Below are positions 1 through 64,000 of a DNA stretch of 64,000 bases, one piece after another. The stretch lies in the NCBI GenBank assembly GCA_038501625.1, contig JAZAYU010000012.1, positions 10,230,001 to 10,294,000 of the forward strand. The letters are read 5' to 3'. Each line of letters starts with the position of its first letter. Position 1 is the first letter of the stretch. The stretch comes from Corbicula japonica (lineage: Eukaryota; Mollusca; Bivalvia; Venerida; Cyrenidae). The position numbers were made by a program, and so were the translations under genes. Under the pieces are notes generated by a model. The model was not told the DNA's origin. It saw only the letters and a program-made list of their open reading frames with translations, and did no database searches.

Positions 1-242
1 TTTCTTCCAAAAATCATGAATGTAGCAGGTTGGTGCCTATTCTTGCTTGAAAAGCCTTACCAGCCTTTAATGGTGACACTATCACCTTCGGTAAGCTTCA
101 AAGCCATGTTTTTTCCATATCTGGGATGGTCTAAAACCCGTTCTGTCCGAAACAGAATATGTTCCGATTTTTTTACCAATAAATTTTTTGGGGCGGTTGG
201 TTTTGGACAGGGGCGGGCGGGGATGAGAATCTAAAATATTTG
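1..242 (+). mobile_element. Partial copy of the TTAGATTCTC MITE
   Basis: Bases 126-240 (AAAACCCGTTCTGTCCGAAA, ACCAATAAATTTTTTGGGGC, GGGATGAGAATCTAAAATAT) match 61,013-61,128. The left end is outside the window. The 72-residue ORF across it is not a gene. Confidence 0.75.
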
Positions 243-247
243 TGCAG

Positions 248-465
248 TTAACCCTTTACCAAATAAAATATGCCTTCATCTCATCTGGGCAAACACTACC
301 AGTGTAGATTCATTTAGGCTGGCACATCTGCGCCATCTAATAAGAAACTAAGATTCATTTGGTTATTATTGACCGAGTACATGCAGCCAATAGTGTAGAT
401 CCAGATTACATGAATACACCAGCTAATCTGGATCTTCACCATTCGCTCATGTGTTAAAAGTTGTG
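248..465 (-). mobile_element. TTAA MITE copy 1 (diverged)
   Basis: Begins TTAACCCTTTACC and contains two GTAGATCCAGAT-type palindromes around TTTGGTTATTATTGACC. The right end is decayed. Confidence 0.65.
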
Positions 466-714
466 TAGTCAAAGATTACAAAGATGCATAATGTGCTGGC
501 AATGTCCGATCATGATAACCATCATTTATGTTGGTAAATCAACCAGACAAATGGCCCAATGACCACACATTATATGTTTAATCTAGAAAGCTATAACTGG
601 AAGTGCAAAATATAAACAAAGTGTTTAAAATTTCTGCACCGTATTTGGTTGAAATCCCTGCCCATGAAATTCACAAATATTTGTACCCCATGAAAAATAG
701 TTTAAATTCCATTG

Positions 715-1370
715 CCATTGCTGAAAACTCATCTAATTTTCATTTCGAATACTGAAAACTCAAATCCAATTTCCATTTCTGTAACTGAAAACTCACATTT
801 AATTTCAACTGCCATATTGGTAAGTGAATTCATATCCTAATTCTATTTCAATAACTGAAAACTCATATAGGTAAGTTCTATAACTGAATACACCATTCCC
901 ATTACTGAAAACTCGTCTAATCTCCATGTCCTTAACTGAAACCTCATATATTGATTTCATTTCCATATCTGAACTCTTATCTTGATTTCATTTCCATATC
1001 TGAACTCTTATCTTGATTTCATTTCCATATCTGAACTCTTATCTTGATTTCATTTCCATAGTTTAACTCATATCTTGACTCCATTTTGATAACTTAACTC
1101 ATATCTTGACTCCATTTTGATAACTTTACTCATATTTTGAATACATTTTGATAACTATATATTGATTCCATTTCCATAACTGAAAACTGATATTGGTAAT
1201 TTCATAACTGAATACAGCATTCCCATAATTGAAAACTCATATTTTATTTCCATAAATGAAAACTCATTTATTTGATTCCATTTCCATTACTGAATCTAAT
1301 TTCCATTTTGGATCCATTACTAAACTCATATCTTGATTCTATTTCCCTAACTGAAAACTTGTTTTCACAT
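715..1370. repeat. Degenerate 33-40-bp minisatellite
   Basis: Units of TGATTCCATTTCCATAACTG, AAAACTCATAT. Four near-identical 30-bp units (CTGAACTCTTATCTTGATTT) lie at 965-1,050. No gene. Confidence 0.88.
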
Positions 1371-2261
1371 ACTATAAGGTAACTTATTAAGAACTGTATA
1401 CAGTACTGATATATTAATGAATAGGTATTTTAAATTAAATGAAATAACTGGGCAACTGAGTAACTTTCTGGAACTGGTGAAAAATTTCTAGAGGTTTTGT
1501 TTCAAACATTCTACAAACTACAACTGCAACATTGCTAAAACTAAAAATGTTGCAATATTCTACATCAACTATAAAACATTTTTGTTTCAAAATCAAAGCA
1601 GTGTAAAGGTTACAGTTGAACTTCGTAAATTTGAACTTGGAAAATTCAAACACCTGAAAATTTGATTTCTAATCATTGTACCAGCATAACTTACAGTGCC
1701 TTCCAAATTTTCACGAACAAAATATGTTAATTGCTTAAATTTGTAATTTTTATAGAAATATGAAACAGGGGCTGATCCAGAAGGGGTTCGGATGGATTGC
1801 TCAACAGCAATATTAAATGTTTATAGAGATTTTGGCCAGAAAGTTGGAAATTACATTGTAACTACCATAAGACTTCCCCAGACAAAACCCCTATCTGGAA
1901 ATCTTGCATCAAGCCTTTTTCTAAAGATCAATGAGTTCAAATTATTGCAGTTCAAAGGTTTATGATTATTGCAAACAAAAGAAAAATGCAACCTAAGTTC
2001 TAATCTAATATACATACTGTACGGACAACAGAGTAGGGGTCATGTTGGTTTAACTCAAGGTCAAACTGAACTGCCCCTGCAAAAATATTCACAACACATC
2101 TATATAATCTAAATAGACCACACAATCATGTAGTTATATTCTTGTTTCATGCATCATTTATCCAAGTCTGTTATATATTTTTTGGACTATTTTATCTTTA
2201 TTTTATTAATAGTTCTTTAATATTAGAAATATAAATTATTGAGAACAAACTTTTATGTCTC
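1371..2261. other. Gene-free stretch, no feature recognised
   Basis: AT-rich, with no repeat unit and no exon that fits the anoctamin phase. The 72-codon minus-strand ORF at 1,435-1,653 has no recognisable motif. Confidence 0.6.
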
Positions 2262-2468
2262 GTTTCAACTCTATACTCCGTATATACAGGTTTTATTGTA
2301 CATGTAACCAGTGAAAATTCAGATCAGCCAGCACAACCATGCTGGTCGCTTCTTGGTAAGAAATAACACAATGAATCTAAAACTGATCCTGAAAGTGTAG
2401 ATCCTGATCAGATGGCATGGATGTGCTGGCTGATCTGTACCATGGATAACAGCCTTTTCCTTTTAAGC
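2262..2468 (+). mobile_element. TTAA MITE copy 2 (diverged)
   Basis: Both internal palindromes are recognisable (CAGATCAGCCAGCAC; GTAGATCCTGATCAGATGG) with GTAAGAAATAACACAATGAA between them. The ends are decayed. Confidence 0.65.
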
Positions 2469-2872
2469 GGCGTCCAATAATTTAGTAAAATATGGCAATA
2501 ACCACTTGTAGTCAACAGAAAATAAGAGAAAACCTTTGCATGAAAATCATAAAGGCAAAAAAAAACATGTTTAACTGATTTTACCAAAAATGTCAGAAAG
2601 TGATTTTACAGAAAACTTCTTAAACTGTTTTATCATAAACTGATTTATACCGACTAAAGACAAATTCTTCCTTGTACCGGTAAAAATGCTTCATAAGATT
2701 GTGAACATTTATCTTGTGTCAAATCAATACAATAATGGTGAAGAACATTCAAGAGATAATAAAAAACATAAGCAGAAAGTGTTTCATTCATAGAAATAAA
2801 TCAGGGAAAAAGTCAGTTAATCTGTATTTTTTATAAAATATTTTTCAGATTCTAATACATGTACTAGAATAA

Positions 2873-4214
2873 TAAGAGGGTCCATAGGACCCTGGGTCGC
2901 TCACCTGTCAACAACTGCTCAATGGTTGCAAGAGTTGTGCGCAAGTTTGGTAAAATCAAGTCAAAAATTTAAAAAAAATTAAGCTGCTATTGTGGAGAAA
3001 ATGTAACAAGATGATGCTCTATACCAAATATCTAAGCTCTAGGCCTTACGGTTTCAGAGAAGAAGATTTTTAACCCTTTCCTGGATATATACGCATTTTT
3101 ACGCGTGTGCGACCAGTGTAGATCCAGATCAGCCGGCACATCCGTGCCGTCTGATCAGGATCTGCACTGGTCTCATTTTGGTCAGAAATAACCTAATGAA
3201 TCAATAAGCGAACAGTTTAGATCCTGATCAGATGGCATGGATGTGCGGGCTGATCTGGATCTAAATTGTTTGCCCTGGCAATAAAGGTGTATCTGTACAG
3301 GAAAGGGTTAAAGATTAACTATATAACACTATGTAATAAAACTAGTGACCCCCGGGGCGGAGCCATTTTCGACCCCAGGAGAATAATTTGAACAACTTTT
3401 GTAGAGGACCACTACATGATGACACATACCAAATACCAAGGTTCTAGGCCTTGTGGTTTTAGAGAAGAAGTTTTTTTAAAGTTTTCCCTATATAAGTCTG
3501 TGTAAAATGAAGTGACCCCTGGGGCGGGGCCATTTTTGACCTCAGGGGGATAGTTTGAACAATTTTGGTAGAGGACCACTAGATGAAGCTGTATATCAAA
3601 TATTAAGGCTCTAGGCCTTGTGGTTTTAAAGAAGAAGATTTTCATGTTTTTCCTATATAACTATATGTAAACCAAGAAGACCCTAGGGCGTGGCTGATTT
3701 TGGCCCAGGGGACATAATTTGAACAAATTTAGTAGACATCCATTAGACAATGCTACTAACCAAATATCTAAGCTGTACGCATTGTGGTTTGTGAGAAGAA
3801 GATTTTTAAAGATTTCCTATATAAGTCTATGTAAAATGAAGTGATCCCTGGGGCCGGGCAAATTTCGACCCCAGGGAAATAATTTGAACAATCTTTGTAG
3901 AGTTCTACTAGAGGGTGCTAAATGCCAAATATCTAAGCTCTAGGCCTAGTGGTTTCAGAGAAGAAGATTTTTAAAGTTTTGCCTTTAGGTTGCCATGGCA
4001 ACCAGAGTTCTGCATGGAATTGATTTCTTTGAACAAATTTGGAAGAGCTTCATGCAAGGAACATCCGTGGCAAGTTTCATCAACTTTGGCCCAGGGGTTT
4101 AAGAGGAGATGTCGTTTAAAGTAAAAGTTTAAGGACGGACGCCGGACGGACGGACGGACGCCGGACAAATTGCGATCACAAAAGCTCACCTTGTCACTAC
4201 ATGACAGGTGAGCT
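2873..4214 (+). mobile_element. Composite (pearl/Helentron-like) element P1
   Basis: The head hairpin is GGGTCCATAGGACCC (2,878-2,892), followed by the arm GCTCACCTGTCA (2,899-2,910). The arm is the exact reverse complement of TGACAGGTGAGC at 4,202-4,213 in the tail hairpin. There are about four cores of ~166 bp (marked by GTGACCCC and AATAATTTGAACAA), then a GGACGGAC microsatellite near 4,133-4,165. A TTAA MITE (3,070-3,311) is inserted in the first core. Confidence 0.82.
3070..3311 (+). mobile_element. TTAA MITE copy 3 (intact, reference copy)
   Basis: The full element reads TTAA, CCCTTTCCTGGATATATACG, palindrome A (GACCAGTGTAGATCC...), spacer GGTCAGAAATAACCTAATGA, palindrome B (GAACAGTTTAGATCC...), GTGTATCTGTACAGGAAAGGG, TTAA. 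It is inserted in a core of element P1. The neighbouring unoccupied cores read AGAAGATTTTTAAAG, so the insertion duplicated TTAA. Confidence 0.9.
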
Positions 4215-4366
4215 AAAAATCAGTAATATAAATTAGAAGTGCCACCATTCAGAAAATGTAACGCTCTTCTGGGGCCTTAAAAAGGAATTTTATTTATGTA
4301 TCATACACTACAGAAAATATGGTAGTTGGTAGTTTGAATTTTTTTATAAATGTTTTTATTATCTAT

Positions 4367-4748
4367 TAATCATTTCCTCCATATACATAGGTTTTATCAT
4401 CTGTGCGACCAGTGTAGATCCAGATCAGTGGATTCAACCTTGCCATCTGATCTAAATCTTCAGAAATAATCCAATGAATCTTAAACCAAACAGTGTATAT
4501 AATTATCAACAACATGGATGTGCCAGCTGATCTGGATCTACCGGTACATTATTTGAATACAGTAGATTCTGATAAGCCTACAAATCTATGCCATCTGATC
4601 AGGATCTACACTTTACTTTTAGATTCATTAATTTATTTCTGATCAAGAAGGGAACAATGTAGATCCAGATCAGATGGCACAGATGTGCAGGCTGATCTGG
4701 ATCTACAATGTAGTGTGATAAAAGGTGTATCGGTAGTGTTAAGGGTTA
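4367..4748 (+). mobile_element. TTAA MITE copy 4 (expanded)
   Basis: Starts CATTTCCTCCATATACATAGG and ends AAGGGTTAA. It contains three palindromes rather than two, so it has gained a unit or is two overlapping copies. Confidence 0.7.
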
Positions 4749-5048
4749 AGGATACTAAAGCAACAGTGACTGTCAAAGTAAATCAAACATAAAACAAGAA
4801 ATTGAAGACACTTGTTTTATATAAAAAAATCAGCATCTTGAATAAAAACAAGTTCTTTGAGGGAAATGGGCAGAGGGGGATGGGGTGTGTGAGGAGGGTG
4901 GGTTCAAATCAAGAAAATCTATGAGATGAGATGCATTGAATCCCAAAACTAAACTGACGGTGGCAACAAAAAAAATAAAACTGAGGTCATCAGCTATTTT
5001 AAGGTTTCTGATAAAGCTCAATTTATTCATCTTAATTAATCAAATCTG

Positions 5049-5845
5049 GGCCATTACTCCACATATATGAGTTATTGCATGTATGACCAGTGTAGATTCA
5101 CATCAGTGCCACCTGAACTGAATCTACACTGGTCAATTCTTGGTCAGAAATAGCCTAATAAAGGAGTAGGTTCACGAAGGCCTAATATTGGCCTAAAAAT
5201 ATGTAAAATTTTAAATTTTGTTACAGATCGCAAATTTTAATGCCATTGAATACATAAATAGTTATACTTTTCATATCTTTAAATTTTATATTGATTACAT
5301 CTAAAGGAGTTTGACAAGGGGCCAGCAAAATTGCTAAAAATGAGGAAAATGTGCAAAAATTCATATTTTTGTCCATTTTCACAGCAGATTTTAAAGGATT
5401 TCGATAAGAGCACACTTCTCGACCAAAATCAAAATTTGACCATGAATTCAGCACACATTTATTCAAAGAAAATTCTTTAAATTATTTTGGTCGAAGCCTG
5501 TGCCCAATATGAAAATCATCAAAATATGATGAAAATTTAACAAAAAATTGTATTTTGGCAAACATTTTCAAATTTCAGACACATTTGACACACTTAATTT
5601 TTTATTTTGGCGTATGGGTTTGTCTTCACTTTTTATCTTTTTAAGAAAACAACAATAATAGATTATAAAAAGCACACTTTAAGTGATGTAAATGCAATTT
5701 GAAAATTTGAGATAATTTTAGGCCAATTTTGAGCCTTCGTGAATCTACCCCTTTAAAAGCACCCAGTGTCGATCCTGTCATCATACAGCGGATATGGATT
5801 TTACTGTTTGGGCATGGAATAACAGCCAAATCCCATGGAGAAATG
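5049..5845 (+). mobile_element. TTAA MITE copy 5, split by another element
   Basis: The left half ends in GTCAGAAATAGCCTAATA at 5,158. The right half (AGCACCCAGTGTCGATCCTG, then AACAGCCAAATCCCATGGAG) resumes at about 5,758. Between them is the inverted-repeat element 5,159-5,757. Confidence 0.7.
5159..5757. mobile_element. Inverted-repeat element nested in a TTAA MITE
   Basis: The left end AAGGAGTAGGTTCACGAAGG and the right end (reverse strand AAAGGGGTAGATTCACGAAG) form inverted repeats. Both are followed inward by GCCxxxATTxGGCCTAAAA-like sequence. It has no coding potential. The target duplication is unclear (A-rich). Confidence 0.7.
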
Positions 5846-6430
5846 GATTTAAAAAATCTCTGTTCTCAAAGAAATCTTGATGATTGTTAAAAATATCTGT
5901 TCTTATAAAACTGATTTAAAAGCACCGATTGACTTTTGATCATTTTTTCAATGATGACAAAATTAATAAAAGACTGCATTTTGATTGGTCAGACATACAG
6001 TTTTAACAATTTTATACTATTAACTTGGTGAAAATGAGTATTTTCATATATTTTCTGCTGTCTTTAATGAAAGCTGTCATTTAAGCAAAATTGTTACTCT
6101 TTTGTTGGTGACTCAGTATCTGTTGTAATGGTGTTTTGATAACCATGTTACAATTTGTGCATAACACATCCTATAATGTACAGAAAGTCAACAACAAACT
6201 AATACTAAAGTCGTTTATATGCAACTCCTCATGTAACAGAATATCACCCCTGTACTTGTATTGACAGTGAATATAATGCCCACATTCACAGTGAGGGAGG
6301 CTGTGACAGAACAAAGTTTATCCACCGTGGCTTCATGCAAAAAAATTAAGGTGGCATGCCGTCTCAAACAGTATACTGTGGTAACATTAAACTAAGTCAC
6401 TGAATTTTGTGAAGAATCAATCTCTTAATT
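5846..6430. other. Gene-free stretch, no feature recognised
   Basis: AT-rich flank or intron sequence between two TTAA MITEs. No ORF, hairpin or repeat unit stands out. Confidence 0.6.
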
Positions 6431-6661
6431 TTAACCTTTTACTCCTTTCATCACATTTGTGATCAGTGTAGATCCAGATCAGCTGGCACATCTGTGCTTT
6501 CAGATCTAAATCTACACAGGTCACATATTGTTCAGAAATACCCTAATGAATCTTGAAGCTAAAAGTGTATATCCTGATCAAACAACCCAGATGATTGCAG
6601 ATCTGGATCTAAACTGTTCACTCATGGGATAACAGCCGTATCCCATGGAGCAAAGGGTTAA
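6431..6661 (+). mobile_element. TTAA MITE copy 6
   Basis: TTAACCTTTTACTCC at the left and CAAAGGGTTAA at the right, with both palindromes present. It shares its right TTAA with copy 7. Confidence 0.8.
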
Positions 6662-6785
6662 CCTTTTACTCCATTGATACAACTTTTTTCTCACATCTGC
6701 GACCACTGTAGATTCAGCTTAGCCTGCACATCCATGCAGTTTGACCTTGATTTACATTGTTCACTTCTTGGTAAGAAATATTCTT
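6658..6785 (+). mobile_element. TTAA MITE copy 7 (left half)
   Basis: TTAACCTTTTACTCC and palindrome A, ending after GGTAAGAAATA. It is joined to copy 6 through one TTAA. Confidence 0.7.
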
Positions 6786-6991
6786 ATTGGAAAACAGACA
6801 TATTCTATGCAGTGAATTCACTTAGACTCAGCGATACTTTTCTTGCAACCGAATTCACATGAAAACAAGGTTTTAATTTCAAGCTCATGTTTGACCCCAC
6901 ACATGCAAAATATTAACTGATACAAATCAAAGTGACTGCACAATACGGCATCTACATCTGATAATTTCAAACGGATCTCTACCAAACTTAC

Positions 6992-7024
6992 GCTCTATTT
7001 CAGAAACTGTCTCCGATTCCGTTG
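6992..7024 (-). CDS. Probable 33-nt anoctamin mini-exon (residues 875-885)
   Basis: It follows the open codon of the previous exon (A|CA, Thr) and reads TTESETVSEIE, an acidic Ser/Thr-rich continuation. The acceptor has a good pyrimidine stretch (GTTTCCCC...ATTAG) and the donor is the consensus GTAAGT. It ends with one base of a codon, so at least one more exon is needed. I could not find it in 1-6,991. Confidence 0.5.
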
Positions 7025-7344
7025 CTAATATTATAGGGGAAACAAAATTATAGAATATTCAGTCATTTTATGTTTTCATATTTAAATAAAAACACAATAT
7101 TTTACAAAAGAGTATAACAAGAAGCACTGAAAGGGTGCAAAAAGTATAGATTGTAGTCAATTATACACTTGTATGATATATATGTACAAAATTTGTCCAT
7201 TGGAATATAAATACACTGTTTTAGTACTAAGGGGACAAATCATGTTAGCAATGACAATTGATGAAAAGGACTTTTTCTTTCAATCTACAAGCCAAGTAAC
7301 AAAAATAAAAATAAAAAGTTCATAAAAGGAATCATTCACTGTTA

Positions 7345-8455
7345 TGACTAAAATCATGTTTATGGATGGACTAAATAACCAAAATCATGTTCATGGACTG
7401 GATAAGAAACCAAAATCATGTTCATAGACTGAATAAATAACCAAAATCATGTTCATGGACTGGATAAGAAACCCAAATCATGTTCATAGACTGAATAAAT
7501 AACCAAAATCATGTTCGTGGACAGAATACATAATGGATCTAATACATATACTGAGCAAAAATGACAACTTGACAAATTAACATAGAAAAATCCTATTACA
7601 TGTACATTGATGATGCCAATAAATGCAAATATCTGGAGGTATTTGATCACTAATATGTTTATCTTGGAAGTTGTCCGTTCAGACTTATGTCAGTTAGAAA
7701 TACAGAAACAACTTATGTTGTGTTAGCAAATTAAAAGTTTGTTCTTTTTTTAATTTAAAGGGAGGTAGTTTGCAAAAACTTATATTTAAGTTTTTTAGTT
7801 CTTTGCACCAGTGAACTTTAATGACTGGGTTTTTCCTTCTGTACATGCCATCAACTTCTAAATTTGACTGTCAAAAATTCTGTTTGAGACCTATATGTTA
7901 AAAACATATCAACCTCATCATTATTTAGGCAAGAGGAGATAACCTTGACCTCTGTCAAAAAAATAACAATATATCTTCCTGCTTTATCAAATGTCCAAAT
8001 ATATGCAAATACCAAATTACATGAAGGACAAAATATAGCATTTAATTTAAGTTTTCATTTTTGCTCGGTATATGAGTCACCAAAATCATATTTGTAAACT
8101 GAAGACCAATATCATTTTTATGCAACAAAAAAAGTAACCAAATCATGTTCATGGATCAAATATGTAACCAAAATCATGTTCATGGACTGGATACTAACCA
8201 ATAACATGTTCATGGACTGAATACATAACCACTATCATGTTCATGGACCAAATATATAACCAATATCATTTTCATGGATAGAATATAATATATGTAACTA
8301 ATATCATGTTTATGGACTAAAAACATAACCAATATCATGTTCGTGGACAGAAAATGTAACCAAAATTTCATGTTCATGGACAGAATATATATCCAATATC
8401 ATGCTCATGGACTTAATACATAACCAATATCATGTTCATGGTCCGAATACATTTT
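7345..8455. repeat. Two blocks of a 33-36-bp minisatellite
   Basis: AACCAAAATCATGTTCATGG plus ACTGxATAxATA units at 7,345-7,545 and again at 8,090-8,455. The roughly 540 bp between has no recognisable unit and no gene. The ORF at 7,453-7,650 is an artefact. Confidence 0.88.
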
Positions 8456-8651
8456 TGTATAATTTGCATGATTTGGACAGAAGTATTGCATGAAAAAGCA
8501 CCAAAAACTTTCATCTAAGGCTACATCATGATGTCATATACCCAAACTTGAACCCATTTACTAAATGTTCTCATTGGGAATATTATGTGCATATGGGAAC
8601 CAACGTGAAAAATAAACATTGAAAAAAAATTGAAAAGATAATCCACAGTTT

Positions 8652-8884
8652 TTAACCTTTTTCAAATTTTGATATATACGCATTTTTACGTGTGTGCGAC
8701 CAGTGTAGATCCAGATCAGCCGGCACATCCATGCCGTCTGATCAGGATCTGTACTGGTCGCATTTTGGTCATAAATAACCTAATTAGTCAAATAGTGAAC
8801 AGTTTAGATCCAGGTCAGATGGCTGATCTGGATCTAAACTGTTTGCCCCAGCAATAAAGGTGTATCTATACAGGAAAGGGTTAA
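8652..8884 (+). mobile_element. TTAA MITE copy 8
   Basis: Full-length apart from a short deletion in palindrome B, ending GGAAAGGGTTAA. It interrupts a dispersed repeat whose related copy at 10,531-10,570 is unbroken (CCACTGTTTGAAAACAGTGA). Here the flanks are CCACAGTTTTAA and TTAAACAGTGA, consistent with a TTAA duplication. Confidence 0.85.
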
Positions 8885-9312
8885 ACAGTGAAATATCACT
8901 TTTATTTAGTTCATGTCAAGGGAAAAGGTACCTTTGGACAATACCTGTCAATCCTTGGAAACAATTTCATAAAGTTAAGCAGACGACATTTATTTTCATG
9001 CATTTTGCTTTGAAAATAATATTGTACAAATCAAAACACCTTTTCCTGCAACATGTCCCATTTCACCAGGAAAACTCGGTTGTTCACTGAAAAGCATTAA
9101 AAAACAGCAATACGTGCTAGAAACATTTAGACTGTTAACAAACACAGGCACCTTGGGCACAAACCTTTCTTTACTATATCTGTGAATACAGCTTTCTTTT
9201 TTATATCTGGTAATATACATTTCTTTACTATATCTTCGAATACTAAAAAGAGAAATTGCAAAACTACACTAGTCTAGAAATAATGACTGATCAATTTATA
9301 AAATATGGAAAG

Positions 9313-9554
9313 TTAAACCTTCCCTTGATATATAAGCATTTTTACGCATGTGTGACCAGTGTAGATCTAGATCAGACGGCACATCTGTGCCGTCTGATCA
9401 GGATCTGCACTGGTCGCATTTTGGTCAGAAATAACCTAAAGAATCAAAAAGCGAACAGTTTAGATCCTGATCAGATGGCACGGATGTGCCGGTTGATCTG
9501 GATCTAAACTGTTCTCCCTAGCAATGAAGGTTTATCTATACAGGAAAGGGTTAA
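9313..9554 (+). mobile_element. TTAA MITE copy 9
   Basis: Full-length copy with both palindromes, ending CAGGAAAGGGTTAA. Its right TTAA is also the left TTAA of copy 10. Confidence 0.88.
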
Positions 9555-9782
9555 ACCTTTTCTCAAGAAATATTCATTTTATCGCTTGTGCAACCAGTGT
9601 AGATCCAGATCAGCCAGCACATCTGAGTCATCTGATCAGTATCTGTACTGTTCGCTTTTCGCTCAGAAATAATCTAATAAATCAAAAAGAGAAGTGTAGA
9701 TCAGATTGCAAAGATGTGCCTGTTAATCTGGATCTACACTTTTTGCACATGCAATAAAAGCTTAAATGTAAGAAAGGGTTAA
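9551..9782 (+). mobile_element. TTAA MITE copy 10, head-to-tail with copy 9
   Basis: TTAAACCTTTTCTCAAG to AGAAAGGGTTAA, more diverged than copy 9. The shared TTAA suggests insertion next to an existing copy at its own target duplication. Confidence 0.85.
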
Positions 9783-9888
9783 GTAAAAATATCAGCCATG
9801 GGTATCTGACAATGTACTAAATCTAATAACTATCTCTAGATTTTAAAAGTTATATATATGTTAAACCACAATATTGAATACAGTAAAC

Positions 9889-10180
9889 TCTTCATTAAGA
9901 CAAACCTTAAATAAAGACCACCTTGATAATAAGACCACTATACTAATACTAATATCCAATTTTACATTTTTGCTCTATTTTCTACCTTAAAATAAAGAAA
10001 ACCCCAATATTAAGACCAATTTTTTCCAGTCACAAAGGTGGCCTTAATACAAAAATTTACTAAACAGTCAAACCTGTCTTCATAGACTACTCAGAGGAAA
10101 AACCAAAATGTGGTCTTTGAAGGCAAACAGTCTTTGTTCACAGACTGTTCTTTAAATCAGTCAGTGGGACAAATAAATAG
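9889..10180. repeat. TACAGT-type MITE remnants
   Basis: TACAGTAAACTCTTCATTAA, AATAAAGACCACCTTGA and a mirrored AAGGTGGCCTTAAT near 10,033-10,050, then a second remnant beginning ACAGTCAAACCTGTCTTCAT. These resemble the TACAGT MITE families at 35, 51 and 24.7 kb. Confidence 0.55.
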
Positions 10181-10684
10181 AGGATATTCATTTTTACACA
10201 TGTAAGATAGAAATATATTTCACCGAGTGAGCTCCGAAATTTGTATTTTCATGAGTGATGAGCCACGAGTGAAAATACATAATTCAGGAGTTCACGAGTG
10301 AAATATATTTCTATTTCACTAGTAAAAACAAATTTTCTTTTTATTTTATGCTTTTAGAGCAAAATTAACGTGAATTAGACAGAAAAGTTGCAAGAAATGG
10401 CCCCAAAACCACTTGTTCATGACGTGACGTCATGACGTAAAATACACAAATTTGAGCCCGTTTTCTAAACGTTCTCATCTGGTATGATATGTGCATCTGG
10501 GTACCAACGTGAAAAAATCAGTGAAAATAAAAATGATATTCCACTGTTTGAAAACAGTGAAATACCACTTTTATTTCACATGGAAAATGCGATAATTCAC
10601 TGAAAAGCATACAGTAAAAATGTAGTCTTTGATCATTAAAATAAGGTCTTTATTCAAAGATGGTCCATGTTTACAGGTGGTCTT

Positions 10685-10800
10685 TAGCACAGGGGCCAAG
10701 ATCATAAAACTGATATTGGAGACCAGTCGCCATTTCAGCCAATCAGATGCTTCAGATTTCAGACTGGTCTCAAGCTTTAGGTTTATGATCTTGTGCCCTG
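10685..10800. repeat. Short palindromic repeat GGAGACCAGTC type
   Basis: AAGATCATAAAACTGATATT, GGAGACCAGTC and GACTGGTCTC, ATGATCTT are mirrored. Related partial copies lie at 22,230-22,320, 26,255-26,350 and on both sides of the hAT-like element (55,381-55,446; 57,288-57,365). The copy here ends 20 bp from exon 10,821-11,047. Confidence 0.7.
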
Positions 10801-10820
10801 GTTGGACTGTTGATACTTAC

Positions 10821-11047
10821 TATAGTCTGTATCGTCAGAATTGTCATCTAGGTGATCAGACAAGTACTGGGGTGGAGGGGGTGGGGGGTTGCTGGGGATA
10901 AAATTCACACTGCGTACACTATCTATCGTTTCTGTACCATCAAACTTGGTCTTGTTCCCGCTAGACGCCAGGTCCTGGGTACTGTGTAGTAAGGTTCCCT
11001 CAGGGTTCACTGCCCCTAGGCTGGTCTCGTCATGACGGGGAGAGGCA
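10821..11047 (-). CDS. Anoctamin exon, Pro/Asp-rich C-terminal tail (residues 799-875)
   Basis: It encodes VASPRHDETSLGAVNPEG, later NFIPSNPPPPPPQYLSDHL, then an Asp-rich end (DDNSDDTDY). The PPPPPPQY stretch could bind SH3, WW or EVH1 domains, which is inference only. The acceptor is CCCTTCAG and the donor GTAAGTATC, with phase matching residue V799 of the exon before. The tail is unlike its vertebrate counterparts. Confidence 0.8.
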
Positions 11048-12284
11048 CTGAAGGGGAAAACGAGAAACAAGTATTATGGTATCATTTGATTGCTTGGGGA
11101 TGAATTTTCACAAAAAAGCCACAAAATATATATTCATGCATGCAAAAACTTTGTAAAATGTATTTTAACTTTTACGACGTATTACATGTTGTAATTGCTA
11201 GGGTTTTGTTTGGCACATTACTGCTTGCACGAAATATGTGAAATTTAAACCTGCGAAAAATATAATAATAACATAATTATATAATCCTTGAAAATGTAAG
11301 TATAATGATATACATACTATCAAAAAACTGTTTATCTTAAGTACTGCTTAAATCTTCCAAATCCTAAAATAGCAGCTTTCAAAAATACCAGCAGAAAACT
11401 TCATGCAATCTTATTTGAAATGGCTGTATGCAAAGCTAGCATGAAAAATAACTTTACCCTTTTTTCCACAGAACGGCTGTTATCCCATATGCAAACATTG
11501 AAGATCCAGATCAGCCAGTACATCCGTGCTGTCTGAATAGGATCTACACTGTTTCCTTTTTTATTCATTGGGTTATTTCTGATCAGATGGCATGGACACA
11601 TGTTAAAATGCAAATGTATGGAGTCAAGGGTTAAATTACTACAATGTACTTAAGTGCATGCAAACTCAACTGGAATGTCAAACCAACAAAACAAGGTGGA
11701 AGTAATTTTCAGATTACATGTTTTAATAATTAAATTTTTCACTTACAAAATAAACTGTAATCAAGATTAATTTATGATTATATTTATATAATAATACCCA
11801 TATCTTTATTTAATTAAAAAAATTAAAAAAAAAACTATTAAATACTTATTGAAATATTTTTAGAACAGAATATCAGACTTTGAATAATTCGTATTTTAAG
11901 GATGCACATTGCTAACACAAGGAAGATTCTGTTCATGCTTATATTAATGTATATTATGTTATGAAGTAAGATCAAAACCTTGCAGTAAAAGTTGAACAAC
12001 AGTTTTACCAAGTTGACAGGATAATCTGCAAATAAAGTAACCTTATTTTTTGTACAAATACAGTTTTATAATGGTTTTATCATGTGTTTCCCATGATTAA
12101 GTATGAAGAATTAAAAGTTTCCTCATTTTCTAGCAATCTAGAAATGGATAAACAGTTCAGCGGCTAGCACATATGACTTTGATTCTACAGATTGCCAGTT
12201 CAATCAGGGGCTCATTCAGTCTTTCGACTAACTTTAAGCTTAGTTATAGTAAAGCGGTACCAAACATTAAGCAGTTCTAGCTGA
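11048..12284. other. Intron sequence, mostly unremarkable
   Basis: Anoctamin intron upstream of exon 10,821-11,047. It holds MITE copy 11 and A/T-rich runs near 11,760-11,840. Nothing else is recognised. Confidence 0.6.
11476..11634 (-). mobile_element. TTAA MITE copy 11 (internally deleted)
   Basis: One palindrome (AGATCCAGATCAGCCAGTAC) and TTCATTGGGTTATTTCTGA, ending CAAGGGTTAA. The second palindrome is mostly lost. Confidence 0.7.
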
Positions 12285-12500
12285 ATGTTTGCTGCAATAT
12301 ATGTGTCAAAAGTTATAACCTATGGTTCCATATGCGAGCTGAATGTTACGCCCTATAGTTCCGATATGCAAGAGATACCTGAATGTTTAATGCATATATG
12401 TGACTCCCAAAATGTTACACCTTACGGTTCTGTATGCACCAGAATGTAGAATGTGTAAGTATATACATGTGTATGTCAAATGTTACACCCTAAATAACGC
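12285..12500. repeat. Degenerate tandem repeat of about 65 bp
   Basis: Three or four diverged units with GAATGTTxxxxGCAxATATGTG and TTACxCCTAxxGTTC. No gene. Confidence 0.6.
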
Positions 12501-12539
12501 ATGATTCTGTCCTAGTAGCACTGTTTATGGCTGTCATGT

Positions 12540-12781
12540 TTAACCCTTTCCTCCATATGTACACGTTTATTGCATGAGTGAACAGTTTAGATCCAGATCA
12601 GCTGGCACATCCGTGCCATCTGATCAGGATCTAAACTGTTCGCTTTTTGATTTGTTAGCTTATTTCTGAACAAAATGCGACCAGTGCAGATCCTGATCAG
12701 ACGTCAGGGATGTGCCGGCTGATCTGGATCTACACTGGTCACACATGCATAAAATCGCGTATTTATGGAGGACTAGGTTAA
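12540..12781 (-). mobile_element. TTAA MITE copy 12
   Basis: Full-length reverse-oriented copy: TTAACCCTTTCCTCCATATG to TATGGAGGACTAGGTTAA, with both palindromes well preserved. Confidence 0.88.
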
Positions 12782-13277
12782 TAAACTGACTGATAAATGA
12801 AATATTCTGACAAAACTGCGGCACTAGCTAACACTAGCTGAATATTGGATGCATGTTTCATATAAAACACCCACTAGGTACTTAAACATTCTGATTTAGG
12901 ACGATTAGTGAATAATCCAAGCTGCATGTATGATTCCAGTCTTGCATACTGCACAAACACACTGCATGATATAACACAACAGGGCACTAGACAACTTTCG
13001 GGGACAGGTACACATACCCTTATGAAAGGGGAATTTTGCGCCGTTCAAGACAAAAAAAACAAAAAAGGGGAATTTTAAGTCATATATGCATGTTTTGACT
13101 TTGAAGTGTCACACATTCGTAACACTGTGTTCTTCCACTGATTATAATAGCTAGTATATTTTGTGACTTTAGACTTACAAATAAACAATATTATGGCCAA
13201 ACAAGTGCCCTGCATAAAAAACTTTCAATCAAAACAGCAAATCTTGCACCAGACCCTAAATTAAGCCATCGTAACCC

Positions 13278-13519
13278 TTAACCCTTTCCTGGAAAAATAC
13301 GCATTTTTACGTATGTGCGACCAGTGTAGATCCAGATCAGCCGGCACATCCGTGCCGTCTGATCAGGATCTGCACTGGTCGCATTTTGGTCAGAAATAAT
13401 CTAATGAATCAAAAAGCGAACAGTTTAGATCCTGATCAGAAGGCACGGATGTGCCGGCTGATCTGGATCTAAACTGTTCGCCCTAGCAATAAAGGTGTAT
13501 CTATACAGGAAAGGGTTAA
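13278..13519 (+). mobile_element. TTAA MITE copy 13
   Basis: Near-identical to copy 3: TTAACCCTTTCCTGGAAAAA to CAGGAAAGGGTTAA. It shares its right TTAA with the partial copy that follows. Confidence 0.9.
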
Positions 13520-13684
13520 CTCCATGTATACGACTTTTATCGTATGGGCAAAGAGTGTAGATCCTGATCAGCTGTAACATTCTTGATTAAAATCCAACAG
13601 TGCAGATCCTGATCTAAGGGCATAGAAGCTGGGTGATCTGGATCTTCACTGTTCACATTTTCTCATGGAGTAGAGGGATATCAG
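13516..13684. mobile_element. TTAA MITE copy 14 (rearranged)
   Basis: TTAACTCCATGTATACG, two shortened palindromes and a decayed end (TCATGGAGTAGAGGGATA). Confidence 0.6.
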
Positions 13685-14125
13685 AAATGAAAACAATGTT
13701 TGTCCCTATAGACCCTTTTGAGTATGGTGCGATCTGTGATACAAAAACTTGTGGTGCAACTATGTTATGTTACTCTGACATTAACCTGGTTAAAAGGAAT
13801 TTGAAAATTAGTTGTTTGTTAACCCGTTCCACCATATATATGCCATAATGGCATGGGCAAACAATTAAGATCAAGATAAGCTGGCACATCTGTGCTGTCT
13901 GATCAGGATCTACATGGTTCTTTTGCTTTTTGATTTATTTGGTTATTTCTGACCAAATTGCAAACAGTGAAGATCCTGACCAGATGTCACAGATGTGCTG
14001 GCTGATCTGGATCTTCACTGTTCACCATGGCTCATTGCGTAAAGGGATAACAGAAATGAAAACAAGTTTTTTTCCGTTTAGACCCTTTTGAGTATGGTGT
14101 GATCTGTGATACAAAAACTATGGTG
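13671..14125 (+). repeat. Local duplication of unique flank plus MITE
   Basis: About 75 bp (AGACCCTTTTGAGTATGGTG, ATCTGTGATACAAAAACT) occurs at 13,680-13,755 and again at 14,050-14,125, each time directly after a TTAA MITE end. A MITE-plus-flank segment was duplicated in tandem with a ~370-bp period. Confidence 0.75.
13819..14050 (-). mobile_element. TTAA MITE copy 15
   Basis: TTAACCCGTTCCACCATATA at the left and GTAAAGGGATAA at the right, with TTTGGTTATTTCTGACC between the palindromes. Confidence 0.8.
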
Positions 14126-14144
14126 CTAACATGATATGCGCTGG

Positions 14145-14211
14145 TTGGCTGATCTGGATCTACACTGTTCGCCCATGCTCTACAGGCATATATATGGAGG
14201 AAAGGGATAAG
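14145..14211 (-). mobile_element. TTAA MITE copy 16 (end only)
   Basis: Only the last quarter is present: GGCTGATCTGGATCTACACT to TATGGAGGAAAGGGATAA. Confidence 0.65.
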
Positions 14212-14337
14212 TGAGTTCAGTGGGCTGAGCTTCTGTGTAAGGGTTTACTATAGTCTCAATGCAAAATAAAGTGTCTTTTCCACTAAGACTTGTTTTAAAA
14301 GAAATGCAAGCTTATGATTCTGGTAGCCTCTTTCAGA

Positions 14338-14513
14338 AAAGATATAATTTAGGATTAAATTGATATTCGATGGTTTTCATTTGGGTATGGAAAACAGTTG
14401 GGTTGTTTAAAGTGTGTGAAGCCCGAAGGGCTTCATGCCTACTTTAAACAATCCAAATGTTTTCATACCCAAATGAAAATCATCAAATATCGATTCAATC
14501 CTTATATTTACAC
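14338..14513. repeat. Long palindrome (about 75-bp arms)
   Basis: The left arm (ATTCGATGGTTTTCATTTGG, GTTTAAAGT) and right arm (CCAAATGAAAATCATCAAAT, ACTTTAAAC) pair around the centre GAAGCCCGAAGGGCTTC. It is probably a foldback MITE. There is no coding content. Confidence 0.8.
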
Positions 14514-14915
14514 TCATAAATATTCTCATTTTTACAGAAATTATTAGAAAAAATCATGATATTACGGCTTTTTCAAATGGTTCTTGGAACAGCCACGTAG
14601 GCAACATAGTGAATGACAGCACGCTTTTTTGCTGCAACTCATGGCAAAACGTGCGTGCTCATTGACATCACACATCAAAACTTTGTGCATCGTCCAATAT
14701 ATTGTGAGCGATGTTTACTGTGGCCACGCCTTTTCAAATAATACATCACACTGTATACCATCAGGAATTATGATTCGTTAGGTGAATAAGACTTCATCGT
14801 AGAGGATGAAGTAGAAGTGTAAATATTGTCATTTAAGAAGCAGCTGCAAGGCTATTTAAGTAGGAATTCTGACAGCCCTGTTAACTGAATATCTGGAACT
14901 AGCTTTAAACTAGTT

Positions 14916-15158
14916 TTAACCCTTTCCTTCATAGACACACCTTTTTTGCAAGGGCGAACAGTTTAGATCCAGATCAGCCGGCACATCCGTGCCATCTGAT
15001 CAGGATCTAAACTGTTCGCTTTTTGATTCATTAGGTTATTTCTGACCAAAATGCGACCAGTGCAGATCCTGTTTAGACAGCATGGATGTGCCGGCTGATC
15101 TGGATCTACACTGGTCGCACATGCGTAAAAAGGCGTATATTATGAAGGAAAGGGTTAA
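14916..15158 (-). mobile_element. TTAA MITE copy 17
   Basis: Full-length: TTAACCCTTTCCTTCATAGA to TATGAAGGAAAGGGTTAA, both palindromes intact. Confidence 0.9.
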
Positions 15159-15213
15159 AGCACAAGTTAGCCTACATGTTACAGTGCCATGTGTGTACCT
15201 CAATAATGGAAGT

Positions 15214-15362
15214 TCTACATTAGATTTTACTTCATACCATTCTGTGACATTTGACTTTCTGCAAAAAATAAAACCAAGCTACCACATTTATCATCTACAT
15301 TAGATTTAACTTTGTACCATTCTGTGATGTTTGATTTTCTGCAAAAAATAAAACCAAGCTAC
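15214..15362 (+). repeat. Two-copy tandem repeat of about 80 bp
   Basis: TACATTAGATTTxACTTxxTA and TTTCTGCAAAAAATAAAACC occur twice in direct order (starting near 15,214 and 15,296). No gene is seen. Confidence 0.8.
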
Positions 15363-15412
15363 CCATATATGAACTGTTATGAAGCAAGTTCCTAGGTTTG
15401 ATATGAGAGAAT

Positions 15413-17646
15413 CCTTATCCTTTATCTCCAAATATACACATTTTATCACATGTGCGAATATTCAATAGTATAGATTCAGATCAGCTGACACATCCGTGCC
15501 ATCTAATCAGGATCACATTGTTCACTTTTGGGTCAGAAATAATATAATAAAATAACAAGAGGGCCATGATGGCCCTATGTCGCTCACCTGAGTACAAAAG
15601 TACTCTCAGCTTGTGGTTTCAGACAAGAAGATTTTTAAAGTTTTTCCTATACAAGTCTATATAAAATGAAGTGACCCCTGGGGCAGGGCCAATTTTGACC
15701 CCTGGGAAATAATTTGAACAATCTTTGTAGAGTTCTACTAGAGGATGCTAAATGCCAAATATCTAAGCTCTAGGCCTTGTGGTTTCAGACAAGAAGATTT
15801 TTAAAGTTTTTCCTATATAAGTCTATGTAAAAAGAAGTGACCCCTGGGGCGGGGCAAATTTTGACCCCAGGGAAATAATTTGAACAAACTTTGTAGAGTT
15901 CCACTAGAGGATGCTAAATGCCAAATATCTCAGCTCTAGGCCTTGTGGTTTCAGACAAGAAGATTTTTAAAGTTTTTCCTATATAAGTCTATGTCAAATG
16001 AAGTGACCCCTGGGGCAGGGCCAATTTTGACCCCAGGGAAATAATTTGAACAAACTTTGTAGAGTACCACTAGAGGATGCTAAATGCCAAATATCTAAGC
16101 TCTAGGCCTTGTGGTTTCAGAGAAGAAGATTTTTAAAGTTTTTCTTATATAAGTCTATGCAAAATGAAGTGACCCCTGGGGCAGGGCCAATTTTGACCCC
16201 AGGGAAATAATTTGAACAAACTTTGTAGAGTACCATTAGAGGATGCTAAATGCCAAATATCTCAGCTCTAGGCCTTGTGGTTTCAGAGAAGAAGATTTTT
16301 AAAGTTTTTCCTATATAAGTCTATGCAAAATGAAGTGACCCCTGGGGCGGGGCCAATTTTGACCCCAGGGAAATAATTTGAACAATCTTTGTAGAGTTCC
16401 ACTAGAGGGTGCTAAATGCCAAATATCTAAGCTCTAGGCCTTGTGGTTTCAGACAAGAAGACTTTTAAAGTTTTTCTTAATATAGAAGTCTATGCAAAAT
16501 GAAGTGACCCCTGGGGCGGGGCAAATTTTGACCCCAGGGAAATAATTTGAACAAACTTTGTAGAGTTCCACTAGAGGATGCTAAATGCCAAATATCTCAG
16601 CTCTAGGCCTTGTGGTTTCAGACAAGAAGATTTTTAAAGTTTTTCCTATATAAGTCTATGTCAAATGAAGTGACCCCTGGGGCAGGGCCAATTTTGACCC
16701 CAGGGAAATAATTTGAACAATCTTTGTAGAGTTCCACTAGAGGGTGCTAAATGCCAAATATCTAAACTCTAGGCCTTGTGGTTTCAGACAAGAAGATTTT
16801 TAAAGTTTTTCTTATATAAGTCTATGCAAAATGAAGTGACCCCTGGGGCGGGGCCAATTTTGACCCCATGGAAATAATTTGAACAAACTTTGTAGAGTTC
16901 CACTAGAGGATGCTAAATGCCAAATATCTAAGCTCTAGGCCTTGTGGTTTCAGACAAGAAGACTTTTAAAGTTTTTCTTAATATAGAAGTCTATGCAAAA
17001 TGAAGTGACCCCTGGGGCGGGGCCAATTTTGACCCCATGGAAATAATTTGAACAAACTTTGTAGAGATCCACTAGAGAATGCTAAATGCCAAATATCTAA
17101 GCTCTAGGCCTTGTGGTTTCAGAGAAGAAGATTTTTAAAGTTTTTACTATATAAGTCTATGTAAAATGAAGTGACCCCTGGGGCGGGGCCAATTTTGACC
17201 CCAGGGCTATAATATGAACAATCTTGGTAGAGGACCACTAGGTGATGCTACACAACAAATATCAAAGTTCTAGGCCTTGCGGTTTCAGAGAAGAAGATTT
17301 TTAAAAATTTTATGTTCAAAATCTATTTTTTTCCTCTGTGACCTAGATAGGCAATGGACCGGAACCATTTGAACAATTTTGGTAAAGCTTCATGCAAGTA
17401 ACATTCCTGCCAAGTTTCAGCAAGATTGGCCCAGGAGTTCAGGAGAAGAAGTCGTTTGAAGAAAAAGTTGACGACGCACGGACGCATGCACGCACGCACG
17501 GACGACGGACGACGGACATCAGGCGATCACAAAAGCTCACCATGAGCACTTCGTGCTCAGGTGAGCTAAAAAGCTAATATGCTGCCTGATCCGGATCTAC
17601 AATGTTCACCCCGGCAACAACGCTGTATAAATGGAGTAAAGGGTAA
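15413..17646 (+). mobile_element. TTAA MITE copy 18, split by composite element P2
   Basis: The left half (to TCAGAAATAATATAATAAAA) ends at about 15,555. The right half (GCTGCCTGATCCGGATCTAC to GGAGTAAAGGGTAAA) resumes at about 17,576. The 2-kb element P2 sits between them. Confidence 0.72.
15556..17567 (+). mobile_element. Composite (pearl/Helentron-like) element P2
   Basis: Same family as P1. It starts AACAAGAG, with head hairpin GGGCCATGATGGCCC (15,561-15,575) and arm GCTCACCTGAG (15,582-15,592), the exact reverse complement of CTCAGGTGAGC at 17,556-17,566. It holds ten tandem cores with GTGACCCC at 15,671, 15,838, 16,003, 16,169, 16,335, 16,504, 16,670, 16,836, 17,005 and 17,171 (period 165-169). 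It ends in an ACGG-type microsatellite and a tail hairpin, and is inserted in a TTAA MITE. Confidence 0.87.
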
Positions 17647-17787
17647 ATTTACCATATATTCCAAATTAAAAGACGGAGGAATTACTGAAAATATTTTTGG
17701 AAGAATTATGGAACTTGTTGGAAATGAAGTAGGTCATTGTGTTAGACATTTTTTAAAGTTGTGAGTTTGAGATTAGAAACAACTTAC

Positions 17788-17973
17788 ACATCTTTTTTGT
17801 GACTTGGAGATTTGTAACTGTCCTCATTTTCCTCTGTAACTACTGGTAATTCCTCTTTACTGGTTTTTCTGGCCCTTTCAGCTGACCAGGGGGCAGATGG
17901 GGCTTTGTTTTCAACATTATCACTATCTTCTTCATCAGTGAAATGTCTATAATTGGCAGAATTATGCCTCGCT
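17788..17973 (-). CDS. Anoctamin exon, acidic C-terminal tail (residues 737-799)
   Basis: It encodes RHNSANYRHFTDEEDSDNVE, then a low-complexity tail rich in Glu, Ser and Lys. This part is not conserved in the family and was accepted on frame continuity, a clean acceptor (TTTTTTAG) and a strong donor (GTAAGT). It probably forms a disordered cytosolic tail with possible phosphosites. Confidence 0.8.
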
Positions 17974-18491
17974 CTAAAAAAACAAAAGGACAGTGTATTT
18001 ATAGATATGCAGTTATTGACCTTAAAGATTAGTAAGAAGACTGTAAAGTATTATTTTAAGAATAGAGCATCTATATATCACTTCAAGTCATATATTAAAG
18101 AAGAATTCCAGACAATTTGAAATTTGTGCACATAAATTGATGACGTCACTGATCACCTCAAAATGGCTGCTTGCATACAATAGGATAGATATTGAAATGA
18201 CATTATCTCAGCAAGTTTTGTGCTCAGTTTAAAAATGTCTTTGCAATGACAACATATTCATATATTCTAGACAACCCTTTTAACTGAAAAGCCATATATT
18301 TTACTGAGATACATGTACACTGAACATGGTGTAAGCATTACAAACTTAACAGACATACATAAGCTGTGCACACTCTCTTTAATGAAGCATGCTTGTCTGC
18401 ATGCCTTACTACACATCACAAGCCACCAAAAATAAGAATGGACATTCAAATCCAAGTAACAGAAAAGAAAAATCCATTTCAGAAATCAGTA

Positions 18492-18742
18492 TTAACCGTT
18501 TACTCCATATTTTTGCCTTTTATCACAAGGTTGACCCGTGTAGATCCAGATCAGCCGGCAAATCTGTGCCATCTTATTTGGATCTAAACTTTTTGCCTCT
18601 TGGACAGTTATAATGAGCTGACTCTAAATCTGAACAGTTTAGATTCAGATCAGACAACTGTGATGTGCAGGCTGATCTGGATCTAAACTGTTCCCCCGTG
18701 TGATAAAAGCAATATGTATGAAGTACATCTGTAAAGTGTTAA
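18492..18742 (+). mobile_element. TTAA MITE copy 19
   Basis: TTAACCGTTTACTCC to AAGTGTTAA, with both palindromes diverged. Confidence 0.75.
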
Positions 18743-18949
18743 GTGAAAGACAGTCATCAGACACAGATTCAAACCAAAAAAACATGAAAAACAAAACAAG
18801 ATAATAGTGTAGTGCATGTATAGGAAATTAAAATAAATATTTTTTAATTATTGCATAATAAGCAAGCCAGGATGTGAGACACTTGGGATGTTTGCATTCA
18901 TGCCACCTCACTGCTTAATAGAATATGCATTAATGAACATTGCTCATCA

Positions 18950-19105
18950 TTGTCACTACTTTTTCTTTTCAAATGAAATAATAAACTTGTTTTTCTTTTT
19001 AATTGAAATAACAAATTGGTTTTTCATTTTAATTGAAATAATGAAGTGGTTTTTCTTTTTAATTGAAATAATAAAGTGTTTTTTTTATAACAGAAAAGTG
19101 GTTTT
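18950..19105 (+). repeat. Minisatellite of about 33-36 bp
   Basis: Four units of TTTTTCTTTTTAATTGAAAT followed by AATAAAxTGG. The Phe/Ile-rich ORF across it is an artefact. Confidence 0.8.
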
Positions 19106-19431
19106 TAACAGTTATATCAAAAACTATCCGTTTAATAAGACAAATTTTATAAATCTTCATTAAACTTCAAACTTTTACTAATAAATAAAATATTTAAGTC
19201 TGTCATTGTTATGTCCACCTAAGCATTTACAAGGGGTATTTTCACCCAAGCAAGTAGAGGGATAGCGGGACTTTTTATGTTTATATACAAACCCTTTATC
19301 ACTATCAGGTCTGCAAAGCGCAACAAAGAGCAAAACTTTTGAAAAATGGTATACTACACCGACTCATAAATTACTAATGAAATTTTATATAGCCAATATT
19401 TTGTTGTGTAATTGCATAAACAAGGAACATG

Positions 19432-19770
19432 ATAAACCCTGTATTCCAAAGATACACCTTTATTGCATTGGAAAACATCATAGATCCAGATCAGCTGACA
19501 CATCTGTGCGGACTGATTAAGATCTACACTGTTTGCTTTGAGATTCATTAAGTTATTTCCTATCAAGAGCGGACCAGAGTGTAGATCCGGATCAGACTGC
19601 ACGGATGCCCTGACTGATATGGATCTTCATTGGTTGCTTTGAGATTCATTAAGTTATTCCTATCAAGAGCGGACCAGAGTGTAGATCCAGATCAGACTGC
19701 ACGGATGTCCTGGCTGATATGGATCTACACTGGTTGCACATGCGTTAAAATGTGTATATGTGTAAATTTA
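19432..19770 (-). mobile_element. TTAA MITE copy 20 with internal duplication
   Basis: It contains a direct duplication of about 108 bp (GCTTTGAGATTCATTAAGTT, then GAGCGGACCAGAGTGTAGAT), at about 19,535 and 19,634. The second palindrome therefore occurs twice. Confidence 0.75.
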
Positions 19771-19938
19771 TCTGTTGGTTACCCTATTAATGTGCATATA
19801 TGAGGTGTGTATGCTAAATCCATAGCGAGTAAAGAGTTCCTGAAAAGTAATGCATTTCTGAAAAAAAAAAGAAATCATTTCATGTAACGAGCAAATTTAC
19901 TCTTTCTTGAGTAGGAGATGTGAATCTTGTTATAGCTT

Positions 19939-20176
19939 TGTAACCCATTATCCCATGAGAAATGGGTGAAATCCTACATGTGACCGGTGTAAATCTAGAT
20001 CAGCCTGACAATTTGCAGTCTGATCTGGATCAACACTGTTTTGATTTATTAGGTTATTTCTGACCAAAATGAACAATACAGATCCTGATCAGAAGGCAAT
20101 AATGTGACAACTGATCTGGATCTACACTGGTCACACATGTGTAAAAAGACTTATGGGGGTGGGCTAACAGGGTTAG
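19939..20176 (-). mobile_element. TTAA MITE copy 21
   Basis: TAACCCATTATCCCATGAG, both palindromes, and GATTTATTAGGTTATTTCTG. The end is decayed (GCTAACAGGGTTA). Confidence 0.75.
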
Positions 20177-20667
20177 GCCAAGGGATAGAGATCAAAAAGA
20201 AAAAATTCTAGGTAGGGAAAAATTACAATGAACTGGTGGGTAGGTCCATGCCAGGGCTACACATAATAATCTGTAAAAACTTAAAAAATAAGTGCCTTAT
20301 ATGGCAAATGAAAAAAGCAACAAAGATATTTAAAATTTTCATAGAAATAGCCTAGCTAGTTGAAAACTGGATTTCTAGTCTAAATATACAGGTGTTACAT
20401 CAGTTTAACAATTTAATTTAATTCATTAATATTGCTCAATGCTCTACTATTGTGTCCCGAGTTGAAATCAGTACTACAAATAGACTATAATGGTATCAGT
20501 TAATTTTGCGGAGAAGAATTTTGTGACATTTTGGCATGGACATACATTCATGCAGTTATATAGTTCACAAAATCTTTGACATGGTTAATTTTTTCTGGCT
20601 TTTACTTTACACATATCTAGCAGATATTACACAAAAATTTACCCCATGGATATATAACCATACCACA

Positions 20668-20809
20668 TTAACCCTATACTCAGTGCTGTCTGATCAGGAT
20701 CTGCACTGGTCGCATTTTGGTCAGAAATAACCTTCCAAATAAGACAGCAAACAGTTTGGATCTGATCAGATGGCACGCAATAAAGTGTATCTATAGAGGA
20801 AAGGATTAA
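20668..20809 (+). mobile_element. TTAA MITE copy 22 (deleted)
   Basis: Starts TTAACCCTATACTC and joins directly to the inner half of palindrome A. Palindrome B is shortened and the end is GAGGAAAGGATTAA. Confidence 0.75.
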
Positions 20810-22349
20810 CTAATGTTTTCCTTCTCATTTCAGTCTGTAATGAGTAAAATAAAAGCTATAAATCCTTAGAAATGATTGACATTCAAATAAATCAATCCAA
20901 ATCTTTGTCCATACTCGTCTGAATGAGACATGTCTTGAAAACCATTTTACCGTATTAAAACATCAATCGGCATAGACACCCCACCCACCTTTCATCATAT
21001 GTAGCCGCAGGTATGAGTTCACTGTAGTCCAGTGGCTTGCTCCTGTCTTCAAACTTCTTAGCAACCTGGTACTTTTCCTGTATAAACAATATAACATGTT
21101 ATATAAAAACGACATAAACATGCAAGTACTCAAAATGTTGAAATAAAAATTTATTTGTATAAATTATGTAACTTTTCGGTCGGCAGTTATTTTTCTGACT
21201 ATTGAAAGTCTCAACTGGTCTAATAATAGTAACAAACTGCAAGCGTACGTACTGCCGAAAAGTAGTTTTAATTTTCAGTCCTGACAGTACGTATGCCAAC
21301 GCCTTAGTACTTTTAATGCTTTGATTTATTTCAGATTTTAAAATTTATATTCTCTGGTATCTTGAAGTTGCAGAAACGCCATAATCAGAGGGCTTGGAAT
21401 GCTGGATTCCAACGCAATGATTGGACAGCTACAAACAAAGCTGAGTGGTCTAGTTATTTACGGAACCATTTAAACCATTTCTAAGTCACTTCATTATTTG
21501 GAGTAATGCTCCAACTGTTTCTTTGTTCAAAATTATTTTAAACAAACACAGTAACTGGCATCAGGTTTTAAAAATTCTAACACGACTTGACGTTTTTCCC
21601 ATTGAATTTGCTGTGAATTATTACACGATAATTCACCGCGCGTGGGCACGGCTATTACTAAATACCTGTCGGTATAAACTTAACACGTGACAATTGTATT
21701 TTTCGCTGGAATTTAATTTCGCGCAATTAAGAAAGCATATAATACGCGAAATTTTTACCCGCGCGTAATATAATGATACCTCAGTAATAGAAAAATGTTT
21801 ATTTTATATATTTAGATAAAATACTATAATTATTTTCCACTATTTTGCGGCAACGTTAAGGTGACGTTAACGTGCCATTTTAAAGACGTCACGTCATTTC
21901 CGTTGTTTACATGTTATTTCCTGGTGCAGTATTAAACCGTTGGAATGACAAATACGGTTCGAACGACAACTGGAGAGTGCTGGATGCGCGGTTGGATGGA
22001 CATGTATTCAAGTTTGTTATTCAATCTTTTAATTATTATCAGTTTTTGAATTATGGAGATGTTTAGGGAGTCAACACTAACTGCCGACCTTGGCAAAAAA
22101 AACGGAATGTAAATGCTTTCAAATGAAATTGAAACAGAATGAAGTGGAAATGGGAAAAAGCTCAATGTCTTGATTTTCAGTACTGTAGCTTGATGTGGGA
22201 CCATTTTTTCCAGGCTATTATCTATTCTATTCTATCTATAATGGAGACAAGTCTACATTTCAGTCAGTCAGATCCTTGAGATTTTAGACTGGTCTACTTT
22301 CTCAGTAATATAATCTTGGGCCCTGTTTATCCTATGTTGGATATCATAA
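20810..22349. other. Intron sequence around exon 20,989-21,077
   Basis: Apart from the exon, I see only a partial GGAGACCAGTC-type repeat near 22,230-22,320 and a weak mirrored CGGTCGGCAG / CTGCCGAAAAG pair near 21,178-21,258. Minus-strand ORFs of 66 and 90 codons show no known motif. Confidence 0.6.
20989..21077 (-). CDS. Anoctamin exon, C-terminal cytosolic start (residues 708-737)
   Basis: It encodes EKYQVAKKFEDRSKPLDYSE, then LIPAATYDER. RREKY directly after helix 10 is typical. The acceptor is TATACAG and the donor GTGGGT. It ends with two bases (AG) completed to Arg by the next exon. Confidence 0.9.
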
Positions 22350-23402
22350 TACACTGCGAACTCTTTATAACGCGGTATAGCGGGTCCATCATCCCGACCG
22401 CGTTAATAAGTGAATCTGCGTTATATTTTCCAGCGCAAAATACATGTCCCGATTTTCCCGCGAAAAATACATGACCCGATTTTCCCGCGCAAATATACAA
22501 CCTAATATGCAACTAGAGATTATGCATAATTTTACGTAACGTCATGATTCCCCACACTGTACTCGACAAAAATATTTCTTACAAGACACACAATTACCAA
22601 ATTTCAAATACAAAAAGCAAAACGGCAAGAGACTGACTAATAACACCAAGATTGTTTAGATGCTTGCAGAAATTTTAATTATTTTAAGACACAAACTCTG
22701 ACATTTACGAACGTAAATGTAAAATAAATATTAAAACATTAACCATCGTGAACATATTCCATAATTTATAATTGCATCCTAATTTTATCTCCAGTGCAAT
22801 ATTTCAGTATTGTTGCATCATCAACCAACTTAAACCAGCTAAAAAACAAGACAAATGTCACGTACACACTTCTTGTAGATCAAACGATTTCATAGCAGAG
22901 CCGACAAAACATCACAGTCTCGATACGAGCCGACATTTTTCTTTGAAGTCGCATTTCATTGACAGATATTATCGCTGTTTACCTCCATAGTAAAAAAATG
23001 CAACCTCCATGAAATTAACAGGAAGGCGGATCAAAGCAAAATGTACATCAATGAACTACCGACAGACTGGAATAATTTTTTGTTTCTTTCTGAATTGTGC
23101 GGATTATGTGATAATTATAGAGACAATCGAATTTAGTAATGGATCAATGATAAAATTAAACAGTAAGTATGCATTCACAAGTTTGCCCCGGGCTGTTATC
23201 TGTCACTGGGAAAGGTGTTAAAACACGGTTGTTTTAGGGAAAAATGTGTGCGTCATTTGTGTACATGTGACTTCCAGTTTCGATTTTTTGCCGTTTCATG
23301 GTAAAAAATGGACTTAGAAAAAAAATAGGGGATCCACGGTACGACCGCGTTATAATGGAGCGCGGAATTAAACGAAGCGCGTTATAAAGAGTTTGCAGTG
23401 TA
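22350..23402. mobile_element. TA-flanked inverted-repeat element (Tc1/mariner-pogo type)
   Basis: The ends are TACACTGCGAACTCTTTATA on the left and, on the reverse strand, TACACTGCAAACTCTTTATA on the right, continuing ACGCG. TA lies on both sides. I see no transposase in the roughly 1.05 kb. The right end lies 23 bp from an anoctamin exon (23,426-23,506). Confidence 0.8.
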
Positions 23403-23425
23403 CTGTCAAAAAAAAATAATCGTAC

Positions 23426-23506
23426 CCGTCTAATTGCAAGTTGGACATCTTTAGGCACATCAGGAATGAGGTAAGCAAGGATGAACTTGAGAGCAAATAC
23501 AATGTG
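23426..23506 (-). CDS. Anoctamin exon, helix 10 (residues 681-707)
   Basis: It encodes HIVFALKFILAYLIPDVPKD, then VQLAIRR. LIPDVPKD at the end of helix 10 is one of the best-known anoctamin motifs. It is 27 codons, phase 0 at both ends. The acceptor is TTTTTTCAG and the donor GTACGA. A TA-flanked inverted-repeat element ends at 23,402, only 23 bp from the exon edge and so just downstream of the donor in transcript order. Confidence 0.96.
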
Positions 23507-23509
23507 CTG

Positions 23510-24660
23510 AAAAAATAAAATATAAACATTGAAAATATAATATATAAATATTGAAAATATTTAACATTAAAAAAACCATAAACATTGAAAATAGGATATA
23601 TAAACATTGAAGAAAACATAAACATTGAACATTTAATATAAACATTGAAAATATAAACAAAAATCGAAATTATTATATACACTGTAACATTGAAAATAAA
23701 ATATTTAAACATTGAAAAAACAAAATTAACATTAAAATATAATATATACATTGAAAATATATTATATAAACTTTGAAAATAAAATATATCCTTTCCGCGC
23801 CCGACCCAATTAAATAACTGTAAAACACGTTATCTAACGTTACGGTCTTTCTTCTGTAAAAAAAGGTGGGATATGCATATCAAGAATAGTGCATTTAAAT
23901 CCCGAATCTCAACGCTCTTTTACGTAATGGGTGAAAAATTCGGTTTATTGCTGGAAGACTGTAACGGAAAATTCCGTAAATCAATTAATCTAATAAACAG
24001 TCATTAATTTTTATGCAATTGCAAAAAACGTTATTTTTAAGTAATTACTAGGTAGATATAGGTATTTTCTAACAAAATGGATAACTGTTTTGGAGCCACT
24101 TTTTTATTTTGACAATAAAAGATGAAGAAACAGCAACACTGTAATTAGATTTTTTTTTCTGAAAATTTGACTGTTTAAAATCACTAATTTTCTTATCAGA
24201 TTATCTAAGTCACATGTAATAAATTTCTTACTAAATAATATTTGAGAGAAAATATGCGATGCGTTCAAAGGACTAATAGTGTTAAAATACTGATCGATGA
24301 TTCCGTGTTCATCTAAATAGCCACCAAAGTAAGGACTTTTTTAAAAAAGAAAAAAACAAATCGACGGGTTTCCGACAGAAAAACAGGATTGTGTTTTGAA
24401 AAGGGATTTTTTTATCAATACGTTTAAATACGTTTTGGGCGTCCTCCCGTAAAACAGGGTCGGGTTTTGGGAAGTCAAAATTTTGTCATGTTTAAATACG
24501 TTATGGTGGTGGAAAGGATATAAACATTGAAAATAAATTATATAAACATTGTAAATAAAATATATATACTCTGAAAATATAATAAGTTATAAACATTCAA
24601 AATATTATATACAAACATTAAAATATTATACATTGTGTATATAAACATTGAAAATAAAAA
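23510..24660. repeat. AT-rich minisatellite, split by a small element
   Basis: Degenerate repeats of AAACATTGAAAATATAATAT run from 23,510 to about 23,789 and resume at 24,518-24,660. The Phe/Tyr-rich minus-strand ORFs are artefacts. Confidence 0.85.
23790..24517. mobile_element. Small DNA element with CCTTTCC/GGAAAGG ends
   Basis: It interrupts the AT minisatellite. The left end is CCTTTCCGCGCCCGACCC and the right end GGTGGTGGAAAGG, with ATAT on both sides. Internally GGGTCGGG near the right mirrors CCCGACCC near the left. The class is unknown. Confidence 0.6.
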
Positions 24661-24774
24661 TTACAAAATTTGAAATTGGTAAGAATAAGTCAAACCTGAT
24701 TTTGAGGTACAGTGAATCCTCTCTATTATGGACACCTAAGGGACTGAGGGAAAGTGTCCTTAATAGCAGGTTGT

Positions 24775-26085
24775 CAGGGTTGGCAAAATGCCGGCAAGTA
24801 TGAGTATTTTCCATGCCGGCAGTATTTACCAGCAAATACTGGCAATTACTAGCAAATACTGGTCAATTGAATTGACCAGTCTGGAATTTATACAATATTA
24901 CCTATTATTAGCATTCATGTAGATAATTTCAAGTTTACCCATTAATTGCCATTATATTTATACTTAAGTTTAACACTTTTATCACTTTATCCATAATAAA
25001 TAAATATTTAAGTACTGAAAAAGTGGTCATTTGAATTGACCACCCATGGTATTTATACAATAAAATGTTATCTCTTATAGTGGACAACTTCAAAATTCAA
25101 TTATTAATAATAATGGAGTCAGCATTTAAGAGGGTTAATTTTAATTATAAACAAGTAATGTATACAACTTACAATAAATATACATGAATACAATAACAAA
25201 TAAGGTTAGATATAATGAAGTCTCTGTCTACCAGGCAATTTCTTCTTTCCCCTTAAAGTATCTGTAACAGAACACCAGTTTGGCAGCTTTCTGCAGTCAT
25301 ACCATTACACAACCATTTACTTGCACCTAGTTGTGTTGTTGTTGTTGTTACTTCCCAGTTTTATGTCCCTCCCGCCTCTGAACAAGGATATTATGCTGTG
25401 GACATACCAGCTTCCCATGGTGGAGGAAGACCCCAGGTGCCCCTCCTGGCAATTTTCAGGCTCGAGCGGGCACCTGGGTAGAACCACAGACAAGCTAGCT
25501 GGTTAGCTTCCTCACATGAAAGATCTTGACCCTGGTAGGTCTCGAACTCACAGCGGTGAAGGGCAAGTGATTGTCAGTCGGAAACCTTAACCACTTGGCC
25601 ATGGACACCACCTAGACAAATTTGATAGGTTATTTATGACACTTCACTGTTGCCTTTGTTGCCCCTGGCTATTACAGCCCTCTTGTATGAAACATGTTGT
25701 TTTAATAGTCTAGACCTTATGGCATTGCTTGTTAAGTGTCAATGGCCAGGTGCAAAGGTGGATTAGCAATAATTTCTCACCTGCTGTATATTTAGGTTCT
25801 AAGTAAAAAAAGAAAGGTCTTCAAGATTTATTTTTACTTTAAGTGCTTAAAGTGAACACATTATATGAAATTTAATTAAAATATCTGAGTAATTTAATTA
25901 TTATTATGATAAAAAATTAATAACAGTCAACTAAGTTAAGATTTCTGCAGTATTTTAAGGCAAAAAAACTCATCTGTGTTGTATTTGCCAGTATTTTCCA
26001 GTATTTGCCACTTTGGGGAGTATTTTTTACAAGCCGGTAATTACCACCGGTAAATACCGGGGGTGGTATTTACCGCCCAACCCTG
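24775..26085. mobile_element. hAT-type element nested in the TACAGT MITE
   Basis: The ends are CAGGGTTGG and (reverse) CAGGGTTGG. The flanks are CAGGTTGT on the left and CGGGTTGT on the right, an 8-bp duplication with one difference. The interior is rich in CAGTATTTGCCA-like subterminal motifs and carries a SINE. No transposase is seen. Confidence 0.78.
25330..25613 (-). mobile_element. tRNA-Ser-like SINE
   Basis: Read on the minus strand. The A box is TGGCCAAGTGGTTAAGG (25,585-25,601), the B box GAGTTCGAGACC (25,538-25,549), followed by a body of about 200 bp and an (AAC)n tail at 25,331-25,350. These are RNA polymerase III promoter boxes of a tRNA-derived SINE. The body family is not identified. 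The short plus-strand ORF here is an artefact. Confidence 0.8.
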
Positions 26086-26560
26086 CGGGTTGTCCTTAAT
26101 GGTGGGTTTAAATAAAAAAGAACAGAACATGTCTGTTCTTTAAAAAACTGTCCGTAATACTGGGGTGCCCGTAATATCAAGTGTCTGTAATGAGGGGTTT
26201 TACTGTACATAAAACTTAATTTATCATATAGATATCTTAAAGATACTTTGAGAATTTGAGATCATAAAACTGACTATAGAGAAAAGATCCCAGGCAGGGG
26301 TTGGTTCCGCTAAGCTGTCAAATCACAAGACTGGTCTCCAATCTTATTCTGGGCATGTCACAGGAAAAGGTGTCTTCTGTGACATTTTCTGACGTTCCAA
26401 TTGTTACTTTATTACTCACAGTCATGTAATAAATTCTCGTAATAAATGGGAGATTTTATAATACAAAAAGATATGATGATATAATTTCAAGTATTGACAT
26501 CAGCTGTCCAAAGACAACTTTTCCGATGACCTGCCACATTTATTACTATGAGCTCAGAAC

Positions 26561-27590
26561 TTAATCTTTTACTCCATAGATATGACTGTATAGATCCAGA
26601 TCAGATGGCTGATGTAGATTAAGATCAGCTGATCACGATTAACACTGTTCACTTTTAGATGCATTAGGTTGTTTATTAATTAGCACTGTAGATCCAGATC
26701 AGATGGCAGTGAAGTGCTAGCTGATCAGGATCAACACTGTTCGCTTTCAGATTAATTAAGCTGCATCTATTAGCAAACAGTGTAAATCCAGACCATATAG
26801 CATTGATGGGCTAGCAGGATCAACACCGTTTGCTTTTAGATTAATAAAGTTGCTTTGACCAATTAGCAAATAATGAAAATCTAGATCATATGGCGCAACT
26901 TGCCATCTAAATTAGATCTACACTGTTTGCCCGTGCGATAAAAGTCATATAGGGTGATCCATAACATCTGATACCGTTTTGAAATTTAATAGCGTTTATA
27001 TCAACAAACATAGGCAAACAATTTTCACATAGTAATAATCTAGAGGCTTTAGAGTTTTGTTTGATATATAGCATAGCATACTTCTGTAGGGAATGCAGTC
27101 CGTATATCCAAAATAATATTTATAACATTTGTTCAATCTGACGTCAATTTTACGTGATTATTACGTCAAGTCTTTTCTTGGAATGGTTTAATTTGGCCAA
27201 TGTGCACATCTGTGAATTTATAATTCTCATTTCTTGTTAAACTGATGATTTTAGCTCGGATGTTTGTTTAGGTGTGTAAACCTTACCTTTTAAATGTCCC
27301 CAAAGAAAAAGCCTAATCTGCCACATAAAATTTCAAGAAAAGACTTGATGTCATAATCACCAAAATTGACGTCACATTGAACATTTGTTAAATATATTAT
27401 TTTGGATATACCAACAGCATTTCTTATTCAAGTATGGTGTGTTCTATATCAAACAAAACATTGAAGCCTCTAGATTATTACTACGTGAAAATTGTACGCC
27501 TATGTTTGATGATATTTACGCTATAAAATTTCAAAAGGGTATCAGATATTATGGATCACCCTGTATTTATAAATAGAGTAAAGGGTTTCA
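26561..27590 (-). mobile_element. TTAA MITE copy 23 (expanded), split by a foldback element
   Basis: Four diverged palindromes in a row (AGATCCAGATCAGATGG types), up to GCGATAAAAGTCAT at 26,950. The end (AATAGAGTAAAGGGTT) continues after the foldback element at about 27,570. Confidence 0.65.
26951..27565. mobile_element. Foldback element with about 230-bp arms
   Basis: The left arm starts AGGGTGATCCATAACATCTG and the right arm (reverse) AGGGTGATCCATAATATCTG. Matching continues through CATAGGCxxACAATTTTCAC, AATAATCTAGAGGCTT and GACGTCAATTTT. The loop is about 140 bp. The ORF at 27,385-27,576 is the right arm and not a gene. Confidence 0.88.
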
Positions 27591-27614
27591 TAAGGACACA
27601 AAAAATAAACTCAC

Positions 27615-27748
27615 TTCAAATGCAATACAGATCCAGAGTCTGGTATGAATGCTATACTTGAGTCCCCAGCCAGACGTGAAGGCTATCAGAAAACCATTAG
27701 TGATCACGCCAACAAGGTTGATAAAGTTCAGGATTCCATACCACATAC
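27615..27748 (-). CDS. Anoctamin exon, helices 9-10 with short outer loop (residues 636-680)
   Basis: It encodes GMWYGILNFINLVGVITNGF, then LIAFTSGWGLKYS and HTRLWICIAFE. Helix 9 and the start of helix 10 lie in one exon, so the outer loop is only about a dozen residues. In ANO1-7 this loop is long and glycosylated. The acceptor is TTTGTAG and the donor GTGAGT. The 5.6-kb intron upstream holds a nested hAT/mariner/composite insertion. Confidence 0.94.
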
Positions 27749-28900
27749 CTACAAATATCAATAAATACTAAAGTATCATTCAATTTCATGGTGGTGAATT
27801 TTGGGGCAAAAGCAACAACAGTTACTGATATATTCAAATAAATATATACAAAAATAGATTATTGCTGTGCATACAACTTTCTAACCTTGATCTATTGAAT
27901 CGAAACATCGGAATAAATATAATACGTGTATCAACATAAGGTTATTATTCCCTGATGAAGATTCTATTTTATCAAAACGTCAGAATAAATATAATATCAA
28001 CATTATTTGTGTTTGTGCAAATTATTTCCCCACCAGGGATTATAAAATTTCAAAATCCCAATCGGACATTGGCGTCAAAATTGACATTTCGCCGACTTCC
28101 GGTTCGCACGAACAGCGACTTCCGGTCCCCGCGTTCGGCGTATTTCACTTTCCGGACCCACAGTCCATTTCTCTTTCCCGGCATAAATTCTCGTTGGCGA
28201 TATCCTACAACCTTTCAACAGATTAATGGTTTTCGAACTGTATACTGAAAAATTCTTTGATCAATTTATAAGAGCGGCACGCGACGTTTGATGTTTACGG
28301 CGATCAGCGTCTTTGTTGTAATAAACAAGCATTCCATGCATTTAAAACGTGACGTAATGGTTCAAAACAGTTATTTTCAGCAGTGTTCATAGCGATTGTG
28401 AAGTGGATTATTTAGTTATTAAAAATGTTTTTTCTCTCGGAATTTCGGGAGGCAAGTATTCGCTTTACTTTAATATACGTCGATCACACCATGCTTTGTA
28501 ACACTTTCTTTTCTTTACCGAATGTACGAGGGGTGTTAGGTAAATTCCCAGACTGTTCTCATATAATCTCAACGGCTTCATTGATAGTAATGAAAATTTG
28601 CAGACATACTAAATAAAATGTTTATAATTTAAATATGAAACAAATAAGTGGTAAATTTGAATTTTCTTTGTGCTATTGTTGCTATAGCAACATAAGGGAA
28701 GCCCACCCGGGGCATTACATACGTATGTGCATAAAAACCGTCCGAAAACAGTAAATATTTGTATAATTTCTTCCAATTTTTGATATGTAATTAGACTGAC
28801 GTTACTCTGTCCGTGACGTAAATTTTGAGCGAAATCATAGCGTATTGCGTGTGTGACGTCAAAATAAAATGACGTCATTGTTTACCAACGCACTTGCGTT

Positions 28901-28981
28901 ATGGCGTCGAAAGAAGAAATTCGTTCTGTAATCAAGTTTCATGCCTTGTCGGGTGAAACACCAACAGATTCGTATAAAAAA
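28901..28981 (+). pseudogene. Mariner transposase, N-terminal fragment
   Basis: It begins MASKEEIRSVIKFHALSGE and continues TPTDSYKK, the start of the first helix-turn-helix of mariner transposases (usual form MASKEEIRxVIKFHxxxGxTPTE). It then runs straight into the head of a composite repeat at about 28,982. The middle of the protein is missing; the C-terminal piece resumes at about 31,709. This is an inactive relic. Confidence 0.82.
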
Positions 28982-29279
28982 ACAAGAGCCAGTCGGAAAC
29001 GACTGCACGCTCGACTATTCGAAAAGTCAGAATTATTAAGCACATTGTAACTGGGCTTCATTTAAACTGGGGAGTGATTCAGGAGTTTATGACACCCCCA
29101 ACAAACACACATGAACAAAAGTTTCTTAATCCAAGTTAGGAAATCAATAAATTACACTTAATTTATTCTTGTAGATTTTTTTTAGGGTTTACACAACCCA
29201 GCCCATAAACCCCTGATCCCACACCCATCAACCCACTATCTTTGCCCACCTATAGTGGTGTGGCGTGGTGAAGTACAGT

Positions 29280-30115
29280 ATGGTATGCTGTTTGCTGTTG
29301 TTGGTGGTGGTGTTGCTGTTGTTGGTGGTGGTGGTGTTGCTGTTGTTGGTGGTGGTGTTGTTGCTGTTGTTGGTGTTGTTGTTGGTGGTGGTGTTGTTGG
29401 TGTTGGTATTGTTGGTGTTGTTGTTGGTGGTGGTGGAAGTGTTGTTGCTGGTGGTGGTGGTGGTGGTGTTGGTTGTTGTTGTTGCTGTTGTTGGTGGTGG
29501 TGTTGATGTTGTTGGTGTTGTTGTTGGTGGGGGTGTTGCTGGTGGTGGTGGTGTTGTTGTTGGTGCTGGTGTTGATGTTGTTGGTGGTGTTGTTGTTGGT
29601 GTTGTTGTTGTTGGTAGTGGTGTTGTTGTTGTTGGTGGTGGTGTTGGTGGTGGTGATGATGTTGTTGTTGGTGGTGGTGGTGTTGTTGTTGGTGGTGTTG
29701 TTGTTGGTGGTGGTGTTGTTGTTTTTGGTGTTGGTGGTGGTGATGGTGTTATTGTTGTTAGTGGTGGTTTTGTTGATGGTGGTGGTGGTGTTGTTGTTGT
29801 TTGTGTTGTTGTTGGTGGTGGTGTTGATATTGTTGTTGGTGGTGGTGTTGGTGTTGTTGTTGGTGGTGTTGTTGTTGTTAATGGTGGTGCTGTAGTTGTT
29901 GTTGTTGGTGGTGTTGGTGTTGTTAATGGTGGTGTTGTTGTTGGTGGTGGTTGTGTTGTTGGTGGTGGTGATGGTGTTGTTGGTGGTGTTGTTGTTGTTA
30001 GTGGTGGTGTTGTTGGCGGTGTTGTTGTTGTTGTTGTTGGTGGTGGTGTTGTTGTTGTTTGTGTTGGTGTTGTTGTAGTTGTTGTTGGTGGTGTTGTTGG
30101 TATGTGCAGGTGGTG
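29280..30115. repeat. GGT/GTT trinucleotide microsatellite (about 0.84 kb)
   Basis: Almost pure alternation of GTT and GGT triplets, with a few GCT and GAT. Both strands are open for hundreds of codons, giving poly-Val/Leu/Gly on one and poly-Asn/Thr/His/Gln on the other. This is a consequence of the repeat, not evidence of genes. Confidence 0.95.
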
Positions 30116-30146
30116 GTGGGTGGTGGGGGTACAGTACAGTACAGTG

Positions 30147-30205
30147 TAATGGTATGGTATGGTATGGTATGGTATGGTATGGTATGGTATGGTATAGTAT
30201 AGTAT
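30147..30205. repeat. TATGG pentanucleotide microsatellite
   Basis: About nine copies of GGTAT, decaying into AGTAT repeats, followed by a CCCA/CCCAC run. It lies directly after the GGT/GTT tract inside element P7. Confidence 0.93.
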
Positions 30206-30449
30206 AGTCTATGCACCCACCCACCCACCCCACAATTACTCAACACTTTCAACCAAAGTATGTTAAGGACATCTGTTTTAAACCTTTTATTTAGCATTTC
30301 ATATGAAAAACACTAACATTGAAACTTTAACAATTATTTATAAGTCTTAATTCTAATTTCAAGTGAAAAGGGGCAAAAATCAAATATAAAAAAAGCAAGG
30401 ATGAGTTATGGGCCTTTGAAAATAAACCTGATGTAAGATAAAATAAAGG

Positions 30450-31610
30450 TATACAAAGTTTTAAACCTTAATTTTTAAGTCTAAAAAGGGCAGTAATTTG
30501 AAAAAAATCAAAGAGTTATGGTTCTTGGCATACATAGTCAGGGTCATGATGGTGAATAAGTTTCAAAGCTATAGTACAAGAAGTATGAAAGTAACTAGCT
30601 TGCACGCAAACTTTAACCTGAAATTCTAAGTCGAAAAAGGGCCATAATTTGATTAAAAATGAAAGAAAGAGTTATAGTTCTTGGCATACATAGTCAGGGT
30701 CATGATGGTAAACAAGTGTCTTAAGTCTCAAAGCTATAGTACAAGAAGTATGAAAGTAACTAGCTTGCACGCAAACTTTAACCTGAAATTCTAAGTTGAA
30801 AAAGGGCCAAAATTTGATTAAAAATGAAAGAAAGAGTTATGGTTCTTGGTATAAATAGTCAGGGTCATGATGGTAAACAAGTGTCTTAAGTTTCAAAGCT
30901 GTAGTACAAGAAGTAAGAAAGTAACTAGCTTGCACGCAAACTTTAACCTGAAATTCTAAGTCGAAAAAGGGCCATAATTTGAACAAAATGGAAGTAAGAG
31001 TTATGGTTCTTAGCATACAATCTTGAAATATGATGATGAACAAGTGTTGAAAGTTTCAAAGCTGTAGTATAAGTAGTATGGAAGTTATGGGTTTGCACAG
31101 TAGCTTGCACGCAAACTTTAACCTGAAATTCTAAGTCGAAAAAGGGGCATAATTTGATAAAAATGAAAGTTAGAGTTATGGTTCTTGGCATACACACTTG
31201 GGATATGATGATGAACAAGTGTTGAAAGTTTCAAAGCTGTAGTATAAGTAGTATTGAAGTTATTAGTTTGTATAGTAGCTTGCACGCAAACTTTAACCTG
31301 AAATTCTAAGTCAAAAAAGGGCCATAATTTGATCAAAATGAAAGTCAGAGTTATGGTTCTTGGTATACACACTCGGGACATGATGATGAACAAGTGTGCC
31401 AAGTTTAAAAGCTGTAGTGTAAGTAGTATTGAAGTTATGAGTTTGTACAGTAGCTTGCACGCAAACTTTAACCTGAAATTCTAAGTCAAAAAGGGCCATA
31501 ATTTGATCAAAATGAAAGTTAGAGTTATGGTTCTTGGCATACACACTCGGGACATGATGACGAACAAGTGTGCCAAGTTTAAAAGCTGTAGCTATAGTAG
31601 TTTTTAAGAT
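30450..31610 (+). repeat. Tandem core array of element P7
   Basis: Repeats marked by TTGCACGCAAACTTTAACC and AAAAAGGGCCATAATTTGA. Markers at 30,600, 30,769, 30,930, 31,109, 31,279 and 31,456 give spacings of roughly 160-180 bp. Copies diverge gradually and end in GCCGACGCC at 31,655. Short minus-strand ORFs across it are repeat artefacts. Confidence 0.9.
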
Positions 31611-31708
31611 ATAGGTAGGTTGCACATAAACTTTAACCAAAGCGGGACGCCAACGCCGACGCCCAAGTGAGTACAATCGCTCGACATATTCTTCGAATAG
31701 TCGAGCTA

Positions 31709-31976
31709 ATAAGAAGTGTACGAGCGGTTGAACATTTCTCTTGTTAACCACCCGCCATATTCTTCATATTTGGCACCTTGTGATTTTGCTTTGTTTCCAC
31801 GACTGAAGGGTTACCTTCGTGGAACGCACTTCGACAACCAGGGCGACTTGACCACCGCGGTAAACGCATTTCTTGCCAGTCTTACTTTAGCTGATTTCAG
31901 AGACATTTTTACCAAGTGGTGCGAACGGTGGCAGAAGTGCATTGAACATAACGGAGAGTTTTTTGAGAAAGAATGA
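31709..31976 (+). pseudogene. Mariner transposase, C-terminal fragment
   Basis: It contains HPPYSSYLAPCDFALFPRLK, then GYLRGTHFDN and a tail ending KWCERWQKCIEHNGEFFEKE, followed by a stop. In mariner transposases the Asp in LAPCD is the third residue of the catalytic D,D34D triad. The first two Asp lie in the missing part. About 230 central residues (by comparison with the usual ~345) have been replaced by the 2.7-kb insert. Confidence 0.85.
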
Positions 31977-33311
31977 GGCATCATATCACAAAGACGGTGC
32001 TTGTTGTGATTGACGGCATTGAAATTGACGTCAACGTTTCGCCGCGATTGTCCCGCTGCGGCTGTACCTATGTTTATTTTTGTTTATGTTTTCTGTATTG
32101 TAGCAGATAAATGTACATTGTTATATATCATTTTAAAGAGTATGTAATGATCTTTCAGGAGAACATTAAATTGTTGAAATGTAGTTCGAATTGTCGTTTT
32201 AATACATCCAGTCCGGGAATTTAACTAACACCCCTCGTAGTAATGTTTGAATCTACGAACTTACAGGAGTCTGCGTATGCAACATTACTCAGAGTCGGAA
32301 ATAAATGCTCATTACGTAGATTTTTGTAAATTTGAAATTTATTTGAATCGTTATATGCGCAAGTAAGCAAGCCAGTCACTCGAATTTTTTTCACATTTAA
32401 GTATATATTCATTTGAGCCATTTCAAATATGTTGTGAAATGCTAACAGTTTAAGTAAACTTCGCATGATATAAGTTTTCTTTAAATTTGATAAACAGCAA
32501 TTTTCGGTCGTCGGTCTTTTAGAATTACGCGCATATCGGACTAACACTTGTGTCAATAAAATGCAAACTGTTTCATCGTTCACGTTATTGAATACAACCA
32601 TTTGTATTGCTATCTTAAATTCTGACGTCAAACAGCCTTTTACTAGCGCAGTCCATTTTTGAAATTAAATAACACGCCCGTTATTAAAATGAGACCGACC
32701 ACATCCCATTTCATCTATGCCGCAGGCTATTCACGGAACGTGTAGTCGTGGTAGTCATGGTAGCAGACTTGTGAAGTCACTAATTGACAGGTTAATAGCT
32801 GATTAAGCTGTGAAAAAATGTACATGTAGGTAATTTTGCAACAGTTTGTAGGTCAATATTCATGACCAATTTTTAACCAATTTTGAAATTTCAATCGGAC
32901 ATTTTTCCCGAAAATCGGTCAATGACCAGCCTGCCGATGATTTTAGAATCCCTGTTCCCCACTAACCTTGATCTAAACAGAGTTGTTACACCAGTGACAT
33001 CTCCAGCTCATTTAAGTAAACATTTAATCTTATCAGTTAGCTAATTTCAGATTTCATAATTAGAGATGGAAATGCTTGCTAATCATTTCAAGATAAAATG
33101 CAAGATTTCCAGAAATGAGGATCGTTTCAGCTGTCTTAGGATAGTAACATAATACTTTCTAATTTTCTGGCAAAGTCCCCATGAAAATTAAATATTGCTG
33201 CCTAAAAAGGGGGTTCAAGCAACCCTACTGTATCCCCTCTGGTTTGGCCCCTGCTTGATAATAATCAGGCTGGTCAGGTGGTGGGTGGGATGCACTGACT
33301 GCTTCACTTAC

Positions 33312-33441
33312 CTAAATCTTGAGCAATAAAAGCAACTGGCCGCCTGTTCAACCAGAGAAGTCTTTTGGCATCAATATGCTTGTCTAGAAACATGATTGTT
33401 ATTGCAATCAAAGGAGCGAGTGGGAATGATGCAGTAAATAA
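33312..33441 (-). CDS. Anoctamin exon, helix 7-8 (residues 593-636)
   Basis: It encodes LFTASFPLAPLIAITIMFLD, KHIDAKRLL and RRPVAFIAQDLG. SFPLAP and DAK(R/K)...RRPVA are hallmark motifs. D612 and D616 align with the helix 8 ligands Glu734 and Asp738. The spacing from E583 (29 residues, then 4) equals that in ANO1. The acceptor is GTTTCAG and the donor GTAAGTG. Confidence 0.96.
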
Positions 33442-33540
33442 CTGAAACAGGAATAAACATAAATTAGTAGCCTAGCAAGAATATGGATAGTCAATGAGGT
33501 TTCTACAATTTTTTAATTACAAGCCAGTATTATAACAATT

Positions 33541-33725
33541 TACCGTCATTGTTTGAATATAAGCCGCACTCATGTATAAGCCGCACCCCCATAAACCTGA
33601 TGGAACAGATGAAAATGGCTTAATGCAATGTATAAGCAGCCAAACCTGTGTATTAGCCGCACCCCCAACTTTTTACTGCCAAATTCTGAAAAAAAAGTGT
33701 GGCTTATATTCAGACAATGACGGTA
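33541..33725. mobile_element. 185-bp MITE with TACCGTCATTG ends (copy a)
   Basis: The ends TACCGTCATTGTTTGAATAT and (reverse) TACCGTCATTGTCTGAATAT, then AAGCCGCAC, are inverted repeats. AAGCCGCAC boxes recur inside. A second copy lies at 45,048-45,235. Confidence 0.88.
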
Positions 33726-33726
33726 C

Positions 33727-33888
33727 TCTATAGGACTGATATACCATGAGTGACCAGTAAAGATCCAGATCAGCCTGCAGTTCTGATCAGAATCTACACT
33801 TTTTGGTTTTCAGATATATAAAGCTGATCTGGATTTAGCCTGGTCACCAACATGATTAAAGGCATATTTGGGCAAAAGACTAAACCTA
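33727..33888. mobile_element. TTAA MITE copy 24 (decayed)
   Basis: AGATCCAGATCAGCC and GCTGATCTGGATTTAGCC are recognisable. The ends are lost. Confidence 0.55.
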
Positions 33889-34142
33889 GCTTGCCAACTT
33901 TTTTGAGATAATTCAAGATCCAGTTTTCCAAACAGGCACATGGATGGGTAGACAGAGGGTAAATCTATAGTACCATCCAATGAAACTAATAAAGAAAATA
34001 TTCAATTTATGAAAAAAAGATCACAACTATAGCAATTAATTGAAATTCATGCTAGTTTCTATTTAAATACATTGCGATTTTATCACGGAAATTTATAGAA
34101 ATGGTTTTGTGCTTTGATATCAATTAAGTGGAATATACTTAC

Positions 34143-34374
34143 CATTAAAAACCCATAGAGGATAACTTTTTCTGTGTATTCACCCAAAGTGAAGTCACCC
34201 AGTTCAGGTTTATATCTCTCTTTCAATAAAAACATTTTAGATCTTTTCATGCTTTGAGTATCCTCGTCTTCTTTGATAATTTCCTTTTCTTCATCACTGA
34301 TCTTGTTATTACAACAACAACAACCATTACAACGGCAGCACCCTGGTCGATTTCGGAACAACCTTTTGATGAAT
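34143..34374 (-). CDS. Anoctamin exon, Cys-rich cytosolic linker and helix 7 start (residues 515-592)
   Basis: The helix 6-7 cytosolic linker contains PGCCRCNGCCCCNN, seven cysteines in ten residues (527-536), then an acidic and lysine-rich segment. It continues with ERYKPELGDFTLGEYTEKV and helix 7. E580 and E583 in EYTE match the calcium ligands Glu702 and Glu705 of ANO1. The linker is about 20 residues longer than in ANO1. The acceptor is TTGAACAG and the donor GTAAGT. Confidence 0.93.
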
Positions 34375-34402
34375 CTGTTCAAACAAAAATACATTCCAAT
34401 TG

Positions 34403-34572
34403 TTAACCCTTTCCTTCAAATATACACACTTTTACGCATATGTGACCACAATTGATGGAACATCAGCTGGAACATCCGTGCCCTCTGATCTGAATCTGCA
34501 CCAGTCACATTTTGGTCAGAAACAACCTAACAAATCAAAAAGCCAACAGAGCAGGTACTGATCCGATGGCCT
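34403..34572 (+). mobile_element. TTAA MITE copy 25 (truncated)
   Basis: TTAACCCTTTCCTTCAAATA, palindrome A and TTTGGTCAGAAACAACC, then broken within palindrome B. It lies 29 bp from the exon 34,143-34,374 edge, on the acceptor side. Confidence 0.75.
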
Positions 34573-35034
34573 GATGACAGAATTTCAAAATGAATGACAA
34601 TTACATTTGGGAAATGATAAGACCTATCAATTTTTGTGTTTATAGGGTTAGACTTTGAAGAGAAAATGCGAAGGATTGTTGCATATGGACATTTTAAATC
34701 GGTATAGTCGAACAGCATGTACATTTCTTTGCTCCTGAATATCATAATAATCATGGCCGCTACGTGCATGGATAACCATAACAAGCTTATGTTGCCATCA
34801 AAATATTGAAGGTGGTCTGCATATTAGCACAATATTTCAAATCAGGGTCTGATGCAAGATTTCCAGAAAGGGGGTTCATTTGGGGCATTCTTGTTGTAGT
34901 TGCGTGATAATTTCTGACTTTCTGGTAAAAAAAACCTACAAAAATACTGCTGTCTAAATCCCCTTCACCTACCCACTGAATGCCCTCTAGATTCACCCTT
35001 GCTACAAATCACAATTGCAATAAATAATACTTAC
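34573..35034. other. Intron sequence, no feature recognised
   Basis: Between exons 34,143-34,374 and 35,035-35,177, after a truncated MITE. The short ORFs have no known motif. Confidence 0.55.
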
Positions 35035-35177
35035 GGTAGGACAATGTCTTTGAGGAATTTAGGTAGTGGTTTGGTGAGCATGAGAATCAGGACTTGAAAT
35101 GAGAGCTGTGACATGCAGCTGTTCCCTTCACAAGCATCGTTGTACTGCTCCGATAAACCAAATATACCACCAAACCT
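35035..35177 (-). CDS. Anoctamin exon, helix 6 (residues 468-515)
   Basis: It encodes RFGGIFGLSEQYNDACEGN, then SCMSQLSFQVLILML and KPLPKFLKDIVLP. The C-x-x-x-L...Q signature begins helix 6. By alignment to ANO1, D511 stands where the calcium ligand Glu654 sits. K507 is four residues before it, where Asn650 would be, although the alignment needs a one-residue gap in this stretch. The acceptor is ATTACAG and the donor GTAAGT. Confidence 0.93.
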
Positions 35178-35386
35178 CTGTAATACAAAACACAAAAAAC
35201 CCGAGTTATTACACGTCAAGTTTTTATGACTTCAATTTCAATGATACAACTAACCATAATAAGTAAACCAAATACAATCAGAAAAATTTGGAGAAAGATA
35301 CCATGTTTTGAACCCACTCATTGTTTTGAATTACAAAGTGTAGAAAGTACAAACCAATCTTTAAGCCAACTGAATGTGGACGAATA

Positions 35387-35568
35387 TACAGTGAAACCTG
35401 TCTTAGCAGCCACCTGCGAATAGCAACCACCTGTCTTAAACAGCCAGTTTGAATATGACACAAACTGACATTTTGTTCTAATTTTTTACTGTCTTTAATG
35501 GCCACCTGTCTTCAGCAGCCACTTTTTGTCATTCCCTTGGGTGGCTGCTAAAGACAGGTTAGACTGTA
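35387..35568. mobile_element. TACAGT-AAACCTG MITE, copy a
   Basis: Inverted ends TACAGTGAAACCTGTCTTAG and (reverse) TACAGTCTAACCTGTCTTTA, with repeated CAGCCACC boxes inside. Related copies are at 51,133-51,285 and 51,642-51,823. Confidence 0.85.
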
Positions 35569-35635
35569 AGTGCAGAAATTTTTTTTTCTTCAAAACTTTG
35601 AATATGAAACTGAATTTCAAGTTCACGAAAAGTAC

Positions 35636-36215
35636 CTTTAGCCTTTACTCCTATATATACACCTTTTATGTGCGAACAGTGTAGATCTAAATTTACCAGC
35701 TCATTCATGCCGTCCATCTGGATCTACAATCGTCATTTCTTTGTCAGAAATAACTAAATGAATCAAAAGCACTATAAGTATCATTCACGTGTATTGGGTA
35801 AAGATCGCGTGATCCAGCCCTCGTAAAATATGCACAAGTGCATATTTCATGAGGGCCTGATCACGCGATCTTTGCCCAACATAAGTGAATGATACTTTTT
35901 CTTGCATACCATTTTTATTTTGCGCATTTTGTGATATTTTTCTGTAATTTTTTCTTTGCACTATTTTTTATAGTAGCGGAGTGATATACGCGACATTCCA
36001 TCGTTCATTCATAACTGCGTAAGACGTCATGATGTCATATAAGGCGCGTGACTCATTCTACATGGGGGGTGTAGAATCAAAATTTCCTACACAGGTGAAA
36101 ACACCGGATGACCTGATCTGGTATGCAAGAAAGTGCAGATCCTGACCAGATGGCACATAGATCTATTATCTTCGCCCATGTGATAACAGCCACATCACAT
36201 GGAGTAAAATAGTCG
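35636..36215 (+). mobile_element. TTAA MITE copy 26, split by a palindromic element
   Basis: The left half (CCTTTACTCCTATATATACA to GTCAGAAATAACTAAATGAA) is followed at about 35,770 by a palindromic insert. The right half (AAGTGCAGATCCTGACCAGA to ACATCACATGGAGTAAA) resumes at about 36,131. Confidence 0.7.
35770..36130. repeat. Palindromic insert around GATCGCGTGATC
   Basis: Arms of about 55 bp (AGTATCATTCACGTGTATTG, AAAGATCGCGTGATC, TGCAC) are mirrored at 35,838-35,896. An outer pair, TTGCATACC (35,903) and GGTATGCAAG (36,121), frames a further 220 bp. It is a MITE-like element of unknown class inside TTAA MITE copy 26. Confidence 0.75.
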
Positions 36216-36291
36216 TTCATGGCAATTATTACATCATTACTGCAGTTTTCTATTCACCCCTTGTAAACCAAGAAACTGACGGAATACTCAC

Positions 36292-36401
36292 CCCTCTAAA
36301 AAATGCAATGTAGAAACACGAGGCGTAACTGTTGGCAAATGAGAAAGCAAACAGCTTGATGATGAGAGCATCGTTGTACTGTGTTTGTGTACGATGGTTC
36401 T
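36292..36401 (-). CDS. Anoctamin exon, helix 5 (residues 431-467)
   Basis: It encodes ENHRTQTQYNDALIIKLFAF, then SFANSYASCFYIAFFRG, which is helix 5. HRTQT and SCFYIAFF(K/R)GRF are among the strongest anoctamin signatures. The acceptor is ATTTCAG and the donor GTGAGT. It ends in phase 0 and the next exon begins RFGGIFG. Confidence 0.96.
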
Positions 36402-37181
36402 CTGAAATATTTAGCCGATTGTTAAACATTATGAAACCTGATTTCACAAATTTATAGATAACGAATACAATAACCAGCATAATAAATTAAAGGTACTTTT
36501 TTGAAGCAGAACTGATAGCATTTTATGATATTGACACTCGTCTTGCACTTCCCTTTGATAAAAGTCTTTTTTTTAGACTGTTTCCATTTTGCATTGAAAA
36601 AATTTGGTCCTGAGTGTGGCTAGAACAAAATCAGCACACAAAATAATGAACTGTGCACAATGCTTTGTTGTGTGATGTCAACAGGCATGCACTTTTAACT
36701 AAGAGTTGATGCAAAAAGCGTGCCTTCATTCACTTATTCATTAATGTGGTTCAAAATGCCGAGATCAATAATTTGGTAAAAATTGAAAATATTTAGGAAT
36801 ATATCCTGAAATCACATTGAATTTATCCTTAAATAAAACTTCACAATGACAATATTAATAAATGTAGATTGTCTTAAAAGCACTTACTACGGTGGGATAG
36901 TCAACACAATTACCGTAAAGACCTGGTTATAAGACAGGATATTATCCTTGAAAAATAGTCTTAAAAGTCAGGGACCCCTGATACAATAACAACTATGCTA
37001 AGAATGAATGTGAGCATGTCCATATTTTATCATGGAAAGCACTTTTAGACAATATCAAATTCCCTGAGGCAGTCTCCATCTGTTAAGTCAGTACTGCTAT
37101 TAGTAAGAATTTGGTTACCAATATCATGACATCACAATCATGTTTATCAGAGTTAACCACAAAATTCTTTTTTGGGTAATC
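36402..37181. other. Intron sequence, no clear feature
   Basis: AT-rich intron. A weak TACCGTAAAGACCTGGTTAT near 36,911 may be a decayed MITE end. Nothing else is supported. Confidence 0.5.
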
Positions 37182-37262
37182 GTGCCTAGCTCAGTCAGTA
37201 GCCTGGAGTTACATGACTAGGTGCTGTCTCAGTTCAGTATGGGTTTGATTCCCATTACTGCC
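37182..37262 (+). mobile_element. tRNA-like SINE head
   Basis: A box TAGCTCAGTCAGTAG (37,187-37,201) and B box GGGTTTGATTCCC (37,241-37,253), with about 40 bp between. It cannot fold into a good cloverleaf and runs into a P4-family fragment, so it is a SINE head or tRNA pseudogene, not a working tRNA gene. Confidence 0.65.
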
Positions 37263-37276
37263 AATATCATTTTAAA

Positions 37277-37500
37277 ACAAGACTGCCAAAGTGCCACAAA
37301 ATATGCCCATCGCATAATTTTCCATTTTTGTCCCAATAAAGGGCCATAACTCTGAAGTGGCTGAAGTGATTAACTGTTTATCAAACATGGCCAAGAAATT
37401 AGGCCCATTTTCCTCAAGTTTCATTGGTCAACAACTGTTTGAGTTATTGTGTGGACATCACATGCCCACCCACCCACCCTCTTGCCTGTCCACCATATGT
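37277..37500 (+). mobile_element. Short copy of the P4 composite family
   Basis: It begins AACAAGACTGCCAAAGTGCC and ACAAAATATGCCC, as in P4. It has one partial core (GGGCCATAACTC) and a CCCACCCACCCACC stretch near 37,465. No clear tail hairpin is seen. A tRNA-like SINE head lies immediately before it. Confidence 0.6.
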
Positions 37501-37539
37501 GACCCATCTCGGACTCAAAAGTAAAACAAAGAAACTTAC

Positions 37540-37576
37540 CCCACTCTGTCAATTTGAATGCTATCATATCGTATAT
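37540..37576 (-). CDS. Anoctamin mini-exon, helix 4-5 linker (residues 419-431)
   Basis: A 37-nt exon encoding IYDMIAFKLTEW plus the first base of a Glu codon. It supplies the family segment (I/V)Y..IA..LT..E before HRTQ. The acceptor is TTTACAG and the donor GTAAGT. It would be missed by ORF-based methods; only its phase and family fit reveal it. Confidence 0.88.
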
Positions 37577-37616
37577 CTGTAAATAAACAAAACACAAGTG
37601 CTCTACACATGTTCTT

Positions 37617-37858
37617 TTAACCCATTCCTGTACAGACACACCTTTATTTCTAGGGCGAACAGTTTAGATCCAGATCAGCCGGCACAGCCGTGCCGTCTGA
37701 TCAGGATCTAAACTGTTCGCTTTTTGATTCATTAGGTTATTTGTGACCAAAATGCGACCAGTGCAGATCCTGATCAGACGGCATGGATGTGCCGGCTGAT
37801 CTGGATCTACACTGGTCGCACATGCGTAAAAATGCGTATATATCCAGGAATGGGTTAA
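37617..37858 (-). mobile_element. TTAA MITE copy 27 (intact)
   Basis: TTAACCCATTCCTGTACAGA to ATCCAGGAATGGGTTAA, with both palindromes nearly perfect. The TIRs share a C-to-T change with its complement (CCCATTCC / GGAATGGG), a matched difference from the usual CCCTTTCC. Its right-hand neighbour on the left is exon 37,540-37,576. Confidence 0.9.
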
Positions 37859-37980
37859 TGAAATTATGATAAATTCCTCTTAGAAGAGGTTGCTTAAATC
37901 ATTCATTGGAAATGAATTAAAGGTTGAAATGACTTTATTTATCATATGACTTTGTATCCCTTCCACTCTGAAAGCAAATC

Positions 37981-38218
37981 TTAACCCTTTGATCAATGAG
38001 ACAATGGCTATTGTCCTCTGGGAAACATCATAAATCCAGATCAGATAGCATACATGTGCCAGCTGATCTGGATCTACACTGATCAGGAGCTACATTGTTC
38101 ACTTTCAGATTTATTATGTTACTTCTTACCACAAAGCAAATGGTGTAGATTCAGATCAGTTCGTTATGGATGTGCCAGCTGATCTGGATCTACACTGTGC
38201 CCATGTGATATAACTCAG
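37981..38218 (-). mobile_element. TTAA MITE copy 28
   Basis: TTAACCCTTTGATCAATGAG, both palindromes, and GATTTATTATGTTACTTCTT. The right end is decayed. Confidence 0.75.
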
Positions 38219-38679
38219 GCCTCCTAGCAGGCCTTTACAAAAATAAAGGTTTTTATAAATGCTCCAATCTATGGAAATAAACGGCTTTAAGGGTAAATTA
38301 TTAATAAATAAAGAGTAAATTTTTTTGAATTTTTTGTTTAAAAAAACATAATAAAATCAGTTATATACGAAAAAAAGTTAATTTATATCAGGCAACTCAC
38401 AATCTAAAACAGCAGATATAAGAAGTATTCATAATTGATATTAGTTTCATACTGACTGAATTATACATCATGACTGATACACAAGCAGAGGAAGAAATAC
38501 AGTAGTGCAACTATTACTTACTTAAAATTGGCACAGCAAGCAGTCTGAACAAAAATATAAGTTTTGATTGAAAATCACATGCTATTTGGCCATTTTAAAG
38601 GTTTTTTCCAGATGATTTAAAGGTTTTTAAAGGTTTCCATAGCAGGCCTGTATAACTCGTACATATGAAGCAGACATAC

Positions 38680-38835
38680 CCTGCCAAGAATGAGTATTGA
38701 TACTGCGTTGAGTAGAGCAGAAATAATAGTTGATGTGACGAGACATTCCGCTGGCGTCAATTTTGTACAATAATCCACACTGACTATGACACGGTACACT
38801 ACAACAGCTGCAACGCTGATGAACACTAAACATAT
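38680..38835 (-). CDS. Anoctamin exon, helices 3 and 4 (residues 367-418)
   Basis: It encodes ICLVFISVAAVVVYRVIVS, a short loop with two cysteines, and STIISALLNAVSILILGR. The VVVYR segment at the end of helix 3 and the hydrophobic helix 4 match the family. It is exactly 52 codons, phase 0 at both ends. The acceptor is TTTTCAG and the donor GTATGT. Overlapping ORFs in other frames are shadows. Confidence 0.92.
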
Positions 38836-39095
38836 CTGAAAATTAAGATGGAGTAACATATACAGGATGTCTGCTTTTACTAGAAATATATTTCAATGCT
38901 CAGAAATTTTTATTCTCACTAGGTGTAGATGCAGTGTTCACATGTGAAATTTGTTGCTCTCTTTCACTATTATTGGACAAATGTAATTTGGCAATGTTTA
39001 CATTGGTGTGTTTACATTGGTGTTACATGTAAACAATGGACTTATATTTTAATCGTTGTTTAATACAAGCGTAATGCTCCCAACACTTGTCCCAT

Positions 39096-39182
39096 TAGCC
39101 GAGTGGTCTAAGACACAGTCAATAAAAATAATTTGAAATGCAATGGTAGCTGTTATAGGTTGTAGGTTTGAAACATGTTGGT
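39096..39182 (+). mobile_element. tRNA-like sequence (SINE head or tRNA pseudogene)
   Basis: A box TAGCCGAGTGGTCTAAG (39,096-39,112), as in Leu/Ser tRNAs, and a weak B box GTAGGTTTGAAAC (39,162-39,174). Confidence 0.55.
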
Positions 39183-39321
39183 TTTTTTAACGTTTTTTTA
39201 AATACTTTTTACACAATTATTATTTCTGCTACAAAATAAATTAATTCAAAATACCTAAAATACTTTGAAATAACTGCAATGAAAAAAATATAAATCTAAA
39301 AATATCACTAAAAGCAGTGTG

Positions 39322-39402
39322 TCAGTGTGAATCGAACCCGTGTCAAAAAAATGATAAGCCCATGACAGCTGGACGCATTAACCACTGCGCAATCGAACTG
39401 AT
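39322..39402 (-). mobile_element. tRNA-like sequence, opposite strand
   Basis: On the minus strand, an A box in TTGCGCAGTGGTTAATGCG (39,374-39,392) and a B box GGGTTCGATTC (39,329-39,339). It faces the tRNA-like sequence at 39,096 across 140 bp of AT-rich DNA. Confidence 0.6.
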
Positions 39403-39772
39403 GTGATATAAATATGAAAATAGTACTTTTAACGCGTAAATTTGCCTTAACCCATGTTTACATTCTTTTAATAATTGTAAACATTGCCTATTTACCTTGG
39501 TCAACCTATAGTAAAAACAAATTTTCTGTTTATTTAATACTTTTAAAGCATAATTCGAATGATTTTGATAAAAACATTGCATGAAATGGCACCAAAAATG
39601 TTTGTGACGTTATGTCATGACATCATACTCCAAAATTTTTACCAATTTTCTAATCAACCACAAGCCTAAAGAAGTGTAATAGTAATATGATTATTTGTGC
39701 CTTCCATGCAATAATTGATCCTATTACGAGTAATAATTTCACAACATCTGGTTATAAGAAGCAAGCACCTAC

Positions 39773-39862
39773 CATGAAAATTAAGGTTGATGCAGAAATG
39801 AAAAATTTGACAATCTGTCTTTTCCATGAGTAAAACCAGTCATGTTCCTGCGTGACTGGATC
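39773..39862 (-). CDS. Anoctamin exon, helix 3 entry (residues 337-366)
   Basis: It encodes DPVTQEHDWFYSWKRQIVKF, then FISASTLIFM, the start of helix 3. The NPVTG/DPVT segment after the FxG linker is usual in anoctamins. The acceptor is GTTTTCAG and the donor GTAGGT. It is phase 0 at both ends (30 codons). Confidence 0.9.
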
Positions 39863-40082
39863 CTGAAAACATAAATTATTTTACAATCTTTTGTACTGGA
39901 GAAAAAAGGTTTAAATATTAGAAAAAGATGTTCTGGTAATGTGACAGATGGACAACTGTTGGTCCAGCCTTAAAAAAAGCATGCTGAGAGCTAAAATATA
40001 GAAGCTATTGTTTGATGTTTTGTTTAAGGGATACTGCAATAGTAGAAAAATAGTAGATAAAATTTTTATCTTCAAACCTAAA

Positions 40083-41322
40083 TACAGTACATTCCACTTA
40101 TTTGAATAGCGTTTATTTGAATATTTTGCTTAATATAGTAGAATATTAAAACACAAAACCATTTCTATCTATTTCTATGCTAAAAAATCTCCTTATTTGA
40201 ATAGGTCACCGCATGCATTTCGTTTATTAAGATAGCACTTTCCCACCTTACAACGCCTTACGACGCTAATCCTACTTGAAATTCACACGTTTCTGCCCCA
40301 AGGCAATGTTCATTATCCAGTAAACTCCATAAATTTATTGTCATTTTTTTATCACCTATTTAAAATAATGACTTCCGTTCAATGGCACGCGTGTTTACGG
40401 TGTACATTTATAGCAATGACGTCACATAATGCGGTTTCCCCGCATCGAGAATTTTCATTTTTTTTTGTTCATTAGATGATTACGTTTTATGGAATACGGG
40501 AAATTTTCGACTAAAAAAAATTTTATTCGTAAAAAGAAAGAAACATAAAACAGAAAAATACTTGCTCGGTATGTCGATGAGCAGGTAATGTCAGAACAAC
40601 AAACTGTTTTGATGTTTCCTGCTCAATGTCTATTATGGTTAGCGGCTTGCATTAATTTTCGCTAATTATCGCTAATTTGCGGTTTGTCTAGTGAACGAAA
40701 TTCTGCCAGTACAGTATCAGCTTGGTGTTTTTCGCACCTCTTTTTTGGCTATTGTTCATCACTAAGTGGTTTCATGTCAAATCAGAATTGTAAAAAAAAA
40801 CTTTCATTTATTTTCATACGTTTGATGTTAAATTGTATCCGTTGGTAAACTTGTACATTGCCTCTTAAATCCCTGCATACAAATGTAATAAACAACCTTT
40901 GCCGAAAATGACGTAATACGACCGTATCATGAATATGTCGGCAACGTTGATATAATCATTTGATCTTTTTACCTCCCACGAAGAATGAACAAACATATAG
41001 ATTGTAAATGTACAAAAATGGGATCTGCGGACCAAGCGCAATTTATTGGATATCGCCATATAACGGATCGCAGTGTATTTATTTACAATATCTTTTTTAT
41101 CTTTGATTTCACCACATGTAGTTATTAACGTTACGCTGTAGTTATGGCGTAAGCGAATTTCACAAGTGCGTATTTCTCATGACGCACCGACGAAAAATGG
41201 CGGAGATACGAACGAAACAAAAAAATGGATAGAATTTGTAAGCTCCGTATATTATAATACTCCGGTTAATTGAATCAAGGGTTCTGACAAATGGACTATT
41301 CAAATAAGCGAATTCTACTGTA
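40083..41322. mobile_element. TA-flanked inverted-repeat element (TACAGT ends)
   Basis: Left end TACAGTACATTCCACTTATT and right end (reverse) TACAGTAGAATTCGCTTATT, then TGAATAG on both. The interior (about 40,550-41,085) is homologous to the inside and right end of the element at 52,309-53,248, so a truncated copy of that family appears embedded. No transposase is seen. Confidence 0.8.
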
Positions 41323-41400
41323 ATATTATGACCTTCATGATGTAGGGCCATGGGTTATTGATAGTTATTAATAGTGTTAATTAAATGTAAAAGTAAATAT

Positions 41401-42396
41401 AACTAGATGTTTTTTGTGAAAAACGCATGTTTCCCCCCTGCGCCGCCCCCCCCCCTGCACCCAGACCCCTGTGACCTTGACCTTTGACCTACTGATCCCA
41501 TAATCAATAGGGTTCTTCTACTCAATAAGGGCTATCACCCTATGAAGTTTGAAGGCTCTGGGTCAAAGGGTACTGAATTTATTGAGCGGAAACGGTTTTC
41601 ACTCTTCGGGTCACTGTGACCTTGACCTTTGACCTACTGACTCCAAAATCAATAGGGTTCTTCTACTCAATAAGGGCTGTCATCCTTTGAATTTTTGAAG
41701 GCTCTGGGTCAAAAGGTACTTGAGTTATTGAGCGGAAACGGTTTTCCCTCTTTGGGTCACTGTGACCTTGACCTTTGACCTACTGACCCCAAAATCAATA
41801 GGGTTCTTCTACTCAATAAGGGCTATCACCCTATGAAGTTTGGAGGCTCTGGGTCAAAGGGTACTCAAGTTATTGAGCGGTAACGGTTTTCATTCTTTGG
41901 GTCACTGTGACCTTGACCTTTGACCTACTGACCCCAAAATCAATAGGGTTCTTCTACACAATAAGGGCTATCATCATATGAAGTTTGAAGGCTCTGGGTC
42001 AAAGGGTACTCGAGTTATTGAGCCGAAACGGTTTTCACTCTTCAGGTCACTGTGACCTTGACTTTTGACCTACTGACCCCAAAATCAATAGGGTTCTTCT
42101 ACTCAATAAGGGCTATCACCCTATGAAGTTTGGAGGCTCTGGGTCAAAGGGTACTCGAGTTATTGAGCGGAAATGGTTTTCACTCTTTGGGTCACTGTGA
42201 CCTTGACCTTTGACCTACTGACCCCAAAATCAATAGGGTTCTTCTACTCAATAAGGGCTATCACCCTATGAAGTTTGAAGGCTCTGGGCCAAAGGGTACT
42301 CGAGTTATTGAGGGGAAACGAAGTGTGACAGACGGAGTGACGGACAGACGGACAGGGCAAAAACAATATGTCTCTCCCAGAGGGGGGGGAGACATA
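41401..42396 (+). mobile_element. Composite element P3 with 145-bp cores carrying nuclear-receptor-like sites
   Basis: It starts AACTAGATG, with head hairpin GTTTTTTGTGAAAAAC and arm ATGTTTCCCCCC (41,427-41,438), matching the tail GGGGGGAGACAT (to 42,395) with one mismatch. Six cores at 41,471, 41,616, 41,762, 41,907, 42,052 and 42,197 (period 145) each begin GTGACCTTGACCTTTGACCT, one with a single change. A GACGGAC microsatellite precedes the tail hairpin. Confidence 0.85.
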
Positions 42397-42929
42397 ATTA
42401 GCTAAATGACTAAAAAATCAGGCAACCTTACTTGCATTAGTTTGGAAAGTGGTTTATTGGTTTACCATCATAAATGATTATCAATAGTAGTGTGAAAAGT
42501 GCTTTTTATAAACAATAAGATTCAGTTGTAAATTATCGGCATGGAAATCTGTATTATCAACATACTTGTTAAAATTATCAATGATTCTCATGCAGTTCAA
42601 TATTAATTCATTATTCCTGTATTTTGGTGAAAATAACTAACAAATCAAAGTAATATTTACCATGAAATGACAGTGTTCATCATATCGAAGTCAAAGCTAT
42701 CAATAAGGAAATGCATGACTACATACTTCAGTTTAGTTTAAACATATTTTATTGCTCTATTTTATAAACTTTACACACATGTAAATGTACAGTCGAATTA
42801 ACAAAGAAATATAGCAAATGGGTTGGGCCACAAGTTATGCCAACATTAGAGACGGCCCGTCCCAAAGTAATATACTTCAGTAATGGAGATGCATCAATAA
42901 CATGGAGTTTGAGTATACTATAACTAAAC

Positions 42930-43051
42930 CTTTTTCAGTTTATTTCCGAAGAACTCAGGCCTATCTGGCTCGTTTTGTTCAAACTGGTCCACATCCCACT
43001 CGTAGGCGAGTCTTGCATTGTGACGTTTCCACATTTCTAGGAATACTGTGC
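42930..43051 (-). CDS. Anoctamin exon, helix 2 end and cytosolic linker (residues 296-336)
   Basis: It encodes TVFLEMWKRHNARLAYEWDV, then DQFEQNEPDRPEFFGNKLKK. The FLExWKR...AYxWD pattern after helix 2 is family-typical. The donor reads GTTTAG, a weak consensus but in correct phase. The acceptor ATTACAG plus the first exon bases are the seed of a roughly 43-bp tandem array in the upstream intron (43,052-43,560). Confidence 0.92.
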
Positions 43052-43560
43052 CTGTAATTAAAAGTATTATCACTAATTAAATTGAAATTCTGTGCCTAAT
43101 TACAAAGTAATATCATTTATTACTTAGAAATACAGTGCCTGTAATGCAATATTATTACTTTAAACAACATGTCTGTAATGCTAAGTAATATCACTTATTA
43201 CCAAGAATTATTGAGTCTGCAATGCGAAGTAATATCAAATATTACTTAGAAAAAACATTGCCTGTAATTCAAAGTAGAATCATCCAGTAATTAAAGCTAA
43301 TGTGCATGTAATGCAGTGTATATCACTTATAACTTAGAAATACTGTGCCTGTTATATAAACTAATATCATTGATTACTTAAAAATAATGTGCCTGTAATG
43401 CAAAGTTGTAATATCACTTATTACCTAAAACTACTGTGCCTAGTGCAAACAAGTATCACTGATTAATTAAAAACATTGTGCATGTAATGCATAGGAATGT
43501 CAATTATTACTTAAAAATACCATGCCTGTAATGCATAGTAACACCACTTATTACTCAGAA
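43052..43560. repeat. About 43-bp minisatellite containing a splice-acceptor-like unit
   Basis: Around eleven units, each with (A)AATACTGTGCCTGTAATGCA or a close variant. On the minus strand this is ATTACAG|GCACAGTATT, the acceptor and first bases of exon 42,930-43,051. The array lies in the intron immediately upstream of that exon. Confidence 0.85.
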
Positions 43561-43986
43561 AGGCCTAAAAAACTAGTCATTTTTCTGGTTGCCAGATCGA
43601 CCCTACTTTTTTACTGCTAGCTGTAACTTTTTTGGAAACACTGCGGTTGTTTTTTTGCCTTTTTTGGAAACGTTGTTGTTTTCTGCCTCTCCATCAATCA
43701 AGGCTTGAATGGCAGAATATGACAACGATACTTTATTTTATTTTTCTGCGAGTTACCACAATAGCTGATGTCTCGCAGCCAAAAAGAGTAAAGTTCAACT
43801 AAATAAAAGTTTATGACTCGGAAATTAACAGTTCTGAATAAAAAAAAAAAACAACAACAAAACCTACCTTCCAAACATTGTTTTTTTGACGATGCAACCA
43901 GAAACACATTTTTTTTTAAGGCCTCAAACCATACGGCAGAACAGGTATATAGAAACTCTATTTCATACTTATAAAAATCTTCTTAC

Positions 43987-44081
43987 CCCAGAGGCAGACT
44001 ACTAGTGCGAAATATGGTGTCACATCATTGTCAAACGATCCACTGACTGTGTTATACAATTGACCAAGTTGCCATTTGATT
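43987..44081 (-). CDS. Anoctamin exon, loop and helix 2 start (residues 264-296)
   Basis: It encodes IKWQLGQLYNTVSGSFDND, then VTPYFALVVCLWG, the first part of helix 2. The acceptor is TTATTTCAG and the donor GTAAGA. It is one base of codon plus 31 codons plus one base, matching both neighbours. A plus-strand ORF and a longer minus-strand reading in another frame cover this place, but only this frame continues across the splice sites. Confidence 0.87.
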
Positions 44082-44225
44082 CTGAAATAACATTATTTCT
44101 GATAATAATACAGCAGACTTCACAAATCAGATATTGGTTAAAAGAATATATCCGCAAATGGAATAAGAACTCCTGTAATAAACATGACATTTCTGTTATC
44201 AGTAACCTGATAGACATAACAAAGA

Positions 44226-44343
44226 ATATCATATACCCTATGAATTTAAAGCATTCTGATTGGTCGAGAGCTCCGTACTCGCCAGTCCGAAAAAAGTGAT
44301 AACTACCCCGGGAATTAATAACTACCTTTGCTATCATCATTAT

Positions 44344-44375
<32 letters not shown>

Positions 44376-44406
44376 GAATGCTTTTAATTCATAGGGTATA
44401 TGATAT
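44226..44406. mobile_element. 181-bp MITE with internal ATC microsatellite
   Basis: Inverted ends ATATCATATACCCTATGAAT and (reverse) ATATCATATACCCTATGAAT, followed by TTAAAGCATTCTGA. It carries about ten ATC triplets at 44,335-44,375. The poly-Met minus-strand ORF is an artefact of the triplets. Confidence 0.88.
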
Positions 44407-44559
44407 AACAAGTAAATACTAATAGTATATATTACACTTCGTCCTCGATCGATATCACACTACCCAGGTCCGCAAAACTACATATCGACCTCAACATTAG
44501 TATTTATTTGTATAATAAACAGCATTCGTAACCATAGTGTTTTCAAGAAAGAACAATGA

Positions 44560-44752
44560 TTTTTACCAAGGGTGAACACAGTTTAGATCTGGATCAGCTG
44601 ACACATCTGTGCCATCAGATCAAGATATACACTGATGTATTATGTTAATTCTGTCCAAAAAGTAAACAGTGTACGAATTTGCTGGCTGATATAGATCTAG
44701 ACTGGTCACATACGTGATAAAATTTGTATATTTGGAGTAAAGGCTTAATTAA
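44560..44752 (-). mobile_element. TTAA MITE copy 29 (diverged)
   Basis: GTTTAGATCTGGATCAGCTG and TGTATTATGTTAATTCTGTC. The ends are decayed. Confidence 0.65.
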
Positions 44753-44754
44753 AT

Positions 44755-44935
44755 GGGCGACCAGTGAAAATACAGTCTGATCTAAATCTACACTGTTTGT
44801 CGTTTTTTTTAAAGATTTTTTTAGTCTTTTTTAGCACAGTAAATGAATAGTGTAAACCCAGATCAGCATGGATCTGGATCTAGAATGGTTACCCATGGGA
44901 TATAAGATATCCCATGGAGTAAAGGGTTAATAAAA
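44755..44935. mobile_element. TTAA MITE copy 29b (decayed)
   Basis: Fragments of two palindromes (AAACCCAGATCAGCATGGAT; TCTGGATCTAGAATGG) and an end CCATGGAGTAAAGGGTTAA at 44,930. Confidence 0.6.
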
Positions 44936-44949
44936 ATTGAAATACTCAC

Positions 44950-45006
44950 TCTTCTGTTACAGTAAGATTTTTTGGCATTTCCTCTGTATCTGACCTTCTT
45001 GAAATA
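44950..45006 (-). CDS. Anoctamin exon, short helix 1-2 loop (residues 245-264)
   Basis: It encodes a hydrophilic loop, SISRRSDTEEMPKNLTVTEE, on the outer/lumenal side. It contains an N-glycosylation sequon, N258-L-T260. Vertebrate ANO1-7 have a cysteine-rich segment here; this protein has none. The acceptor is TTTTGCAG and the donor GTGAGT. A 188-bp inverted-repeat MITE ends only about 42 bp upstream of the acceptor. Confidence 0.85.
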
Positions 45007-45047
45007 CTGCAAAAAATATAATATTGAAAGTCATAGGCAATCTCACT

Positions 45048-45235
45048 TACCGTCATTGTCTGAATATAAGCCGCACTTTTTTCCCCAGAATTCGGCGGTA
45101 AAAAGTTGGGGGTGCGGCTAATACACAGGTTTGGCTGCTTATAAATACATTATAGGCCATTTTGATCTGTTCCATCAGGTTTGGGGGAGGTGCGGCTTAT
45201 ACATTAGTGCGGCTTATATTCGAACAATGACGGTA
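45048..45235. mobile_element. 188-bp MITE with TACCGTCATTG ends (copy b)
   Basis: Same family as 33,541-33,725, in the opposite internal orientation. It starts about 42 bp upstream (in transcript sense) of the acceptor of exon 44,950-45,006, so it may overlap the branch-point area. Confidence 0.88.
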
Positions 45236-45774
45236 AGTCAGATCTAACAGAATGTTAGATCTGATGATGGCCCGCAAAGACCCTTTATAACCTGTTGTGG
45301 TTTTTCACGATAACTATTTATAGAACAATGCTCCCAAAACAATCTGAAGATCTCATTACAGTGGAAATCAATGTGATATCACATAAAATACACCTATCTT
45401 CTGTATAATATATATAATATGCAGTTTTTCTGTGGTTTTTAACACTTTGTAGACATCAATAAATAAACAATATAACGTTTGAAACACTTTGTACTTTTGC
45501 GAGTTTCTTAGCAACAATCTGATTGGTCTGGAAGGTTGTTGATAAAAACCATTTTTAGTGACTCGTCGTCTGATTCTGATAGCACAGTGGTTCTCAGGAG
45601 ATAGTTTTAATTAGTTGAGTCATAGTTGACTGATTCATCTGTCACTGTCTATTAACATGTTTTCAATGACAAGCAATTTAAAGTGACTTTCCATAAATTA
45701 TGTAAAAATGTTAATAAAAAGGAAGTTTATCCACATATTGGTAGAATTTATATCCTCACAGATGGACAAAGACT

Positions 45775-45857
45775 CGAGGAGGACACAAACTCACAGTAGT
45801 AAGGGGCATATTGTTGTCAGCCAACGACTTTAACCATTAGGCCATGGATGCCAGTGC
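45775..45857 (-). mobile_element. SINE head fragment, tRNA-Ser-like
   Basis: On the minus strand it reads ATCCATGGCCTAATGGTTAA with a decayed B box (GAGTTTGTGTCC). It resembles the head of the SINE at 25,330-25,613. Confidence 0.6.
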
Positions 45858-45894
45858 TCAAATCTGGACTTATAACATCTGAATAAATAATTAC

Positions 45895-46234
45895 CTGACT
45901 ATTAATCCATAAATAAAGCAAGCCAGTCCAAAGAACATTGGTATCCATAGCGATGTTATCAACATGCCCACCCAGGCAAAGTACAGGGCAATCTTCTCTC
46001 CAAAATAATTCCGGATTTTCCAAACCGGCTGGAATTTCCAGAATTTTGTCCAAGTTTCATCAAGCTCTTTACGAGGATCGATAAGTAGTTTCCCTTTGAG
46101 CTCTTCGGCTTCCTGACGGGCTTTCTCCTTGCTGATCGCTGTGTCTTGTTCTTCATTTAACTTGCTAAGAGCAGAATCTTCGTGTAACACAAAACTGTCT
46201 ACATAGACACCCTTCACTAACATGTATGGTAAAC
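45895..46234 (-). CDS. Anoctamin exon, linker and membrane helix 1 (residues 132-245)
   Basis: This is the largest exon (340 nt). It carries the end of the cytosolic domain (GLPYMLVKGVYVDSF), a charged segment rich in Glu and Lys at about residues 152-190 that may be helical, and then WKIRNYFGEKIALYFAWVG. Helix 1 spans about residues 213-243. The FGEKI(A/G)xYFAW motif is one of the most conserved in anoctamins and anchors the identification. The acceptor is TTTTCAG and the donor GTAATT. Confidence 0.95.
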
Positions 46235-46256
46235 CTGAAAAACATGGACACATTGT

Positions 46257-46452
46257 TTAACTCTTTACTCCACAGATATACCCTACTTGTGTGGGCAAAC
46301 AGTTTAGATCCAGATCATCCAGTACCTCTGATCAGGATCTGAACTGATCACTTTTTCATTATTTCTGAACAAATTGCAACTAGTGCAGATCCAGATCAGA
46401 TGTGCCGACTTATCTGGATCTACACTGGTTGCATCTGGGGGATACTTAAACC
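46257..46452 (-). mobile_element. TTAA MITE copy 30 (shortened)
   Basis: TTAACTCTTTACTCCACAGA, two shortened palindromes and TCATTATTTCTGAACAAATT. It starts 23 bp outside exon 45,895-46,234. Confidence 0.75.
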
Positions 46453-46500
46453 TTAGAAATAGGCCTGTTTGTGGCTTGTTTGCTGGTTTAACATATAAAA

Positions 46501-47896
46501 CAAGAGTGCCAAACTGACACAAAATACGCCCGTCAAAATGCTGATCATCAAAGTTGCGTAACGATCCGATGAAAATTATTGAACTTGGAGAGCAGATACC
46601 GCTAATTCAGTTTTTGGACAATTCAAGGGCCATAATTCAGGAGTGCCTGGGGGGATTCGGCAGGTTATAGAACTTGGTCGAGATATTATGCCCACCAACA
46701 TATTCACCAAGTTTGATAAAGACCCGATGAAAACTCTTTGACTTAGAGAGCGGAAACAGTAATTTTAGACAATTCAAGGGCAATAATTCAGGAGTGCCTG
46801 GGGGGATTTTACTGGTTATAGAATTTGGTCGAGATATTATTCCCACCAACATATTCATCAAGTTTGATAAAGACCGGAAGAAAACTCTTTGACTTAGAGA
46901 GCGCAAACCCTTATTTTGGTCAATTCAAGGGCCATAATTCAGGAGTGCATGGGGGGATTTGATTGGTTATAGAACTTGGTCGAGATATTATGTCCACCAA
47001 CATATTCACCAAGTTTGATAAAGACCCGATGAAAACTCTTTGACTTAGAGAGCGGAAACAGTAATTTTGGACAATTCAAGGGCCATAATTCAGGAGTGCC
47101 TGGGGGGATTTGGCTGGTTATAGAACTTGGTCGAGATATTATGTCCACCAACATATTCACCAAGTTAGATAAAGACCGGATGAAAACTCTTTGACTTAGA
47201 GAGCGGAAACAGTAATTTTGGACAATTCAAGGGCCATAATTCAGGAGTGCCTGGGGGGATTTGGCTGGTTATAGAACTTGGTCGAGATATTATGTCCACC
47301 AACATATTCACCAAGTTTGATGAAGACCGGATGAAAACTCTTTGACTTAGAGAGCGGAAACAGTAATTTTGGACAATTCAAGGGCCATAATTCAGGAGTG
47401 CCTGGGGGGATTTGGCTGGTTATAGAACTTGGTCGAGATATTATGCCCACCAACATATTCACCAAGTTTGATAAAGACCGGATGAAAACTCTTTGACTTA
47501 GAGTGTGGAAACAGTAATTTTCGACAATTCAAGGGCCATAATTCAGGAGTGCCTGGGGGGATTTGGCTGGTTATAGAACTTGGTCGAGATATTATGCCCA
47601 CCAACATATTCACCAAGTTTGATAAAGACCAGATGAAAACTCTTTGACTTAGAGAGCAGAAACAGTAATTTTGGACAATTCAAGGGCTATAATTCAGGAG
47701 TGCCTGGGGGGATTTGGCTGGTTATAGAACTTGGTCGAGATATTATGCCCACCAACATATTCACCAAGTTTGATAAAGATCGGATGAAAACTCTTTGACT
47801 TAGAGAGCGGAAACCATGTGGACGCCGCCTGCCCGCCCGCCCGCCCACCCACCAAAGGTGTTCCCATAATACGTCCCGTTTTTCAAGTGGGCATAT
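46501..47896 (+). mobile_element. Composite element P4 with 151-bp cores
   Basis: It starts ACAAGAG, with head hairpin GTGCCAAACTGACAC (46,506-46,520) and arm ATACGCCC matching the tail GGGCATAT (7 of 8). Eight or nine cores of 151 bp contain GGGCCATAATTCAGGAGTGC and GGTCGAGATATTATG. A CCGCCCGC-type microsatellite follows at 47,822-47,856. Repeated minus-strand 74-residue ORFs here are artefacts of the cores. Confidence 0.85.
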
Positions 47897-47929
47897 AAAA
47901 AGGAAACAAACGCAATTGTAAGCCTTCAC

Positions 47930-48254
47930 CTGGTAGACATACCGGATGAGCTCAAGTACATTTGTGTCACCCTATCTGGGATGCTGCATTTAAAATAGAA
48001 TGAGGTCAGCCAAAGGTCAGAAATTTTCATACAAGTAAATTAGTCTCAAATTTCTTGTGTGTGTGTTTTTTTTTTTGAAAAGACGAATTGTAGATCTTAC
48101 ACTAATATATGGTTTGTTAGCAATTAAGATGATGGAAATCATGTTTAATGGACACTAAAAACTGAGAATTTACCACTGAACCATATGGGAAATCGATTTA
48201 CTTTGTTGCAGTCTCTCGATCCTCAAAAGAGAGTGAGGAAAGAGGAAAGCTTAC
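47930..48254. other. Intron sequence, no feature recognised
   Basis: Between composite element P4 and exon 48,255-48,392. It contains a poly-T run at 48,067-48,076 only. Confidence 0.55.
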
Positions 48255-48392
48255 CCATTTTGGATAGTATTATATTATCTGGGTTCTCCGAATCCTTGGG
48301 GTAGCAGGGGCAGCAACCACAGAAGTCTGTCACGCAGTTCTCCACAACTTTAATCTGATACTCTAGGATGTTATCACTCTGAATAGTCTTAT
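48255..48392 (-). CDS. Anoctamin exon with N-terminal Cys cluster (residues 86-132)
   Basis: Cytosolic domain exon. It contains five cysteines within eleven residues: C105, C110, C112, C113 and C115 (CVTDFCGCCPC). This cluster is not a hallmark of the family that I recognise; it could be a lipidation or metal site. The acceptor is TATTGCAG and the donor GTAAGC. A minisatellite of about 50 bp lies just upstream in the intron and includes partial copies of this exon's right edge (near 48,486-48,550). Confidence 0.88.
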
Positions 48393-49208
48393 CTGCAATA
48401 TAACATAATCAAAGTTATCTCCATTTACTGACAGAAGTAAGAAAACTAAGAGAAAAAGGGATGTAACTCTCCCTTTACTTTAACACAGTTCTCCACAACT
48501 TTAATCTGATACTCTAGGATGTTATCGCTCTAAATAGTTTTATCTGCAATATAACTTATCAAATTTATCTCCCTTTACTGAAAGAAGTAAGAAAACTAAG
48601 AGAAGTGGATGTAACTCTCCCTTTACTGACTGAAATATGCAAACTAAGAGAAAAAGGGATTAACTCTCCCTTTTCTGACAGAAGTAAGGAAGCTAAGAGA
48701 AAAAAGGGATGTAACTCTCCCTTTACTGACAGAAGTATGAAAACTTAGAGAAATGGATGTAACTCTCCCTTTACTGACTGAAATATGCAAACTAAGAGAA
48801 AAAGTGATGTAACTCTCCCTTTACTGACTGAAATATGCAAACTAAGAGAAAAAGTGATGTAACTCTCCCTTTACTGACTGAAATATGCAAACTAAGAGAA
48901 AAAGTGATGTAACTCTCCCTTTACTGACTGAAATATGCAAACTAAGAGAAAAAGTGATGTAACTCTCCCTTTACTGACTGAAATATGCAAACTAAGAGAA
49001 AAAGTGATGTAACTCTCCCTTTACTGACTGAAATATGCAAACTAAGAGAAAAAGTGATGTAACTCTCCCTTTACTGACTGAAATATGCAAACTAAGAGAA
49101 AAAGTTATGTAACTCTCCCTTTACTGAAAGAAGTATGAAAACTAAGAGAAAAAGGGATTAACTCTCCCTTTTCTGACAGAAACAAGGAAGCTAAGAGAAA
49201 AAGGGATG

Positions 49209-50223
49209 TACGAGGTACAGTCAAAAAGTTCCAGGACTGTCATGATATCTTTTTTATTTTCCGTACGATTCAGTAATTAAATATATGACATGAAAATATA
49301 ACTATTCCACTGCAAGAACATATAAATATATGTAAAATATACAAACATAAACATGTTTTCTGATCCATTAGAATAGCCCACTATGTCATGTACGGAGCAC
49401 TTCCGCGACGTCGTGACGTTCATATGACGTTTGCAAGGGTTGTTTTCATTTTATCTGTCAGCAGACGAGGAACCCAGCGCGCACATACCTTATTCATGTT
49501 CAAGTCCTGGGTCACTATTTTATGAACAGTTCCATGACACAGCCCTACAGTGTAAGCAATATCATCTAGAGAATTGCGCCGATCAGTTGCTAGGACGTCC
49601 TTAATCTTTTTGACTAAGCGCGCATCATTTCCCGGCCTTCCGCTTCGCGCATTATCCTCAATAACCGCCCTACCTTTCCGGAAACGTTTGTGCCACTCAA
49701 ACACAAGAGTCCTGGAACAATTAATAACACCATCCTTCTGTTTCATGAATTTCCAAGTATCAGTCGGGGTCATTCATGACATCGCAGAGAATTTAATTAC
49801 TGTCCACTGCTCCGTACGTTCAATTAACGTTGTCATTTTCTTGCTTCAGAATTTTTACACGGCGGAAATTATACTTCACAAAATGGCGATACTTCAGCCG
49901 ATCACGCTAAAATTTTGTAATTGTTTGCTAGTAACGTTCCGTTGATGTCGTGCGGAAAAATAAAGACGTCTTGGTGCTGTTATTTTGAGAAACTTCAAAA
50001 AGAATGTAGTCATCTCATTGCAAATTCTGAAGTGCTCCGTATTATGGTTGCGGACATGCTAAATGTGAAAAAAATAAATTCAAATACTTGTTCAAACCTA
50101 CTTTTTCATAGCTGTTGATATTAGATTTAAATAGAAATACATGCATGCTAAATTTTATGAGGATCCGACGTCTATAATTTGTTTAAAAGGACCAGTCCGG
50201 GAACTTTCTGACTGTACCTCGTA
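49209..50223 (-). mobile_element. Mariner-family element M2 (internally deleted)
   Basis: Inverted ends CGAGGTACAGTCAAAAAGTT and (reverse) CGAGGTACAGTCAGAAAGTT with TA on both sides. The host minisatellite unit GGGATGTAACTCTCC is restored if the element and one TA are removed, which proves insertion with a TA duplication. Confidence 0.92.
49420..49836 (-). pseudogene. Mariner transposase N-terminal remnant of M2
   Basis: It reads MTTLIERTEQWTVIKFSAMS, an in-frame stop at 49,774-49,776, then MTPTDTWKFMKQ. It continues LVFEWHKRFRKGR, EDNARSGRPG and DDIAYTVGLCHGTVHKI, the DNA-binding helix-turn-helix half of a mariner transposase. It stops at 49,420, before the catalytic domain. The catalytic half is absent, so it is inactive. 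Confidence 0.85.
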
Positions 50224-50793
50224 ACTCTCCCTTTACCTACAGAAGCATGAAAACTAAAAGAAAAAGGGATGTTACTCTTTCTTAACCTACAGTATGGAAC
50301 TTAGAGAAAAAGGAATGTAACTCTAATAAAAACATTTGTAATGAATAGAAGATCTAGTTGGTAATAATTAAAAAGCAGGAAGTATATCATAGGGGGGATT
50401 GAACACTATCCAGATGTATATTTGTTGGGATATTGAAACCACCCATCTTAAAATTAAAATGGACATAACTCTGCAGAATTTCATTTTGGCCTTTTCCATC
50501 ATTACCTACACAAGCAATATAACTTGACGGTTTTATGAAGAAATTAAGAAATGACAAAGTTATAGCGGACAAAAAGTTTTCGTGACAAAATCCTATTACA
50601 AAAACAGGAAATCTCTGTGAGTTGTGTCCTTCGCCTTGTGACTTTGGGATCATTACCACCACAAGCATAATAATTTGAAAGTTTGATGATGAAGTATAAA
50701 GAATTGGAAAAGTTATAGCCAATTTTAAGTTTTTGTGACAGACAGACAGATGTACAAAGTGGTCCCTAAGTATTGCTTTTCTTCATAACCTAC

Positions 50794-50872
50794 CTCCTTC
50801 CACCTTTTCAGTAATCTTCTCTGTGAGCTTGGATTTGTCTCTTACATCAATGTTCTGCAGTATATGGTGAGT
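50794..50872 (-). CDS. Anoctamin exon, N-terminal domain (residues 60-86)
   Basis: It encodes THHILQNIDVRDKSKLTEKI and a short acidic end. The HHIL segment follows RSFL of the previous exon, as in other anoctamins (R-x-x-HHIL). The acceptor is GTTTTTCAG and the donor GTAGGT. It begins in phase 0 and ends with one base that gives Asp with the next exon. Confidence 0.87.
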
Positions 50873-51132
50873 CTGAAAAACATTTATCTAATTAAAATCA
50901 TCTCCTGAAAATGGCTAAGCTATCAGGATCTGATGACGTGTCACTTAAACATGCTTTTATCAACAACCTTACAAATCAATCTGATTGTCACCTACAAAAT
51001 CGCAAAAGTACATGATGAACACCATAAAATTCAAGGCCTTTGGAACATTATATTGTATATTGTATCCATGGTGTTTTAAACCCTGGAAAGTGTTAAAAAC
51101 AAGCGTAAGATATATTTTACTGAAGATAGGTG

Positions 51133-51285
51133 TACAGTGAAACCTGCCTTAGCAGCCACCTGCCAATAGCAACCACCTGTCTTAAACAGCCAGTTTGAAT
51201 ATGTCCCAAACTGACCTTTATTTCTTATTTTAACCTGTCTTTAACAGCCACCTGTATAGAGCTGCTAAAGACAGGTTTGATTGTA
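51133..51285. mobile_element. TACAGT-AAACCTG MITE, copy b
   Basis: TACAGTGAAACCTGCCTTAG at the left and GACAGGTTTGATTGTA at the right. It is shorter than copy a through an internal deletion. Confidence 0.85.
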
Positions 51286-51641
51286 CTTCATATAGTATTT
51301 CATTCAATTCCATCTTCAGATCATATTGCGATCATTGCCAATAGCATTATGAATTCTGCTTCCTTTGTTGACTGTTTCTAAAAATAGTTGTCGGGGAAAA
51401 CTGTTATACGTAATATATGGTATTTGTCGGCCGTCATCAGATCAAACAATTTGTAATATCTGACTTTAACGAGATTGGAAATACATCACAAACATTCTAA
51501 TGAACAGTCAAGGTCAAAAGCTATACGTAAGAAATACATGCAGAAAGACCTAGAAAACTTCAGATAGTATATTTGGGGCATGCCAAGGGGCAATGACCTC
51601 ATATCTTTGGTCATATTTTTATAACATTTTAATTGTTACTG

Positions 51642-51823
51642 TACAGTCAACCCTGTATTAGGAAGCCACCCAAGGGAGTGACAAAAAGTAGCAGCATAAC
51701 ACAGGTGGCTATTTAAGATGGGTAAAAATAAGAGCAAAATGTCAGTTTAGGACATATTCAAACTGGCTGTTTAAGACAACTGGTTGCTGAAAGAAGGTGG
51801 CTGCTAAGGCAGGTTCAACTGTA
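51642..51823. mobile_element. TACAGT MITE, copy c (inverted)
   Basis: TACAGTCAACCCTGTATTAG at the left and GGCAGGTTCAACTGTA at the right, with TGTTTAAGACAACTGGTTGC inside. Same family as copies a and b, in the reverse orientation. Confidence 0.82.
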
Positions 51824-52262
51824 TTTAGAAAAGAAAGAACTTACAACTATCTATTATTTTCTAATAACAAATGGAGATATTGTTACACATTTTTACACAG
51901 CTTATTGATCTTTTTACTGCTAAATACATGATAAGTAATAAACCTCTTAATTAGTTAATAGGAAAGTTGTTAAGAATTTTGGTCTCCTACTTTTAATACA
52001 TAATTGAGAATTAATCAAACAATGTGCTAGCACTAAACTCTCCCTTTGCTCCATGGGATACTGTATAGCGCTTAATATTGGCGGTGTCAAATTTTGGCGT
52101 ATTTTAAAGTGTTTTATATTGGCGGGGTCATATATTGGCACTAATAAGCCAGACCGCCAAAATAAAATCCTTGATGAAAAATGGCGGAAATTGGACTATG
52201 GAAGAGAAAGGTCAACGTCGCAGTTATTCAATTGTTAAATTTTAAGTGTGAAAAACATTATC

Positions 52263-53602
52263 GCAGCTACATAATACAGTACTTGATTGCTTTGTTTGAT
52301 ATTCCAATTACACTGCAACTCCATTATATCGCGGACCTCAGGGTCCAAGCCCGCCAACCGTGATATAAACGGAGCGCGATATAAGTAAATAATCGCGCTA
52401 AAACAAGGAGAATTCATTTGTTTTTGCTGTCAGATGGATGTATAGCGCGGTGTTGCGTAATTAACACGCCATGAAATCTACGGGTACATCAGGGAGTACG
52501 TTCCGTGCTGGACAAATGTTTTTAAAACAATTTTTATATATAATTTATTAAGTTTTATTTTTAATAAAAAGAAATTAATTAATGTACAAAATAAAGATCG
52601 CCTTCATCAATTTCCAATGGTGGTATTTTTGTTTTCGGTAAATTCAACTGATCGACGATCTGTTGGTCGGTCATGGTCGGCGATGTTACTTCGTCGTCGT
52701 CCGTCGTTTACCAGCTTGATATGTCAATGAGCAGGTAATGTCAAAACAACAAACTGTTTTGACGTTCCCTGCTCATGCCTATTATGGTTAGCAACTTGCA
52801 TTAATTGTCGCTAATTTGCGGTTTGTCTCAAGAATGAAATTCTGCCAGTACCATATTAGCTTGGTGTTTTTCGCACATATTGTTCGTCACAAAGGGGGTT
52901 TAATGTCAAATCAGAAGCAACAGAATTGTAAAAAAAACTTTCATCTATTTTAGTACGTTTGATGTTAAATTGTATCTGCTGGTGAACGTGTACATCACCT
53001 CTAAAATCCCTGCATACAAAATGTAATCAACAGGCTTCGCCGATAATGACGTAATACGACACGGAAAAAACGTGCGTTTCGTGAATTTGTCGCCAATGTT
53101 GATTTAATCATTTGATCTTTTTTACCACCTACGAAGAATGAACAAACATATAGATTGTAAATGTACAAAAAATTGGGATCCACGGACCAAGCGCGATATA
53201 TTGGATATCTTGATATAACGGATCGCGATATAACGGAGTTGCAGTGTATATTCCTTTTGTTGACCCATTATAAGTTTACCAACTTGTTCACTTTATTATT
53301 ATTTAATTATTTTAAAGCGGGTTTCTATAAGGTATTGACAAAACTAAATTTAGTTTACTACATGTACAAAAGCTATAACTCTATAATGCTTGTTTTTTCA
53401 TTGCAGCTACATAATACAGTACTTGATTGCTTTGTTTGATATTCCAATTATATTCCTTTTGTTGACGCATTATAAGTTTACCAACTTGTTCGATTTATTA
53501 TTATTTAATTATTTTAAAGCGGGTTTCTACAAGATATTGACAAAACACAATTTAGTTTACTACATGTACAAAAGCTATAACTCTATAATGCTTGTTTTTT
53601 CA
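52263..53602 (+). repeat. About 200-bp direct duplication, one copy interrupted
   Basis: Copy 1 is 52,263-52,308 plus 53,249-53,402. Copy 2 is 53,403-53,602. Both contain GCAGCTACATAATACAGTAC and AAAGCGGGTTTCTAxAAGxT. Only copy 1 carries the inner element. Confidence 0.88.
52309..53248. mobile_element. Inner TA-flanked inverted-repeat element
   Basis: Ends TACACTGCAACTCCATTATA and (reverse) TACACTGCAACTCCGTTATA, then TCGCG. The empty site is preserved in the tandem copy at 53,448-53,453 (TTCCAATTATATTCC). The occupied site reads TTCCAATTA...TATATTCC, a TA duplication. The interior is related to 40,550-41,085. Confidence 0.9.
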
Positions 53603-53677
53603 AATTACAAAACAAGTGCCGCTGAAAGGAATGGATGACAAGCGCCAAATAACACTCCTGGCTATGCCTAAAGAAAA

Positions 53678-54923
53678 CTAGAATTATCACTGAAAGTGAT
53701 TAAATACCCCAACATGTGTGCTTGATAATTGAACTGGGAATGCTTCGAATCAATGGCATAATGTGCCCCAAAGTGTCGTCTTCACAGTAGCCACATATTC
53801 AGCAAGTTTCATCACAATATCTCATTCCTTCTAAAGTTATTGAGCAGAAATGGTTTGAGTATGTTAGTAACCTTTAGTGACCTTTACCTAACTTTTAACA
53901 ACTGTGTGCCAAAAATTGTTTATATATGTGAAGCTTTTCATGAGAAATCATCCAGAAACATTTTTTCTATTTTTAGTAACAGTGAACAGTGACCTTGACC
54001 CCATCAGGCCCAATTTCAATACAAAGTTTCGTCTTCACAGACACTACCTATATATCAATTTTCATCACAATATCTCATTCTGAACCAAAGTTATTGAGCA
54101 ACAGTTTTTTTCTATTTTTAGTAACAGTGACCTTGACCCCACAGGCCTTACTTTGAATCCCAAAAGGCATCTTCACAAAAACCACCAATACACCAAATTT
54201 CATTTAAAAATCTCATTCCAAGCTTTAGTTACTGAGTGGAAACAAAGTTTTGAAGTTTAAATAACAGTGACCTTGACCTTGAACCCACAGGCCCCAAAGT
54301 CAAACCTAACCTATATCTTGTTATGTTACATCTGCGACCCAAAAAATATTTAAATCTATGAAGTATTTCATGAGTTATAGTCCAGAAACAAATTTTCTTT
54401 TTTAAGTTACAGTGACCTTGAAATTGACCCCACAGGCCCCAAAGTCGAGCTCGACCTTATCTTCAGATATTACATCTACATGTATATACCAAAAAAGTAT
54501 TTAATCTGTGAAGTGTTTCATGAGTTATCATCCAGAAACCATTTTTCTATTTTTAGTAATACTGACCTTGACATTGACCCCACCAGCCCCAAAGTCGAAC
54601 TTGACCTGTATCTTGTGATGTTACATCTATTTACCAAACAAGGATTAAATCTGTGAAGTGTTTCATGAGTTATCATCCGGAAACCATTTTTCTATTTTTA
54701 GTAACAGTGACCTTGACACTGACCCCACCAGCCCCAAAATCGAACTTGACCTGTATCTTATGACGATATACCTGTGTACCAAAAATTATTTAATTCTGTC
54801 AAGCCTTTCATGAGTTATCATCCGGAAACGAAGAATCCGACCGACCGACCGACAGACAGACCGACAGACCGACCGACAAGCTCACTCCTATATACCCCCT
54901 CAAACTTCGTTTGTGGGGGTATA
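53678..54923 (+). mobile_element. Composite element P5
   Basis: It starts AACTAGA, with head hairpin ATCACTGAAAGTGAT (53,686-53,700) and arm ATACCCC, which pairs with the tail GGGGTAT (to 54,923). Degenerate cores carry AACAGTGACCTTGACC and TTTCATGAGTTATCATCC. A GACCGACCGACC/GACAGACA microsatellite (54,837-54,882) precedes a hairpin with arms TATACCCCC and GGGGGTATA. Confidence 0.8.
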
Positions 54924-55446
54924 ATAAATAACACATTCATGTACTCTTTTTCGTGTTTCAAAGAATATACATTATTTAGAAACATGCGACAACCTTTCTT
55001 CATCAAGGGAGGAAACTGCGACAAAATATCTAATAGTGTATCATAGTTATCTACCTTCCAGATATTAAATTTGCGGTGTTTTAAATAGACGGGGATTTTT
55101 ATTGGCGGTGTTTTATATTGGCGCAACTGACCCTGAACGCCAATATCGCCAAAATTTAACCCCCGCCAATATTAGTACTTATACAGTATGTCTAATATTC
55201 TATGTGTGATCAGTGTAGATCAAGATAAGCCGCCACATTCATGCAAACTGATCAGGATCTACACTGTTTGCTTTCGGATTCATTGCGTTATTTATGACCG
55301 TGTAGTGAACAGTGTAGATCCAGATCACTCTGCAAAGATGTGTCAGCTGATCTGCATCCACAATGGTCATCCATGACTGAAGATTATAAATCTGAGATTG
55401 GAAACCAGTCTCAAATCTCAAGCATCTGGCTAAAATGGTGACTGGT

Positions 55447-57287
55447 CAGGGTTGCCAGCACCACAGATAATAAAAATTCCCTGACTTTTCCCTGACTTTT
55501 CACTGACCAAATCGCGTTTTTCACTGACCAATAATACCAAACTTAAACAACGTTCACCACCCCTACTGCTGTCCAATCCGCCCATAAGTTCATTTTTATT
55601 ATTTTAACAATATATTATTTTCTGACAATTAAATGATGCTTTATACATCGATACAAAGTTTGGTAGTTTGATGTTTAGTGAAATGTTAAACAATATAAAA
55701 TAAGCAAGAAAACCTTACAAGATTTAACCAATACTTATAAGATAATTGTTAAAACATGTATTCAGAATTCTTGACTAGTGATGAGGGAACACAAATATCA
55801 CATAGCATAAAAAAAATTTGAATAAATAAACACAATAGTTAAAAGCAAGAGATTATCGCAATTGAACCTTAAGTATCCATTATTCATTATTGACTGGAAT
55901 AATTATCAAATGCAGATTAAAAGAGATGTACATAGTCTGCAAAAGGGGCCAGCAAACAACATACCATTTCACACAAGTAAAACAACACATCAGACAGAAT
56001 GCCCTTACATGTTATCTTCATGTTGTAATTTAAAAAGACTGATCAAAAAGGAACTTTGATAGCCACTAAACACAACAAATATGAAAATATTGCAGGCTCA
56101 GTTTGATTGAGCCTGTTCATGGGCAGTAATAAAATGCATATTGCCGCGCCGCAATTTGATCGCAACTCAATATTTACACCAATAAACTGTACAATTTTGA
56201 TCCATCCCAAATGATGGTATGCATATGTTGGTGAACATGGAACCTTCAATGGGGTATTTTCAGATTAATACCATTCCATATTGAGCATCTTATGGTCCCC
56301 AGAAAAAAGAATGGGTTGCCCTAAACTTAAAAAAAAAAATAAAATATTTTTTTAATACATAAGTTATGAGTTATTAACTCAAATACAAAGCTGTTAATAC
56401 CATACAAGTAATACAATATATACAATTTAGCCTGTTCAGTGCTTAGATAAACTTCGATAGAAATATGTATGTAGGTTTTGAAGACCCCTGTCCCAATCAA
56501 ACAAATATTATTAGTCTGGTCCAAATGAAAAATGTCACCTACATCTACACTGGGCCAAACAGAAAATAGGTCAGTTGATGCAGAATGTTTGTTTAAATCT
56601 TCAAATCAATCTAGAGAAAAGTTTGTTTCACAAGATTTAAACAAAACTCATGCACCTGTCATAAAAAATGATAGACTGAGCCACATAAAAAATGTCAGGC
56701 ACATAATACCCCGTACTTAAGGTGTTTAAAAGTTTCAAGTCAGTATCTTGAAAAATGTAGCAGTACTTTGTGCCGCAACATGTTTAAAAATTCTGCAAAT
56801 ATACAAAACCCGTGTTCCTCCCTCCAAGATCCAGCACCCAACAACCCTCTGAAGTTCTGCTATATAGGCCTTAATGGTGATAATTGACAGAAGTGACTGC
56901 CATAGTGTGAACATGTATCATGTACAAAATTTGTGTTCCAACTTTCAGTTCACAGCGACCTAGTTTTTTGTAGCACCTCCTTATTAAAAATTTCTGGAGG
57001 CAAGGGTTGCAGAGCCATTCAGTCTTTTCAATTAATTTTATTTATAATATTAGAACTTTTATTATAATCCACAATTATAAAGAAAAAGCTTCATAACAGA
57101 AAAATTTGTAAACTCTATCTCTTAAAATAGAACAATTGTTTTCCTTCAAAATGACTTTTCCCTGACTTTTCACTGACTTTTTAGGATTTTTATTTTTCAC
57201 TGACCACTTTTCAAAATTCCCTGACAATTCCCTGACCTTGAAAAAAAATCGAATTTCCCTGACTTTTCAAGTCTGCTGGCAACCCTG
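55447..57287. mobile_element. hAT-like element with CAGGGTTGCCAGCA ends
   Basis: The left end CAGGGTTGCCAGCA and right end TGCTGGCAACCCTG are perfect inverted repeats. TTCCCTGACTTTTC-type motifs recur near both ends (55,485-55,530; 57,150-57,265). The flanking 8 bases (TGACTGGT / CTGGTTGC) do not match, so the class rests on the termini. No transposase is seen in its 1.84 kb. Confidence 0.7.
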
Positions 57288-57406
57288 CTGGTTGCCATTT
57301 CAGCCAATCAGATGCTTGAGATTTGAGACTGGTCTCCAATAATTAGTTTTATGATCTTGAGTCCATGTGATAAAAGACGTTCTAAGGACTAAAAAACAAA
57401 ACGTAC

Positions 57407-57507
57407 AAGAAATGATCTGAGAGCAGGCCGGAAGAAGATGGTGGGATTTTCATAGTTCTCGAACATTTCAATCTTGTTCATCTTGAACGGGGCACTGATG
57501 AAGTCCA
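57407..57507 (-). CDS. Anoctamin exon, N-terminal domain (residues 26-59)
   Basis: It encodes VDFISAPFKMNKIEMF and then NPTIFFRPALRSFL. This matches the anoctamin pattern of an 'APF' segment followed by a TFF-x-x-x-x-RS segment in the cytosolic domain. The acceptor is TTTTGCAG and the donor GTACGT. The phase matches both neighbours. The intron upstream is short by the standards of this gene (about 1.8 kb). Confidence 0.88.
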
Positions 57508-57593
57508 CTGCAAAATCAAACAATACACACCGAGCATAAATATGGCATTCAGTGAATTCAGGACATGTAACATGAAATTTGCCTTTTAAACAC

Positions 57594-57834
57594 TTAACCC
57601 TTTCTTCCAGACATACCTTTATTGCACCGCCAAATAGTGTAGATCCAGATCAGCCAGCACATCTGAGCGGTTTGATCAGGATCTAAAGTGTTCTCTTTTT
57701 TATTAATTAGGTTATTTCTGACCAAAATGCAACCAGTGCAGATCCTGATCAGACAGCACAGATGTGCCAGCTGATCTGGATCTACAATGGTCGCACATGT
57801 GTAAAAATGTGTATATATGGAGGAAAGGGTTTAA
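57594..57834 (-). mobile_element. TTAA MITE copy 32
   Basis: TTAACCCTTTCTTCCAGACA to TATGGAGGAAAGGGTTTAA, both palindromes present. It lies about 87 bp outside exon 57,407-57,507. Confidence 0.88.
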
Positions 57835-58269
57835 GTCAAACCTTGAAATCAAAAAGTTAAGTGGATGACATTGCTCATCATGTTTGGTCAAAACTGAGGA
57901 TCATTTTGACTATGGTCAACCATAGACTGAAGTACCATTTGACCATATATATTAAATATTTACATCATAATTTAAAAATGCAATAGACCCAATTTCTATC
58001 TTCTTTCTTGCAAAATTTGACCTCTTATCCCAAATTCTCAAGCAAACGACCCCAAGCACAGAATAGGGTGGGGGTCAAAAGTGGACAAATTTTCATTAAC
58101 TTGCATTAAAAATAACCCCAAGCTCAGAATTTGTATGGGTCAGTGGAGAAATTGTAATTTACTTGCATCAAAGTGCAAAGTTTATTAAAATCCTTGTATT
58201 GTTTATTCCAGTAAAATGGATAATAATCAATGTTGTCTGCTACAAGATGGGGTCAAAGGAATAAAATAT

Positions 58270-58461
58270 TTAACCCTTTCCTCCATAGACATGGGAGAAT
58301 AGTGTAGATCCAGATCAGCCGACACATCTGCACTGTTTGCTTTTTTGATTTGTTAGGTTATTTCTGACCAAAATGCGACAAAGGAGATGGATGTGCCAGC
58401 TGATCTGGATCAACACTGGTCACACATGCATAAAAATGCGTATATATGGAGGAAAGGGTTT
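58270..58461 (-). mobile_element. TTAA MITE copy 33 (shortened)
   Basis: TTAACCCTTTCCTCCATAGA to TATGGAGGAAAGGGTTT. Parts of both palindromes are deleted. Confidence 0.82.
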
Positions 58462-59342
58462 ATTCAGTTGCTTTAAAATGCAAAATCTGGGTTTATAAAA
58501 TTTCAGTTTATTCCTCTGAAATGGATAATAATCAATGTCGTCTGCTACACTTTTTGACCTCAAAGTATGACGTCAACTTCCCAACGATACATTTTAGCAT
58601 GCTGTGGTTAATGAATAGATATAATAGTTATCACCACGGTGGTAATAAATTACTGGACCATTATTGTTTAAGTTGAACATGGTAAATCAATTAAATAAAC
58701 ATTTTAATTCACAGTAACTTTCAAAAGAATCGAACGGAATTGTGGCTGTACTCAAGAAAAGAAACCAGCACTCAAAGTTTGTTTCTTTTAAAATTTATTT
58801 TATTCATTTAGTTTATTAGTAATATGGCAAGCTTTAAAAAAATGAATGTTTCTTGTTGCTCTAACAAGAATCAGCTTTTCTTCTTAAATTTGAATATGAA
58901 AAAGGGGCATCAATGTGGCAAAATACCGTCAAGTTATGAAACTTGTCCTGATAATTGGTATTGTGATGTCAGACAAATATTTTAAGTTTCAAAGCTCTAC
59001 CTTGAATGGTTACTGAGAAAAAGTGACTTTAAACAAAAAACTTAATGAAATGTTGATGCACGCCTGAAAAAAAGAAAATTTGGTTAAGAATGAATTGGGC
59101 TAAATTTGATATGCTGGTTTGGCAACTGCAAACAAATATTTTGTTAAGGATGGCCTAAATTGCAGAATCAGGTGACACATCATTCTTTTTAAATACAGGC
59201 CCTAGTTGAAATAACATTAAACACATCAAAGAATCTACTGGTTCAGCTTAGTTCTATTGCAAATGAATTAATCAATGCCTGCTATTATAGAACCTTCCAG
59301 GACATAGATATCCGGAGAAACTTCGAACAAAACGTCAAATAC
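58462..59342. other. Intron sequence with weak composite-core similarity
   Basis: AT-rich. The segment near 58,905-59,030 (AAAAAGGGGCATCAATGTGG, AAGTTTCAAAGCTCTA) resembles a single decayed P7 core. No gene. Confidence 0.5.
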
Positions 59343-59418
59343 CTTCATTGTCTGTTTCTAGGTGATTTTCAATGAACTCTGTTATACAGTTGGTTCTCTC
59401 CTGGGGATATTTCTCACA
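59343..59418 (-). CDS. Anoctamin exon, N-terminal domain (residues 1-26 of visible part)
   Basis: First visible exon. It reads CEKYPQERTNCITEF, then a short acidic stretch, in the cytosolic N-terminal (dimerisation) domain of anoctamins. The acceptor is TTTTCAG and the donor GTATTTG. It starts in phase 0 and ends with one base of a codon completed by the next exon (G|TG, Val). Upstream exons with the initiator Met must exist. I searched 59,419-64,000 by eye and saw no convincing candidate. Confidence 0.8.
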
Positions 59419-60084
59419 CTGAAAATAATAAAACGGATAATTTGTTCAACTTCAGATAATATTAACTGGGTTAGTACTAATCAATATAAAATCACCATTG
59501 CAGGTCAAGAAAGTATGCTCCTCATATGAATTTTTTGTAGAAAAGTTGCAGTACAGAAATCTTAAAAACACATTAACGTAATGTCTGTTTTTAATTTTTT
59601 GTATTTATTACCCTGAAGCAGGTGGAAACCAAAACGTCAGTGAAATACATAAAATTGAAAATTTTAATCGTGTTTGGTATTGTCTTTACTTCTTTTTAGT
59701 ACAGAAGTATTGACAGAAATGTAGGAATTTGTCAACTATGTTACACGAAAGCTGTTGAAAACGAATTGCATTTTCTTCTTGTATGTCCTTTTTATAAAGA
59801 ACTTTAAATGTACTTGTTTACCAAAGCATTTTTTTACATAGCTGATGATTAAAAAACTTAAAGGAACAGAAATCAATGTATGTTCAATAAGGCAAATATA
59901 TTTTTCAAGTGTATTAGAAAAGAGACAACTGTTTCTAAACATATGTTAAATTTCTGGTATATGAATTTACACAGATTATGAGGTTTATAAGGTATATACT
60001 GAGTGACTCATTATCTGAGTACAATTATTTGATCTGTGATATATGTCTTACATTTTTGTTTAAACATTCATTCATTATATAAGG
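59419..60084. other. Upstream intron sequence, no exon recognised
   Basis: The missing first anoctamin exons would be expected at or beyond this point. I could not find an exon with a phase-0 donor here. The minus-strand ORF at 59,736-59,942 has no known motif. Confidence 0.5.
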
Positions 60085-60560
60085 CAATCAATCACTAGTT
60101 TGCAGGTCATGTGAGCTAATTATAAAACTTAGCAGTCACTGGTTCTCAGCTCATGTGAGCTAATTATAAAACTTAGCAGTCACTGGTTCTCAGCTCATGT
60201 GAGCTAAAAGTTATACATGGCAATCACTGGTTCTCAGCTTATGTGAGCTAAAAGTTATACATGGCAATAACTGGTTCTCAGCTCATGTGAGCTAAAAGTT
60301 ATACATGGCAATCACTGGTTCTCAGCTCATGAGAGCTAAAAGTCAAAATTGGCAATCACTAGTTCTCAGCTCATGTGAGCTAAAAATACAAAATGGCAAT
60401 CACTGGTTCTCAGCTCATGTGAGCTAAAAATACAAAATGGCGATCACTGGTTCACAGCTCATGTGAGCTAAAAATACAAAATGGCAATCACTGGTTCTCA
60501 GCTCATGTGAGCTAAAAATACAAAATGGCAATCACTGGTTCTCAGCTTGTATGCTAAAAG
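60085..60560 (+). repeat. About 44-bp minisatellite with palindromic core
   Basis: Around eleven units of AGCTCATGTGAGCTAAAA, then xxxACAAAATGGCAATCACT and GGTTCTC. The AGCTCATGTGAGCT core is self-complementary, so each unit can form a small hairpin. Confidence 0.9.
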
Positions 60561-60716
60561 AAAAACAGTTCCCATGGATATATGGGATATGAAAGAAAGA
60601 AAATGTAAACTTGTTGTTAAGTTATCAACTGAAGAAGGCCAATACCGAAAAGTTTTGAAGTGAAAGAGTTTATATAGATCTATTAATATGATTCATTATC
60701 CCTACATGGATACAAA

Positions 60717-60765
60717 CAAGAGCTGTCAGAGGAGACAGCATGCTCGACTATTCGAATCATTTGAA
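60717..60765 (+). mobile_element. Head fragment of the P7 composite family
   Basis: CAAGAG, a hairpin GCTGTCAGAGGAGACAGC, then GCTCGACTATTCGAA, the same 15-base arm as P7 although the hairpin sequence differs. No core array or tail was seen after it. Confidence 0.65.
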
Positions 60766-60887
60766 ACAAATGCAATTTGAAGATTAAAACAATAACAACT
60801 ATGGCCATACATTCATGTGCAATCAGGAAAAATATTAACAAGTGAATGGTAAGGGAGAAATTCATTTCAAATAACAGAAATAATTCC

Positions 60888-61141
60888 TTAAGGCCAGAGA
60901 AAATAAATTATTAGATTCTCATCCGGATTTTGGGGGAAAAAAGGGGCGGGTGGGCACTTTTTAATTTTTATTTTTTATTAACGAAATACCTTAAGAAGGT
61001 ATTTCGGGACGGCCTAAAACCCGTTCTGTACGGAACAGAATATGTTTCGATTTTTTTTACCAATAAATTTTTTGGGGGCGGGTGGTTTTGGACAGTGACT
61101 GGCAGGGATGAGAATCTAAAATATTTTTTTCTCTGGCCTAA
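60888..61141. mobile_element. 254-bp MITE with TTAAGGCCAGAGA ends
   Basis: Left TTAAGGCCAGAGAAAATAAA and right (reverse) TTAGGCCAGAGAAAAAAATA, both then TTAGATTCTCATCC. An internal palindrome AAATACCTTAAGAAGGTATTT-like core and CCGTTCTGTACGGAACAG occur. The right half is homologous to 110-240. Confidence 0.85.
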
Positions 61142-61193
61142 TGTACCATAAATATTAAACTGAATAGGGGAATAACTATGAAATATTTCTGAA

Positions 61194-62701
61194 TGGGGGC
61201 CTACCGATATCCAGAGTTACCTCCCATTGAGAGTGGCTTCCCTTGCTGATTGGGTAGTTCCGGTATAGAAGCGGTAATAAAGCGTAGCGTAAAAAGTGTA
61301 GATAAAAAGTTTCAAAGTGCTTTTTAAGTTAAAATGCATTGTCAAATTAACAAATAAGTGAAACAGGCATATAAAGAATAACCATCATCTTGTAAAGTGA
61401 TTTTAAGTTAATAACTACCGTAAATGCATCTTTACCTAGGCTATTTACGTAACTGCACATATCCTTTATGAAAATTTATTTATTGGCTGGCATCAAAATT
61501 TTAGCTTTTTAAAACGTTCACTTAAGTATTCAGCCAATCACCGTTAAGTCATGCAAACAATACTTATTAAGAAAAGGGCCTGGTGTTTTATGATCATGTT
61601 ACGTAATCTAATTAGCAAGACTGGGTTTTACCAGCTGGAGGTGTGATAAAGGCCTTTTGAAGTTTAGTTGTAGATTTGTAAGAGATCAAAAACATTGCTT
61701 GTTGGGGGTAAAAGTGTTGTTTTAGGAAAGTGACTTGAGATTAAATATTCTAATTAATTGTCACACTGTTGTTTAAGAACCGAGACATTCATTATTTGAT
61801 ATTTGCAACTCAAAGCGCTCCCATCTGAATTTAATAAAATAGCATTCGGGAAAGTTTTACCCAAACATATATAAACTTTATTAAATTAATTAAAATTGAT
61901 TGTAAAACTAAATTAAATTTAAAAAAATGAACGTGAAAACATTACGAAACCATGTTTGAATATATTCTAAATTGTATAAGAATAAGAAAGAAACTTTCGG
62001 ACAAAGACCTATATCATACATTTATATATATAGGTCTCTGCTTTTGGAGAATAAATTGCAGTATATTGAAAAATACGTTAATACGAACATGACACAAATC
62101 TATGAACCGAATGGTGTGAATTTAATTTGTAGGAAAAGGTTCAGTTATAAAAATAATCTTAGACTATTAAATTCCTGGCCAAAAATGTTGCATGGACATG
62201 AAAGAACATGTATAAAAGTGAACGGGCATGTCATTGGCGGAAGTCAAACTTTATTTTACATCATGTGTTATAAATTGTACTAGTCTACCTTTTTTCGTTA
62301 ACGGTTTCTTACTTTTCTTTCCCTCAAATCTGCCATTTTTGAGCATAAGAAATGCGTATTTTTACTCTTTATTACCGAAGGGGTCAAACATAACGATGTC
62401 AAACACATACCTCGCAAACGTATAAAAATGCGTAACCTAGAAAATTTAAATATTATGCGCTGCACTATAAAACTATCTATTTTTTCCATTCAATGATGAT
62501 AATCAAACGTTTTTATGCATAATGCTGATCTCTGACCAACCAGGCCCTATTAAAACGTATTTGAAAGGACCACAGATGACTACTGCATGTCTGTTTTAAT
62601 GTCAGTCTCAGACCGGAACTACCCAGTGACAGGTGCGCGTTACAAAGGGAGGTAACTTAGGACAGAATATTGAGATAACTATGTATATCGGTAGGACCCC
62701 A
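61194..62701. mobile_element. 1.5-kb inverted-repeat element with long TIRs
   Basis: Left TGGGGGCCTACCGATAT, GTTACCTCCC, GGGTAGTTCCGG and right (reverse) TGGGGTCCTACCGATAT, GTTACCTCCC, GGGTAGTTCCGG, in the same order over about 75-90 bp. A plus-strand ORF of 103 codons (61,972-62,283) lies inside. I recognise no family for it and give it no function. Confidence 0.72.
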
Positions 62702-62881
62702 TTTGTTAGAAAACTTGTTAGTTATTTTTTATTAGAGACATTTACTTTAAGTCAAATATCAATCACTTCAGTAATGTTACAGAAAAAGAACCGAAATGAA
62801 AATATAATGGAAGTTTGAAGTTGATAACTTAAGTATTTGTAAAGTTATCGATGAAGTGCACTTGAGTGAAAATATAAGTGA

Positions 62882-64000
62882 AACTAGAAATGTGTCTATA
62901 GGACACAGATGCCCCCGCTATGCATCGTTTTCAGACACTCAAGTGCAATGATGGGAATAATAGCATTTCAAAGACAGTGATGTTCGAGTAATTTTAAAAA
63001 TATGCATAAACTTGAAGATAAAGTAAATTATTTGAATTTGTTGCACTGTTGTCTTCTCATTACGGAAATGTCTGTGAAGAAGTTGAAGGTAATGCAATGC
63101 AATGTCATAATGAACATTTGTGCCAAGTTATTTTGAAATCCCTTCATTCATAAAGAAGTTATAGCCTGAACAAGTAAATTCAAGTTTTAGTAACTGTGAC
63201 CTTGACCTTGGACTTACAGACATGGGTAATGTATGCAACACCGCCTTGTCATGGTGAACATTTGTGCCAAGTTATTTTGAAAACCCTCCATTCAAAACAA
63301 AGTTATAGCCTGGACAGGAAAATTCTATTTTTAGTAACAGCGACCTTGACCTTGGACCTACAGGCATGGACATGGTACATGACTCACCACCTTGTCATGG
63401 TGAACATTTCTGCCAAGTTATTTTGAAATTACTCTATTCCTAACATAGTTACAACCCTGACAAGAAAATTCTATTTTAGTAACAGTGACCTTGACCTTGG
63501 ACCTACAGGCATGGTCATGGTATGGGACACACCACCTTGTCATGATGAACATTTGTGTCAAGTTATTTTGAAATCACTCTATTCCTAACAAAGTTACAGC
63601 CCGGACAATTATTACTTTTAGTTACAGTGACCTTGAACTACAGGCATGGGCATGGTACGCGATACACCGCCCTGTCATGGTGAACATTTGTGTCAAGTTA
63701 TTTTGAAATCCCTCCATTTATAATGAAGTTACAGCCCGGACAAGAAAATTCTATTTTTAGTAAGAGTGACCTTGACCTTGGACCTTCAGGCTTGGGTATT
63801 GTGCGGACACACTGCCTTGTCATAGTGAACATTTGTGCAAAGTAATTTTGAAATCCCTCCATTCATAACAAAGTAACAGCCCGGACAAGAGAATTCTATT
63901 TTAAGTAACAGTGACCTTGACCTTTGACCTACAGGCATGTCATGGTTCAAGTTATTTTGAAATCCCTCCATTCATAACAAAGTTACACCCTGGACAAGAA
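62882..64000 (+). mobile_element. Composite element P6, cut by the window end
   Basis: It starts AACTAGA, with head hairpin GTGTCTATAGGACAC (62,892-62,906), then AGATGCCCCC. Cores of roughly 140-150 bp carry GTGACCTTGACCTTGGACCT, GTCATGGTGAACATTTGTG and AAGTTATTTTGAAATCCCT. If the layout holds, the tail outside the window should contain GGGGGCATCT. Confidence 0.75.

Follow-up and report, generated by a model that had tools for sequence, protein, structure and literature searches.

The window analysed here, 64,000 nucleotides of the Corbicula japonica genome (contig JAZAYU010000012.1), holds composite repeats that differ in sequence and share one layout. It raises the question of what these elements are and how a replication protein might tell their two ends apart. 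An earlier note on this DNA had proposed one common Helentron-associated transposon architecture with arms paired at both ends, and the anatomy and the arm pairs described below bear this out. Elements P1–P5, P7 and P8 are very probably HINEs, which are non-autonomous elements of the Helentron/Helitron2 branch (P4 is the least certain), and P6 is very probably a fossil 3' end inside P8. They belong to an already known kind of rolling-circle transposon, and Helentron-type elements matter in that they disperse satellite-like repeats through animal genomes. The paired subTIRs are the known part; the testable clue is an imperfect 5' hairpin versus a mostly perfect 3' palindrome.

Anatomy and identity of the elements

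By the HINE convention the elements lie on the minus strand, and the orientation given earlier was inverted: the former "start motif and head hairpin" is the 3' end and the former "tail hairpin" the 5' end. Where there is no ORF, the assignment of 5' and 3' is described as arbitrary (Yang & Barbash 2008, PMC2374699). After reverse complementation the order is 5' subTIR with an inverted repeat (IR), microsatellite, tandem cores, 3' subTIR, 3' palindrome and a terminal T-run. At the 5' extreme a T-run precedes the 5' subTIR, which folds with the adjoining, complementary IR into a 5' hairpin that is weak in P4. The microsatellite is GTCC- or GTCG-like on this strand (GGGC-like in P4). At the 3' extreme the subTIR is followed by a palindrome and TCTWGTT (TCTTATT in P1); P4 had no palindrome in a hairpin scan after start motifs. 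Microsatellite, tandem cores, hairpins at both ends and a short arm are all present in the window sequence.

P1 (2871..4218, minus strand, as are all elements below) encloses an unrelated palindromic repeat at about 3110–3300. Its parts are the 3' palindrome (2877..2893, formerly the head hairpin), the 3' subTIR (2899..2910, formerly the joint arm), central tandem repeats of about 165 bp (3308..3980) and a 5' hairpin of subTIR and IR with one base unpaired (4184..4213). P2 (15554..17571) has its subTIR at 15582–15592, cores at 15610–17305 and 5' hairpin at 17535–17566. The corresponding parts of P7 (28981..31706) are at 29009–29023, 30596–31612 and 31679–31706, with a TTG-rich array at 29292–30099. 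P3 (41401..42395) has a subTIR with one mismatch (41428–41439), cores at 41469–42320 and a 5' hairpin at 42368–42395. In the degenerate P4 (46499..47894) the arm is at 46523–46531, the cores at 46612–47814 and the tail at about 47864–47894. P5 (53676..54923) has its subTIR at 53704–53714, cores at 53985–54829 and a 5' hairpin with a T.T mismatch at 54891–54923.

The shared start motif AACWAGA put forward earlier held only in part. A hairpin followed AACTAGA at 5 of 6 sites and AACAAGA at 5 of 22, versus 858 of 3945 permuted-motif sites. The motif alone did not stand out, with 6 matches to AACWAGAG in the window against 4.5 expected, and P1 starts with AATAAGAG.

The features of canonical Helitron1 elements (5'-TC, CTRR-3', insertion at A|T, no 5' hairpin) were not found; instead there are a 5' hairpin, a T-run target and 3' ends that are CTAG- or CTTG-like before TT. 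By contrast, central tandem repeats and a short microsatellite are as in HINEs, and agreement part by part with published HINE and Cg_HINE descriptions makes this identity highly probable. In Cg_HINE of the Pacific oyster, as described by Vojvoda Zeljko et al. (2020, PMC7492417), there are likewise an 11–12 bp 5' subTIR with a complementary IR, a GTCY, GTCC or GTCK microsatellite in several elements, cores mostly of 140–180 bp, a 3' subTIR followed by a palindrome, and a T-rich target without target site duplication; this is a likeness of descriptions rather than of compared sequences. Some Cg_HINE elements carry two arrays, and subTIR, IR and stems vary by element (PMC7492417). The bivalve elements pearl, DTC84 and MgE are described there as HINEs or of similar architecture, with pearl cores of about 160 bp. 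HINE-Mo, DINE-1 and Helentrons share with our elements the subTIRs, the TT target, central repeats and a microsatellite, as well as compensatory changes in a 3' stem-loop (Thomas et al. 2014, PMC4067079; PMC2374699), the stem-loop covariation having been noted already in 2008 (PMC2374699). The subTIRs of mite HINEs are described as palindromic in themselves, unlike those found here (PMC4067079; PMC2374699). By eye, the P5 subTIR (TATACCCC...) resembles the TATACCC/ATACCC subTIRs of Drosophila, and those of the other elements do not.

P8 (60715..64000) runs on beyond the window end as far as about 65,021 and is a composite HINE whose outer ends pair at 15 of 15 positions. Its 3' palindrome is at 60722–60739 and its subTIR at 60742–60756. 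P8 at 60,715 had been overlooked earlier; its arm is that of P7 and its head hairpin is different. Inside P8 are "P6" (62882..62916) and a P6-type array of 145 bp (63103..63946), followed beyond the window end by a P8-type array of 166 bp. P6 had been taken for an element of its own, with a predicted tail beyond base 64,000. The predicted arm, GGGGCATC, was absent from the plus strand as far as 5.0 kb past the window end, because the P6 head sits inside the larger element; in this copy P6 does not stand as an element in its own right. Seen through one window only, a composite element can thus be mistaken for one that stands alone. The description of Cg_HINE consulted makes no mention of such a fossil 3' end (PMC7492417).

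Genome copies, target sites and search for a partner

Matches to P7/P8-type 3' ends numbered 3807 in the genome, to P1/P2-type 5' hairpins 4520 and to P1/P2-type 3' ends 1236; the reversed-pattern control gave 0 in each case. Empty sites for P2, where the alignment reaches only 11 bases beyond the junction, and for one further copy (L030) lie in an A-run, which reads as a T-run on the strand of the element, and nothing beyond that run is duplicated, as expected of HINEs, which have a T-rich or TT target without target site duplication. An empty site for another copy (L029) was less clean, and no junction-spanning match was found in the sequence searched for P1, P3–P5, P7 and the remaining copies. 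That the repeats are ordinary MITEs or satellite arrays with inverted repeats by chance is scarcely credible: the lack of enrichment of AACWAGAG and the near-chance arm pairs of P3–P5 (see below) would fit it, but fixed ends with thousands of genome matches against none in the controls, the asymmetry of the ends and the empty sites without duplication argue against it.

An autonomous partner would be recognised by the element-end sequences GCTCACCTG, GCTCGACTATTCGAA, ATGTCTCCCCC and TATACCCCC. Helitron_like_N (PF14214) occurs at 104 places in the genome. No partner with the same ends was found: there was no exact subTIR piece within ±1.5 kb at the 30 of these 104 Rep places examined, and no end-like structure in the 8 kb downstream of two Reps. 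The stretches at two further Reps are 99.9% identical to those two. For Cg_HINE, too, an autonomous partner is not assigned in the description consulted (PMC7492417). Searches of other collections with end patterns gave 0 matches for two patterns in viral_contigs and, in genome_contigs, 0 and then three matches in bacterial gene-like sequence, which were discarded as chance. A de novo search of 341 kb for further families recovered the known P1, P7 and P8 types and gave 60 inverted candidates compared with 264 in a direct-repeat control; since the control gave more, the scan is useless as a detector.

Pairing of the subterminal arms

The arm pairs counted earlier were reproduced in the sequence: 12 of 12 in P1, 11 of 11 in P2, 15 of 15 in P7, 11 of 12 in P3 and 7 of 8 in P4. 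P5 adds 10 of 11 (ATACCCCAACA/ATACCCCCACA). HINE subTIRs are about 11–15 bp long, which fits P1, P2, P7 and P8, and P3, P5 and P4 less well. Among 2000 shuffles, the true pair was matched or beaten 0 times for P1, 2 for P2 and 0 for P7, and the pairing in these families is clearly well above chance. The corresponding counts were 424 for P3, 1811 for P4 and 68 for P5, whose arm pairs are short or degenerate and, taken alone, within or near chance. For five of the six families the element's own tail was the best partner of the head arm; the lead was clear (11–15) in P1, P2 and P7, with P4 unremarkable.

We also paired genome copies by coordinates, taking the nearest tail as partner. Of 21 listed C1 heads, 19 were used (two lay beyond the last listed tail), and for one of these no tail was listed closer than 6.5 kb, which left 18 pairs, two of them about 5 kb apart and possibly wrong matches. 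A common arm of 11–12 nt was seen in 15 of the 18, 8 of these nucleotides being fixed by the search patterns, which held the first 7 (tail) or 8 (head) arm bases constant so that only later bases could vary. In 15 of the 18 copies the head and the tail belonged to the same arm class, TGAG or TGTCA. In an amplified subfamily, however, TGATTC heads (8 of the 100 heads listed) go with TGTCA tails and pair over 9 nt only, the head arm being altered and the tail arm not. A further set of 5 stretches included 2 with no tail, and among 19 P7/P8 stretches an exact-arm tail was missing from 6. The claim that head and tail arms change together therefore describes most paired copies but is not strict, and the inner part of the arm is dispensable; 9 nt of paired arm sufficed for one subfamily's multiplication. 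Two outcomes named in advance as speaking against the earlier proposal were thus seen in part, the missing P6 tail and arms that vary independently in one subfamily.

The pairing had also been offered as possibly undescribed, and it is a published subTIR/ATIR feature, compensatory changes included (PMC3627910). Family-specific subTIRs, compensatory changes and the proposal that arm pairing opens the 5' hairpin are already in print (PMC2374699, PMC3627910, PMC4067079, PMC7492417), and a family is defined by an identical subTIR of at least 11 bp (PMC4067079; PMC2374699). In Helitron2, as here, a 5'-ATIR lies in the 5' hairpin and a 3'-ATIR before the 3' hairpin; compensatory changes were reported between two Culex elements (Bao & Jurka 2013, PMC3627910).

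How might the arms work? We infer element function, Rep recognition included, by comparison with related systems. In this view a Rep-helicase provided in trans would recognise subTIR-containing DNA at both ends, nick in the T-run and copy one strand, and the 3' palindrome would be the stop signal, much as the 3' hairpin of Helraiser works as a terminator (PMC4778049). The likeness of the two subTIRs would follow from their being parts of a single recognition module that each family inherits. Alternatively, the 5' and 3' subTIRs of one strand could pair with each other, open the imperfect 5' hairpin and mark the end of replication, with selection driving the covariation. Bao and Jurka proposed for Helitron2 that such pairing destroys the 5' hairpin (PMC3627910), and the long-range pairs here are perfect over 11–15 nt in P1, P2 and P7, whereas the hairpin that the same arm forms locally is interrupted; the concordance of arm classes agrees with this too. 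We nevertheless consider it rather unlikely, as the 9-nt subfamily has multiplied, agreement of arms within subfamilies is largely shared descent, and a double-strand binding site present at both ends accounts for the same data.

An imperfect 5' hairpin and a mostly perfect 3' palindrome

Under the recognition-module reading, irregularity in the middle of the 5' stem may let the protein distinguish start from end; in the parts of the Helentron-type literature covered we met no experiment on how Rep does so. Among the 100 P1/P2-type 5' hairpins listed, none was perfect and 94 left exactly one base unpaired, at one and the same position, whereas the 3' palindrome was perfect in 90 of the 100 P1/P2-type heads listed. 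The ends of P7, P8, P3, P4 and P5, though different, are likewise irregular in mid-stem, as seen in single window copies of P3–P5 and, for P7/P8, in 12 distinct tails besides the window P7 and the P8 of one locus (L012). A plus-strand scan for bulged hairpins gave 10 with a bulge on the 5' side, 7 on the 3' side, 21 with none and 23 with one on each side. Bulges as such are thus not rare, and only their position within element ends is informative. A hairpin that is imperfect at one end and usually perfect at the other, in the copies examined, is possibly new; a word search of the main texts found no mention of a bulge or unpaired base for Cg_HINE (PMC7492417), nor of a bulge for Helitron2, which is like our elements by description rather than by sequence (PMC3627910).

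Irregularities of this sort are required by some HUH single-strand transposases, and the one in the 5' hairpin may accordingly be a recognition mark. It is possible, if doubtful, that it serves as a strand- and end-specific mark for a eukaryotic HUH Rep and also weakens the hairpin, so that perfect 5'–3' subTIR pairing displaces it. Simple inheritance from few founders, without function, has a real chance of being the answer, somewhat short of even. The 100 listed tails reduce to a handful of subfamilies; moreover, the published 5' hairpin of FoHeli1 of Fusarium is a perfect stem (PMC5148889), and perfect palindromes are described for IS200, IS1451 and group-3 REP (PMC8266576), so some elements of this sort do without irregularity. 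Against inheritance alone, the unpaired base is A, T or C by subfamily yet is not lost, irregularity recurs in the differing ends of the other elements, and the 3' palindromes of relatives are mostly perfect.

A parallel for the recognition mark comes from the IS200/IS605 and REP hairpins bound by HUH TnpA, which are imperfect, with unpaired or mismatched bases in mid-stem as here (PMC8266576). These systems differ in being bacterial, in their transposase and in having perfect palindromes in some cases, and the resemblance, drawn by analogy, is a parallel in working and not membership. An extrahelical base is described as a recognition mark for the transposases of IS608 and of E. coli REP. In E. 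coli REP, activity was eliminated once the stem had been made regular (PMC8266576).

Identity of the composite repeats

By direct reading, all composite repeats of the window lie in one and the same orientation, with the element on the minus strand. On that strand P1 opens in a T-run with GCTCACCTGTCA, the 5′ copy of the short arm common to both ends (subTIR). An imperfect complement of this copy (IR) comes next, then a GTCC-type microsatellite and the tandem cores; TGACAGGTGAGC, the 3′ subTIR, precedes a palindrome, and CTCTTATT forms the terminus. The microsatellites outside P1 are GTCC- or GTCG-like on the minus strand and GGGC-like in P4. This is the order of parts described for the Cg_HINEs, whose left part holds the 5′ subTIR, the IR and the microsatellite and whose right part holds the 3′ subTIR and the palindrome (PMC7492417), and for non-autonomous Helentrons (HINEs) generally (PMC4067079). 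GTCY/GTCC/GTCK microsatellites are reported for several Cg_HINEs, with core lengths of mostly 140–180 bp (PMC7492417). For P2 and a copy elsewhere in the assembly (L030), the joined flanks matched unbroken paralogous sequence across an A-run (a T-run on the element strand), and their alignment revealed no duplication outside this run; the P2 alignment stops 11 bases beyond the junction. Agreement was less clean at a third empty site (L029). From the order of parts, the microsatellites and the empty sites without duplication, we conclude that P1–P3, P5, P7 and P8 are HINEs and that P4 is probably a decayed one.

Pairing of the two ends

The earlier note had proposed that the arm at its "head" (the 3′ end of the element) pairs with that at its "tail" (the 5′ hairpin end) in each family. 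The letters of these pairs were correct on direct reading of the window. When compared with chance, the pairing held for P1, P2 and P7 but was unconvincing for P3, P4 and P5 taken singly. Per 2000 shuffled heads, the true pair was equalled by none for P1 and P7 and by 2 for P2, as against 424 for P3, 1811 for P4 and 68 for P5. Similarly, own pairs in a head-by-tail matrix scored 12 (P1), 11 (P2), 15 (P7), 9 (P3), 5 (P4) and 8 (P5), compared with 4–7 for unlike families and 9 for the related P1/P2 combination, so that P4 was undistinguished. P7 and P8 have a 15-nt subTIR in common and differ in their palindromes (CAGTCG..CGACTG vs GCTGTC..GACAGC).

In the 1.07 Gb assembly, from which the window is the stretch G000:C12:10230001-10294000, there were 1236 matches to P1/P2-kind heads, 4520 to P1/P2-kind tails and 3807 to P7/P8 heads, with 0 for each reversed-pattern control. 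Counts per copy rest on the matches listed, about 100 per pattern. The heads and tails listed for one contig (C1) could be joined by their coordinates into 18 pairs, of which 13 have GCTCACCTGAG in common, 2 have GCTCACCTGTCA and 3 have 8, 9 or 10 nt; because the search patterns preset the first 7–8 nt of the arm, these pairs are informative for later bases only. The 9-nt case represents a subfamily. Heads ending in TGATTC made up 8/100 of the matches listed, and all four with a visible tail (one C1 pair and three of five stretches, the other two showing no tail) have TGTCA tails. The inner arm is therefore free to differ in this TGATTC/TGTCA subfamily, which multiplied all the same.

Family-specific pairing of the termini had been flagged as possibly undescribed; however, it is already in the literature. 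Yang and Barbash (2008) reported that the 3′ stem varies between species, suggesting compensatory mutations, and that it may act as a terminator (PMC2374699). Bao and Jurka (2013) described ATIRs, noted compensatory mutations between two related elements of Culex, and suggested that the 5′ hairpin is destroyed when the 5′ and 3′ ATIRs pair, which would fix the endpoint of replication (PMC3627910). An identical subTIR of at least 11 bp is the family criterion of Thomas et al. (2014; PMC4067079). With both the pairing and its compensatory changes published, the flagged part was already described.

An irregular 5′ hairpin and a mostly perfect 3′ palindrome

In P1, P2 and P7 the IR has one additional base past the seventh stem base (GCTCACC-T-TGTCA, GCTCACC-A-TGAG and GCTCGAC-A-TATTC, respectively) that the distant subTIR copy lacks. 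Among the window copies, the 5′ hairpin of P5 has a T.T mismatch; less certain are P3, with a T as bulge or mismatch that a wobble pair can close on the plus strand, and P4, with a T at a similar place. The P8 hairpin has a two-base mismatch. The tail pattern preset seven outer bases per side and left a spacer of 4–34 free, so perfect stems could be matched and irregularities inside the outer seven could not. None of the 100 P1/P2-kind tails listed reaches ten uninterrupted pairs: precisely one base on the IR side is left unpaired in 94, and the remaining 6 differ in other ways, with changes at or beside this place or in the arm facing it. The first inner base in these tails was A (38) or C (13) before TGAGC and T (23) or C (23) before TGTCA, with 3 others. 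None of 12 distinct P7/P8 tails from the genome is perfect; 9 are of a CCC type and 3 carry the additional A, in one case along with another change. By contrast, 90/100 heads among the matches listed have a perfect 3′ stem of at least 6, GGG and CCC being preset by the pattern. Because the copies are related, the families, and not the 100 tails or 100 heads, count as independent units.

The published 5′ hairpin of Fusarium FoHeli1 is perfect (PMC5148889), so not every element of the wider group has the irregularity. In the literature searched, no paper combined "Helentron" and "bulge", and among the 20 of 46 papers listed for Helitron, hairpin, extrahelical and bulge, the two that mention Helitron did not address this point in their titles or abstract openings. 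The word bulge is missing from the main texts of five key papers, although a published drawing could still show one.

Proposed working and search for a partner

Our model builds on what was observed of end anatomy, target, match numbers and the imperfect 5′ versus mostly perfect 3′ hairpin. At each end a Rep-helicase acting in trans would recognise the subTIR module. Termination would fall to the 3′ palindrome, like that of Helraiser (PMC4778049), and the irregular 5′ hairpin may help to mark the start strand. The HINE 5′ hairpin has its irregular stem in common with IS608, ISDra2 and E. coli REP, where the HUH protein is described as contacting such irregularities and where, in the E. coli REP case, activity is eliminated when the stem is made regular; it is unlike IS200, IS1451 and group-3 REP, whose palindromes are perfect (PMC8266576).

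No autonomous partner with the same ends was found within ±1.5 kb of 30 of the 104 Rep places (Helitron_like_N, PF14214) or in the 8 kb downstream of two Reps. Two pairs of 8 kb stretches beside Helitron Rep genes (L062/L063 and L064/L065), on different contigs, are 99.86–99.98% identical over their full length; they may be very recent copies, large elements or duplicated assembly segments.

P6 lies inside a composite element

A GGGGGCATCT tail had been predicted for P6 past base 64,000. This was not borne out, as the 5.0 kb continuation lacks GGGGCATC on that strand. The P6-type array continues into a P8-type array, which terminates in the P8 5′ hairpin (64,994–65,021 in window numbering). 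The outer end of the P6-containing element, overlooked earlier, is the P8 3′ end at 60715–60756, with P7's subTIR and the other palindrome; its arm (60,742–60,756) pairs 15/15 with the tail beyond the window. Of nine P8 copies from the genome with both ends, five contain the P6 head, about 409 nt inward of the P8 head, and eight the P6-type array. In the window the two heads are 2,167 nt apart. The window P8 matches four copies (L023, L024, L025 and L030) in the same order at 95–100% identity, broken by two stretches missing there in all four, 60,892–61,139 (about 250 bases) and 61,195–62,700 (about 1.5 kb), both likely later insertions. From the copies containing the P6 head and the match to these four, we conclude that P6 is a fossil 3′ end that became part of an amplified composite element. 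Two-array elements are already known (Cg_HINE_10_13 and 11_12; PMC7492417). At G000:C1:3422033-3429700 (L021/L022), a P7-type 3′ end sits within a P8 element for which a single tail, of P8 type, was seen, making this a further composite that has two 3′ ends to one 5′ end.

Other repeats and insertion traces

A palindromic interspersed repeat of the GATCAGACGGCAC type has many copies in the window (397–435, 3127–3156, 8714–8743, 13335–13364, 37673–37702 and others). Two HINEs, P2 and the L029 copy, lie inserted in copies of it, and one copy lies within P1 (about 3110–3300). At G000:C1:5358192-5358280 a HINE tail is followed 12 nt on by a second HINE head in equal orientation, perhaps an insertion into the older copy's A-run. 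A 44-bp tandem array at 60089–60547, whose unit includes AGCTCATGTGAGCTAAAAATAAAAAATGG, a sequence resembling the 5′ end of P1/P2 HINEs, is possibly a HINE end turned tandem repeat. Inside P7, a TTG/TGG-rich array of about 800 bp (29292–30099) has long open frames in several frames that are probably spurious.
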